From positions 21,529,501-21,593,500 of the forward strand of contig OX344749.2 of the NCBI GenBank assembly GCA_947034885.2: 64,000 nt of DNA. Reading direction: 5' to 3'. This DNA is from Thuidium tamariscinum (taxonomy: Eukaryota; Streptophyta; Bryopsida; Hypnales; Thuidiaceae). The notes under the pieces were generated by a model. It worked only from the letters and a program-made list of their open reading frames with translations, ran no database searches and was not told where the DNA came from. The position numbers were made by a program, and so were the translations under genes. Positions 1-64,000 of the stretch are shown piece by piece. Positions within the stretch are counted from its first letter, which is position 1, and the number at the start of each line of letters is the position of its first letter.

Positions 1-1928
1 TCACATTCAGTTTGAGAACCAAACCCTTGCCTCAGTCTGCCTTCGTGCCCGTTGTTTGCTTGCGCCATTGCTGTGATTGCTGTGTATATTTGCATTCTTA
101 GAAGTGCGAGGCGCGTGAATTAGAGAGGGTTTACAGATTTTCTTGCGAAACCGTCGCAGGGACAAAGAGAACGAAGCCAAGCGGAAGGCCGCTAGGGTTT
201 CGGCTCCTCCGCTGAAGGAAGGCGACGCAATTCTACGGAGGAGTTCACGGCGCCAAGGCGTTCGAGTGCGGGCGGGCTCGAAGGCAGATAAGGGCAAGAG
301 AGCCCAGAGTGGCGACATGAGGTCCGGGAGAGATTCTTCCTCAGAGGCAACCAAGTCTGATGGCGATGCCATCGCGACAGGTATGATGCATCTCGCAATT
401 GCTTGTAGACATGTTGAGCGCCAATCTGAGAAGGCTGCAAAAGCCGCAGGTACATCAACATCTCTTACCATGTTTTGGGGTTGGGATTAGAGTTTTAGGG
501 TTCCGAGTTCAATCCAGGGTTTAGGGTTCAATGTCCTTGCTTGATTTTCGCTTCCGTTATAGTAGGGTTTTTTTTTCCACTCGCTTGTGTCCAATTCACG
601 TTGTAATTGAGAACCCTTATGAGAGTTGCGAGGTGCTTTAGCAGGATCGGAGGAAGACCTCATTGACTCTTCCGAAGACGAGTTGGACCTCGAGGAGGAG
701 GAGCCCTTGGTTGACAAGAGGACAAAGAGGAAGAAGACAGTGCAGGGGCATGCTTCACCTTTGAAGCTTACAGCACCTCCACTTCCTGTTCCAAGTGCAG
801 GAGAACCCAGCCAACCCAACTTGACATGGGTGCCAGGACACTACATGCTAGTCCACCCGCGAGCTCCAATTCCGTGGACAGCAGGAGTGCCCGCTGCATT
901 GCCAGATGCATGGCCTGGCACTACATTAGGTGGCCTTGAAGATGACACGAAGGATCGGAGTGGCAGGAGGAAGCGAAAAGCGGACTATGACTTGGCTAGC
1001 CGGGAACGAGCCACAGCGGGTGTGAAACCCAATCGAGTGTTTGTATTACCAGGTGGGGAAGTGGATACCACATGCGAAGGGAAGAACGCCTGGGATGAAG
1101 CTCTACGAGACCTCGTTCCAAAATGTCTGGATGTGAGCGTGGTGGCGTGGTCCAAACATGAGCCGCACAAATTGAAGAAACTAAGAGCTGCCTTGGACAA
1201 TGAGTTCGAGTACTTGGGCAACCCGTTGAGTATGGCTGGATTTAGGTTGGCGATCACGAAGTACTTGAAGGCAGAAAGATGTCGGTTGAAAAATCGATAC
1301 ATGAGAGGTATTGACACTCCTCCTCTGCATCTTGACAAGCCAGAATGGGACCGGCTCAAGGATTATTGGAACACGGACAAGCAGAAGGAGAAGGCGCGCA
1401 AGATGTCCGTGGCACGTCAAAGTGTGAAGAATTTGTCATCTGTGGGGAGGAGAGGGAAGGGTGTCCGTCACACTTTGGCAGTAAGTGTTGTCGGAATCCA
1501 ATTCAGTCAACATATGTTGTTTTGTGCACAATGCAAGGATACTAATTGTTTTTTCTTGTACCTTGCCAGGGAGGGGGGACTTCAGGAAGCCAGGGCATGA
1601 TGGACGATGGGGAGGGTAGTCTGTCCAGCGCGCACCACAAGCTTGCGGGAAATGTAAGTTCACTTCGTTTTTGGAGGTCTCTTTGTTTTCACGTCTCCTT
1701 GTACTTGTGTAGATCCAGGGTTTAGGTGTTCAGTGAAAGTGAAGAAGGTATGGTCAAAGGTAAACGTAGGAGCAATTTGTAGGGGGCCTGCTGTTTATTA
1801 CTTCTTGGTTCATCCTCCACTCGAAACCTGATGTCCCCATTGTCCAGGAGCCAAGGTATAATTCTACACATTGGCTGCGTGACGGTCCCAGTACGTTTGA
1901 ATGCCCTCGACCGCTGAACAGTCTTCCC

Positions 1929-2125
1929 GTAGTGATTAACAAGTCATGATTTAGTTTCCCCGTAGTCATGTACGAGTCATTATATAGTTTCCTTGTAGTC
2001 ATTAACTAGTCATTCTATAGTTTCCTTGTAGTCATTTACGAGTCATTATGTAGTTGATCTGTAGTCATTTAGGAGTCATTTTGTAGCTTCGCCGTAGTCA
2101 CTTACTAGTTGCCGCTGTGGTCTCC
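1929..2125 (+). repeat. 33-bp tandem repeat inside a CACTA-1 intron
   Basis: GTAGTCAT/GTAGTGAT starts recur at 1929, 1962, 1995, 2028, 2061 and 2093, an almost exact 33-bp period over six copies. Each unit carries one or two AGTCATT motifs, the reverse complement of the AATGACT motif that fills the element's right subterminal region. The array sits within the intron 1654-2297. Confidence 0.85.
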
Positions 2126-4787
2126 CAGTATTGGCTCTGTATTTTTTTTTAGTCCTCCCTTAGTCATTTCGAAGTTACTCTCTCCCTGTACCATTGCAGG
2201 AGGCGCTCTGAAGTCATTTGGATGTGTGGTCGCTGTTGGCTAACTTGAAGGCTCGTGGGGCCTATTGGGCCTTTGTGTTGGACGTGTCTTTGGGTAGATG
2301 TCGGGCACAGGTGACTCGGCTCGGTGGGAAGCCATGGAGTCGTGGAAGAAGGATGTGGACTTCAAGTTCGGTCAATTTCTAGTGAATTCAACCGCACAGG
2401 GTGCGGCGATTGATGAAATAAGGTCAATGGTTTCGACCTTCATTGGCACCAAGAAAACTGCGGATGAAGGCAGTCCCTCCATCACGCACTCCGCATTGGA
2501 GAACCTTGACGCATGTGGGAGGACCACATCCAAAGCCGTTGGGGGGATGCCCAAGTCCAAGAAGAAATCCGCTTCGGTGGCAGCCACTGCGGGAAATGTA
2601 GTCGTGGCTGAAGATAGAAGAGGGCCCCCTACCTTACCTCGGAGGAAGAAGGGCCATGAGGTGACCGCAGCGCCTGCAGACATCACACTCTCGGATTCGG
2701 AGTCTGACCATTTCCGGCCCAAGCCGATTGTTGTGAACTCTGAATCAATGCCCCCACAGTGGAAGGTGGCTGAGCGGGTTCAGTCGTCCCCAATTAGGGA
2801 GGCGGAAGGGGTCTCCCAAGCGCAAGAAGACCTACAGCTGACCGATCGGGCGCAAGCAGATTCTGTGGTAGAGGTGGCAGACCCACGTCCACCCCTAGTG
2901 ATGGCACAGGCGGCCACACATACCTCCGATTCCCCGGCCTTGGAACCAGTGTTGGCAGACCCCCAAGCATGTGAAGCCATCTGTGGCAACCTAGAATTCA
3001 CCTAAGCAGGTTCTTAAGCAAAATACGGGAAGAGGGATCTATTCAATCCCCATTTTTTTTGTTGTTTTCTTAGTTTCTACACATAATTGGGACCAAGACC
3101 GGAAACCGGAAAACCCTAGACCGTAAACCAGAAACTGCGTTAAGGGACAGCGTATGAAATCCCGGATTCCGCCCACCTAGCGACCGAGACCGGATAGGTA
3201 ATGAGTGGCTACCGAGTCTAGAGATCGTCGGGATCTCTCCCACGTGACCAGACTGGTTTAAACCTAACGGTCAGTAATTAATGACGGGGGAAAAAGTATA
3301 AGACTAGGGAAGCAGGGCCAGGTCCTGCCACTTTCTTGCACGCAGTTCGAGAAAGGGTTTCCGGCCAGAGATAGAGTATTCGGTCTACAGACAGAGAGGA
3401 GGGATAGATAAACTGTCAATCCGGTCTGGTACATAGTTGAGCGGTTTTAGCACTACGCTAGCTGACAGGTTCTTGAGCGCGGGAGGTTTAGTTAAGTTGG
3501 ACCGCGCCTAGATCGTGTAGGCGTCAAGTGAGAGATGGCAGAAGAGGTGCAGGAAGGAAGGATTCTAGCCTTCCGGAATGTGAATCCGGTCGTGCCAACT
3601 GACGCACAAGACAAGAGGGAGCTGGAGGAAGACCTCAGGCAGATGGGCTGCGAGGGGTTCATGGCTCACCCTTGGAACCTGAAGGATGAGGCGATGGTGG
3701 AGGAGCTACTGGCCGGCCAGACCAACGAGTGGAAAGGGACGGTCCGGGCGCTGCCAAAGGAGTGGAGTGCAGCGATGTGGCGCAAGGTGTACGCCTTCGA
3801 GCAAGGAGGAGATGCGACGGGCACCCGGACGGACAAATTCCACCAAGGGAAGTTCCGCAGGCCCACCAACCCGAAGGACGGCTTTACAGTAGCAGAGTGT
3901 GTGTCTGCTAGACACAAGAGGCTACTGCGGTTCATGATGGCGATCTTGAACCCGAATAGACCTAGTAGGATTACGGTCACCGTGGCCAACACTGTCTTTG
4001 GTGCACTGTCGGGAGACAGGAAGATAGATTGGGGGTTAGTTATGAGGGACCGGATGGACCGAATGGTGAAAGGAATTGGGAAATCTAAACCCTCTCCCAT
4101 TTCACCATTCCTGTTTCATCTGTATCATTCGTTAGACCTCTTGAGAGAGAAGGAGATGGAAGCTTACGAGGTAGAGGCTGCATTGATAGAGTATGAGATT
4201 GCAGACCCGGAAGCTGAAAATGACCAGGATGAGGAGGACTCCGAGGATGAGAGTCAGGAGGGGCATCAAGGAGGCACACAGGAAGTAGAGGAGGTTCCAG
4301 AGGTAGGAAGAGAGGATCCACCTCTAGAAACCCCTGTAGTAGCCGAGGAAGCCTAGAGGTTAGATCCGGTCTGGGAACAGGATCCCTTGCTAAGGATCCT
4401 GCGAGACCTGGAAGATTTCAGAAAGCACCACCTAGAGGAGAGAGGGTTATTGCGGACCATAAGCCAAGCCTTAGGCTCTATTCCCCCCTCCAAGATCATG
4501 GAGGTGTTGGGAGAATTGATTCAGGAGGCTCATGATAGTCGGGACAGAGAGGAGGTACTCCGGCTAATAAATCAGGTCTCAGCCCTGAGGAGGGAACTCC
4601 ATCACACTCAGGAGGAGCTGGATGAAGAGAGATGCCTCACCACGCAGGCCCGGAACACACTCGGAGAAATCCGAGAGTTCATCACGCATCCGGGTGAAGT
4701 CGTCAACAAAGCCATGCTTTTCGACAGGAAGGTCTTGGAAGCAGGCAAGATGGTGGGTCCTCAGATGCTTACAGCTCTGGTGGCCTA

Positions 4788-7700
4788 TGTCGTAGCACAA
4801 GGAAGCACAAATCCGTCTGTAGGTGTTAATTTGGCGTTAACACCGTTCAAATGACTCGTGTATCGTTCCCACAGGATTTTACGTAGATTCCTCAAGATAT
4901 CCGGAATAACAGGATGCGGAAAACAACCCCAAGACAACAGTAACCGGATTCCTAACCGGAAACTTCCTCACAACATCCGCATTCCTTTAGATTGCCTTTC
5001 TCACCATTCATACATACTTTACCACTCTCACAACAACCTCCAAACAGGGGGGAGTGCCCAAACTCTGTACCTCTTCCGGATCCGGTTTCCGGATCCAATC
5101 ACTCAAGTAACAAATGAAGTTTAGCCTCTGTATTAGAGGGGTCCGCGGTTGGCATTTAGGAAGGATGCGTTGAATCCTACCCTCCTCAGGATTATAGTGA
5201 ATGGAGTTCCACTAAAAGAGGAAAATAACAAAAGACATAAAAGAAATAGGCTGCAAGTTCCTCCTCACAACTAATCCGGATTGCAATCCCAACTAGCAGG
5301 TCACTCAGGAAACCCCTACAAACCCCACATTACTACAATGACAGACTCACCCAAACTCAGTTCCTAAGGCTTAATCTAGGAGCCAGATAACTAGGGGATC
5401 CTAACTGTCTGCACATCCCTCACTTCCGGTTATAGTAGGACCTCAACAACACGTCAATTGGCATGCGCCCACTCTCCTAGCAGAACACACCCAATCTAAG
5501 AGCGGCTTTCCCACACAGAAGCCTCCAAGTGACTGCAGCAGCTAGACTTCAATCCTAATACACCAGTAGCCTCAACCAAATCACTTCAATTTCCCGGAAC
5601 CGGATTCAGACAAAGTCTGGGGGAGACACCTCATCCAAACACCTGCAAACCCAGCTACCTCGCACTATCCAATGGTTCTAGCATTGCACGGCATACCAAT
5701 CCAGAGTCGAGACTTGTTCAGACCAACTCTTAGAAAGTAGAAATCTGGAAATCAGATTGCAAATGAAAGGAAAAACAGAAGTAGGAACACCCGGGGCAAC
5801 CAACTAACAGCCACCCCTAAATACCAACCCAAGGGAACCCTAAAAGCCCCAAGGGAACAAAATCAGAGGACAAGAGAATGCCAGGTGGCATTCCTTATCC
5901 ACAAAAGTCACTTTCCTATCCACCCAACTGGACCCGAAAAAAGTGGATCTCAGATCCAAAAAATCCGGATCTGACTGACCAGGTGCATTCTAAGTGAAAA
6001 GCACCTTGCTAACTACTTCCTACCTACTGGAAAGGTAACTTTCCACCTTTTCCACTAAGTCTACTCCTCAAAATTCTCTACCTATTCTACTTTCTATTCC
6101 TAACTACTTCTTCATCCGCTTTTTGGGGGAATCCGCATGCTTGGCGGCTCCCTTGCGTGCTGGCTGTTTCCTACTGGTGGAAACCTTTGCCGACGCAGCT
6201 GCTTTGCCCTTGGAAGGCGTGGCAGCAATCTTACCCTTCCCCGCAGATTTCGGAGGCGTGATTTTCGCCGGGTCTGACGGTTCCGGTTCCGGTTCCGATC
6301 CTGATCCGGATTCCGAATCTGACTCCTCTTCTTCGTGCTCGCTCTGCTCTGGGGACTCATCTTGGTCTGACTCCAACTCAATGGGACTCTCCCTCGCCCG
6401 CTTCGCTGTAGCCTTCCTCTTCATTGTGCTAGGAACCTTGGGAGATTTCTCGGATACCTTGCTCGGAGGCGTCTCTTGATCCTGGTCTTCCGCTTGGACT
6501 TGCTTTCGGATTTGGGATCCGGGTGTTGCCCCTTCTCCCACATCAAGATCAAGTCGGGAAGCTGCCTTGGGCGCCTGTGGAGTCTTCTCTTCCACTGAAC
6601 CCTTGCCCTTGGATTTCCCAGAATCAAGTGGAGAACCCACTTTGAATTCAGGAACCGGGATTACACTTTCCTTACCCTGGCTGGACTCCTTCCCCGTTTC
6701 CGGATCCGGATACAGCCCAGCCCCTTGCAAAGCCTCCCTGATCTCAAACAGAGTTCTCTCCATCCTCTCACCAAACTCCACTAACACCTTCACCATCTTA
6801 GAAGCCACTGCCGGCCCTGCCTTATGCACTTCCTCATCAAATAATTTTGCCTTGTTAAGTACATCGCCCGGAATCTTAATAGAATCCCGGATCCGCTTGA
6901 GGATTGCTTGGGACTCACCCGACAGCCTCCTAGACTCTTCTGACTTCTTCTCCAACTGACATTGGAGATCCCTAACCTGAGTGGACAATTCCGCAATCCG
7001 GCTTTCCCACTTCCCAATATCCTGATTTTTGAGAAGTTCCTCTATTCTCTCACACAAAACAGAGGGACTGATGTTTCCCAGCAGTCTACATGCCTTCCGG
7101 ACTTCCTCTCTTTCCCCACTCTGATCCTTTCGGATCCTCTCCAAATCCGCAATAACAATTCCTAACGGATCCTCCTTCCTATCACTCGGCCAGACCGGAT
7201 CCTCTTTCACTTCCTCAACCTCTGGCTCCTTTCCCTTCCTTGAAATAGGAACCTTCTCTTGCTTTCTCTCCTTCTCTGAAGATCCTGGTCCTTTTGAACC
7301 TTCCTTTCCCTCTCTCTCTTCCTCACTTTCCGATTCCGGGGGAGGACTGATGTCAAACTTCAGCATCACTGAAGCGGACTTGTACATAGTGGCCTCTCTG
7401 TCCCTTAGCAAATCAAGAGAGTGATATAGATGGAAGAGAAAAGGACTGAGGATAGTGGGTTTAGACTTTCCGGCCAAGGTTACTAACTTTCCTACATGAT
7501 CCCGGATTACCATTCCCCAACTAACCTTTCGGTCCCCAGATAATGCCCCAAAGATCGTGTTGGCTATCGTGGTTGTAATCCGGGTTGGCCTTTCCGGATA
7601 CAGAATCGGAGTTAGGAATTCAAGCACTCTCCTATCCCTCTTGCTTGCACATTCCGCGACTGTATACCCGTCCTTAGGATGCGGTGGTTTGGAGAACTTA

Positions 7701-8708
7701 CCCTTCAAGAACTTGTCCGTCCTTGAGGCTCCTCCTTCTCCCTCCTTAGGAAACCCATACGCCTTCCTCCACAGCTCCGCTGTCCACCGGTTAGGAAGCG
7801 CCCTAACAGTCCGGTTCCACTCACTGGACTGATCCTCCATCACCTCCCGGACCATGTCTTCGTCTTTGAGGTTCCATGGGCGCTGCAGCAACCCTAGGCA
7901 GCCAATCTGGGTCAGGTCCTCCTCCAAATAAGCGCGCTCCTTGGCATCCTTGGGCACTCCCGGAGTTACGGACTTTAGGTTCACGAAAACCGGATCCTCT
8001 GCTTCCTTGGACTTCCCCATCTCTCACTCAGATAGGCGCTCAAGGTTCCAAGACGGATTATCTCACCACAAAACCCTCAAAACGCAACCAGCGCTCAAAG
8101 AACCACGAGGTGCTCACTCAAAACCCTCTTACTTCAAGTCGGCCGTGCGCCCTTCCGCGATACAGGAACCGGAAACTCTGTAGCCCTAAAAGACTCAAAC
8201 TCCCGCCCTTGCAACACAAAAGAGCTCTCAAAAACACACTCAAGAAACACCAAACTGAATCGTCACCAAATGAGAGTGACAACCCCTCCATCAGCCATGA
8301 CCCCTGGAATCCCAGAACTAGCCGTTTAACTGACAGTTCCGTGATTTCCGGATGTCCCACCGTTAGGGTTTCATCTAATTTCTCCCGGCGGCGCCGTCTT
8401 TGCCGGTTAGGGTTCCGTTGGCTCCTGGACAACTGGTGGTGGCTTTAGGATGACACCTGGACCCTTCCACGATCCTAGGGCTGAACCCCAGATCCTCAAT
8501 CCGGTTCCGGATTTTCCGGTTAGGTAAGGGTTTCTACTTCCCTTTCTTAACCTAATTATCCCAATTGGATGTCTCCAACTTCCACCTCTTCCTAATCTTA
8601 CTAACTTTCCCTATTCTTGACCAAAGAATCGAAAAATTTCTCTAAGATTAGCTTCCTTATTCCTAATTCTATACTAAATATTAAAAACCTGTATTCTAGG
8701 TTCCCACA
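4788..8708 (-). mobile_element. LTR-type unit C (solo-LTR-like), nested in unit D
   Basis: On the plus strand it starts TGTCGTAGCAC at 4788 and ends GGTTCCCACA at 8708. The 5-bp direct repeat GCCTA is present at 4783-4787 and 8709-8713. Its length is 3921 bp. Read on the minus strand, it starts TGTGGGAACCTAGAAT and ends GTGCTACGACA, closely matching the start and end of unit D, so C and D belong to one family. It carries a 638-aa reading frame on the minus strand that looks whole. It has no internal LTR pair and no pol. It is younger than D, because it lies inside D's coding region. Confidence 0.88.
6104..8020 (-). CDS. Gag-like/coiled-coil protein encoded within LTR unit C
   Basis: A 638-aa frame starts at an ATG about 690 bp from the unit's 5' end. 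Residues 1-200 hold the conserved family block (RTDKFLKGKF, KDGYTVAEC, RITTTIANTIFGALSGDRK, LFHLYHSLDLL). Residues about 225-290 are acidic/charged. Residues about 290-420 look coiled-coil (heptad-like leucines, SRIAELSTQVRDLQ). The C-terminal 170 residues are low-complexity Ser/Glu/Pro followed by Lys-rich sequence, probably disordered and possibly nucleic-acid binding. There is no zinc knuckle, protease or polymerase motif. The nearest resemblance I can name is the gag-like 'putative plant transposon protein' type. Function is unknown. It looks whole. Confidence 0.7.
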   Translation of the reverse strand: MGKSKEAEDPVFVNLKSVTPGVPKDAKERAYLEEDLTQIGCLGLLQRPWNLKDEDMVREVMEDQSSEWNRTVRALPNRWTAELWRKAYGFPKEGEGGASRTDKFLKGKFSKPPHPKDGYTVAECASKRDRRVLEFLTPILYPERPTRITTTIANTIFGALSGDRKVSWGMVIRDHVGKLVTLAGKSKPTILSPFLFHLYHSLDLLRDREATMYKSASVMLKFDISPPPESESEEEREGKEGSKGPGSSEKERKQEKVPISRKGKEPEVEEVKEDPVWPSDRKEDPLGIVIADLERIRKDQSGEREEVRKACRLLGNISPSVLCERIEELLKNQDIGKWESRIAELSTQVRDLQCQLEKKSEESRRLSGESQAILKRIRDSIKIPGDVLNKAKLFDEEVHKAGPAVASKMVKVLVEFGERMERTLFEIREALQGAGLYPDPETGKESSQGKESVIPVPEFKVGSPLDSGKSKGKGSVEEKTPQAPKAASRLDLDVGEGATPGSQIRKQVQAEDQDQETPPSKVSEKSPKVPSTMKRKATAKRARESPIELESDQDESPEQSEHEEEESDSESGSGSEPEPEPSDPAKITPPKSAGKGKIAATPSKGKAAASAKVSTSRKQPARKGAAKHADSPKKRMKK

Positions 8709-11700
8709 GCCTACAACAAGAAAATGGAGGCAGCGCTGGAGAAGTGGCGGTCAGTAGTCACGGAGGTCCAAGCTAGTTCTACTCCGGTCTCAGGACCGGA
8801 AGAGCCAAAGATGGAGAAGGAGCAACCGAAGGATCAGCCACCACCAGCAGCTGTCGAGGTAGAAGCCGGCATATCTGAACCGGCGAAGGAAGAGAGAACC
8901 AGGACCGACGCAGTGGAGGAGGAATCTGTCCCACCGGCCCGGATTGAAGAGCCCAGGGTTTCTCAACCCGAGAAGACCAAGGAGCCGGAACCCGAGCCGA
9001 TTGTGTTGAGGGAGATAATCCGGGGAACTACACCACCAAGGGAGAAGACCAAGTTCATCACCTTGTTGGATGATTCTCCAAGCAAGTCATCACCCACGGT
9101 CATCATACAACCAAAGACCGGAGGGGAAGCGAAGGCAACGGTGCAGGTCCGCTCTATACTGAAGACCGGATCTGGATCCGGGTCACCAAGCCAGGGACCA
9201 GCCCGGACTGCCGAGAGAGTGGGGGAGCAGACCCCGCAAAGCAAGATAGTGCACCACCCGCCCATCACCGGATTCAAGAAGAAGACCGCGGAGACATCCA
9301 AGGTGAAGCGGAAGGCCCGGGATGAAGAGGAAGAGGAGTCAGATGAGGAAGATGAGGACTCGGAGGAAGAGACCGACTCCGGTGATGAGTCGGAACAATA
9401 CTCAGATGCGGACCAGGCATTGGCAGAGACCACGAAGACCAGGGCCAGGGCGCGGGGTAAGACCAAACCGAAACCCAAGCCCATCAAGATGTACCGGTCT
9501 CCGAAGAAGCAGCCAGCCCGGAAAGGTGCGTCGCCTCTCAAGAAGGCGAGGAAATAGGGGGCATTAATTACAGGTAGATAGGAAGGCGGCTAAACCAAGT
9601 TATATTTAGGTTAGGAACTTTTGAACTTAGACCGGATCCAGATATGTAGGATCTGTGATCCTATTTTGTTGGTATTTTTGTAGTTTTGTGGAAGTCAACC
9701 TACCCAAGTTGTAGAGGAATGTGAGGTGGCATTCTTGGCGGCTGGTGTTGATTCCATTTGCACTTTTAGGTTTTCTTGCAGTTTAGTATTTAAACCCGGT
9801 TCGTAATTGAATCCGGGCGCGCATTATGTTATCTTACTTTCACAAGTTTTTGTGTTGCAAATACAAGTCAGAACCTTTCTGATTCACTCTGAAGTGGACT
9901 GTGTGCATGGGACCTTGTCAAAGTCTTATGGTGATGGTTAGGATTGCAACCTTGTGTGGATAAGTGTGTGCCCGGATGGTTAGTTTATCCGGTCTCTGGA
10001 CTTAAAGTGAATTCGGTTTTGATAGGGAATTTGTGCAGGATCCCACAGTGCTTTCTGAAACAGGTCTAGGGAGTATTTGATAGAGATAGACACTTGTAGA
10101 GTCTGGGTTTGAGATCGGGAGTGTCCGGCCAAATGCCAACTGAATGGTGATCCGGTCTCTGTAGAAGAAAGAAGGACTAAGTGAGGAAATTCAGCTCTCT
10201 TGCATAAGCTACCGCCCTTATTCTACCAGGGATTAGACTAACTGGTTCTTCCGTCGTTGTAGTCTTTGTTAGGATTAGGCAGGAGTGCTTGCGTGACCTG
10301 CTGGGTCGGATTAGTCCCGGTCCAGTTGTGAGGTATTCCGGTCTGTTTGTAGTAGTAGTTTCTTTTTACTCATAAGTGGAACTTCTGACACTTTAAAACT
10401 TGAAGGGTAGGAGTAAACTTCCTTCCTAAACGCCCAAACAAGCAGATCCCTCTTGTTATCGAGGTTAAACTTACACTTGGTTACTATACTAGGGATTGGA
10501 CCAGCTACTAGTATCCGGTCTTTAGTCCCATATCTAGTGAGCGTAAGCATCAAGGTAGGTGAACATACAGGTATAGATAGATAGACTTAGTTTGGAAGGA
10601 TAAAGGATTGATCTGGTAATCAAGTCCAAGGAAATCTTAGGAACGTTGGAGACCAAGACCGGATCAGTCTTTTGCTTGGGTTTTGTTGTGATAACCACTA
10701 ACGTATTCCGGTCTTTCGTCAACTTTCGACCAAATCTCTTGGGAACGATACACGAGTCACTTTAAGGCTAATTTAGTGCATTCTAAAGCCTTAGAGAAGG
10801 AATTGTGCTTTCCTGTGCTACGACACCATCGCCATGGTGGAAGAGAATGACGGAGGTGAAGACAGTGCGGGAGGAGAGTGGGATGCACCCACACCTGACA
10901 GCGGAGGCCCAGGACCCTCACCCTGCACTAGCGATGCCGTTGAGAATGTGGCAGGTGAGGAGGAAGGCGAGGTCGGCACGGTGGCAGTAGACTCGGCCAC
11001 TAGGCCCCCAGGTGCGGTGGAGGCGATGGAGCCAACGCTCATGGTTGTGTTGGAGGAAGCAGCCCCTACAGCAGCTTCGCCATCCGCAGCGGCTTCGCCA
11101 TCCCAGAAGAAGGCTAGGAAACCACCGAAGTCACCCATGAAGGTATTTCCTCCGCCCGGCGTTCGCCCATTAACGCCGACTGAGGTGAGACCTTCTGGTA
11201 CTTCATTGGTCCTGCCTGAATTATTCCCCTGTCGTGAGCCCAAATTAGTAATTTTCAATGTACATGGTACATTGCTAGATTGTAGTATGTTGTCCGAGGT
11301 CAATCCGAACCCACAAATCCGTAGCACCCTGAAGACTGGACAGAGGAGAGTAGTTTTCCGTCCATGGCTGAAGCCCTTCCTTGTCCGATGCTTTGAAAAT
11401 TTTAGTGTGGGCTTTTGGGGTAGTGGCAGTAAGTCACATATGGCTGATGTGCTACCAACCATTTTGCGTGATTTGAAAGGTATAAATGTAGCACCCTTGT
11501 TTGCATGGTCAGGTCAAGTTCTAGAAGGTGAGGATGTTTCAGATGGCTCCACAACAGAGTGGGGTAAACAACTGGAGGCAGTATATGCAAAATGGCCCCA
11601 TTTCTATGGAGGAAATACACTCATTGTAGATAGCAAACCAAATAGAGTGGAGTGCAACCCTGATGCTAATGTAATCATCAGTACTCCATTCTACGTGAAG

Positions 11701-12798
11701 TAGATATGTTCATTGGCAGATGACAAGGAGTACTTGAAACGGTACCTGTGGCCGCTGTTGGAGGCTTTGAACTCATGCGCAGACGTTGCTGATTTCCGAT
11801 CAAAATATCCCGCCCTTGTCAATGAATCCATGTCAGAAATGCTGGACAGACGCCGAACTGGACATGCCTATGAGTTCTTGGACCTTGTGGAAGGTGAGGG
11901 GAATAGCTGCCCACGTGCTTTAGCATCCCCTCACCTTCCCTTCATCTTTTTTTCTCATTGTTTGTTGATTTCTGTGCAGGGGAAGGGACAGAAGCGGGAG
12001 GCAAGGCCAAGGGTTGCATCGGCAGCGTCCAAGAAAGGATCTGTGCCATTCACAAAGTCGGTAAGTAGAACTTTGAAACCATGCGTCGCCACGCTTGTGT
12101 GTAAGTTGAAGTTGTTTCCTAGTTATGCCAAAGTGACAGGAGAGTGCATACGGTGACTCGTGCACTCCCTTAGTCACGTTCCAGTGACGTCGAAGTCATA
12201 GTTCAGTCATTTTTAAGTCGAGAATGGAAGGTCGTATTACTTTACTGTTGGTTAGAGTTAAGTCATGTAGAACGCCTATAAGTGTCACGAAGTATTCCAT
12301 TAAGGAAGTAGTGTAACGACAGTAGAAGGGTCATGGCAAGTGCCTAAAGCCTGAATAGTTCTTGGATGTCGTGTCACATATGTGAATGCCCAAAAAAAAA
12401 TTGGGAACAGAAAAAAAAACGTTTTGTAACGACTGACGTACCAGTAGAAGACGCTCTACCATGAAGACATAATAAAAACTTTGACAGTCAGGTGCGTAGT
12501 CGGCCTGCATAGGTATGAGGTTTGACTTACAAATTGAGAGGCAGTTACAGTCGTTGTTGTTTTAGGTAGGGGGACTTGTTGTACTGTAGACTGTAAGTGT
12601 AGGTGGGTCTTTCACAAATGAAACCCTGAAGCGGAATGGTATCAGATTCATCCATCAAGATGCTATGATGTCCTACTTCCAAGGAAGTGAGGCAGGAGTT
12701 GCACTTGTGACAAGCCTCTCAGAAGTGAAGTGCAAGTCTAGCATCTTTATCGAAGTCACGGGGAAGTCATGAATATGTCCCAGGGAAGTCACTGAGAT

Positions 12799-12886
12799 GT
12801 CACGGGGAAGTTACTAATATGTCACGGGGAAGTTACTAATATGTCACGGGGAAGTCACTAATATGTCACGGGGAAGTCATAACGTA
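12799..12886 (+). repeat. 22-bp tandem repeat in the last CACTA-1 intron
   Basis: GTCACGGGGAAGT units begin at 12799, 12821, 12843 and 12865, an exact 22-bp period, with degenerate copies just upstream (12755-12798). Each contains AGTCAC or AGTTAC followed by TAATAT. It lies in the intron 12061-12965, which also has scattered AGTCAT/GTCAC motifs from about 12160. Confidence 0.85.
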
Positions 12887-13689
12887 GTCAGTATGAAGTA
12901 AGTAGTTCTGTGAGATAATGTATCGTATTTGCTTTCTGAATTTCTAATGGATTCTGTTCCTGCAGTATCGATGCGGAGAGGAGGTCTACCTCCTGAATCC
13001 ACGCGCGCACAAGCAAAGAGTCGCCATCGGTAAAATTAGTGGTTTGCCGGGGAAACACAAATTCCACTTTGCCGAAATCCCGGAGACGTGGTTCAAGGTG
13101 GACATTAAACAAATTTTGCAGAAGGGGGTGGCGCTCATGTTTCCTAACGATGATGATAATCAAGCAGTGATCGATGATGTGAGCGGGACAAGTACCCTAT
13201 GGGACCAAAAGTACCTGAAGCTCACACTGTAAGGTGGCCAATGGTACTGTTTTTGTTAAGAAACCCTCCTTGATGACTTAGAGCAGCATGTAGACATTCA
13301 CATGAGACCAACATGTTTATAAATATGAATGGTACTCTGAAGTGATGGCCTTTCCTATCTCAGGGGTCACTTGTTTAGTTTGCATGTCTGAAATTAATGT
13401 TCCATCATCTTCATTCCATGTTGTATGGCTTGTGATACCATTGTTCTTCCATCATTGTACGAGTGTGTTAGGGTGTGGAGGGCGTGATAGTGATGGTGCT
13501 ACAGTCTACATGCTCAATGTTGCCGCAACCTGTATTGTAGGGCCGGGTAGTTGTTGAGTTCTTCAGTCGTGTCATGTGCATGTGGCATAGGCGATGTCTG
13601 AGTTTCATGTAATTCGTAAGCAAGTGTAGCACGACTAGGAAGAGAGAGGACTGTGAGGATGGCTTTCAGTTTGCAACGCTCGGTATGTA

Positions 13690-14546
13690 TTGGCAACACC
13701 TAGGGAACTAGAAAATGACTGATTAAAGTACGAAGTACTCTGATATTTCTTAGATACAACTCATGAATGACTACCATGTAGCCCACACGTTGGCCTCCTG
13801 AAACTAAATATGACAACGTAATGACTCAGAGGTAGCTGACCCTAAACCCAGTTTGGCATCGTGGAAACCACATGTACCGAACTAGGAAATGACTCCCCAA
13901 AATCATCACGTCTTAGCAACCAGGGAATGCTTACAACTACAGAATGACTCTGAAATAACTGCGGGCGTTGCTGACATGGCCATCCACGTCGGAGAATCCA
14001 GAGCCGCACCATGACTTCAAAGTGACTCAATCGTGACTAAATCTGCACTTCAGAATGACTTCGTAATAGCCCACGTGGAAGTCCACGTCAGAAAACTTAA
14101 AGGAAGAGCGCGACAAAAAAGTGTCTAAACCATGACTTAACATTGACTTGAAAATGACATCGTGAAAGCTGACGTGGCGGTCCACGTCACGAAATGCAGT
14201 CCATCAATGTAACTAAATTGTGACTTAACCGTGACTTCGCCTCCACTTCAGAATGTCTCCGATCCTTGCTGACGTCACTTCGGTCCCAGGAAATTTAGCC
14301 TGAAATGGGCAGCTGCCCAACGTGAACCCAAAAATTTCCCAAAAAAACTGAAGTGCCACGTAGACCCCTCCATCTGCTCCTCATCCAAGGCAGAACTGGA
14401 TGGTGATAATACAATACCAGTCACTGGGGCCGTGACTTGACCACAATGACTTCTGGGCCCCAAGTCGCGGTGCAGTCGTTTTTGGCCTAAATGACTGCGT
14501 AGCAGTCATATATCGCAGTCACATTTACCCCTGTTTTTTTGTAGTG
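13690..14546 (+). repeat. CACTA-1 right subterminal repeat region and terminus
   Basis: More than a dozen copies of AATGACT / GTGACTT / TGACTTAA-like motifs occur between 13715 and 14500, interspersed with CACGTCAGAAA-like stretches. The region ends in TTTTTTTGTAGTG at 14546. In En/Spm elements such subterminal motifs bind TnpA and define the ends for TNP2. The clustering is seen directly; the binding role is inferred from the superfamily. Confidence 0.8.
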
Positions 14547-14549
14547 ATG

Positions 14550-15290
14550 ATACCGACTCAGATTCCGAGTGAAGTACAACAAAAAGACTACACTCTTGTA
14601 GTGGCTAGTCCGCACTACGGTGTAATGATTGTAATCTACTGCCATGTACCGTAGGTGGTGGCAATCATGGTATTGTAATGTTGGTGAGGGGTACTCACGA
14701 ACCTATAAGTATTTATGAAAATACAAATTTTTGAAATGCGTGAGTACAATATTGGATCTATAGATGGGACCTTTGACCTGTAGTATTAAATTTAACCAAT
14801 GTGTAGCTATTGTTATTATTTAAATATGAATATTGCATCGGAATGTTTTCCCCTCTTTTCTAGTACTCCGGTTACAATGCCTCCTCGAACATATATTTGA
14901 AACATAGTTTTAACAACTTAGAATTGTGAAGTAGAATTTAATAAGCTAAAAACTTGATTGGGGTTATGCTTGTTATGCCTTTGAACCTAATATTATTTTG
15001 ATGACCCATTTTGAAAATTGTGAAAATTGTCAAGGCAATACTTGGTCATTTGGGGGTTAAAAGAAATAGAAGACTTACATGTTAGTTTATTTAAGTTTAG
15101 GAGAATAAAATAAAAGAGGCCCTAATTCCTCATCCGTAGTCCAAAGAGGTTGAATGAAACTTTCACGTGTTTTTTTTTCCCTATGTGATCTCTAGCATGT
15201 CTATTTAGAATTTTTATGAGAATAAAATAAGAGAGGCCCTAATTCCTCATCCGTAGTCAAAATTCAATGACATTCCAATTTCTCCAATTG
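14550..15290. other. AT-rich noncoding stretch with a 45-bp direct duplication
   Basis: No credible reading frame. A segment beginning GAGAATAAAATAA(A/G)AGAGG and ending CCTCATCCGTAGTC occurs at about 15102-15140 and again at about 15211-15258. A second TTGTAGTG tetrad-like end occurs at 14599-14606, but I cannot pair it. Confidence 0.5.
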
Positions 15291-15296
15291 TTCTAT

Positions 15297-16416
15297 GACA
15301 TTCCAACCTCTCCATATTTTTTTTGGCCCGTCTTCACGTGAAATTTGAAATGAATAGGCCATTTACAAAGTAGACCCAAAAATGGCTATGTGGCGTATTT
15401 TTTGAAATAAAATCAAAACTAGACAATTTCAAATGTGGCATGGAAATTAGTCATAGAACATAAATGTCCTATGACATTCGAACTTCTCCATATTTTTGTC
15501 GGCCCCTTTTCACATGAAATTTCAAATGAATAGAGCACTTAGCCAAAAACTCCAAATATCGCAATGTAGCCTATTTTTTGGAATCTCACAAAAAATAGGC
15601 AATTTCAATTTCGAAATGGAAATTTGTCATAGAACACAAATGTTCTATGACATTCCAACATCTCCATATTTTTTTTGGCCCGTCTTCACGTGAAATTTGA
15701 AATGAATAGGCCATTTACAAAGTAGACCCAAAAATGGCTACGTGGCGTATTTTTTGAAATAAAATCAAAACTAGACAATTTCAAATGTGGCATGGAAATT
15801 AGTCATAGAAAATAAATGTCCTATGACATTCGAACTTCTCCATATTTTTGTCGGCCCCTTTTCACGTGAAATTTTAAATGAATAGGCCACTTACCAAAAA
15901 ACTCCAAATATCGCAATGTAGCCTATTTTTTGAAATCTCACAAAAAATAGGCAATTTCAATTTCGAAATGGAAATTTGTCATAGAACACAAATGTTCTAT
16001 GACATTCCAACCTCTCCATATTTTTTTTGGCCCGTCTTCACGTGAAATTTGAAATGAATAGGCCATTTACAAAGTAGACCCAAAAATGGCTACGTGGCGT
16101 ATTTTTTGAAATAAAATCAAAACTAGACAATTTCAAATGTGGCATGGAAATTAGTCATAGAAAATAAATGTCCTATGACATTCAAACTTCTCCATATTTT
16201 TGTCGGCCCCTTTTCACGTGAAATTTCAAATGAATAGGGCACTTAGCCAAAAACTCCAAATATCGCAAGGGAGCCTATTTTTTGGAATCTCACAAAAAAT
16301 AGGCAATTTCAATTTCCAAATGGAGATACACAAATGTTCTAAGAAATTTCAACCTCTCCATATTTTTTTGGCCCTTCTTCACGTGAAATTTCAAATGAAG
16401 GCCTTCTACAAAGTAG
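15297..16416. repeat. 176-bp satellite with dimeric 352-bp higher-order structure
   Basis: Two diverged monomer types alternate. Type A (GACATTCCAACCTCTCC...) starts at 15297, 15649 and 16001, with a degenerate start near 16343. Type B (GACATTCGAACTTCTCC...) starts at 15473, 15825 and 16177. Spacing is 176 bp between neighbours and 352 bp between like types until the last, shortened copy. Monomer junctions carry a small palindrome (CATAGAACA ... TGTTCTATG). The array is cut off at about 16416, where GC-rich sequence of the kinase locus begins. Confidence 0.9.
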
Positions 16417-16430
16417 ACCGTTGGATTAGG

Positions 16431-16610
16431 CGGACGGCACCCGCCCGATCATGGTCGTCCGTCGGATCAATCGGACGGCGGACTTCCCGTCCGCCCGATC
16501 GGGCGAATGCGTTTCCGACGTGCATTGCGTCGGCGGACGGACTGCTGCCGTCCGATCGATCGGACGGTGGACAGCGCCTCGTCGGGTTGTCCGCACAGGT
16601 TTAGGGCATC
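16431..16610. repeat. GC-rich GGACGG/CCGTCC array upstream of kinase gene 1
   Basis: Dense CGGACGG, CGTCCG, CCGATCGGG and GATCGATCGGACGG motifs on both strands, abruptly GC-rich against AT-rich surroundings. It ends just before a TATA-like box at 16618. The same motif family lies upstream of three other genes in the window. Confidence 0.75.
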
Positions 16611-16617
16611 CGCTAGG

Positions 16618-16627
16618 GTATAAGAGG
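16618..16627 (+). promoter_or_regulatory. TATA-like box of kinase gene 1
   Basis: GTATAAGAGG lies directly downstream of the GC-rich array and 188 bp upstream of the ATG at 16806. The spacing matches the other three array-TATA-gene units. Confidence 0.55.
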
Positions 16628-16805
16628 GGCGGTTTAGGCCGTCCGCCCTCACTCTTGTTTTCTCCCTTGCATTTTGCAAGTGTGGAGTGGAAAGCTTGGT
16701 GGCTTTTCAAGTCTCCATCGGTTCCCCTCCTAGGGAAAGCAAGGGGGACATTATTGGGGCCCCTTTGTTGCTTTTTTTCGAAGTTTTGACGTGATTTTTA
16801 TCATG

Positions 16806-18305
16806 ATGGGACGAACAAAGAAGGCGGGTAAAAGGAAACTGGAGGAGGTGGCAGGTCCATCTAAAGAGGAGGCAAAAGCAAACAAGCCCTCTGAAGCATT
16901 GAATGATATGATGATTAAAGTGATCGTGGACTTCTACGAATCGGAGAGCACGATGTCCTTGCAGATGAAGTATGTTTGCTACAATGAGGACTGTCCTAAA
17001 AAATTCAAGGACGACATGGGGCAACAGCTGATGGATGCGGTTTCTGTTCCACAATGGCACAGTGAAATGGATAAGAGGGGCTTTGAGCAGTTATTGAAAA
17101 ATAAGGTGCATGACACGTTGTGGAATGCAAAGGCCATCTTAACGAAGTATGGGAAGTTTTACCGTGAACATGATGCTACATTTCAGCAAGTCATTCTAAG
17201 GGCTGAATTGTTTGTCGGCCGATGTGCTCCATTCGCGTCTGCCAGGAACAGACGAGGATCTATGGGTTGGTGGAAAACCAAGGATGGAATGGTTGAATTG
17301 ACGGAAGGCAGGAAGCATCTAATAGCACTTCCAGACACGGCGACCGTGATTTATTGTGATGATGTCGTGACCAAAGGCGGGTACGCAACAATTCGGAGGG
17401 TGCAAATTCGGGGATGCCGTGAAATACCTGAGTATTGGGAGTTTGGAGCAAAGCTATCTAATGTACAGCAGACGCTACCTCATCTTGCAAAGGCGGAACA
17501 CCAAAATGAGTCCATGGCGGTGCGGATTGGCCATCCCGGAGTGATACGGTTTTATGCAGTTCATGCAAGGAGGAATGAAGGATATGCATATTGGTGGAAT
17601 GGCGGGACCTTGCGGAAGATGATGCATTTGGATAGAACTTATCCAGACAACATAGGTATGCACTTGCAATATAGCTCGCCAATGGATGCGGATGTCATTG
17701 CCGCGGGTCATCTTGCACGATTTCGGAAGAAACCTACGGAGCTAGCATGGGCGTTGTTGCATATCATGCATGCGGTGCACGATGCAAGATATTTGCCCAA
17801 TGATATTTCACTGGACAACATTATGTTGCACTTTCCCGCGGACGAGTCGCACGTATACATTGGAGTGTGCGATTGGGGCATGACTTCGTACGTTACAGAA
17901 CCACCGAAGTCATTGTACGTGTTCACATCCAAACAAGAGATGGATGCTGCTTTGCAAAACTGTTGGTGGGTGACCTCGAAGATTGCATATTTGCACGAAA
18001 AAGACAAAAATGTGCAAGTAATTCCAAGTTTATCCATTGCAACGGAGGAGTACGCGGTGTGCAAAATAGCCATGACAATTAACAGGGATTGCATGTCAGA
18101 GGAGTACCACAAGTTGAACATGGAAACGGCAAGCATGAGCAAATTTGATCACCAAGCGTTGGCAATGTCATTTCGTGCGTACTTGGAGCGCCCTTGCAAA
18201 GACGGCCCGGAGAATGCGGGCGGTTTGGCACGCATCATCAATCGTTGGACCAGTACTTTCAACTGGCCTATTCCCACTGAACACTTTCGGCGTTCGTATG
18301 AATAG
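16806..18305 (+). CDS. Divergent protein-kinase-like protein (kinase 1)
   Basis: A 499-aa single-exon frame; ATG 16806 is chosen (another ATG immediately precedes it), giving an MGRTKKAGKRK basic start. Residues about 1-180 are an unrecognised N-terminal region. Kinase-fold landmarks follow: a weak glycine-loop region KGGYATIRRVQI, HPGVIRFYA (alpha-C/beta-4), hinge-like WWNGGTL, catalytic-loop equivalent LPNDISLDNIML (Asp codon 17802-17804; the usual HRD histidine/arginine are Pro/Asn), and CDWGM in place of DFG (Asp codon 17871-17873). I cannot assign a clear beta-3 lysine, so it may be a weak or pseudo-kinase. It shares the WWNGGTL, ELAWAL, NIMLHF and CDWGM motifs with the second kinase gene at 35255-36915. 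Target unknown. It sits between GACGG arrays, so a transposon-borne gene is possible. Confidence 0.72.
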   Translation: MGRTKKAGKRKLEEVAGPSKEEAKANKPSEALNDMMIKVIVDFYESESTMSLQMKYVCYNEDCPKKFKDDMGQQLMDAVSVPQWHSEMDKRGFEQLLKNKVHDTLWNAKAILTKYGKFYREHDATFQQVILRAELFVGRCAPFASARNRRGSMGWWKTKDGMVELTEGRKHLIALPDTATVIYCDDVVTKGGYATIRRVQIRGCREIPEYWEFGAKLSNVQQTLPHLAKAEHQNESMAVRIGHPGVIRFYAVHARRNEGYAYWWNGGTLRKMMHLDRTYPDNIGMHLQYSSPMDADVIAAGHLARFRKKPTELAWALLHIMHAVHDARYLPNDISLDNIMLHFPADESHVYIGVCDWGMTSYVTEPPKSLYVFTSKQEMDAALQNCWWVTSKIAYLHEKDKNVQVIPSLSIATEEYAVCKIAMTINRDCMSEEYHKLNMETASMSKFDHQALAMSFRAYLERPCKDGPENAGGLARIINRWTSTFNWPIPTEHFRRSYE

Positions 18306-20700
18306 ATCGGCATAGTATAGTAGCATACGTAAGTATAGAATGATATGTAGTCTATGTTATAGAGAGAATGTACACGTTCGGCATATATAACACATAGTAT
18401 ATATACGGAGCACCAATGTATGGCAACCCAAATGAAATCTATTATATTTTTTGAATTACTGAAAGCATTTGAAAATTTCAACTATTAATGTTTTTGATCT
18501 TTGATACTTGATAGACAAACGTATTCATGGGGGGGGATGAGATCAATAGTATTTATTGTTGGTAGATGTTGTTGTACACATAGATACTTGATAAGGTTGT
18601 GTAACAATTTGCATGATGTATAAGGTCTAAATAGTAAGTAAGGTAGAAGTACCTATTAGCGCCCTGACTTGCAATCTGAGTATGTTAGGGTGAACTTCAA
18701 GAGAGTTATATATTTTTCAGAGGTGTACAAATGTTTCACAAATGAAATTCAAATGACAAAATTCTTTTTGCGGAGCTCTGAGAAATTTATGGCAATTTTA
18801 AATAAAATCATGACATGGACAGATGATGATTCAAAATTCGAAAATGCCATTAACTCCAAAAGGATTCGTGCCCCAAATGCACTTCAAAATACTAAAAACT
18901 TGTCCCGAAAGGAATGTCAAAAATCAAAATCTTCATGATTAAATTTTTTTTAAGAAAACCAACTTGTCGATCTTTTTGTTAACTTGTTCAAGTAATAGGG
19001 TGCATTGTTCCTAAATTTTATTGTGAATTTCCCCACCAATTAATATTTGCAACTAAAAAGATGACTAAAATTTCTCTCAAAATCATTTGAATTTCCTCAT
19101 AGTGATATAAAATTCATAGTTTCAAGTAATAAAAATATAAGATTGATGTTTGAACAAAATAAGATATGCTTATTTTAGCTTAAGGATGATATTTGACCAA
19201 ATGGAATAGAAACTATGAATTTTATCGATATAAAATTTATATTTTTGTTTCAATTGATTTTGTGCCGATTTTTAATTGAAACAAAAATAACAAAATCAAT
19301 TGAAACAAAAATTTGATTGAAACAATAGTTGATTATCAATTGAACCAAAAATGGGAGCAATTGATTTTGAGAAAAATTCTAATCATTATCATTTGTTTAC
19401 AAAAATTAAAAATAAATATAAGAAAACTAGCAGAAAAAATCCAAAATACTTTCAATTTCTTCCAAAGGTACAAGTATAAATGGAGATCACTATATATAAT
19501 TTTCAATTTGCCTTTAAAAAATTTTGAACCAAAAACTACAATAACAAAGACTTCAAAGTCAAATTTGGCTATTAAAGAAAATTAAATTTTTGATTTTATA
19601 CATTATCAAGAGAAATTCTATTGTAAAATTCTACTTTCTACATATTCTATTTTTCTACAAATTGCTTGATGAAAACTACATATTATTGTAATAATTTTAA
19701 AGTAAAAAGTTAAGAAAATTATATCAATTATACTATATATTGGAATAGTTTGAAATTTTCACCATTAATGAATGTTAAATGGAAAACTGAATATTGCAAT
19801 TGAAATTAAGGATTGATCTTAAAACGAATAAATATGAATGAAAAAGACAATGTATTGTATTTGACGGATTTCAACACATAGAACTTGCAATTGCAATAAA
19901 TTTTTCAATTCTTGAAATTTTTCAAAATTTTAAGTTCAAATAAAAAGAAAAGTTTTCAAGCTTCATTTTCTTATTTTAAGTCAAATACCCAAATGGCTAT
20001 ATTGAAAGTTAGAATCAAAGTTGAACAAGGCACATCTACTTTTTTTATGCCTAAATTTTAGGGGTTAATGTGGAATCAATGTAACCACATAAAGATGTTG
20101 TTTTCAAGATTATTATTATTTTATTATTTTCATCATTATTTTAAAATTATTTTAATACTACTTAATATTCAATGTTTTTACTAGTAAAATTTAAATTTCT
20201 TGAATTTAGAAACAAAATTATTAATTTTTTTAGTATCAGTTTAATAGGGTCATTTGCCATCATTGATGACTATTGACTATTAACACCTAAAGGAATTATA
20301 AAATCAAAATCTTCATCATTAATTTTTTTTTTCGAAAACCAACTTGTTGATCTTCTTATTAACTTGTTCAAGTAATCAAGTACATTGTTCCAAAAATTAA
20401 TTATGAATTTCCCCACCAATTGCAAGTTCAATGCGCCTAAAACCGCCTACTTTCACTACTTGTACATGTTGCTTTTTGTAGCCTTCAGCAATGTACAAAG
20501 GGTGTACATTGCAAGGGTGGGTGTTTTCAGAGCCCTATGCCCTTTCAACTTCAAAAATTCATAACTAATTCCACAAAACTTCAAAAATTATAAAACAATT
20601 TCGATTAGATGTCAATTCCACTTGTCTTTCAAAGGCAATTTACTGGAAAATATTTTAAGACGTTGCCCCTCCCCAAAATTCAATTTCAGCTCTTAAATTG
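18306..20700. other. AT-rich noncoding region with a roughly 135-bp direct repeat
   Basis: No supported gene. A segment of about 135 bp beginning AAAGGAAT and ending CCCCACCAATT occurs at about 18907-19042 and again at about 20288-20423, same orientation, about 1380 bp apart. The second copy is preceded by TTAACACCTAAAGG, weakly like the TTAA/CCCCTAAAGG end of the MITE at 37132, so these may be decayed MITE ends. The rest is A/T homopolymer-rich. Confidence 0.45.
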
Positions 20701-20758
20701 ACTAGTTACCTTATACGGTGAAAAGTTTTAATTTTTTTTTCAGACATTCTCATCAGGG

Positions 20759-20935
20759 TCGATGCGGACGCCAGCGGTCGGGGCGGACGGGCGGTCGGAC
20801 GGGACCTCCGACGCCAGCTGCCGAGGCGGCCGTCCGCCTCTGTATTTTACCGGGCACACTAAATTTCGAAATTCAAATGTCACAGGACGTCCGCGGGGTG
20901 CCGGACGCGGACGCGGACGCCCGGACGTCCGCACA
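20759..20935. repeat. GC-rich GGACG/GCGGAC array
   Basis: Repeated GGTCGGACGGG, CGGACGCGGACGC and CGTCCGC motifs, interrupted at about 20848-20880 by a short AT-rich piece. Same composition as the arrays upstream of the kinase, RING and hAT genes, but I find no matching TATA/ORF next to it. Confidence 0.65.
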
Positions 20936-21754
20936 GCCCTGTGTGGCTCCCCATATTCTTCTCTCTGGCCATTTTCAACTGTGCAGTTGCACCTCCTGAA
21001 CAATCAGAGAGAGAATGCCGAATTGACGTTTCCCTCACGCTAGAAGTAGTATTCACTACAGACACCACCGACTCACTAAACAATGTGCACATTGCACTCC
21101 CTGAATTAATTCCCCAATGCACGCATGCACTGTTCGGTTCAAGATGTCTTCCTTGAAGTTGCATTCACTGTGAACCTTCACTGCATGTCCACGTTGGAAC
21201 CACGTAATCAGTTGTTGCCATTGACAAATATGTCGCACGGTTTCCAGTTCCCTTGATCCTCGAGATGCTTCAGGGTTCCACCCGCATGTCCTGCAGAACT
21301 TGTCCTCATTTCCTAAGTCGTTGCTCAGTGCCCTCTTCCTATGCACGTTAACTGAAATTCTGGCAGCCGCTTCAATTGTGACGGACTCCTTGCAGCCCCT
21401 CTGACACATTGTAAATTCAATAAGCGTTCCACGTTCCTCTTCTGCCGACTTAACATTGCATCACATCATTTCGCGTTTTCAAATGAATATACGAAATTGT
21501 GAGACAACAAATAACATAACCCCAACTTCAATTAATTAACTTCAAATCTGAAAATGCTGAAGAACACGATCGTCCATGCTTTCGTTATCCTGCACCCATG
21601 ACTAAGACAAAATGAAGTTACGTTCATACACTCCATTGAACTGAATTAATTTCCCTTCAAGAAGCCTCTTCCACAGATCGCACGACACAGGTGCCTTGGC
21701 TGTCGACCCATTCCATTCCAGCCCCATTCATCGCATCAGGGTTGCTTCCGTCGC
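20936..21754. other. Unassigned segment between two GC-rich arrays
   Basis: A mixed-composition stretch unlike its AT-rich surroundings. One open frame (21056-21409, minus, 117 codons, with a CxxC pair in FCRTCGW) has no family I recognise and no promoter I can place. It could be a transposon fragment. Confidence 0.3.
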
Positions 21755-22215
21755 GTCACGTCCGTCCGTCAGGATGTCCGTCCGCTGACGTGACGGGGAG
21801 CCGAGCGTCCGTCAGGATGAAATTCACGACAGAATCCGCGACAGAGGATGAAAAATCGTGACAGCGGTCGTGGACGACCTCCGTGGACGGCCTGGAAGGA
21901 CGTGCTCGGTGGACAGTTCCGATGGACGGTCCTGGCTGACTGGATGGCTTGGATGGACACTCTGGGTTCTGCGGACGGTCCGGATCTGGTGGACGGTTTT
22001 AGGGGACGGCCCCGCTCGCGGGGTATGGACGGCCCCGATGGACAGGACGTCCAGTGGACGGCCCGGACGGACGCCTCCAGATTGACGGTCTGGGTACGGT
22101 CTACACTTGGGAAGGACGACTTGGATTGAGAGGAAGGTTGGACGGCTTGGGTTCGATGGACGGCCTGGCCGTGCCGTCGACGTTCAGGATGGACGGCCTG
22201 GGCTCCGTGGACTGG
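21755..22215. repeat. GC-rich GGACGGCC-type array
   Basis: Many TGGACGG, GGACGGCCTGG and CGTCCGTC motifs over about 460 bp. It is part of the dispersed GACGG family; no adjacent gene with a TATA box was found. Confidence 0.7.
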
Positions 22216-22384
22216 AACTCTTTATTTGTAAGACTTAAAAGTCTGAGTTCATATTCGCAATCAAAATTTTCTCATTAGTCTATGAGGTTTAACCATCTCT
22301 CAAAAAATAATTTCCCATGGTTTTGTATTTTAGGCCTTCCATAGTCTAAATATAATATATATTTTGTATTTAAAAAAAAGGGTG

Positions 22385-23620
22385 TTAATGGTTTGAATCA
22401 AAAAAAAGGAAATGGTTTGAATGAAAATAACGTTAATGGTTTGGAATTGTGAATAAAAAAAAATGTAAAACTGGTTTTGAAAAAAAATGTGTTAATTGTT
22501 CGAATAAAAAAATTATGGAAATGGTTTGAATCAAACAAATGGAAATGGTTTGAATTAAAAAAAATGTTAATGGTTTGAAATGTTGAATGAAAAAAAAATA
22601 TAGAAAGGGTTTGGAAAAAAATGTGTTAATGGCTCGACCAAAAAAATTTGGAAATGGGTTGGGAAAAAAATGTGATTAGGGTTTGACTAAAAGAAATATG
22701 GAAATGGGTTGAAATGTTGGAAAAACAAATTTAGAAATGGTTTGGAAAAAAAATGTGTTAATTGTTTGACTAGAATAAATATGGAAATGGTTTAGGGTAA
22801 AAAAAATGGCCAAGTTTTGAGTAAAGAAAAACGGTAATGGTATAGGGTGTTGGAAATAAAAATATAGAAATGGTTTGGAAAAAAGATGGGTTAATGGTTC
22901 AACTAAAAAAAATATGGAAATGGTTTGAATCAAAGAAAAAGAAAAAGGAAATGCTTTGAATAAAAAAAAAGTTAATAATTTGAAATGTTGAATACAAAAA
23001 AATATAGAAATGGTTTGGAAAAAAAATGTGTTCATGTTTCGACTAAAAAATATATGAAAATGCTTCGAATAAAAAAAAAAATGGAAATGGGTTGAATAAA
23101 AAAAAAGGCAATGGTTGGAAAGGTTGGAAAAAAACTTATAGAAAGGGTCGTGAAAAAAAATGTGTTAATGGTTTGACTAAAAAAAATATGGAAATAAGTT
23201 GGAAAGAAAATGTGTTCAGGGTTTGATTAAAAATAATATGGAAATGGTTTGAAATGTTGAATAAAAAACATTTAGAAATGGTTTGGAAAAAAAATGTTAA
23301 TGCCTTAATGGTTAAGGCTCAAATTGGAAATAGTTTGAATCAATAAAATGGGAATGCTTTGAATAAAAAAGAACGTTGATGGTTTGAAATGTGGACGACA
23401 AAAAAATATAGAAATGGTTTAAAAAAATGTGTTCATGGTTCGACTAATAAAAATATGGAAATGGGTTCAATCTAAAATATGGAAAGGGTTTGAATCTAAC
23501 AAATGGAAATGGGTTAGGGTAAAAAAATGGTTATGGTTTGACATGTGGAAAAAAAAATGTGGAAAAATGCGGTGGGAAAAACTTGGGTTAATGGTTTGAT
23601 TAAAAAAATTCGAAATGGTG
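22385..23620 (+). repeat. Degenerate A/T-rich repeat with about 135-bp higher-order period
   Basis: Runs of AAATGGTTTGAAT plus poly-A, each about 22 bp, are arranged in a longer cycle. The GAAATGTTG...TATAGAAATGG variant recurs near 22441, 22579, 22710, 22847, 22983, 23116, 23250 and 23386, about 131-137 bp apart. The same motif in the opposite orientation forms a shorter array at 32775-33170. Confidence 0.75.
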
Positions 23621-24177
23621 GGAATCAAAAACAAAAGCATATATACTTGTGGCATATGTAAAAAATAGAATTTTGGCAATTTTTAAAAGTAAACTTACAA
23701 AATATACTTTAAGTGAAAGTATGGCATTGGATTTAAATGAACTTGTTGCACATACATTTCAAGCAAACGTATTGAGTATTCTTTTCATTTGTTCATGGTT
23801 AAGTTTTCAGTTTAAGTGTTTAACAGACAATACAGTTGTATGAGAAAAATGAAAATGCTTCATTGCCCAAAAAATGTACTTTTGCAACATGAGCAACAAA
23901 CGCTCGTAAATGGTCGTCATAGCCAAATACTATTTACAATACTAATATACTATACATCCGTCTAATGGCCTAACTCATCACCAGAAGGTATTCAACCTTG
24001 TTCTGGTTCTACAATGCCTCTGCCTATACTATTTCTCAAAAAATCTTGCAATCCTTCTCTAGATTGCAAACTGTTCAACGTAGCCACTACGGTCCGATCA
24101 TATCGATTGTGCAAGTAGGAAGAAATGGTTGACAACATTTGCACCTCATTGAACGTAGTGTCTTCGATGAACCTCAT
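23621..24177. other. 3' flank of the RING gene
   Basis: AT-rich, no independent gene. Directly after the RING gene's TAA (24178-24180) the same frame reopens with ATG and runs 61 codons to 23992 (starting MRFIEDTTFNEVQ). It has coding-like composition, so it may be a former C-terminal extension. Confidence 0.4.
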
Positions 24178-26355
24178 TTATGCCTCATAATCCATGTCTT
24201 GGAGTATTCCGATAGGATTTCCGCTGGAGTCAAAAACCACATTCTCTGGATGTGGTCGGCGCACGAACTCCTCTCGGTCCAAGTCCCAATGGCCACCAGC
24301 AAGTTGGCCAAAAAATACTCGCCGCCCTGGATCGCCCGCACTAATCAGCTTCTTGCACACCTCCGTAATCTCCGCATCATCGATCCACGGAACGCCTTGC
24401 ACGCTGCGCACGGCGAGGTGTCTACTGTCATGGCCCCACTTCCACATCCATATCATGTCATTACCCCAACTCCCTCTATTCTCATCGCCAGGCAAGTTCT
24501 CTTCGTTCAACTCGAAGTGTGGGGGCATGTAATCCTCCAACCCAAATTGGACGTACAACCGCCGGTGCAAAGGAGCCTTGCATTCTGCGCACCGCTTTCT
24601 TGTGACCATGTGCGGAATGAGACATCCGGGGTGGTACATATGTCCACACGTTCCAAGGCTCCATCCACCCTCGGGTCCAAACGGTTCCATGCAAATCGTG
24701 CACGTCGTTCCATCCTTCACAAACTCGGGAACTATGGGCCACAGTAAGGGGTCATTGCCTTCTCTATCCACGGGCCCGTATCGGTATCTCGCGGTGTTGA
24801 ATTGGAAGTCTAGATGCGGATGCCCGTCCCAATCAATGCTTGCATTATTGCGATTTGTGGGCAATGTAACTGGAAACATATCCTTCAGTCGGGCCCACGA
24901 TGTCAAGCCAAAATAATGTTGGCTACCATCTCTAAATTGTGCAGCTATTCTCCTGACTTCACGCTGCAATTGTGCGACCTCGTTCATAGCCAAAGTGCAT
25001 GCCAATCTCATGTTGCTCATGGCAAGCAACTTTTGCTCCCTCGTAGTTGACGTTTGTTGCAACAATCTATCCTTCATGGCATTTACAAATGCCAACTCGT
25101 CTTGTAGTCCCTCCAAAGCCGCTGATACAGTCTCCATGTTGGCCTTGGCCTCATTGCACTCGCCCTCTGCACGCTCCGCTCGTGCCACAAGGGCATCGTA
25201 TGCCACGCATTCAACGCTTATGAACTCTTGGCCCAATGCATCTGTTGATTGGGTTGCCGCATTTGAACTCTCACCACGAAAATGTGGTGTTGGGAATATA
25301 CCACGAGGCCGCACCCAGCGCACCGTCAACGGGTCAGCTGGCTCAATTAGACCATATGTGGCCCGCTCCACGACCTCATCCAATGGTGGAGTGCCATCCG
25401 TGCTTTGGCGACGTTCACGTTCAAGCAAGTCAATGTTACTTGCTAGTAACTTAGCATTCGTTTCCTCCAAAGCCTTCACTCGTGCGTTGTGGGCTTGTAC
25501 CTCCATCTCGTGCCTTCGCTCAGTTTTTGCACCATCCTCACGCAGCTTAATCACCAATGCACGTAATGCCTCTAATTCCCCATTTGCTCCAAATACTTCA
25601 TTAATTGTCATGGACGGGGGAATTGGGTGAATGGCGAGTGGCATGGGCTCGCTTGGACCGGCAATGGACACCTCCAATTCGGGAGCCACCGGATTTTGTT
25701 CGTTGGCGCCTTGAGGTGCATTGTTGACCTCCATGGGGTCCGCGGCCGCCGCTTCGTCCCCTTGTGCCCCAGCCACTCCTTCGCCCTCCAATTGCACTGC
25801 AGGATTTGGTGGAATTCTACGGCTTTTAGCAGGGAAACGGCCGCCCCGTTGTTTTGCCGGATACGTGTTCCAATCCACGTCCTTGCCCAAAAAAACCTCC
25901 GCATACGCCATTTGACACAATGCGAGGGTCCCATCCTTCTTCGAGAGGGTCCCCCAAAGTGCCAATGCCACCTCGGTCAACCGCTTCTTGAACGTTGGGT
26001 GTACGCAATACTTGATCAATGCAACGCCAGATCGCACTTGCGTCTCATTTCTCTCCCGTGGAAAATGGCGGTTGATGTGGGCCCAGTCCACGTATCTCTG
26101 ACATGTGGTGCGGGTCCATGGCTCAAGCGCCTGTTCCCACCCGTGCCCGGCCAAAACTTCTCCAGTGTTGAAAGTCGCCCAGTCTACAGTGCTCCTGTTC
26201 CCACGACGCCTCCTGTGTGGGGGTTCACCTTCATGGGTTACCATCTCCTGGTTTTCTACCACTGGGGGGTGATTTCCAGCAATTACCACCTCCTGGTTCT
26301 CTGCCATAGGGGGGTTCTGTACATGTAGTACCATCTCTCCAGGGTTTAAGGCCAT
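24178..26355 (-). CDS. RING-H2 finger protein, probable E3 ubiquitin ligase
   Basis: A 725-aa frame from ATG 26355 (MALNPGEMVLHVQN); an ATG at 26484 is also in frame. I prefer 26355 because a TGTGCAG acceptor-like site directly precedes it and the TATA-to-ATG distance (208 bp) then matches sibling loci. The first third is basic and Pro-rich after an RRRRGNRSTVDW segment. The middle (about 250-480) is Ala/Glu/Leu-rich and probably coiled coil. The RING is near the C-terminus: CTICMEPF, then CGHMYHPGC, then CAEC, a C3H2C3 pattern. An acidic WD-rich tail follows. Such proteins usually transfer ubiquitin from an E2; substrate unknown. A further 61 in-frame codons follow the stop. It could be a transposon passenger, given the shared upstream array. 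Confidence 0.7.
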   Translation of the reverse strand: MALNPGEMVLHVQNPPMAENQEVVIAGNHPPVVENQEMVTHEGEPPHRRRRGNRSTVDWATFNTGEVLAGHGWEQALEPWTRTTCQRYVDWAHINRHFPRERNETQVRSGVALIKYCVHPTFKKRLTEVALALWGTLSKKDGTLALCQMAYAEVFLGKDVDWNTYPAKQRGGRFPAKSRRIPPNPAVQLEGEGVAGAQGDEAAAADPMEVNNAPQGANEQNPVAPELEVSIAGPSEPMPLAIHPIPPSMTINEVFGANGELEALRALVIKLREDGAKTERRHEMEVQAHNARVKALEETNAKLLASNIDLLERERRQSTDGTPPLDEVVERATYGLIEPADPLTVRWVRPRGIFPTPHFRGESSNAATQSTDALGQEFISVECVAYDALVARAERAEGECNEAKANMETVSAALEGLQDELAFVNAMKDRLLQQTSTTREQKLLAMSNMRLACTLAMNEVAQLQREVRRIAAQFRDGSQHYFGLTSWARLKDMFPVTLPTNRNNASIDWDGHPHLDFQFNTARYRYGPVDREGNDPLLWPIVPEFVKDGTTCTICMEPFGPEGGWSLGTCGHMYHPGCLIPHMVTRKRCAECKAPLHRRLYVQFGLEDYMPPHFELNEENLPGDENRGSWGNDMIWMWKWGHDSRHLAVRSVQGVPWIDDAEITEVCKKLISAGDPGRRVFFGQLAGGHWDLDREEFVRRPHPENVVFDSSGNPIGILQDMDYEA

Positions 26356-26556
26356 AGTACCTGCACACAATGCCACAACACGGATGTGTATGTACAGATG
26401 ACTATGCTCTGCCCCCTGTTGCGTGAGGGCAACTGGAATGTGGCAAAGCAATAGCCAAATGCTTGACTTCCTCCCGAATTGCAATGCAAAACTTTTTTCA
26501 AGCTAAGACAGAGCAACTCAAGAGAGAAAGCAAGGTTAATTGTGGCTGAATTTGGG

Positions 26557-26563
26557 ATTTATA
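26557..26563 (-). promoter_or_regulatory. TATA box of the RING gene
   Basis: Minus strand reads GGAGTATAAATCCC. It lies 208 bp upstream of ATG 26355, and only 19 bp separate it from the LTR-unit target duplication at 26583. The insertion therefore split the core promoter from its upstream GC-rich array (30440-31172). Confidence 0.65.
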
Positions 26564-27821
26564 CTCCCCATTACCAAGCCTCGTTAGTGTCGTACGCGCA
26601 GTCTAGCAGAAAGCACCTTTATCACACCCAAACGTGATAATATGACACGGAATATCGTCCCAGGAGATTCCAGACGTTACTAATAGTTGCGTTTTCCGGT
26701 TTCTAGGTTTCTCGGATCAAAACACCCCAAGTTACTACTCTTAATCCGGAATACCAACTTATCTTCCAGACTGTTTTTCAGGATCCGTCTTTTCTTTCCG
26801 AATCCGTCTCTCCACTATTACCGGATTCCTTTCTCGGATCCGGATTTCTCCTTCACCCGGATCCGTCCCAATCCGGAATCCGGTTCCGTCACTCAATAAT
26901 TGGTTTTTGATACCCCTGTTTTACCCTCAGGGAGTCCTCTCTTGATCTTTAGAGGGGTAGGGACTTACCACTCGTACACCTCACGCTCTCTTCTCTCAAA
27001 CAAAAATACATGAAAATACCAAAATATATCCGGTGTTGTATTAGGGCCGGATTCGGATCCTCACAACTTCCCGGATAGCTCTAGGCCAATCCGGTTAGCA
27101 GGTCACTCAGGACTAATTCACTTGCCCTTACTACAACGACAGATTCGAAAACCCCTAGACCCGAAAGGACGTATTTTCCTAGTTCTTCGGATCGACTCAG
27201 TGGTTGGCAGACCTTCTGATGGACAGAACTTTCCTATGGCGGCTGCTTAACTCCGCACGAATCCGCCCCTGCGGTTCCGGAACCTCCTCCTCGTCACTCC
27301 TGGACTCACACCGGATCACCGCTCCGGTGAATTAAAGGTTCCACGCTCAAACTCACGATTCAAGATCCTAACCCTCGGAAGTTGGTCACTCAGTTCGGAT
27401 TTCAAGTGCCTCAGAATCCGGATTCCTCCTCACCCTTCCCTCTTGCCTCTCAACACTTCAATGAACACACCAAGAAGAGACTCAAACGCAAGTCAGGGCT
27501 AGAATGTCCATCCGCCGGCTCAAATTAAAGAAGGGAATGAAAATACAGTAGAATATGCACTAGGAGGGAATGACAGGCCAACTCACTTGCCTGCCCCTTA
27601 AAAGCCAGAATAACAATGAAAGTCAAAGCCTAAAAACAGAAGCGGAATGCCAACAAGGCAAAAGAAAATCCGAAACAACTAATCGGAGCCCAACCGGATT
27701 ATCCGGAAAGGTTCGGTCAGTTGTCCCTAGAGTTCCGGATCGGGGCCCACATCCGGGAAATCCGTCCAGGAAACTTTCGTCCCAAAATCTCAAAAGCCTA
27801 CCTAACTACTCAAACCTTATC

Positions 27822-29858
27822 CTACTTACGCACCCGCTTCGATGTCGCGCCCACGGGCGGAACTGAACTTCTTCGCGTTGCTGCCTTGGGAGGGGGGGCC
27901 TTCTTGGTGGCGGATCGGGTCTGCCTCTTCTGAATCGGAACCGGTGGCGTTCCGCTGTCTTCCGTCGAAGTCTCCTCCGAATCCGCCTCGGAGCTTTCTG
28001 AATGCTCTACTCCCTGAAATCCGCCCTGCCCCCTAACTTCATCACGGATGGTGAGGGGCGGATTATCTTCCCTGTCCGAGTCATCCAAGATGACTGTCTT
28101 GCTGCGCGGATCCTTACCCGGAACCCTGTCTGGCTCGTTCATGTGGGCGAACTTCTCCGGATTCTCCCTGGCCGGATTCGCCAGGGCCTTCATCCGGATC
28201 TCCAGGTCGAGCCGTGGTGATGCCCTCTTCTCTTGCGGATCCGTAGGTGTGTTGGACGGTCCGGCCGCATTCGGATCCGATCCAAGCTCGCCGAGGTTCT
28301 TCACGACCGGCGAGTTTCCGAGTAGTTTTCGATCCGTCGACATCCGTCCTTGCGCACCGGGGCTGAAGTCCGTAAACACCGGCTGGTTGAGCAAGCTCGA
28401 CAGTCCTTCCCCCAACTCCGGATTGAGAGCCCCTATTAAGGCCCTCATCTCCTTCAGCACCCCTTCCATCTTGGCTTGATAATCCACCAAGATGGTGATG
28501 ACTTTCGATCCGGTGACGTGCCCTTCCGTCATCAGCCGGGCGGAAAACAGTTTCGCTTTGATCACCTTATCCGCCGGCTGGGCCACCAACTCTTGCAGGT
28601 TCCGGACCAAGGAGGTGGCCTCCACGATCTTCCCGTTGGCGACACTGAGATCACTCTCCAGGTACGTCACCGTGCTCTGGAGTCCATTCCGCTCCTCTTC
28701 CGCCTTCCGTCGTCCCTCTTCAGCTATCCGGGCCAGATCTTCCGCCTGTCGGATTTTATCCGTCTGATTCCGGGCCACGTCCTCCCACTTCCGGATCTCT
28801 TCGTCTTTCTTCTGCAACACCTCTTGAGTCGGAAGACGGTTGAGGATTTCCGGAATGTCTTCGATCTTCACCGCGCCCAGCTTCGTGACAATCTGTTCGA
28901 GTATCGCCTCATATTGGTTGTTGTCTGCGTGCGCCATCATGGCGTGACGGATGATGGTGTCGAAGTGGTTCCGCTTCTTCTTCCCCAGGGTTGATCCGGG
29001 TGGATCCGGGTCTGGGTGTCCTCTCTTATCCGGCGTTGTGGACTTCTTCCGTTCCGGCTTTCGTTCCGGCTGGCTGACCGGCTTCTGCTCTTCCGGGTCC
29101 TCGTCCATCGGCTCGTCTTCCGGGTCCTCCGGCTCCTTCTCCAACTCATCCGTCAAGCCATACTTGAGGATCTGAACTCCCATCTCATAGCGGAGGAGTT
29201 CCGGGCCACTCAGTACATCATGGTGGTGGTACAGGTGGAAGAGATAGCCGCTGATAGTGTTGGTCTTCTCCCGTCCCACATGCTCGGCTAGCCGGTTAAC
29301 TACCCACTGGAGGACTATACCCCAGTTGACTATCCGTTTCTCAAAACACCCGAAGATGGTGTTCGCTACCGTTACGGTGACACGGGTAGGCTTTTCCGGA
29401 TAGAGGATGGGAATCAAGAATTCCAACATCCGTCTATGCCGGTCGTTGGTGCAATCCGGAACTGAGTATCCGTCCTTAGGGTGGGGCGGATTCCGGAACT
29501 TGTTAACACCAAACTTGTCCGTCCGGGGAGCTAGACCTAATCCGGTTTTATCAAAACCGTATACATTCGCCCAGATATCCGGCGTCCAGGCACTCGGTCT
29601 ACCCCTCACTGTGAGTTCGTATTGATTCGGAACTCCCGAGAGGATTTCCTGTACTATCTCGTCACTCTTCACACTCCAAGGGCGCCGGATCAACCCATGA
29701 CACCCTAGGAAGACTAGATCATCTTCTAACTCCTTCCGATGCTGCGGATCGGAAGGGATGACTGGCGAAATTGCCTTGGCCGTCACTACCGCTCGCTTCG
29801 GATTGGAGGAACTCGCCATCTCTCCGCCCGAGTCGGAACTTGTCGGTGCGGTCGGCAC
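27822..29858 (-). CDS. Gag-like/coiled-coil protein encoded within LTR unit A
   Basis: A 678-aa frame that looks whole. A second in-frame ATG (MASSSNPKRAVV, residue 14) is a plausible alternative start. Residues about 35-240 form the conserved block (LGCHGLIRRPW, RTDKFGVNKFRNPPHPKDGYS, RVTVTVANTIFG, LFHLYHHHDVLS). Residues 240-300 are acidic/Pro-Glu-rich then basic. Residues about 320-480 are a long heptad-type coiled coil (QKKDEEIRKWEDVARNQTDK). The C-terminal 180 residues are disordered and end in a Lys/Arg-rich tail. It is homologous by eye to the frames of units B, C and D. It has no enzymatic motif; a structural, gag-like or DNA-binding role is a guess. Confidence 0.72.
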   Translation of the reverse strand: MPTAPTSSDSGGEMASSSNPKRAVVTAKAISPVIPSDPQHRKELEDDLVFLGCHGLIRRPWSVKSDEIVQEILSGVPNQYELTVRGRPSAWTPDIWANVYGFDKTGLGLAPRTDKFGVNKFRNPPHPKDGYSVPDCTNDRHRRMLEFLIPILYPEKPTRVTVTVANTIFGCFEKRIVNWGIVLQWVVNRLAEHVGREKTNTISGYLFHLYHHHDVLSGPELLRYEMGVQILKYGLTDELEKEPEDPEDEPMDEDPEEQKPVSQPERKPERKKSTTPDKRGHPDPDPPGSTLGKKKRNHFDTIIRHAMMAHADNNQYEAILEQIVTKLGAVKIEDIPEILNRLPTQEVLQKKDEEIRKWEDVARNQTDKIRQAEDLARIAEEGRRKAEEERNGLQSTVTYLESDLSVANGKIVEATSLVRNLQELVAQPADKVIKAKLFSARLMTEGHVTGSKVITILVDYQAKMEGVLKEMRALIGALNPELGEGLSSLLNQPVFTDFSPGAQGRMSTDRKLLGNSPVVKNLGELGSDPNAAGPSNTPTDPQEKRASPRLDLEIRMKALANPARENPEKFAHMNEPDRVPGKDPRSKTVILDDSDREDNPPLTIRDEVRGQGGFQGVEHSESSEADSEETSTEDSGTPPVPIQKRQTRSATKKAPPPKAATRRSSVPPVGATSKRVRK

Positions 29859-29996
29859 CGACCCTGAACTAAACCCGGAACCGATCTCTACTGCTCACCA
29901 CTCTTTCTCTCTCTATACGCGCTCCAAAACCTGCACACAAGCCGTACCTCGATTTGCCAAATCGAAAAGGAAAAAAATGAAGTGGAGAGGAAGGGT

Positions 29997-30004
29997 TTAT
30001 ATAC
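29997..30004 (-). promoter_or_regulatory. TATA box of LTR unit A
   Basis: Minus strand reads GGTATATAAACCC, about 140 bp upstream of the frame's ATG and about 410 bp inside the unit's 5' end. This is the expected place for the core promoter of an LTR (U3/R boundary nearby). Confidence 0.6.
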
Positions 30005-30439
30005 CAGTCGGTACCCTGCGTTCCCAGTTCCCCTCGGAACGGCGCGACGTTCCCCGGCCGTTACGCTAGTTTCCGTAGGTCGGCAGCATAGACCCGTAGG
30101 TGCCGACCATCCGTAACTACCTCGGATCCGTCTTTAGGTATACCGGATCCGTTCTTGACAGCATCGAATCCGTCTCTCCAAGTTCCGTCTTCCGGGAAGT
30201 TCCGTTCCGGATATTGAGGAATCCAGATCCGGAAACTTATGCCCATAGACCGGAAATTCACCTTGGTCAATCCGGTTCAAACGGATCCCAAGGGAAGAAG
30301 ACACTAATTATCTTCTTTTCGCCATATCTAACCCTAAAATTTTGAAAAATTGAGCTTACTCTATATACTATCTTCCTTTTTTACTTACCTGATATTTCCG
30401 GACTGCGACAGTTAGGAGTGTTAATTTGTGTCTAATCAC

Positions 30440-31172
30440 ATCGCCATGCACCACCTGGAGCCGTTGATGCGAACAGCCATCGACGGCTGGGGCGTCCAGG
30501 GAGTGTCGACGGAGGTTCGGGAGGCCGTCGACAGCTTCGAGATGACGTCACAGAGGCCGTCCACAGGTCCGGCGTCGTCAACGAGTTCGAAAACACTCAT
30601 GAGTTCGAAAATCCATAATTACTCCGCCGAATTACAAATTCGATGGCCCAAAATGGCTCTTTGTGACGGCCTGCCCGTGGTCTTGGATGGCCACTGTTCC
30701 GCTGTGGACAGCCTGCCCGGACAGGTCGACGCTCCGGCTCGCGGCCCAAATTCATTGCGGACGGCCTGCCCAGGTCTTGGATGGGCCCGTGTTGCTGGAC
30801 GGTTTTCTGGATGCCCTCCGTCCCCGTGACGGCCTGCCCAGGTCCTCGACGGCCAGGGAGGACTGACCCCTCTATTGCCCCTCCGGAGGGTAAATGTAAA
30901 AAATTCCCCCCTATTTTGTGCCGATTAAATTTTAGATTTCAACACGTCCCCTAGCTAAATCGAGGTCTCTGATTCCAAATAAGAATTCAGAATTTGCAAA
31001 AAAGAATTTGTGTGAAAAATAAAAGAAATTCCAGGGTTTTCTGCAAGGATAAAAAAGGGGCAATAGAGGGGTCAGTCCTCCCTGGCCGTCGAGGACGGGC
31101 CCGTCTTCCTGGACGGTTTTAGGGACATCCTCCGTCCCCGTGACGGCCTGCCCAGGTCCTGGACGGGCCCAA
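30440..31172. repeat. GC-rich GACGGCCTGCCC array upstream of the RING gene
   Basis: Repeats of GACGGCCTGCCCAGGTC and TGGACGGTTTT. A segment of about 75 bp at about 30778-30850 is repeated at about 31093-31170. Before unit A inserted, this array lay directly upstream of the RING gene's TATA box. A 255-bp MITE (30842-31096) sits inside it. Confidence 0.75.
30842..31096. mobile_element. 255-bp MITE-like inverted-repeat element
   Basis: A near-perfect 41-bp terminal inverted repeat (30842-30882 and 31056-31096) contains CAGGGAGGACTGACCCC. The core is AT-rich and noncoding. The outer 12 bp of the repeats (GTCCTCGACGGC) match the surrounding array, so the true element may start at CAGGGAGG. I cannot resolve the target duplication because the flanks are themselves repeats. 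Confidence 0.65.
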
Positions 31173-32770
31173 TAGGTGGCTACAATATATACTGAATTTC
31201 AATTAGGCAAGTGGAATCCAATTAGACAGCCAGGATCCAATTACGCAATTGGTATTCATTTAGGCAGTTGAGATGCAATAAGCTGTAAGACAGCAGAATT
31301 TTAATGTGGGTGAACTGGTGAAGATTGCCAATGCAGTACCTGTATACTGTAATTTTTATTGGAGCTCAGTGAGTTAACATTCACAACTTGCATTTCTTTT
31401 TAAAAAATTTTGGGATTCATTCATGGTTGTGACAAGTGTGTGACTCATTCAGATCTTGTATTTCTTTTTAAATTTTTTTGGGATTCATGATTGTGACAAG
31501 TGTGTTAGCCATGTATGCATGGTAGGAGGCAAAGATTGCACTTATTTAAATTAAGAGTTGATTTGCCTTTTTCGTGTATGTCTTTAGATGAAAATATTTT
31601 TAGTTTATTTTTCAGTCAAGGAGAAATAGATGAGGAATCTAATACAAGTTGTTTCATATTTTTTGGAAGAAAAATTGAATTAATTATTAATTTTCAAACA
31701 CAATTTGTCATAGGACCCTATTTGTGATCAGTAAGCCTTGAAAATCTATACATGCACAGTTTCTAAAAGAATCTGGTTTGGTTCAAAAACTAGTAATGCA
31801 ACATGTAAAAAATGGTTTGAAATGGTTTCTAAATGTGTCCCTTTCAAAAACTGAAATGAATTCTTCAATTAATCATTATTTCAAAACAATTTCACATTTG
31901 AAAGAAGGTAGTTTAACAACCATTCTTTATTTTGAATAAAATTAGTAGACACCTATAAGTACACTTAGTTACGATTGAATCCATTGTAACTCTAAAACCA
32001 TCCATTCATATAGTAAAAATCAAATCTTAGCATGCTTCAATATAATCCACAATTAGTTTCCTCACAATGAGCTTTCCAATTCAGACCCTCCTATAGTCCT
32101 ATTAGGCAGATAAAAAAGCCTGCATAGTTTATGAACCTCCGTGTGAGCTTCCTACCATAATAGTTGATTTGAGAGCAAGAGGTCCTTGAACTTCTTCATT
32201 TTAGATGTTAGAATGGGTTTGCAGACTTATTGATACTTGTGTTTTTAAACACAATCGGCTTATTAAATTCCCTAAGTTTTCTTATTATATAAATGAATGT
32301 GAATATGCTCTTGTGCCTCTAAATTGGTTTTAAATATTGCATTAGGATTGTATACTATAGTTTAATTTCTCTATTGTGTGCTTTGTTTTCTTATAAATGG
32401 TGAAATATAAATAGTTGTAGCTTTGATTTTTGATTTTCAAACTCTTTAGTGGCACATAGATAGCATATGCTGTGCGTTTCACCATGTTCTTAGTTCATCA
32501 AAATCCTTGAAGCTCACATGTTTCCTTGTATACAATGTTTTTGATCTTCTCAATATTTTGTAATTATGAAATGTAGAAAAAAAATAGGGTGTTCAAAAAT
32601 AGTCCTTCAAAGAATTTACAAAAGAAAATAGGGTACTCTAAAATACACTCCGGTAGCTTTATTTCTACTAATAGGGAGGGAAAAAAACATGAGAAGGACA
32701 TAAATACCCCCCCATTAAATACCCCATTATCGCACGTGGTTACCAAAAGATAAGGGGTGTGAACCCTCGA
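31173..32770. other. AT-rich noncoding region
   Basis: No supported gene. A tandem duplication of about 68 bp at about 31380-31505 contains TTTTTGGGATTCAT and TTGTGACAAGTGTGT in both copies. Confidence 0.45.
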
Positions 32771-32774
32771 GTCT

Positions 32775-33170
32775 GTTATTCAAACCATTCCCATTTTTTT
32801 TATTCAAACCATTCCCATTTTTTTTATTCAAACCATTTCCACATTTTTTTCCAAACCGAACCATTTCCATATTTTTTTAGTCAATCCATTAACCCATTTT
32901 TTGGTCCAAATCCCTTCTATATATTTTTGCCCAACACCCGAAACCATTAACGTTTTGCTTTATTCACACCACTTCCATTTTGGGGATTCAAACCTTTTCC
33001 CTATTTTTTTTAATTGAACCATTAACACATTTTTTTCCAACCCATTTCCACATTTTTTTTATTCGAACAAGGCTCGACAATTTCTTTCCAAACCCTTTCT
33101 ATATTTTTTTGGGGTAACTTTTTTAACCCTTTGACATGTTTTTTTGGTTCAAACCATTAACACACTTGCG
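32775..33170 (-). repeat. A/T-rich AAATGGTTTGAA repeat, inverted relative to 22385-23620
   Basis: The plus strand shows ATTCAAACCATTCCCATTTTTT repeats with CCAAACC and AACCATTAAC variants, the reverse complement of the 22385-23620 array. About 400 bp, roughly 15 degenerate units. Confidence 0.7.
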
Positions 33171-34384
33171 GAATTCTAACTCTTTCTTCTAGGGTTTATC
33201 ATACACTTCGGCAAAGAGAGGATTAGAGCGGTTTAGGGTTCCGCAGAAGAGTCTGAATTCTGAAAATTGGTTGGTGCCCACTAACGGAGTCTTGCTTGCC
33301 AGTGCCCCCGTCCTAAACTCCTAATTAGTGCTCGCCATTCACTTATACTTTCATAACTCATAGTTTCATAATTCATAAGTAGAGTACATGACTACATGAC
33401 CAGAATATTATGTAATATAGTAATATACTAATATGTACATGTAGTACTAATCTAATTTCCTAAAAAATACATGCCTAGTCGGATGGCTCCCGTATTTAAA
33501 ATTGAGAAGTTTAAATCCCTACATATCCGTAGGGCAACTTCTAAAATTTAGGGTCCATCACTTCAGCCATTCTCGATATGAGATGAAGCACTGGAAGGCA
33601 ATGTAAAATTTTAGCCGTGTACATTACACACTACCCACCAACAAGTTTAGGATCATCCAATTCTGCCATTGAAACGAATTTTGCATAATATAATCAAGCA
33701 TACCAAATGTGGATTTCACATAAGTCAAATTCAGTTTCTGGTGAATTGTTTCATTCAAAACTCATGGTTTAGCATGATAATTGATTATAAAACATTGGTG
33801 ATGAATTAGCATTAATTTGCAAAGAGGAGATATGTAGGAAACATCCATATGCACATCTTTCATACCAAAATACATCCTAGATTCCTAGTAAGTTACAACA
33901 ATATAATTGGGTTGAAGAATTCAATTAGGCATTTTATATGACCCCATTTTGTAAAATAGATGTATGTACGCTTGAATTAGATTTAGGCAAAGTCATTGTA
34001 CGGAAATGATTTAAGTTCCTCAAGGAGTTATAGTGTGACCATCAAATAGCAAATGCTAATTAAGCCGGATTAAATTATTAAAATTAGCTCCTATTTCCTA
34101 AATTTACGGGGGAGAATGAAATTAGATGGAAAGGGAGGAAGTAGAGCTTTTTGACGACCCAACTGAGAACGGATACGCATCAACCGAAGAGGTATGTGTT
34201 TAGACTAGAACTAATAAGTTTAATCATTTCATGTTATTTCTTTTATTTACTTCAAAATTTGCAAAATTAGATTGACGCTAGGAAAATAAAGATCAATTAC
34301 CGAATACAAATTATAATGCACTTCTTAAGTTATTAAATTACTAAACTAGACATTTTACCCTCATTTACGCAAAAGTAAAAAGGA
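33171..34384. other. AT-rich noncoding region with a possible isolated exon
   Basis: No gene can be supported. At 34126-34191 an ATG opens 22 codons (MEREEVELFDDPTENGYAST...) that run exactly into a GTATGT donor. This could be an orphan first exon or chance. Confidence 0.3.
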
Positions 34385-34416
34385 ACTTAAACCCTAAACC
34401 CTAAATCCTAAACCCT
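34385..34416. repeat. Short interstitial telomere-like tract
   Basis: Four consecutive AAACCCT/AAATCCT heptamers (plant-type TTTAGGG on the other strand). Too short to be a chromosome end. Confidence 0.7.
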
Positions 34417-34599
34417 CGGTTGGGCAAGGGCTTTAGGCTGGGTTTTTGACCTTCTCAAAATTCAGTGTCAGCCCTTAGATGGGCGGTTTCTGGCCTGTTA
34501 CCTTATTACCTTGTAGAGGAATTTCAGTTGCACGAGGCTTGCCATTAAGTCTTCGCTGGCATCTTCACCGCCCTGTGCTTCCCCCGTTCCCCGACGATA

Positions 34600-35040
34600 C
34601 CCTTAATGGTTCAGAATTCCCGGGACGCCCTGTGGGGTCGCGTGGACGGCCTCGTTCCACGATGGACCCCCGAATTCCCAGGACAGCTTGTGCGTCCCGT
34701 CAACGGTCTCGCAGTTCCTCGACAGTCCCCACGACGGCTTCGAAATTCCCGGGACGGATGGGTGCGTCCCGTTGACGGCCTCATCGTCCTCGACATTCCC
34801 CTCGACGGCTTCCGAATTCTGAGGACGGCGAGCGTGTCCCCTCGACGGTCTCGCAGTTCCTCGACGGTCCCCACGACGGCTTCGAAATTCCCGGGACGGA
34901 TGGGTGTGTCCCGTCGACGGCCTCATCGTCCTCGACATTCCCCTCGACGGCTTCAACGCGTCCCCTCGACGGTCTCGGAGTTCCCGACACCCCTCGACGG
35001 CTTTCGAGTTCCTTGGATGGATCGGCCGTCCATGCGACGG
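34600..35040. repeat. GC-rich CGACGGC array with 141-bp tandem period, upstream of kinase gene 2
   Basis: TCGCAGTTCCTCGAC occurs at 34710 and 34851, and the segment of about 110 bp that follows is nearly identical in both copies (141-bp period). Many CTCGACGGC, GTCCCGT and CCTCGTTCC motifs. It ends at the TATA box at 35053. Confidence 0.8.
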
Positions 35041-35052
35041 CTCGCCAACGAC

Positions 35053-35060
35053 TATATAAG
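35053..35060 (+). promoter_or_regulatory. TATA box and 5'-UTR intron of kinase gene 2
   Basis: TATATAAG sits immediately after the GC-rich array and 202 bp before the ATG. A 52-bp GT-AG intron (35202-35253, GTGAGT ... TTTTTTTTCAG) ends one base before the ATG at 35255. Confidence 0.65.
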
Positions 35061-35254
35061 GTGGGCCAGGTCCCCCACTCTGCACGAGTCTCTCCTGCTC
35101 TGACGGTGCTCTCTTGCCCTGGATTGGTTGCAGTCCTTGCTTGGGAGCGCGGGTGCTTGCGAGGAGGCTCGGTTGAGGAAGGGGGGATAGTTTTCACATT
35201 TGTGAGTACTGAACCCTAATTCCTTGGTTTTACCATCGCATATTTTTTTTCAGA

Positions 35255-36915
35255 ATGGACAAGCGAGGTGTGTCGAAGCGCAAGGTTGATGAGTGGTTTT
35301 CAAGCATCGGAGATCCTGTTGGTGAGCAGTCTCCAGAATCCATTGACTGCGTATCGGAGGCAGTATTGGCTGGAGAAGGGGTCGGTGGTGCGGTTGGAGG
35401 AGAATCTTCGGGGGCCAAGGAAAAAAAAAGCAGGCGGAGGCACAAGGCTACGAATACAGACGACTGGCCAAGGAAGGCTGCGACCAGGAAAGTGCAGGAA
35501 GTGGCATTGGATTTTCTGGAGCAATATACGATTGCTCAATTGAATACGACCTACGTCTCGCGTGGATTGCAAGGGGTGGAGCCATTAAAAAAAAATTCAC
35601 CCACATGTTTTGGACAACAGTGGGCGAGGATGAGTGGCTTGAAGATCGCACAAAGGAACACTTCCGTCGTTGGCTTGACGAACAAGTGCAAACTTGTGTT
35701 TTCAACATCGCCCAAGTCGCTGCATCGGTAAAGGGCTTCAAACGAGATGTAGCGCCGAAGCAACAAGCATTGCATTTGTTGCACAAAAAGGTGTATTGGT
35801 GGCATGACGCAATGCGAGCGCTGTCTTCCAGCAATATCCGCTCTGCCCCATGGTTTCAGCAGAGCCAAAGCTTGTCCCTAGGCCAAGCGGGTGCGGGAGG
35901 AGTGGTATTTCTTGAACGAGGAGTGGTGGTGGTTCCATTGTCAGGCCACAACAAACAAGGGGGGCACGGGAGGGTGCGTAAAGTGAGCCTCCAAAATTCA
36001 AGGCACATTCCCCCCACGATGGAATTGGCGGGCAAGACAGCCCTATATGTGGATCAATTGAAGAAGTCGCGGGAGAAGTTGTCCATCGAGGCTTTGGTTT
36101 GTCCATGTAATCATCCAGGGGTCATAAAATTTTTTGCTATAAATGACATGACCATGGAGTGTTATTCTCAATGGTGGAATGGAGGAACATTGGGAGCCAT
36201 GTTCGCATTGGACCAGAAAAACCGAGATTATGCTGAGATCGGGGACCTTGCCTACCATGCAACTCCACAGACGATGCAAGAAGCCAAAAGACTCTTAGCT
36301 TATCGTAGAAACCGCACCGAGCTTGCATGGGCGTTAATTTGCATCGTGGATGCGGTGCAACAATCTTCGGTGCTCCACAACGACATCACGCCAGAAAACA
36401 TCATGTTGCATTTTCCGAATGATGATGGGCGAACAGTGTGGATTGGGCTATGTGATTGGGGAATGGCTAGTCATATCAATGAAGAAACCCATTCTTTGTA
36501 CCAGTTTCAATGTGGAAGCCAAATGCGGGCTACACGTCAGAAACGTTGGTGGGTGGCCCTTGAATTGATGTATGTTCCTGGAGAGGCGGGCACTTCGGTA
36601 TCCCCCACACGTGCAGATGGGGCACCGTGTGTTAGTATACATACAGACGGATATGCTGTTGGGAAGCTTGCGAAGAAGATATGGAAGAAAGACCGCGAAA
36701 ATACGCAAATGCTTCCTGACCATACAGCGTTTGGTACATTTCAAGCCACATTGGGCGAATTGTGCAAAGAGGACCCACTACAACGACGCACGGTAACGTA
36801 CACCGTGGGACGAATTAGTGGCGCCCCCTTATTTTGGACTCCACCCGTGGATTGCTACCGCGAGGCCTGCAAGGAGCAAGCACTTCTACAAGAACAAGCA
36901 AGGAATGAAGATTAG
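35255..36915 (+). pseudogene. Divergent protein-kinase-like protein (kinase 2), apparent frameshift
   Basis: The N-terminal frame (MDKRGVSKRKVDEWF, from 35255) is homologous in position to the N-terminus of kinase 1. It shifts at an A9 run (35587-35595), after which the frame through 35605-36915 carries the rest. Kinase landmarks: QGGHGRVRKVSL (glycine loop), HPGVIKFFA, hinge WWNGGTL, catalytic loop VLHNDITPENIML (Asp 36382-36384; HRD is HND), CDWGM for DFG (Asp 36454-36456), and a HTDGYAVGKL-type late motif. These are more canonical than in kinase 1, so activity is plausible if the frame is expressed. The shift could be decay, a homopolymer sequencing error, or slippage at A AAA AAA. Substrate unknown. 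Confidence 0.65.
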
Positions 36916-37131
36916 AGAATAGTATTTTAGTGGCAATGTAATCGTAGACGTACCTTAGTACTTGCTTTTACCATAGTATAGTCCACGAACTTTGCGTCAC
37001 TGAATTTTGTACTAACTCCTTTTTGAAATAAATATATGTAAATCTTTTTGTTCCATTCGAGTATGATTCCGGTGAGTGGATTTGTGAGTAGTTTTGTCCC
37101 TTCGTAAATTTTGGACTTAATGCCATGTTAA

Positions 37132-38051
37132 CCCCTAAAGGACCACGGCCGTTTTTCAACCCAAAACCACTCAAAACTGCCATTTTTGTTCCATTCATCC
37201 ATGAAAAACAAAAAACTAAATTTTTAGAATCTAACCATAGGATCTTGAACTTTACTTAACTAAGATGATGTGGTGAAAATTTCATGAAGTTTGACCGTAT
37301 AGATAGGAAGATATGAGCATTCAAAGTTGGAAAACAAAGTTTTCTTAAACTCTAGTTTGCAACTTCAAATGACTTTGTCCTCCATTTATGTAATCTTTTT
37401 GCACTACAGACCTTGAATTAAATTTTTTTTTATTGAGAAATTGAGCTAAGAGCTTAGGAAAAAAAATTCACAAAATAAAGACTTTTTGTCATTCTTTAAA
37501 AAATTGTCAAGTAGATGTAGGTCCAAGATTGAAAGAAAAACTAAATTGCAAATATCTCATAGATGGAATTGAAACACAATAATCCCAATGGTGAGATTGT
37601 TCTAGAAAACAAAATCAACCTTGTCCAACAATTTTTTTTTTTAAATTGTGGAAATTGCATTCACAAATGAATCCTAGAAGTTATTTTTTCAAGAAGATGC
37701 TTAGATTGCCCAAAAAACAAGATTGTTCATAACTTTCACATTACTAATCCAAATGGAATGAATCAAAGCTTTACTTGTAGACAAAAATATAATCTATAAG
37801 AAAAAAAAATTATTTTTTTAATTTTGAAGTTTCTGTAGATTTTTTTTCTGCCCGGCAACATAAAAATTATGTTTATGATGGCATAACTTTTGCTCCCGGT
37901 CACCAATTGAAAAAAAATGAATATTTCCACGGAGCTAATCAGTTTTTTTTATCTTATGTGAAAATTTCAATAAAATTCATTAAAAATTGAAGTCACAAGT
38001 ACCTGCCCTAATTCTTAAAGTTCCCCGAGGGGACTCTTGGTCCTTTAGGGG
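37132..38051. mobile_element. 920-bp MITE with TTAA target site (piggyBac-like)
   Basis: TTAA at 37128-37131 and 38052-38055 flanks terminal inverted repeats CCCCTAAAGGACCA ... TGGTCCTTTAGGGG. TTAA duplication plus CCC-initial ends is the piggyBac signature, although a TA-duplicating mariner-type reading (ends ACCCCTAAAGG) is also possible. The interior is AT-rich with no coding capacity. Confidence 0.7.
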
Positions 38052-38436
38052 TTAATTCAGTACTTTCAATCATTTTCTCCATATTCCAGATTACATTTGT
38101 TTTCTTGTACATGGCAAAATCCATAATGATCTCAAAATATCCAAGCATGTAGGTAACCAGCTTCGAAGAATGAATCCAAATTTAAGAGTATAGAACACAT
38201 GGCAAACGACAAAGCAAATATTTCCATTTCTTGGGACAAATATGCATAAATGGATCCGTTGTTGCGTTGTAGAATTTGTGACATGTGAAGATAAAAAATT
38301 TCTACCCATGCGCCTTACATGAGCATAGGAAGCATGGGTAGTATTTATAATTAATGCCGAATTTCACATGCAAGGTATTCAGCCTTACACAATATTACAT
38401 AAGATGACATGGAGACATTTTTTTCCCTACATGCTC

Positions 38437-41400
38437 TCAACGTCTTGCACGTGTATGATTAAGAGCCATGCTCCTTGCAGCAGCCTCTCGCGTGGTTGCT
38501 TGATTGTCTTGAGGTGCAGGTGGAGGACCTCTACGAGTCCCTCTATAATCACTATCTCCCGGAACTTCACCATCTTCACCTATACTAGGACCCATGGATT
38601 CATCATCATGATTGGACGTTGCCCTACCGACTTCGCTTGGTGAGTTGTCAGGGCTGTCTGAGCCTTCACCTACTATAGAAGCCAATCTGCGGATTGTTCC
38701 CCCCCCTACTCCATCTCCAGCGGTATCCACACTGGGCCCCGTCGGTCTAGGGAGAAGACCTTCGCGGAGAAATGGTATACTCGCCACTTCTTCCCTTCTT
38801 AGCCTTCTACGTGTTCTTCTATTCACTCGTTCGTTGGTAGGGCCTTCTTCACGTGGCCGCGGGCGTCGATTAGTAGTGCGTGTAGGCGGTGCAACGGGTT
38901 GTTCTAAGGATGGAGGTGCATTCCTTCGCTCGGTCATATTTAGAGTTGGGAAGAGACCGGCCAATCGTGTACCGACTGATGGAGTTTCTTGGTTGGGACG
39001 GACTCTAGAAGATGAAGGCCGTGCTGAAATTTGGACGGGTGGATCATCCAAGCTAGGCGCTTGTGGTCGCATGCCGATCGTGTCTCGACGCAATGTGTGA
39101 AAGTCTATCTCGACACCAATGGGGGATCTGTGGCTACGAGTGTTCCGCGCCACTAGGGGATCTGTGGCAACGACCTCATCTTTGCCTTGTCTTTCTACCA
39201 CAACGACATGTTCATGTCTCCGGGTATGCATTTCTTCTTCAATCGGCCCTATAACGGGCGAAGGTGGGGCTTCAACCCCTTCGTTTTGATTTCACCACTT
39301 GACCCCGCAATCGATGTACGTGGCATCCATGACGGACTGCCATCATTTCCCCTGTTGTCATTTCCATCCTCATCTCCCCCGTGGTCATTTCCATCATTAT
39401 CCGCGCCATCAAAGTCAAATACGGACTCGTCAATTAGGGGACCCCTTTCTTGCCTTTCACCCAAAGGCCGAAATGGTGGATCATCATCGCCATTGGAACT
39501 GTCGTCTGAGTCATCGTTGTTAGCGTCTGACATAACCGAACCACGATCCAAGCCATTTGATTCGGTTGTCATGGAATCTTCGGACAACATGTTCTCAGTG
39601 TACCATCGTGCTGCATTCGCCGCACCCCTTTCCCTGAGAGTCCTCGAATTGGTATAAATGTAAACCAATTCCTCCGCGCGCTCAAATGTCAATCTGTTGC
39701 GAGACTTGCTGTGGACAAATGAATACATGCTCCAATTGCGTTCGCATGATGATGCGGAACATACTTGTGCGAGGATCCTTCTTGCAATAGGTACAAGCGT
39801 ATGAGCACCGGCTTCGAGAAGATCCCACCATTCATGCGGCTCCAAATTCAAAGTATTCACATCGGGAAGTCCAGCGAACATGCCTCGGCGGTCTCGAAAG
39901 GATTGGTACTCAAACAAAGCGGTTGCATATCCCAATCCTCCAACTGCCAATTTGCGTAGTACTCTAAGAATGGCCTCCTTTGCCTCGTTATCGTCTATTA
40001 GTACAATTTCATCAAGGAGGAATGGATTGAGCAGGGCAGCTGCGTAGTGCAAATCGGTCTTCATCAAATCCCATCGTTCGTAAAACGCGTATTCAGCACG
40101 ATCCGCATAATTTGCCTCCAATGAAAATGGTCGATTCCTCAAAGCCAAAACATGCTTTTCTAGCTTCTTCATCACGATCCATGCTTTGCCTATGACCGGA
40201 TGTTTTCCATCAAACTCTCGAAGAGCCACCAACACAGGCTCTACCATATGCACAAAGTTGAGACACCTCCTCCAGAACTCGTCCTTTCAAACCCTACGTC
40301 GAACCTTTTCTGCCTTATTGTGTATTGCAGCATTTGAGGACCTCACATATTCGTTCCACTGCGGATCATGGACTGTAGATTCTACGGCTTCCTTGACCTC
40401 GGCCAAACGCTCGATCATGAGGAACATGGTCGCAAAACGTGTCTCAATGGGATTCTTCAACATGAGGTTAGGAGAATGTCGTCGGAAAATGGCGAGTGGC
40501 ATGTGATGCGTGCGAATGAATTTCACGATTGATTTTGCTTTCTTCACCATTTTGACCACCCAAAGTTGCTTGCCCCAATCTTCAAGTAGAAGGTCAAGTG
40601 CATGCGCGGAACAACCTTGGAAATATAGGTGAGGGAATTCGTGAGTAATTTGAGTACCAACCAAACGCATGTTTGGCGCATTGTCCGTACAAACTTGCAC
40701 CACATTCTGTCCCCCCACCGCGTCAATGTAATTGATCATGCGATTAGCCACATAAACAACGTCTTTGCTTTCGCCTGTAGTGTCCACCGATCCCAAAAAT
40801 ACTTCTCCACTCGTGCACGACAACATTACATTGATTAATGGCCGATGGCTGACATTGTCCCATCCGTCAGAACATATAGTGACACCGTACTTGTGGATAG
40901 GCCCCCTTGTCTTCTCCGCTACCAGTGCAGCCACTTCCTCCTTTGTTGATGTCATGAGCTTCGTACGTATGGCATTGTAAGGTGGAGGTTTGTAAAGAAC
41001 TCTGGACTCGGAGGTTGATTTCACGGCATCCACAAAAGCGGGGTGTCTCACCACATTGAATGGGATATTTGCTTCGTAGAAAAACTTCGCCCACTTCTTG
41101 TCTAGTACTTGCTTTTTGGATGTGTCCATCCCTTCTTGTACGGATAATTGCCTCAGCGGTCGACTATGGGTCGAAGAAGGGACAGGCGCCTCTGATGATC
41201 GAACTTGAGAATTTTGGCCCAAAGTATTTCCTCCCCCTCCACTAATTGAGATTGAAGCATTGGGTAATTCTTGATCACGTACCACCCTCGTTGGATTCGA
41301 TGACGGTGATGTCACTTCCACATCATGTTCCTCTTCGTCTTCGGAGACCGTAGGAACATTCCCCCCACAATTGAAAAACATAGCCTTCACTGCTGCACTG

Positions 41401-41570
41401 GCCTTGTTGCACATTCTCACTCCAGGGAGGGTGTCATTTCGTCTATAACCCAAGTGGAAAAGTAAGCGATCCTTGCGGTAACTAATCTTCGTTTTGCAGA
41501 ACTTGCATTCCACTTTCCCATCCTCTTGTAGCCTGTACCAGGGTTCCCATTGTGTCCTCCCCCCTCCCAT
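38437..41570 (-). pseudogene. hAT-superfamily transposase, decayed
   Basis: ATG 41570 (MGGGRTQWEPWYRLQ) follows a 58-bp 5'-UTR intron (41654-41597). Domains in order: a BED-type zinc finger (WEPWYRL...CKFCKTK...HLGYRRN), a basic/Ser-rich linker, a DUF659-type RNase-H-fold part (TICSDGWDNVSHRPLINVML, CTDNAPNMR, GCSAHALDLLLEDW), and the C-terminal hAT dimerisation region (HEWWDLLE, RILAQVCSASSCERNWS, NRLTFERAEELVYI). An in-frame TGA (40287-40289, a likely CGA-to-TGA change) interrupts it. The acidic C-terminal extension to 38437 requires a frameshift near 39290. Element ends were not found. It would cut and paste hAT elements if intact; this copy looks dead. Confidence 0.8.
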
Positions 41571-41784
41571 TGCTCCCACTGGTTCTTCACTTGAAACTGC
41601 ACAAACAAAACAAGTTAGTATTCTGTTTGGATGTGATGTGGAAATAACACTTACTGCTTTCACAACAAGTGTTCCTCCCACACACTCTTCTTGGACTTCA
41701 CTCTAGTGCAATGGCTGTATGCTAACCAGGTCATAAGAGCAGAGATCAACAAGGAAAAGTGACCTTCAAATACACGGCTTGTGC

Positions 41785-41790
41785 TATATA
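41785..41790 (-). promoter_or_regulatory. TATA box of the hAT gene
   Basis: TATATA (minus strand CAGTATATAGCAC) lies directly next to the GC-rich array and 220 bp upstream of ATG 41570. This is the same layout as kinase genes 1 and 2 and the RING gene. Confidence 0.6.
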
Positions 41791-41805
41791 CTGTGAAGGC
41801 CTGGC

Positions 41806-42270
41806 AGCAGTCGTCCAGTCGACGGCCTGTCCGTTGGCGCACTGTGGACAGCCGCGGACGGGACGTCGTGGCCGTCCCCGCAGACGCTCTGGCCGTCCAG
41901 CGGACGTTCCGCTGTCCAGACGACGGCCTGGCCGTCCCCGCAGCGTGGACGGACTCTGGACGCCGTGACCGTCCGTTGAACGGAAAACTGTCGAGGCGAC
42001 GGCCTGGCCGTCCCGTCGAAGTGCACAAGCCGCGGACGGCCTGGCCGTCCCCGCTGCGTGGACGGACTCTGGACGCCGTGACCATCCGCTGAACAGAAAA
42101 CTGTCGAGGCGACGGCCTGGCCGTCGCGCCTAAACCCTAAAGCCGCGGACGCTTTGTCCGTCCACGCGACGGCCAGTCGTCGAGGCGGCCGACAGGCCGT
42201 CTGCGTGTTGTCGATGGACTTCATCCGCGCTGTCGACGACGCCGTCAGCATTCGGGACGGCCTCTGACGC
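41806..42270. repeat. GC-rich GACGGCCTGGCCGTCC array, 113-bp tandem period, upstream of the hAT gene
   Basis: CTGTCGAGGCGACGGCCTGG occurs at 41988 and 42101 (113-bp spacing), with intervening sequence also repeated. Numerous GACGGCC and GGCCGTCC palindromic units. In hAT elements such as Ac, short subterminal hexamers (AAACGG) bind transposase. GGACGG could play that role here, which is inference. Confidence 0.8.
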
Positions 42271-42779
42271 GTCATGACATCCGGACGGGAAAAGCCCACG
42301 TCACGTCGGGATAGACAACCCTGCATCGCATTGTGGTGCCATCCCACTTCTCCGTGAACAACAGACATGCATATATGGCATCTCGCTAAAACGAATACCT
42401 TTCTCATAATAGGAATGCAGGACTAAAAATCATTATCCCTTTAAAAAAAAATGCCCTCCTACAGATAGAAGCACATCAACCTCTGAAGGAAAACGGTGGT
42501 TTGCCGTATTGCTATCCATCAATACCGCTTTATGTATGTCTCAATAACAGAATAGCAACTGCACCAATAACCTTGTCTAAGACTCCTCGGACGAAACAAC
42601 CCATTCATGAAAAATGGTTTCGAGGTCTAATACCGTAACTACTCTTCAGATGCATCAGTTTTAGAGGAAGTGCCACCGTCCGAATCTTCATCCTCCATTC
42701 CCTCGACAGAAAAATGAACTGCTGCCTCTGACTACATGACATCTTCATGCGACACAGGAAGCCACGTTGAAGCAGATGA

Positions 42780-45700
42780 CTAATTGGCCTCGTCCTCTTC
42801 CAACTCCACCGTCAATTCTTCCCTTCCTTCCTGACTGAAGTCTTCGTCCCTGTCCATCAGTGGACCGCTCAACTCGACATTTGCCTCTTGATGCACTCGC
42901 GTTCTTCTGGACTCCATGTGCAAGACTATTGACCAATCAGGCTCGTCATCACAATTGTAGAAGAAAACTTGCGAGGCCTGAATGGGGAAAACAAAAGAAT
43001 TAGCAAATCTCCGCATGAGCCTCCCTAATTTCAACAGCGTGAATCCATATTCGTCTTTCTTCATGGAAGCGGTAGCTCCTCTAGAAATCGGCGCCACCCA
43101 ATCACAAAGAAGTAAAATCGGCTTGACACGCCCATAGTCTAGCTCCAAAATCTCCTTTATCATATCGTAATACGTTACAGGACCTGAGATTAAGTTCGGA
43201 TCAGAGACTCCACTTCTCTGTACTGTCTCGCAAGTGGCTATAATTCCTGAGTCTGCGGTCAACAAGTTTTCTTCAGCTCCAACCACGCAAAACTGTTTAC
43301 TATATGCCTTCATGCTCCTGTATGACTTCGCTCTTAACCTCGGAAGAATCAAGAGGTCCACGACGTCCTCTGGGAAGGGCTCATTTCTTGCTTCAACCAT
43401 TTCCTGCAACCACTCCGAAAACCCAGGAACTGGATTCAATTCCTCCGGGTAATTTAGACACCGTCGTTGTCGAGAATGAACTCCTAGTCTGTAAGCAGCT
43501 CTAGCATTCGTCACCTCCGTCGACCTCCACTTGTGAGTCCTGCATGCTCAATTCGAGAACGTTACATTCAGTACCCCCAATAGCACTCTAACTTCCAGTG
43601 CGAGCGGTTAAGTGACACTTTTAGCAACGGCCTCTTATCCTAAGACACCTGCTCTTCAATTCCGTTTCCAAAGAAAACTTGAAAACATACGGATACTACC
43701 AACAGAAACACAGTACATTGGATTAGAACTCACTCTCTCAAATTATCCAAGCAGTTGGAATTCTCCAGTACACACGCATGCGCCCACTGGCACTCCTCTT
43801 GCGAGAGTAGTCGATATTGATATGCTGCGCAAACAACCTCCCCACTGTCTCCGGGCTCTTCTTCAGCATCCCACACTCTCTTACGTGTTGAGTCGCATTC
43901 CAATATATATTCAGTAGACAAACCGAGCGCTACTTCCATCGCTGTTCCGGTGGCCATGCATCCCTCTGGCCGTGCCTTATTGCAAACGTATGATTTCATG
44001 TATTTCATATACCTCTCCAAAGGATACATCCAGTAGTTGTGAATTGGCCCACACAAGAACAACTCCTCAACTAAATGAATTGGGAGATGCGTCATGGGAT
44101 CAAAGAAAGAAGGGGGAAAGTCACATTCAAGCGAACATAAAGTGAAGGCAACATCTGCATTCATAGAAACCATCTGCGAGGGATCAATAGTCTTCAGACA
44201 AAGTCTCTTGAATATTTGACTCAACCTCAGTACGGTTCTCATGACTCTCTTCGGCAACAATCCACGAAGGCACACCGGAAGTAATTACTGTAGAAAGATG
44301 TGATAATCATGGCTCTTCAAGCCATGAACACTCCCATCCTCATTTATCCTTGACTTCAAATTGGACATATAACATGTTGGCATCTTGAAGTTCCGAAGTC
44401 TCCGTATCAGTTTCTTCTTGTCATCAACAGAAAGAATATATGGAGCAATCGGCATACGAAAACCAGTTAGAGGGGGTCTTTCACTTCGAATATGCAAAAA
44501 CCTTTTGCAACCAGCCTCCTTCATGTCATTCCGAACAGAGGGACCATCCTTCACACCAAGCAAAGTCATGAACAAGTTCTCCGCAATGTTTCGTTCACAG
44601 TGCATACCATCTAAAATATGCCTGATTAATAATTTCTGCAAAACACCGTGCAAACAGATTCACATTAATACTTCATTTGAACTAACAGCACACGGAACCC
44701 ACTACACAGTTCTCCGTTATCCACATTCCCTTAATTCCCCCCATCCACCAGACAAAAACTATACTACAACCACGTTCACAAGACTTCCCATATCGTAGTG
44801 GGTACTTCAAAACACTAACAGTGAGAACTTACTTCCCAATACGGTAGCCTGAAGAGCGCTATGACCCGCTTCACCCTGTTTTTTTTTATTGGGTCATTTT
44901 CACTGTTGGCACACCCACCCACCTGCAGCCATCTCTGACATGCTTCACCACGTCTCCTATGTTCATAACCTGTAACTCTTGATGGTCGACTTCGGTGTTC
45001 CTGTTTCCCATTGAATAAGTCACTCATGAACCTGAATGGATGCTCAGCTGCTAAATACCTACGATGTCCTTGGAAAATATTTTTCCTCAAACTACGTGAG
45101 AACCTGGACTCCACTTGAGGACCACAAACCGGACATCCTTTATATCCCTTAGTGACACAGCCAGAGATTAAACCGTATGCTGGGAAGTTGTGGATGGTCC
45201 ATAGCAGCATCCCGCGTAGAGTGAATGACGTAGGTTGAGAATCGTCTGACATGTCCATAGCCGGCACCCCATTCCAAAGAATAACTAACTCGTCTACTAG
45301 TGGTTCAAGATAAATGTCAATGTTGGCAGACTTCACGGATTCCTTCCTTGGAATTATGAGTGACAACATCACGAAGAATCTCTTTGTTACCAACCACCTA
45401 GGCAAGTTGTAATTCAAAAGAAAAACTGGCCACGTTGAATGCCTTGTAGACTTATCTGCAAATGGGTTCATCCCATCTAACGCCAAGCCAAGTTTAATGT
45501 TTCGGCCGTCTTCAAAGAATGCTTGATCAATATTCTTCACTTCTTTCCACGCTGGACTGTCAAGAACGGATCGCAGTTTGCCATCCGTAGACGCATTCTT
45601 CTCATGCCAGCGCATTAGAGAAGCTATATCACGACAGCGGTACATCCTCAAGAGTCTTGGTATTAACGGAAAATGTCGTAGCACCTTCATAGGAATGGAT

Positions 45701-48167
45701 GTGCTACCTTCTACATAGCGGGAGGTTCCACAGTGTGGACATTGTGTGAGATGTTCTCTGTCCTTCCAGAAAAGTATACAACCGTTTCGACAAGCATGAA
45801 TTGTAGAGAATGACAAACCCAGACGATCAATTAGTCTATGCGCTTCATGACGGGTCCGTGGTAAACCATTGGTTTGCGGGAGGACATCCAGTCGAAGGAA
45901 GGAGAATAACTCATCCATAAAAGAATTCGAGACGTTGTGCAAATGCGCCAGATTCATGAGCACAAGTACGCAGGCCAAGGCAGATACTTTTGAACCTTGA
46001 AATAGGGGTACCTGACTTTTGTGGAGCCAGTCATCCATGTTGGGGCAGGATGTGTCTTCAATGGGGTCGCTGGAATTTTCGTCACGTTCTTCGTCAGCTC
46101 CCACTTCTGCATGAGAAGCTTCCCTTCTGTCATCAACCTGCCGAAACCACTCCGATGTCATTCTGCGGAAGTCGAATCCATGGTCCAGTCCTTTAGTCTC
46201 TGGCTCGTCCATAGTAGGTTTGCCCGAAGCTCCGCCATCCTGTTCATCACCGACGAACCTCTCTCCATCGTCACCATCTTCTAGCTAATCATAGAGTCAT
46301 CAAAGTCTATCAGGACATATGCCTTTGTAAATTGGACGTCACATGACGTTCAGGAGAGAGTGCGACACATTCACATCTTTACAGTACAAGACACAAACTG
46401 AATTAAGGTCTCACATTCCCGTCGTGTACATCATGCAGTCGGACATGCTAAGCGGACGTACACCTGTCCACAGACAGCTTCATTCCGAAACGTCAGTTAG
46501 AATTGAACATGAAGAAATGATTTGTAATTGCACATGTTCACTCCTTGAGTATATTGAGAAGCTTTACTCTATTAAAGTGCCCTGCCTTGAAGAAGTTGGA
46601 TCACGTCCAAGCATCACGAACTGAATACGATTCAATAATCTAGGATTGCATTCCGAGCCACGACTGTACGAACAAATCAAGAAATAAGGTCAGAGACAAA
46701 TTTCCCACTACTAGTAGCGGAAGACTATCTTCCTGTACTGTTCGAGAGTAAGAGCATGTTCAATCAGATGATGGTCAAGTAAAGGAAGTTGTCATACGGA
46801 AAGATATCCACGAATTGGGAAAAACAAGTTCCACCGACGCTTCCATAAAAGTAAGCCCATTCCTGGTTCCTAACAACGGTCACAGACATTGGAACGATAG
46901 TTAACAAGCTTTATATCAGCTTATTTCAAGTACAACATCCCAGAGTGGTGCACAACTGATTAATGGTACTTAGGTATTCCTCACTGATGTTTCACTTCAC
47001 ATCACTTCCGCGAAGAATACCGTGAAAAGCATTCAAAATCGAATGTCACGTTGCATTCACTGATGCAACCGCTCCTAAAGATGCTTCATGTACATTACTC
47101 AGCCGATCTACTGAAATGACTTAGTAATGTCAAACCAGAACCCCTAAAACAATCTACTTCCGACCTCCTTCTTCTCATAAGTCGGTTATTTTGCACTTGG
47201 GCAGGTGGGAGTGGACAGGGAATTCAGTCCTTCGAACCAATGCGTCCGGTCACCCCTCCGTAGGGAATTGTATATCACTCTCATGTCCGGGTACACGTAA
47301 AATGATAAGGCACTTTGGCCAATGTAAGAGAGTTTGAAGAAATCCAGCTTTCCCAAATGTAGAGGAATATTTTCAGTATTGTAACAATGCGATTGCAAAA
47401 CGAAGCCATGTCGTCCACGGAAATTCTAACGAAGAGGTCAGTTGTGTCCTTAACCATAGAGGTTATGATATGAATGCAGTATCATTGACCATCCGCAGGG
47501 TGGACAATACCGTCGATTAGCACTAATGCAATCGAAGAGCGCTCTGTCACTTAAGCAGACGCTAAGTACTACACTTCGCGTTCTGCTAGAATGAGTGCAG
47601 TGAATCTTGACGGACAGCAGCAGGCAGTTCATTACGAATTACTGGAAGAAATTCTAGAGAGGTTACTGGACTTCCGTAGGCGCCCTGCTGAAGGTCATTT
47701 TTAGGGTTCACTGCAGTGACGGAAGCGCCTAAGAAGCAATTGAACCCTAGTCGGGCACTACAGCAGTGTTGATGGAGAGCGTATGCATTAGTCAGCGCTA
47801 GTTTCTTATGTCAATCTCCTCTCAGAATGAGGAAGGCGTGTCTAGAGTTACGTACCTCATTCAAAATTTAGGAAACAAAAGAAAACGAACTCTACTTCTC
47901 TGATTTAGGATAGAGGTGCAAGGAACAATGACAAAATTCACTTACCAACATGGAATGAGTTAAATTCGGATCTCGTCCATTCCGACGCAAATGATTCTCG
48001 ATAGTTGCCCGCAGTACAGCTCGCCCTCCGCCCTTGCATAAATTGCAGAGGCACTTGTAGCTCCCCAGCATTCTCTCATTGGCGCGTGAACGCTCTAGTG
48101 CATTGAGTGTGTTCGCCAAATTGGAGAAGCGCGCATCGTCGGTAGCATTGGCGGCGTCCATGTTCAT
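42780..48167 (-). pseudogene. tnp2: TNP2-type CACTA transposase
   Basis: Exons read on the minus strand: about 48167-47946 (N-terminal zinc-binding part, YKCLCNLCKGG ... IENHLRRNGRD, ending at GTAAGT), about 46284-44833 (TNP2 core: CRNGCILFWKD, CPHCGTSRY, FPLIPRLLRMYR, LGLALDGMNPFAD, TLRGMLLWTIHNFPAYGLISG, CPVCG), 44635-43734 (LLIRHILDGMHCERNIAENL; HDYHIFLQ; FPPSFFDPMTHLPIHLVEEL; WMYPLERYMKYMK) and 43539-42780 (DUF4216-like: YYDMIKEILELDY, LLLCDW, YGFTLLKL, QVFFYNCDDE). The N-terminal start is inferred at 48167 or 48161. The large intron of about 1.6 kb may hide another exon, since phases do not match. One in-frame TAA (44285-44287) falls where the family has Gln (LLQQLLP), so the gene is probably dead. 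It would encode the catalytic CACTA transposase. Confidence 0.85.
46300..47940 (-). other. Large intron / unresolved part of the TNP2 gene
   Basis: No recognisable TNP2 sequence or independent gene. It lies between the N-terminal exon and the TNP2 core exon. The phase mismatch of those exons suggests a small undetected exon here or an indel. Confidence 0.4.
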
Positions 48168-49080
48168 CACAGGTACGATGGCATTCGCATTTGTGGGGAG
48201 GTCAACGAAGAAGAAAGAGTTCAAATGTCGACAGTGCGTGACGAGTACGTGACTTTGTATAGAGCGGGTGTACGTATTCTCTACTTGGTAAGAGTGACAT
48301 GTAAACCAACCTACTCCTGCCGATTCCAAGTTCAGTAAAAGAGGGTTAAAGTAAGAGAGAAACGTGAAAATTTATTTTCATGTGTCTTTGCGTGAAGGGA
48401 CTCCGAGCATTACCTTGGGCACATGCTTGTATCATGGACTACGTCATTTCTTCAGTACTGCGCAGTAGTTCTGGGAAGTCATGTTCGTGATTGTACATGC
48501 ATGCACTTTCCTGTGGATGTCCATAGTTGATTTGGAATGCCGTCACTAGTGCACGACTTATTTCATTTCCACAGCAAGTTTGTCTCGGGCTTCGTCACAC
48601 ACGTAGGTCACAACGGACAAGATTTTTTGAATACGAAGTCTGTGGGCGCTTCATTCCCACCCTTGGAATTAAGCGATCACAACCAGGCTCTAACAATTCT
48701 ACTACCTACGGGTGTCTAAGCGTCAATCCATTGTACCTTCCAAGCAATGGATCTTTTTTTACTATCCTACCTAAGGTTTGTTTCGTTCTCTTGTCCTACT
48801 TCTAATTGTCGCCTACTCTTTGTGTTTCGTTCTCTTGTCCTACTTCTACGCGTTTGGGTTTGTTTCAGCCCGCTCTACTTATGGTATTTCCTATCTTGTC
48901 TCTACGTCTTTGTACTTTTATCCTATTCTACGTATTTGTCTTGGTTTTAGTCTATTCTACATATTTGGGTTCTTTTGTCCTACTCTACGTATTGGTATTG
49001 TTCTGCTTCTACTTTACGTATTTTAGTTGAGTACTTCTTCTTTATGTATTCGTCCTCTATACGTACTTGTATTTGGCTTA

Positions 49081-49308
49081 GTCTAATCCACGTCTTCTTC
49101 TACGTCTTCTCTTACTATACGTACGTGTATTTGGCTTAGTCTAATCTACGTATTCTTCTACTATGTGTACATATATTTGGTTTAGTCTAATCTACATCTT
49201 CTCCTACGTATTCTTCTACTATGTGTACATATATTTGGTTTAGTCTAATCTACGTATTCTCCTATGTATTCTTCTACTATATGTATATGTATTTGGCTTA
49301 GTCTAATC
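49081..49308 (+). repeat. 58-bp pyrimidine-rich minisatellite in unit F
   Basis: GTCTAATC cores at 49081, 49139, 49185, 49243 and 49301 give spacings of 58, 46, 58 and 58 bp. Units contain TACGTATTCTTCTACTATGTG and ATATTTGG(T/C)TTA. Confidence 0.8.
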
Positions 49309-49657
49309 TACGTCTTCCTCTACTCTATGTATGCTTCTACGTCTACGTTTGGGTATTCATTATTTTCCTTCTCTTTATGGTTGTCTCCCTATTCGTGATT
49401 GCTAAACACCGGACCCTAATCCTACTTGGGATGTGGACTTTTCTACTAACTAATTTCCTACTGCATCAATTAATTCAAATCAAGGGTAGGGTTAGATGCC
49501 CGCCTCCGTTCCGTGGATCCGGTCCTCTTTACTTCACGCCACGTCCATCACTGCCATATCTTGGTCTCGGCTCTTTTTATTATCCCCTTCCGGGTGCTCT
49601 TACAATTAGGTCTTTTTTGCAATGGCTTCCTAGCCCAACTAGTTTCTATTCTATCCC

Positions 49658-52600
49658 TGTCGCAGTCCGGAAATATCAGGTAAGTAAAAAAAAAAAGATA
49701 GTATATAGAGTAAGCTCAATTTTTCAAAATTTTAGGGTTAGATATGGCGAAAAGAAGATAATTAGGGTCTTCTTCCCTTGGGATCCGTTTGAACCGGATT
49801 GACCAAGGTGAATTTCCGGTCTATGGGCATAAGTTTCCGTATCCGGATTCCTCAATATCCGGAACGGAACTTCCCGGAAGACGGAACTTGGAGAGACGGA
49901 TCCGATATTGTCAAAGACGGATCCGATGTTGTCAAGAACGGATCCGGTATACCTAAAGATGGATCCGAGGTAGTTACGGATGGTCGGCACCTACGGGTCT
50001 ATGCCGCCGACCTACGGAAACTAGCGTAACAGTCGGGGAACGTCGCGCCGTTCCGAGGGGAACTGGGAACGCAGGGTACCGACTGGTATATTAACCCTTC
50101 CTCTCCACTTCATTTTTTCCTTTTCGATTTGGCAAATCGAGGTACGGCTTGTGTGCAGGTTTTGGAGCGCGTATAGAGAGAGAAAGAGTGGTGAGCAGTA
50201 GAGATCAATTCCGGGTTTAGTTCAGGGTCGGTGCCGACCGCACCGACAAGTTCCGACTCGGGCGGAGAGATGGCGAGTTCCTCCAATCCGAAGCGAGCGG
50301 TAGTGACGGCCAAGGCAATTTCGCCAGTCATCCCTTCCGATCCGCAGCATCGGAAGGAGTTAGAAGATGATCTAGTCTTCCTAGGGTGTCATGGGTTGAT
50401 CCGGCGCCCTTGGAGTGTGAAGAGTGACGAGATAGTACAGGAAATCCTCTCGGGAGTTCCGAATCAATACGAACTCACAGTGAGGGGTAGACCGAGTGCC
50501 TGGACGCCGGATATCTGGGCGAATGTATACGGTTTTGATAAAACCGGATTAGGTCTAGCTCCCCGGACGGACAAGTTTGGTGTTAACAAGTTCCGGAATC
50601 CGCCCCACCCTAAGGACGGATACTCAGTTCCGGATTGCACCAACGACCGGCATAGACGGATGTTGGAATTCTTGATTCCCATCCTCTATCCGGAAAAGCC
50701 TACCCGTGTCACCGTAACGGTAGCGAACACCATCTTCGGGTGTTTTGAGAAACGGATAGTCAACTGGGGTATAGTCCTCCAGTGGGTAGTTAACCGGCTA
50801 GCCGAGCATGTGGGACGGGAGAAGACCAACACTATCAGCGGCTATCTCTTCCACCTGTACCACCACCATGATGTACTGAGTGGCCCGGAACTCCTCCGCT
50901 ATGAGATGGGAGTTCAGATCCTCAAGTATGGCTTGACGGATGAGTTGGAGAAGGAGCCGGAGGACCCGGAAGACGAGCCGATGGACGAGGACCCGGAAGA
51001 GCAGAAGCCGGTCAGCCAGCCGGAACGAAAGCCGGAACGGAAGAAGTCCACAACGCCGGATAAGAGAGGACACCCAGACCCGGATCCACCCGGATCAACC
51101 CTGGGGAAGAAGAAGCGGAACCACTTCGACACCATCATCCGTCACGCCATGATGGCGCACGCAGACAACAACCAATATGAGGCGATACTCGAACAGATTG
51201 TCACGAAGCTGGGCGCGGTGAAGATCGAAGACATTCCGGAAATCCTCAACCGTCTTCCGACTCAAGAGGTGTTGCAGAAGAAAGACGAAGAGATCCGGAA
51301 GTGGGAGGACGTGGCCCGGAATCAGACGGATAAAATCCGACAGGCGGAAGATCTGGCCCGGATAGCTGAAGAGGGACGACGGAAGGCGGAAGAGGAGCGG
51401 AATGGACTCCAGAGCACGGTGACGTACCTGGAGAGTGATCTCAGTGTCGCCAACGGGAAGATCGTGGAGGCCACCTCCTTGGTCCGGAACCTGCAAGAGT
51501 TGGTGGCCTAGCCGGCGGATACGGTGATCAAAGCGAAACTGTTTTCCGCCCGGCTGATGACGGAAGGGCACGTCACCGGATCGAAAGTCATCACCATCTT
51601 GGTGGATTATCAGGCCAAGATGGAAGGGGTGCTGAAAGAGATGAGGGCCTTAATAGGGGCTCTCAATCCGGAGTTGGGGGAAGGACTGTCGAGCTTGCTC
51701 AACCAGCCGGTGTTTACGGACTTCAGCCCCGGTGCGCAAGGACGGATGTCGACGGATCGAAAACTACTCGGAAACTCGCCGGTCGTGAAGAACCTCGGCG
51801 AGCTTGGATCGGATCCGAATGCGGCCGGACCGTCCAACACACCTACGGATCCGCAAGAGAAGAGGGCATCACCACGGCTCGACCTGGAGATCCGGATGAA
51901 GGCCCTGGCGAATCCGGCCAGGGAGAATCCGGAGAAGTTCGCCCACATGAACGAGCCAGACAGGGTTCCGGGTAAGGATCCGCGCAGCAAGACAGTCATC
52001 TTGGATGACTCGGACAGGGAAGATAATCCGCCCCTCACCATCCGTGATGAAGTTAGGGGGCAGGGCGGATTTCAGGGAGTAGAGCATTCAGAAAGCTCCG
52101 AGGCGAATTCGGAGGAGACTTCGACGGAAGACAGCGGAACGCCACCGGTTCCGATTTAGAAGAGGCAGACCCGATCCGCCACCAAGAAGGCCCCCCCTCC
52201 CAAGGCAGCAACGCGAAGAAGTTCAGTTCCGCCCGTGGGCGCGACATCGAAGCGAGCGCGTAAGTAGGATAAGGTTTGAGTAGTTAGGTAGGCTTTTGAG
52301 ATTTTGGGACGGAAGTTTCCTGGACGGATTTCCCGGATGTGGGCCCCGATCCGGAACTTTAGGGACAACTGACCGAACCTTTCCGGATAATTCGGTTGGG
52401 CTCCGATTGGTTGTTTCGGATTTTCTTTTGCCTTGTTGGCATTCCGTTTCTGTTTTTAGGCTTTGACTTTCATTGTTATTTTGGCTTTTAAGGGGCAGGC
52501 AAGTTAGTTGGCCTGTCATTCCCTCCTAGTGCATATTCTACTGTATTTTCATTCCCTTCTTTAATTTGAGCCGGCGGATGGACATTCTAGCTCTGACTTG

Positions 52601-53483
52601 TGTTTGAATCTTTTTCTTGGTGTGTTTGTTGGAGTGTTGAGAGGCAAGAGGGACGGGTGAGGAGGAATCCGGATACTTAGGCAACTAAGGTCTGAACTGA
52701 GTGACCAGTTTCTTAGAACTTGGGTTTAGAGTTGTGCGTTTGTGCGTGGAGCCTTTAATTTGCTGGAACGGTGATCCGGTGTGAGCGTGGAGGAGGTTCC
52801 GGAACCACGGGGGTGGATCCGTGCGGAGCTAAGCAGCCGCCAAGAGGAAAGTTTCCGTCCACCGGAAGGTCTGCCAACCACTAAGTCGATCTGCTGATCT
52901 AGGAAAGTACGTCCTTTTGGGCTTAGATGTCTTTGGATCTGTCGTTGTAGTAAGGGTAAGTGAAAGTAGTCCTGAGTGACCTGCTAACCGGATTGGCCTA
53001 GAGCTATCCGGGAAGTTGTGAGGATCCGGATCTGCCTCTACTGCAAAAACGGATATATTTGTGTGTCTTTGTGTGTTTCGTTTGAGAGAAGAGAGTGCGA
53101 GGTTTATGAGTGGTGAGTCCCTACCCCTCTAAAGATCAAGAGAGGACCCCCTGAGGGTAAAACAGGGGTATCTAAAACCGATTATTGAGTGACGGAATCG
53201 GAATCCGGATTAAGACGGATCTGGGAAAAGGTATAATCCGGATCCGGATAGAGGTGACGGATCCAAAGCGGATCCGGAAAGAGTGGAGAGACGGATCCGG
53301 ATTGAATTCCGGACACAAGGTTCCGGAAGAGAGTAGTAACTTGGGGTGTTTTGATCCGATAAACCTAGAAACCGGAAAACGCAACTATTAGTAACGTCTG
53401 GAATCTCCTGGGACGATATTCCGTGTCATATTATCACGTTTTGGTGTGATAAAGGTGCTTTCTGCTAGACTGCGCGTACGACA
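49658..53483 (+). mobile_element. LTR-type unit B (solo-LTR-like), nested in unit F
   Basis: 3826 bp, starting TGTCGCAGTCCGG and ending TGCGCGTACGACA, with the 5-bp duplication ATCCC at 49653-49657 and 53484-53488. It is nearly identical to unit A but in the opposite orientation. Visible differences include a short tandem expansion of a GGATCCGA-type motif upstream of the TATA region and scattered base changes. Its gag-like frame (about 50231-52265) is broken with about two breaks. It is younger than F, and A and B descend from a recently active common source. Confidence 0.9.
50231..52265 (+). pseudogene. Gag-like/coiled-coil frame of LTR unit B (fossil)
   Basis: It covers the same span as the 678-aa frame of unit A, with the same domain order: conserved N-terminal block, acidic linker, long coiled coil, basic disordered tail. 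Amino-acid identity to A is almost complete over the readable parts. It is broken, with about two breaks, and therefore not expected to give the full protein. Confidence 0.75.
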
Positions 53484-53485
53484 AT

Positions 53486-53620
53486 CCCCTCAACTACCTA
53501 ATTTCTACATTCTCCCCTAACTACCTAATTTCTATACTTTCCCCTAGTTACCTAATTTCTATCTTTTCCCCTAGTTACCTAATTTCTATCTTTTCCCCTA
53601 ACTACCTAATTTCTATCTTT
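53486..53620 (+). repeat. 27-bp minisatellite in unit F
   Basis: CCCCTA(A/G)(C/T)TACCTAATTTC units start at about 53486, 53514, 53541, 53568 and 53595, a 27-bp period. Unit B inserted at the left edge of this array. Confidence 0.85.
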
Positions 53621-56017
53621 TTTTTGTAAGAATCCCTGGCTCCCCGAACCCCTGGCTCCCCCCGGCTGCGGTACTCGGCTAGCGGCCCAGCTGGCTGGCT
53701 GCGGGACCCGGTTGGTTGGGCTGCGGGCTCTGGCTGGCTGGTTGGGGCTGGTCCAGCACTTGGAGACTTGCAATTTCTGGCTTTTTGAGTAGAATTAGGA
53801 ACCTCATAACAAAAGAACAATTGATGTGGCCCAAGGGTTTCACCCCTATAGATGTTGGATGCTAAACGTTGACTTAGTGCCAACCGTATTGGACACTAAA
53901 CGTTGAGTCTTACTCAAGAGGGAGGTTATTTGACACCCCGCTAAGACTTAGGGGGTTCAAAGCTCCACCGTGAGAGTGAGGCGTTTTGACACATGACTAA
54001 GACTAAGACTTTAGTTTCTTAAGAAGGGTGGGGGTTCATAGCTTCGCCGTCCCCTATGGGACTAAATTAACCCCGTGACTAAGAGAAGAGGGAGAAGAGA
54101 GTGTTTACACAACTTATCTAGTCTATAGTTCAAAGCTTCGCCGTCCCCTATGGGACTAAATTAACCCCGTGGCTAAGAGAAGAGGGAGAAGAGAGTGGTA
54201 CAAAGTGCAAACATACGCTCGAAGTCACCTCCCAAGTTACCCCTCGGTTCCTCACAATACTCTCCCACAACAACTCTCAATGGTACACAATACAATGAGT
54301 AATCAAGCTTAGATTGCAACAAGTTTCACCACGTGGGGGGGTCTCAAGTCCCCAAGTAAAAAAAATCATACTTACCAAAGGGTGTAAAAACCCCAAAAGA
54401 CCATCAAAGGCTCCCTTGGCATCAAAGGCCAAAGGAAATCCGGCATAACCTGGGCCCAATAGTGTTCCTCCCTTAAATGGGTAGGAGTGAGAAAAGAGAG
54501 AGAATGAGAGGAGAATGCCGCCCCTTTTATACCCAAAAGGGAGCAACACCCCCCCTTAATCTACTAAGAATAACTAGATGAGGGAATTTAGGAGGTCCGT
54601 ACATGTTTACCCCTCCCAAATCTAATTATCCACCTAAAATCTACACAATTTGAATTGGGAAATTCAAATCTTACCTAACCTCACAAGAACTTGCAAAACC
54701 GTCAATTTTACCTTCCCCAAAATCTACAAGTTCTCACATGGGAGAAGTTCCCATGTGTTCCCACCTACTTAATTTGAAATTACTTACACCAAAGCACATG
54801 AGCCACCTCCACTAACTTTTTGAGGTGGTACTTGCTCCCTCATGTGCTCGAAGTTCCTCACACGTTCCCTATGCGCTCCCCATGCGTTCCCCACGGCTAA
54901 TGGGGCCCAAACTCCCCCAAAATGCATTGGGGGGCCTAAAACCCCCATTTCTTCTCCATGTGCTGTCCCCAAAAGGCTAACTTTTGGAGTTTAGCTCCAA
55001 ATGGCAAACGGATTGCGCCATTGGCTCCGGAAGGCCATAATTAGCCTACGAGGATCCCTAACCCCTCAAACTATGTCCAAATTCTCGAGGAATCTCAGTG
55101 TAAGCTGGGATCAAAGTTGGGATAAATTCCCAACTTTTGGAGTTTAGCAATTTTGGACCCCAAACCTTCACCAATCTTCCAAGTAGATGCAAGGGGGTAG
55201 GAATAGACCCAAGATAGGCTCCATTCCGATGTCGTATGGCCCCGGTACGCCGGTCAACTGCAGCTTCTGCCATTTAATTTGTCAGTTGGGGAGGAATGTC
55301 GCCGATTCGGGATCTTCTAACTATCGTTTTGTCTTGGAACTTGGGGAAGCGCTCCATTGGTGTGAGACCACCTCGCCGGATTTTTAGTGGGATTTTACCG
55401 CACTTTGGGATATTCTTTCGAATTCCCACCCAAAGTCCACCGTGGTTGACCGTCTGGGAAAATATCCAAACAATGTCGGAAAATTCCCAAACTTTAGAGG
55501 GGACCACCCATGGGATCTCCCCACTTGGGTGCAAATCTGCATCCCCACTGTGTGCCCCTAGAATTAGGAAATTGCCTGGTACCTGCATTTCAAGGTTAGT
55601 ATTTTATCGGTATTCTCTTCGATGCTATGGGGAGTGGGGGATTCCTACTAGATTCCCCTATGAGGACTTCCTAGCCTAGACAGGGCCTTTTTAGGCTTCT
55701 TACCCTAATCCTGCATGTCTCTATCAATTTGGCGTCTATTTAGCTAAGACCAGGCCCGTTTTAGATGTAAACTATCCTAAATCCCACCTAATGACCAAAT
55801 GGCACATTGGTATGTGTAATGCCAATATAGGTTTAATGCCCTTTTGTGGGTGTTATGAGCCTAAATACGCCTTAGTTTATGTATAAATTCAAAAAAAGAA
55901 CCCGTGAGTCCCCGGTGACGAATCAGGGACTCACAAAGTCCGGAGACGCTTCGCTTCTACTTCAACGTGTATGACAGAGGATTCTCACTTCGACCACGGT
56001 ACAGATGGTCATTGAGA

Positions 56018-59000
56018 ATGACATCTGGAGAAGATTGTAGCGCGTACGAGAGATTGAAGAAAAGAAATATGGAGCGGAACAATAATATGTTGCGTGCATT
56101 GGGTCTTCTTCCCTGCTGGTGAAGTTCCGTAACTTGCATTTTCAGTTCAAAATTTGCACTTCACAGAGACGAACGTCTTTATGCCAATTGAACTTGTCTT
56201 TCGAGGTCCATGTCCTTCTCAGACTTTGCTCTTGTATGTCTTCTTCGGAGACATTGATTTCAGTTGTGGTTAAATGAATGAATGAACATAGGACTTCAAG
56301 GACTACTTAGTTCCGTTTTAGTGCATTCCATTGTGTTGGTGAGCTCCTTCTCAATTGATGTAAGCAGTTGTATTTCTTCAAAGGAATGTTTTGCCACGGA
56401 CTTGCAGGTGTTGGTGACGAGAACAGAGTCTCGTAAGTGAACTCCTAATGTTGGTGGTGCCGGGGGGGGTCAGTAGGCAGGTTCGGTTAGAGAGGTAGAG
56501 AGAATGTCATCTATTTTCAGTAATGAAGCCGCCTTATTCTTGAAAACATCGGGGGACTTGTATTGGGCGTGAAAAAGGGAAGTAGTGTACGTGTCGTTCT
56601 CGGAAGTTTTCTTGACGATATGGGAGGTTGGCAGCCCCTTTCTCAACAGTGCACAGCTCAGAAGTAGTCGTGACTGGCTTCCAGTGGGTGCGCTGAATAT
56701 GCCAAAATAAGATGGAGTTGCATTTGCATTAAATGAAGAAGTCTGCAGTATCTTGTAAAGCGGTATGCGATGCTATTTATAAAATTGATGACATGGGTAA
56801 AATTGGTGTCGTAGTTCTTATCCTGGTTTTTATTATGTCATCAACGCCGGAAAACAGGAAGAACAAGGGAACCGCCGTAGGAAGACTCGACCTCTAAAGA
56901 CATCTTCGGCACCACTGGCAGAGCTTCGTCGCAGCGAAAGACTTGCAGGACTACCGTTGCCTTCTTCAGCGACAAGTGCATGCTGGGGAGGATGACGTCC
57001 GATTCGGAGAGTAGTAGGGGACACGTCCGAAGTGCACGACGTACCACAGTCAGTTGTCTTCCAGGTACATCATTCGTAACTAACACTTGCGTTGTATGCG
57101 TGTTTATTTCATGACGTCCTGACATTGAGGCCATCTGAGTAATTGTCAGTGCATTCCGACTTCTGTAAGTAGTGGAATTCTGAAGTAGTCGAGGAAAGGA
57201 ACGACAAATGCATATATCGTGAGGAGTAATAGCAATAGTTCGTGGAAATTTTTTTCCGAATTTCCCGAGATGTTTTAATCAGAAGCATGGAGGCGTAAAT
57301 TTAAATGTGAATAGACGTTCTTTTTTTGCAAGAACATCTAACGGCCTCCAGCGGAATGGAGATGAAGGGAAACGAGGATGGTTACATTTCAGATCAATCT
57401 GTTGATAGCATGTACGCAGTAGAAGTGGACATGAACTTTGGAAAGAACAAAACAAGTGAGACAAACCCTGCTTCCACTGGCGTCCCTCAAGAAGTACTGG
57501 GTAGCACTCCGGGAGTTGTGAACTCCAGTGCTCCGAGCAGTGAAATGTCTGTAGCTTTCGGAGCACAATTACAGGACTTCTTATTAAAAGCTTTCATGCA
57601 ATCCGTTGCAGCAGTTGCTGCACCCCAAGTGCAAGCGTCGTATCATCAGCAAATTCAGTCGACAATACATGATTCGACGATGTCCGCAGAAGGAGGTAAC
57701 TCAGAGAAGACCTGGAGTGAGCAGACGTACAACATAGTCAAAGCCAGACGTAAGAGGGAGACAGAAATGACGAGGACTTCGACTGGGGAGGGGTCCGATT
57801 CGCAGAGAGACTTCCCCGCCGCTGAGAACAAGAGCCCTAAGGAGAGAGCCGTGAGGACGAGAAGGTTAAATCCGTATCAAACGAAGAGGGCTAAGGATTT
57901 GACGAACAACCGCAGGGCAATGAGGAAACGACCTTATGTGATCCATGTAGACGGGATGGCAAAAGCACGAGGTATTCACAAGCATTGGTGGCGTGCAGCT
58001 CTGCGAGGTCTGTGTGGACGTCTAGACCCTACTATGGATAACATGAACCATCACCCAAAGCAAGTGGTTGATAGTTTATGGCATGCTGTTGAGACGGAGT
58101 GGGAGTTCGAGGGTTTTGTGCACCGAGCTCGCGAGATGTTCGAGAGATCTACGACCAAATTCATGCGGAACAGGAAGATGCAGTTGAAGTACAAGAGCTA
58201 GAAAATTGAGGACGGTTCCAAACCAGATGACGTGAATGGCAAGTACTGGTCTAAAATAGTGGACTTGAAGAATACGTCTACAAAGCGTGCTGCATTGAAG
58301 ACCAGCAGCAGTCAAATCGTGGAAGAGGAGGTTGACAATTCTCAGCATGAAGACGGCAGGATGGAGTTAGCGTTGGTGAAAGAGGTACATAAGATGATTT
58401 ACTGCTTCAATAATTTTCTTTGAATGGGACAAGTGCATGTGGACTTCAGCGAGAGTGGTGCATGTGTTCGAGAGGGGGATGGAGAATTGCGATGACATGG
58501 GTGTCGATCCTTTGAGTCACCCCCGTTTTTGAAGTTGAATACAGGGAAAGGCTGGGGCCCATGTGAGTTAGTGAAGCGAGTAAAAGTGAAAACGTCGTCG
58601 TCTTAGAGTGAAGTGGTTGTCGTCATGTTCACGTGGTTCATATGAATAAGCCATGTCAATGTTTGGCGTGGTTTGAATGTATGGAAATGATGGTCTTGAA
58701 TGGGCCCTTTTTTGGGATGGACATGGTATTTTTAAAGGTAGACATGTCTGCTGAACTGTGCAGGACAATGTGGGTCACGTGATGGAGGAGTTGAGAAGCG
58801 GTTCCAAAGAGTCCTGTGAAGCACCGGAGAAGGGGAAAACTAAGTCGCAAGACGAGGACGTTGATGCTCGAATTTTCAGTTTGCAAATGGAGCTTCAGAG
58901 GCTTCAGAAGTCGAGGCAGGTAAGGAAATGCGAACATAGTACACTGACTTTGTGGTTGCAGAAAGTGACCATCATGGATGTGTCAACATCTTTTTCCACA

Positions 59001-61266
59001 TACGAGGATTTGTAAGTGGAGTGGTGCAGGTTATGAGGTCGGACTTTACTTTTGAAGTTCTACCGTTCAACACGTTTTGGGAACAGCATGGCTCGGTATA
59101 GCCAGCCGTTTCCATGAGTACGTTAGAGAGGATGTGGTCTTCGAGGTCAGTTCCCATGATGTTGATGTTCACTGAACATTATGTCGTTTGACATAATCTA
59201 ATTCCAGTTCGTTTTGTAGCTCGGATTTGGATTTGAGGGTGCATCAGGTTCAAGTGGAAGCAAAGAAGTGGACCACGTACCCGTTCTGCATGCAGTCACA
59301 GACGAAGGTAAACTATAGACGTGGACATGGATTTCAATATTCTATGTAATTCTACGCAGTCTTAAAGGAATGGCAAGGGCATTACTGTATTTGCTGTGTG
59401 CTTAGAAGAAGTCCGGAGAAGAGAGCAGTTCTTCCCAGAATGCGTAGAAACATGCGAATTGATGTACATGACAACGGAAGTAAATGAACCGCATGGTGTA
59501 GTGAAAGACTCTTGTGTTTAACTGAATTGTGGGTCCCTGAAGAAGTTGACGGCATTTAACAGTTACTGAATTGTGAAAGGTCGAACGTGTCTATGGCTAG
59601 AGCAACGCCTCGAAGTTATAGTCATGTTCGTTCTTGAAGAAGTGGGTAAGCTGAGCGGGCTGCTTCAGTGTAGATTCTTGAACGTCAAGAGGTCTGCTAA
59701 TATAGTAAAAGTTGTTGGTAATGAAGCCTTTAGGAGATGATTGAAGTTATGACATACTAGAAGCATGTGGAAAGTACTCTGTAATGATGGCATTTTACTT
59801 CATCTGAAGAGAAGGTAATGTACGGTTTTTATGAAAGGAATGCGGTCAGGCGCATTGAACCAGCAATTAGAAGGGTGCAAGTAGAAGAAGCAGGTGTGAA
59901 GCCAAATGAAAATGAACTACAAAGGATTGAGCATATGTTATGGACATATGGTTATAGGTTATTCAGTCATGGACGGAGGAAAGCGTGTTTGCCTTTTTTC
60001 TTGACATATGGATAGAGGTTATTCAGGCATGCAGAGAAGAAGGCGTTTTTGCAAATGCTAACAGAAATGTATGATTGTGGAGGACAGTGTGGGATGTCAG
60101 GAACGTGTGAGGGCGATTTCAGAATAGCAACTCCGTATTTCCTTGTACTGAACCGTAGGACATCGAATTCAATGAGCGCTAGGATGGCATAGTGGCATTG
60201 AACTTGAATTTTTGCACCTTTAGAGCGAAGGACACTGAACACATCGCTGTCGGAATTGACTTGGGTCATTGTGCTGTGGCAATTTCGAAATGCATGAAGG
60301 AAAACGTGAAACCGAAGAATGCGAACGTGGGAAATGACACTACAGTGGGCATTGCGAAGAAGAAGACGGAGGACTTAGAGATGTCAGAGAGCAGGAGTTA
60401 CGGATCAAGTTGCCCCAAGCCGTCGGTTTGGAACATGCCAGTACGAGGTGACGAAGCAGTACCTTCTTCCGAGTATGTCATGAATTCCGAGGTCAGTACA
60501 TGTTCTTCTCTGAATTGGAAGCAATTTCTGGTGGACTGTGAATCTGAAGTGCTTCAATCGGGTCTTCGAGGAATCACAAGTCATTTCATGAAGGGAAGAA
60601 CGTATTTCAGGAAGTAGTGAGGTGGAAGCTAAGGTCTGACAACATATTGCTGTAGAAGTGAAAGTTCTTAATCGTGGAGGAGTCGTGACTGAAGGTTATC
60701 CGATTTGTGAAGGAATGATATCCTCCTCACATTTGATGAATTTAGAGTTCTAGATGCTGAGTGGAAAGCTTTCGTAGAGGAAGTGCATTCAAACAGTTAG
60801 CGTTGTGCATGTTTGAATTACGCTTTGCAGATTCCATTATGGCAAGAGTGGAAAGCAACTGTAGAAGTTGTTGAATTTACGAAGTTGGCAATGTCATTAC
60901 TGTGATCATTTTTACGAAACAATTTCTGATTTGACATGTGTGGGGTGTAATGGAATGACGCAAATGGACTGTGGTGACGTAGTCAAGGTTTTTGCTTTTA
61001 CGGGGGGGAGGAGGGAAGAAATTGGTAAGGCAATCGTGATGGGCTTGGGGGGGACAAAATTCGCCAAGAAAGAAATCCCCAACAACTGGCGTAGCATCAA
61101 GATGACTTCGTTCACAAAGAGTGGCGGCAACAAAATCTGTCCATATCCACCCGGGTGGATTGAACAATTGAGGAATAAAACTGTCAAGGAAGTTAACAGC
61201 CGCAGTATCCTATGGCCAGACATGCTTCTCCGCAGTTTGGGGGATGGAAAGCAGTATTCGAAGTAG
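56018..61266 (+). pseudogene. CACTA-2 TNPA-type protein
   Basis: Exon 1 starts at ATG 56018 (MTSGEDCSAYERLKKRN, then ALGLLP) and ends at a GTGAAG donor near 56118. A second exon near 56870-57000 carries AELRRSERLAGLPLP. The main exon (about 57334-58396) holds a Transposase_24-like region (RKRPYVIHVDG, HHPKQVVDSLWHAVETEWEF, MRNRKMQLKYKS), then an in-frame TAG (58199-58201), then VNGKYWSKIVDLKNT in the same frame. An exon at 58764-58919 is coiled-coil-like (IFSLQMELQRLQKS). Later exons about 60230-60490 and 60870-61266 end in a DUF8039-like domain (VVKVFAFTGG, IGKAIVMG, NNWRSIKM, SILWPDMLL). Its role would be binding subterminal repeats. It is homologous to the CACTA-1 gene but lacks the FCP1-like domain. 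Exon phases are only partly resolved. Confidence 0.7.
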
Positions 61267-61614
61267 TGACATTGGTGATGTTCGCCAAGTGCTGGTAGTT
61301 AAAGAATAAGAAGTTTGCAATGCACGTTGGATTCCGGAATGTCATCGTCCTCGACGAAACAGTAACATGCACAGGAAGAGTGCTAGTATGTTTGTAGATA
61401 CAGTACTGTAAGTTTTTGTTTGCGGCACTTTAGCCCTGAGCGAGTGCAGTGTGCACTAGTTGTGTTGATGTTCAACCTTTCAACTGCACAGGACTCCACT
61501 CGAGGTGCAGAGAAAGGGAATTATTGGACATTGGAATGAATAAATAAATGAAATTCAGTTTCATTTTCGTGCCATTCGGAACAAGACTGGTATATCTAGA
61601 TCTTCATGTGCTCT

Positions 61615-63450
61615 TGTCAACCCCAAATACCCTCTATTTTCTTTGTAAGTTTATTGGAAGTTGGCATACAAGTTCTTAGTGAAGTTCCTTAGAAATACTA
61701 AAAAAAATTAAAAGAAACTATAAAAATTATTAGTTGTGTGATAGTGTGTTATATCTCTCAATTGTCCAATGGTTAGGATGTTTAATTGTGCCCTCCAAGC
61801 TAACCAATATTCATTTTGGATTTAATTCATATTTATAATCTTTTTAGGTTTGTTTTTCTTAAGTTAAGAGCAATAGTTCACCTTATCTTATCATACAAAA
61901 AAGGAGAAAAAGGTAAGAGAGCTTACCATTGTGAAGAGAAAGGGGCAGCTGACCTCCTCTTACTTCAATGGACCTCACAACCTTGTTTTAAAGCCAAATG
62001 AAGTTTAACCTAGCTTTGTAGACTCCTGACTTACACTTCTAACCTCTCACTAATTTTTACTCTAATACCTATAAGGAGTTGGAAGATATAGGAGAGGAAT
62101 GAAAGAAAGAGTTTACACTACAACCCGTGGTAAGAGTTTAGACCTCCAGCCATTCAAACACTTGTAACTTTTCCTCACTTACTCCAAATAACTCAAACTA
62201 AATCATTCCAGAAACTAGAAATCACTATCTATCTCCTCCAAAAAGTTTCATTCAAAAAAAATCAATACACAAAAAGTTATGTTTGTTCAAAGTTTCGGCC
62301 AATGGTATTCATTGGCAGCTGACCTCTTCCTATTAAAACTTCTATAACTTCTACAATACCTATTCAAATCAGATGGATCTTAGCTTTTTAGAGAGCTAAA
62401 AACATAAGGATTCTACCCTTTAAGTTTCAACTTCTATTAAAGATTTCTCTAAGAACTACAGATGAGAGAAGTTGGAGGAATGGTGGAAGAATCTCTCACT
62501 TTCTATCCTCAACTCCTACTATCTCTAAACCACTTTGAAATGTAGATGAAGAGGAGTAAAAGGAAGAGTGAGCTAATAGAGAGCTATAAAACCTTCAAAG
62601 CAAATGTAAGTGAGCTAATTAGTAAGAAATGGGTAGAGTGCTCTTCCTCTTCACTCCTTATATAGTTTTTGTCGTTTTTCATCTTTTCTCTTTGGCCATC
62701 CTTCTCTTTTTCTTTAAGCCTTGACTCCAAGCTCCCATCTTGACTTTGGCCATCAATTCACCTCCTTTTTTTTTCTTACATCTTACACCTTCACACACTT
62801 CTTACACCTTACGCCTTACGCCTTACATCTTATGCCTTACGTCGTAAGAACTTTTGGACTTTGACTTCGCTATTCCTCCACTCATTTTCTTCTAATCCTT
62901 CTTACATCTCTACCTAACACCTCTTACATCTTACATGTAAGAGCTTTTAGATTTTGACTCACCTACTTCCTACATACTCTTTTATTCCTCTATACCTAAC
63001 ATTTCTTACATCTTACATGTAAGAGTTTTTAGACTTTGACTTTCCTACTTCTTACATACTCTTTTATTTCTCTTACATCTACACCTACCCCTTCTTACAT
63101 CTCTACCTAACATCTCTTACATCTTACATGTAAGAGCTTTTAGACCTTGACTCACCTACTCTTTCATCCCTCTTACACCTTACATGTAAGAGATATTTTT
63201 GGGTTTTTATATCCTTCTCTCCTCTAAGCTTCTAACTAGATACTTCTATTCTATCCACCTACTTTTAAATCACTTTGTTCATCAAATTTACAACATTTGG
63301 CGCAAAAGCCATTATTGAACTTTAGAACTACAAACTACCTACCACTAAAACACGTAAAATTCATAATTATTTATGAATTTTCTCCTAAGAGGTTCTAAAA
63401 AGATAGATAATCACTAATTTGAGCACTAATGATGGAATCTAGTGCTCACA
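61615..63450 (-). mobile_element. LTR-type unit E (solo-LTR-like)
   Basis: 1836 bp, beginning TGTCAACCCC and ending TAGTGCTCACA, with the 5-bp duplication GCTCT at 61610-61614 and 63451-63455. A TATA box on the minus strand (ACTATATAAGGAG, near 62660) suggests minus orientation. The interior is noncoding, with repeated CTTACATCTTACATGTAAGAG segments between about 62780 and 63190. It is inserted near the right end of CACTA-2. Lone LTR, no coding part. Confidence 0.75.
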
Positions 63451-63773
63451 GCTCTACTGTCCACTGGTATGATGTGGCTCAGAACTAATAGCAGCAAGTG
63501 TACAGTCATGGGAAATGCGTGTGAGAAGTTGCCATGTGTCTGAATGTTATTCATCATTATCAGGACATTGTAAACGAATCACGAGCTTCCGTCGACAGTA
63601 ACAACTATACTGAACAGTCATGCTGAAAATCGCAAAAAAAAACCCAATTTGACCTTCCAATGAGGTACAATAATGTAGGTCCTAGACACATGTTCTTAAG
63701 AAAATTTTACTTAATATACGTGACCTTTCATTATGGTTTTTTTGCCTTAATATCACACTTAAAACACCCACTT

Positions 63774-63784
63774 CTCTTGTAGTG
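63774..63784 (-). repeat. CACTA-2 right terminal inverted repeat
   Basis: CTCTTGTAGTG on the plus strand is CACTACAAGAG read inward. It is followed by AAA. The sequence 63456-63773 would be its subterminal region, though I see no dense motif cluster there. Confidence 0.6.
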
Positions 63785-64000
63785 AAAGCTACAAAAAACA
63801 CATGAAGTACTTCAAAGTATCTTGCTGAAAGCAATTTTTGTCTATTTATCAATGATGTGTCTAGCAAGGTCACTTGGTGCTTCACAATTATTATGCAAGG
63901 TTTTGAATGACTTCATGTAGGATGGGAAAAAAAAAAAACTTGCTTAATTGAAGATCTATTTTCCAAATTCTTTTTGTGCAATACTTTCTTTTTTATAAAT

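Follow-up and report, generated by a model that had tools for sequence, protein, structure and literature searches.

Four TG...CA-bounded units with a long reading frame in Thuidium tamariscinum: candidate solo LTRs carrying a gene of their own

LTRs are treated as regulatory DNA that normally encodes no protein, and solo LTRs are usually dismissed as dead relics. Exceptions occur among retroviruses: sag of mouse mammary tumour virus and lentiviral nef lie wholly or partly inside the LTR, in U3. The four units described here, A to D, come from a 64,000-nt stretch of Thuidium tamariscinum DNA, the whole of which was analysed and is called the window. They would resemble sag and nef in placing a gene in an LTR; however, those genes belong to U3, whereas the frame of A, B and D stands downstream of a TATA-like box, and there is no relation of protein or host.

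Several described elements share single features with the units. Retrosat2 and FRetro3, plant Ty3/Gypsy elements with LTRs of >3 kb, possess an extra large ORF0 near the 5′ LTR whose function is not known, according to the available text of PMC3485330. They match the units in LTR length class and in having an extra large frame, but their ORF0 is described as upstream of gag-pol, which we take to mean internal, while the frame found here lies inside the TG...CA unit. Additional ORFs are also known as the 5′aORF of Tekay and the 3′aORF of Athila, the latter with Transposase_32 (available parts of PMC11728184 and PMC7264820). They likewise specify an extra protein, which in Tekay shows helical coils, extended disorder and nuclear signals; however, in these sources such aORFs are located 5′ or 3′ of gag-pol and not in the LTR, and the units' frames have no Transposase_32 Pfam match. 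No ORF within an LTR was found in the accessible portion of a review of additional frames (PMC7264820). Cassandra LTRs carry 5S rDNA-related sequence, as stated in the available text of PMC10853983, and are thus comparable to the units as LTRs bearing gene-derived sequence, except that in Cassandra it is an RNA gene used as promoter and here a protein frame. Ginger1 and Ginger2/TDD share TGTNR ends and 4-5 bp duplications with the units, but in the accessible passages (PMC2836005, PMC10045372) they have long inverted ends as well as a transposase resembling integrase, and neither was found in the units.

A literature search, with most subscription papers outside its reach, gave no plant LTR with its own protein gene among the matches listed. 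The available text of PMC1560396 concerns a gene inside an element and not an LTR gene. If the units are LTRs, they vary a known theme: long LTRs and extra frames are known in plants, and a protein frame in a plant LTR was not found among the papers listed.

Unit boundaries, insertion sites and decay

The original prediction described four units of 3823, 3826, 3921 and about 3918 nt, each starting with TG, ending with CA and flanked by a perfect 5-bp duplication; all of this was confirmed in all four (Table 1). The length of D, exactly 3918 nt, is that obtained after removing C, which lies within it, and one copy of C's duplication. The pattern TGTNR, given in the available text of PMC2836005 as terminal for Gypsy LTRs and Ginger transposons, fits eight of eight unit ends, each being TGTCG or TGTGG.

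Table 1. Window coordinates of the four units and of the features belonging to them
Feature	Coordinates	Strand	Description
Unit A	26588..30410	(-)	3823 nt, TGTCG...CGACA; duplication GTTAG at 26583-26587 and 30411-30415
Unit B	49658..53483	(+)	3826 nt; duplication ATCCC at 49653-49657 and 53484-53488
Unit C	4788..8708	(-)	3921 nt, within D; duplication GCCTA at 4783-4787 and 8709-8713
Unit D	2982..10825	(+)	split by C; duplication CCATC at 2977-2981 and 10826-10830
Unit A frame	27822..29819	(-)	665 aa, intact
Unit B frame	50270..52267	(+)	665 codons; two TAG stops where A has CAG
Unit C frame	6104..8020	(-)	638 aa, intact
Unit D frame, first part	3535..4787	(+)	interrupted once by TAG, at 4354-4356
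Unit D frame, second part	8714..9557	(+)	continues the frame of the first part across C's empty site
518-codon frame cut by D	2298-2981 and 10831-11703	(+)	second part: NIF-type phosphatase domain, E 6.9e-8
TATA-like box, unit A	29996..30003	(-)	unit position 408; 184 nt ahead of start codon
Hairpin block A	27059..27106	(-)	GTGACCTGCT ... AGTTGTGAGG; 519 nt from 3′ end
Hairpin block B	52976..53023	(+)	508 nt from unit 3′ end
Hairpin block C	5263..5304	(-)	517 nt from unit 3′ end
Hairpin block D	10293..10333	(+)	533 nt from unit 3′ end

The bare pattern of a 5-mer, TG...CA and the 5-mer again is frequent at distances of 3.7-4.0 kb: 106 such pairs exist within the window, among them a chance pair for CCATC at 2982-6792. 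A 5-bp flank match at the unit spacings occurs at 313 of 236546 positions (0.0013), versus four of four units. Homology between A and B breaks at the claimed unit ends, within one base, and C and D have both termini in common. Because of these homology breaks, the termini of C and D, the flank-match rate and the frames restored at empty sites, the four units are real and not a chance pattern, which answers the concern that the TG/CA ends and 5-bp repeats might be accidental.

When D is set aside, its flanks join as one frame of 518 codons; when C is set aside, the two parts of D's own frame join in frame. These two empty sites are independent proofs of insertion for two of the four units. The empty site of A spans no frame longer than 80 codons and hence proves nothing, and that of B, spanning one frame of 122 codons, proves nothing either. 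A 27-bp tandem array (53485-53621) begins directly at the right edge of B, placing this unit at or in the array.

As originally proposed, the units contain no internal direct LTRs: self-comparison (E 0.01, 7-base words) detected no terminal direct repeats in any of the four. Its only hits were both internal: two direct copies of 27 nt in D and an inverted match of 50 nt in B. No LTR pair occurs in the window, and all four units are single. As for pol, which the original prediction likewise found missing, no pol domain turned up among the 46 ORFs scanned out of the 103 of at least 100 aa in the window. The best inverted match between the 60-nt unit ends covers 7-14 columns, and internal control pairs scored equally high in 175/500 (A), 155/500 (B), 38/500 (C) and 41/500 (D) cases. 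Past base five, terminal inversion does not clearly exceed that of these controls, and long inverted terminal repeats of the Ginger type (~40-270 bp) are absent from all four units.

A and B are 94.6% identical overall, in a mosaic manner: counted by A position, there are 0 mismatches at 601-1800, 151 at 2901-3700 and 1 in the last 123. Copies of the A/B family have recombined or were converted; the mosaic fits recombination between co-packaged copies, and gene conversion explains it equally well. Transitions make up 24 of the 29 differences in the first 2900 nt, which, together with the TAG stops (for CAG in B; also in D), suggests decay of methylated, silenced repeats.

The reading frame and its protein

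A single long collinear frame is present at the same place in all four units and is broken in two of them, B and D. With C set aside, the D frame has 698 codons and one internal TAG. The claim of one large frame per unit stands, while the range of 638-678 aa given for whole frames does not, the whole ones having 638 (C) and 665 (A) residues.

Over the first 260 codons, protein identity is 41% for A/C, 38% for A/D and 48% for C/D, and third codon positions differ by 65-75% among A, C and D. Identity is lower beyond codon 260, at 21-35%, and the codon positions contrast less there. In six of six comparisons, change was greatest at third and smallest at second positions; these position-wise differences, computed on a protein-guided alignment, are the sole basis on which we rely for selection. 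An exact dN/dS is unobtainable because synonymous sites are saturated: NG86 gave a usable synonymous value in one of six comparisons (0.20, A/C behind codon 260), YN00 gave none in six, and maximum-likelihood ratios of 0.03-0.05 rest on dS >12. The test of synonymous versus nonsynonymous change suggested at the outset thus yielded saturated third and least-changed second positions in place of a ratio. The start context GAGAGATGG is common to the units' frames; two further occurrences elsewhere in the window count against the evidence for reading the units as solo LTRs. The codon-position pattern, the protein identity and this common start context together show a frame kept for long as a protein in three lineages, i.e., an old, protein-conserved gene.

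The encoded protein consists of a conserved N-domain with invariant acidic residues, stretches rich in heptads (on a rough count made for A and C), charged low-complexity stretches and a basic C-terminal end (KRVRK in A, KRMKK in C, KKARK in D). Pfam gave no match for the frames of A, C and D. The motifs may resemble those of Athila-type Transposase_32 (PF20167); in the three N-domain members scanned, Pfam gave neither PF20167 nor any other family up to E 10, and HMMER filters may drop weak matches. Comparison with PDB sequences produced nothing below E 8, the two matches having E 8 and 9.8. No relative was found in IMG/VR (searched with the N-domain alignment and the C protein) or among GTDB species genomes, collections of viruses and prokaryotes that have little bearing on eukaryotes; the 3′-end DNA pattern of the units had no match in IMG/VR either.

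Two AlphaFold2 models, built from 3-sequence alignments, reached a mean pLDDT of 47.8 and 57.8. At this low confidence they contain helices and no strands of at least three residues, and fold searches with the better, still low-confidence model returned nothing at E 0.001 and are uninformative. A CCHC zinc knuckle is absent from the A and C proteins, although some Gags lack zinc knuckles. Of the gag-like character proposed earlier, neither the zinc knuckle (A, C) nor a Pfam match nor a PDB match below E 8 could be recovered, and the models are too uncertain to settle it.

Signals outside the frame

Three units have a TATA-like box 5′ of the frame, which reads TATATAAA in A, TATATTAA in B and TATAAG in D. 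That of B occupies the place matching A's, and that of D lies 238 nt ahead of the start codon. In the leader of C no TATA[AT] was found, so the TATA box originally assigned to every unit is confirmed for three and not for C. Each unit has ~1.2-1.3 kb of noncoding sequence 3′ of the frame, and no clear AATAAA or other polyadenylation signal was found behind the frame in the units.

Within this 3′ part, the 10-mers GTGACCTGCT and AGTTGTGAGG are common to A, C and D and, within the window, confined to the four units; when 1000 trios were drawn at random from the rest of the window, a single one had any collinear common 10-mer. The spacer between them varies in A, C and D yet folds, the stem being closed by the same GCT/AGT with different bases paired. 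Shuffled spacers folded equally well in 43/5000 (A), 7/5000 (C) and 106/5000 (D) cases, a combined Fisher p of ~4e-5 that is post hoc, and when the whole 57-nt piece is shuffled the hairpin z is only -1.6, -2.0 and -1.1. A coding reading of this conserved block was rejected, as all three forward frames of each unit contain stops. Rfam returned nothing for the units and a tRNA scan nothing in the window. In retroviral LTRs, conservation of a long R region has been linked to stem-loops (available text of PMC3601003), and a similar role for the unit hairpin would be a guess by analogy.

Origin of the units and other features of the window

We consider the units to be, probably, solo LTRs of related Ty3/Gypsy-type families, in which a giant LTR (~3.9 kb) carries an accessory or Gag-like gene. 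The TG...CA termini, the perfect duplications of 5 bp and the absence of long inverted repeats argue for integrase-type (LTR-type) insertion, and the ends and duplications, with no terminal direct repeats and no clear inversion, have the look of a single LTR. Of the alternatives left by the original prediction, solo LTRs or a non-autonomous unit mobilized by another element's integrase, both parts that they share, insertion of this type and a real gene, are supported; the choice between them is one that we infer. Under the solo-LTR reading, a full element would comprise LTR, primer site, gag-pol and LTR, with the gene present in both LTRs, and LTR-LTR recombination would have removed the interior, leaving lone units from which the protein may still be expressed. 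With the TATA box upstream of it, the gene would come first in the element RNA, at its 5′ end in R or R-U5 and before gag. The protein is likely nuclear and might bind RNA or chromatin, in an accessory or Gag-like role that helps element copies; such a nuclear binding function is a guess from composition.

Several observations weigh against solo LTRs. No paired unit, primer site or gag-pol was seen in the window; the protein lacks any recognised domain, the frame is broken in two of the four units, no TATA box was found in the leader of C and there is no clear polyadenylation signal. The lower identity and weaker position contrast behind codon 260 are a further point. That all four units are single in the window is equally predicted if the unit stands alone and is mobilized by another element's integrase. 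In that case each unit would be a complete non-autonomous element that never had two LTRs and is equipped with its own accessory or gag-like gene. The integrase moving it, in DNA or cDNA form, would come from a Gypsy-type element or a Ginger-like transposon. The missing LTR pair, the full length of the gene in each unit and ends fitting the TGTNR that such an integrase would recognise agree with it; however, it needs a copying route for a single unit, none being described in the parts of the literature examined, and the units are without Ginger's long inverted ends (~40-270 bp in the available text of PMC2836005). We regard it as rather unlikely. A retroelement consisting of the LTR only, with its own gene and cis signals, never an LTR pair, and borrowed reverse transcriptase and integrase, would be a whole mobile element of a kind without counterpart in the literature examined; we hold this to be quite unlikely.

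It is very unlikely that the units are DNA transposons whose sole protein, the frame of 638-698 codons, is an unrecognised transposase. One gene per unit, the 5-bp duplication, TGT at the start of both ends and the invariant acidic residues of the N-domain would suit a transposon, but the inverted ends extend over only ~5 bp, Pfam reveals no transposase domain, and the models, at their low confidence, are helical without strands of at least three residues, unlike an RNase H fold. The features of Ginger-type elements are likewise missing, with no inverted repeats of ~40-270 bp and no integrase or transposase Pfam match in the frames of A, C and D. Decayed large retrotransposon derivatives, in which the unit would be an internal region whose short LTRs were lost or overlooked, are highly improbable: units of 3.8-3.9 kb with gene-sized content would fit, but the TG/CA ends and duplications sit at the outer edges of homology, and the absence of a terminal direct repeat in all four (E 0.01, 7-base words) refutes this origin, as far as terminal LTR pairs are concerned, at that sensitivity. 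The two terminal direct repeats by which TR-GAG elements and large retrotransposon derivatives are recognised were not found. The probability that an ordinary dispersed gene family shows such ends and repeats at its edges by coincidence is practically negligible; against the 106 bare-pattern pairs stand the A/B homology breaks, the frames restored at two empty sites and the per-unit chance of 0.0013, by which this explanation is refuted.

Should the solo-LTR reading be true, an LTR with a large conserved gene would give each element two gene copies, and every solo LTR could keep making element protein, to the benefit or the detriment of its living relatives. In annotation pipelines such units would then be mistaken for host gene families, and expression of a gene placed before gag in the RNA would become a testable question.

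The window contains further elements and genes. A hAT transposase is encoded at 39249-41702 (-), with DUF659 and hAT dimerisation domains, and a CACTA-type transposase region extends over 42780-46284 (-), with Transposase_21, DUF4216 and DUF4218. The C-terminal part of a 774-aa frame at 24178-26502 (-) holds a RING finger, whose zf-RING_2 match (E 5.4e-6) falls slightly short of the Pfam cut-off. Kinases usually have HRD and DFG motifs; two kinase-like open frames, 16734-18305 (+) and 35347-36915 (+), which are 28% identical over 466 columns, have NDI and CDWGM at the HRD and DFG places. The frame at 35347-36915 matches Pkinase with E 8.7e-7, below the Pfam cut-off, and that at 16734-18305 has no match at E 1. 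Among the repeats, a diverged array with a period of ~133 bp and strong GC skew (22370-23636) recurs as a shorter inverted stretch ~10 kb off (32772-33158), and a 176-bp tandem array (15285-16419), in which each copy is most similar to the next but one, has a higher-order period of 352 bp.
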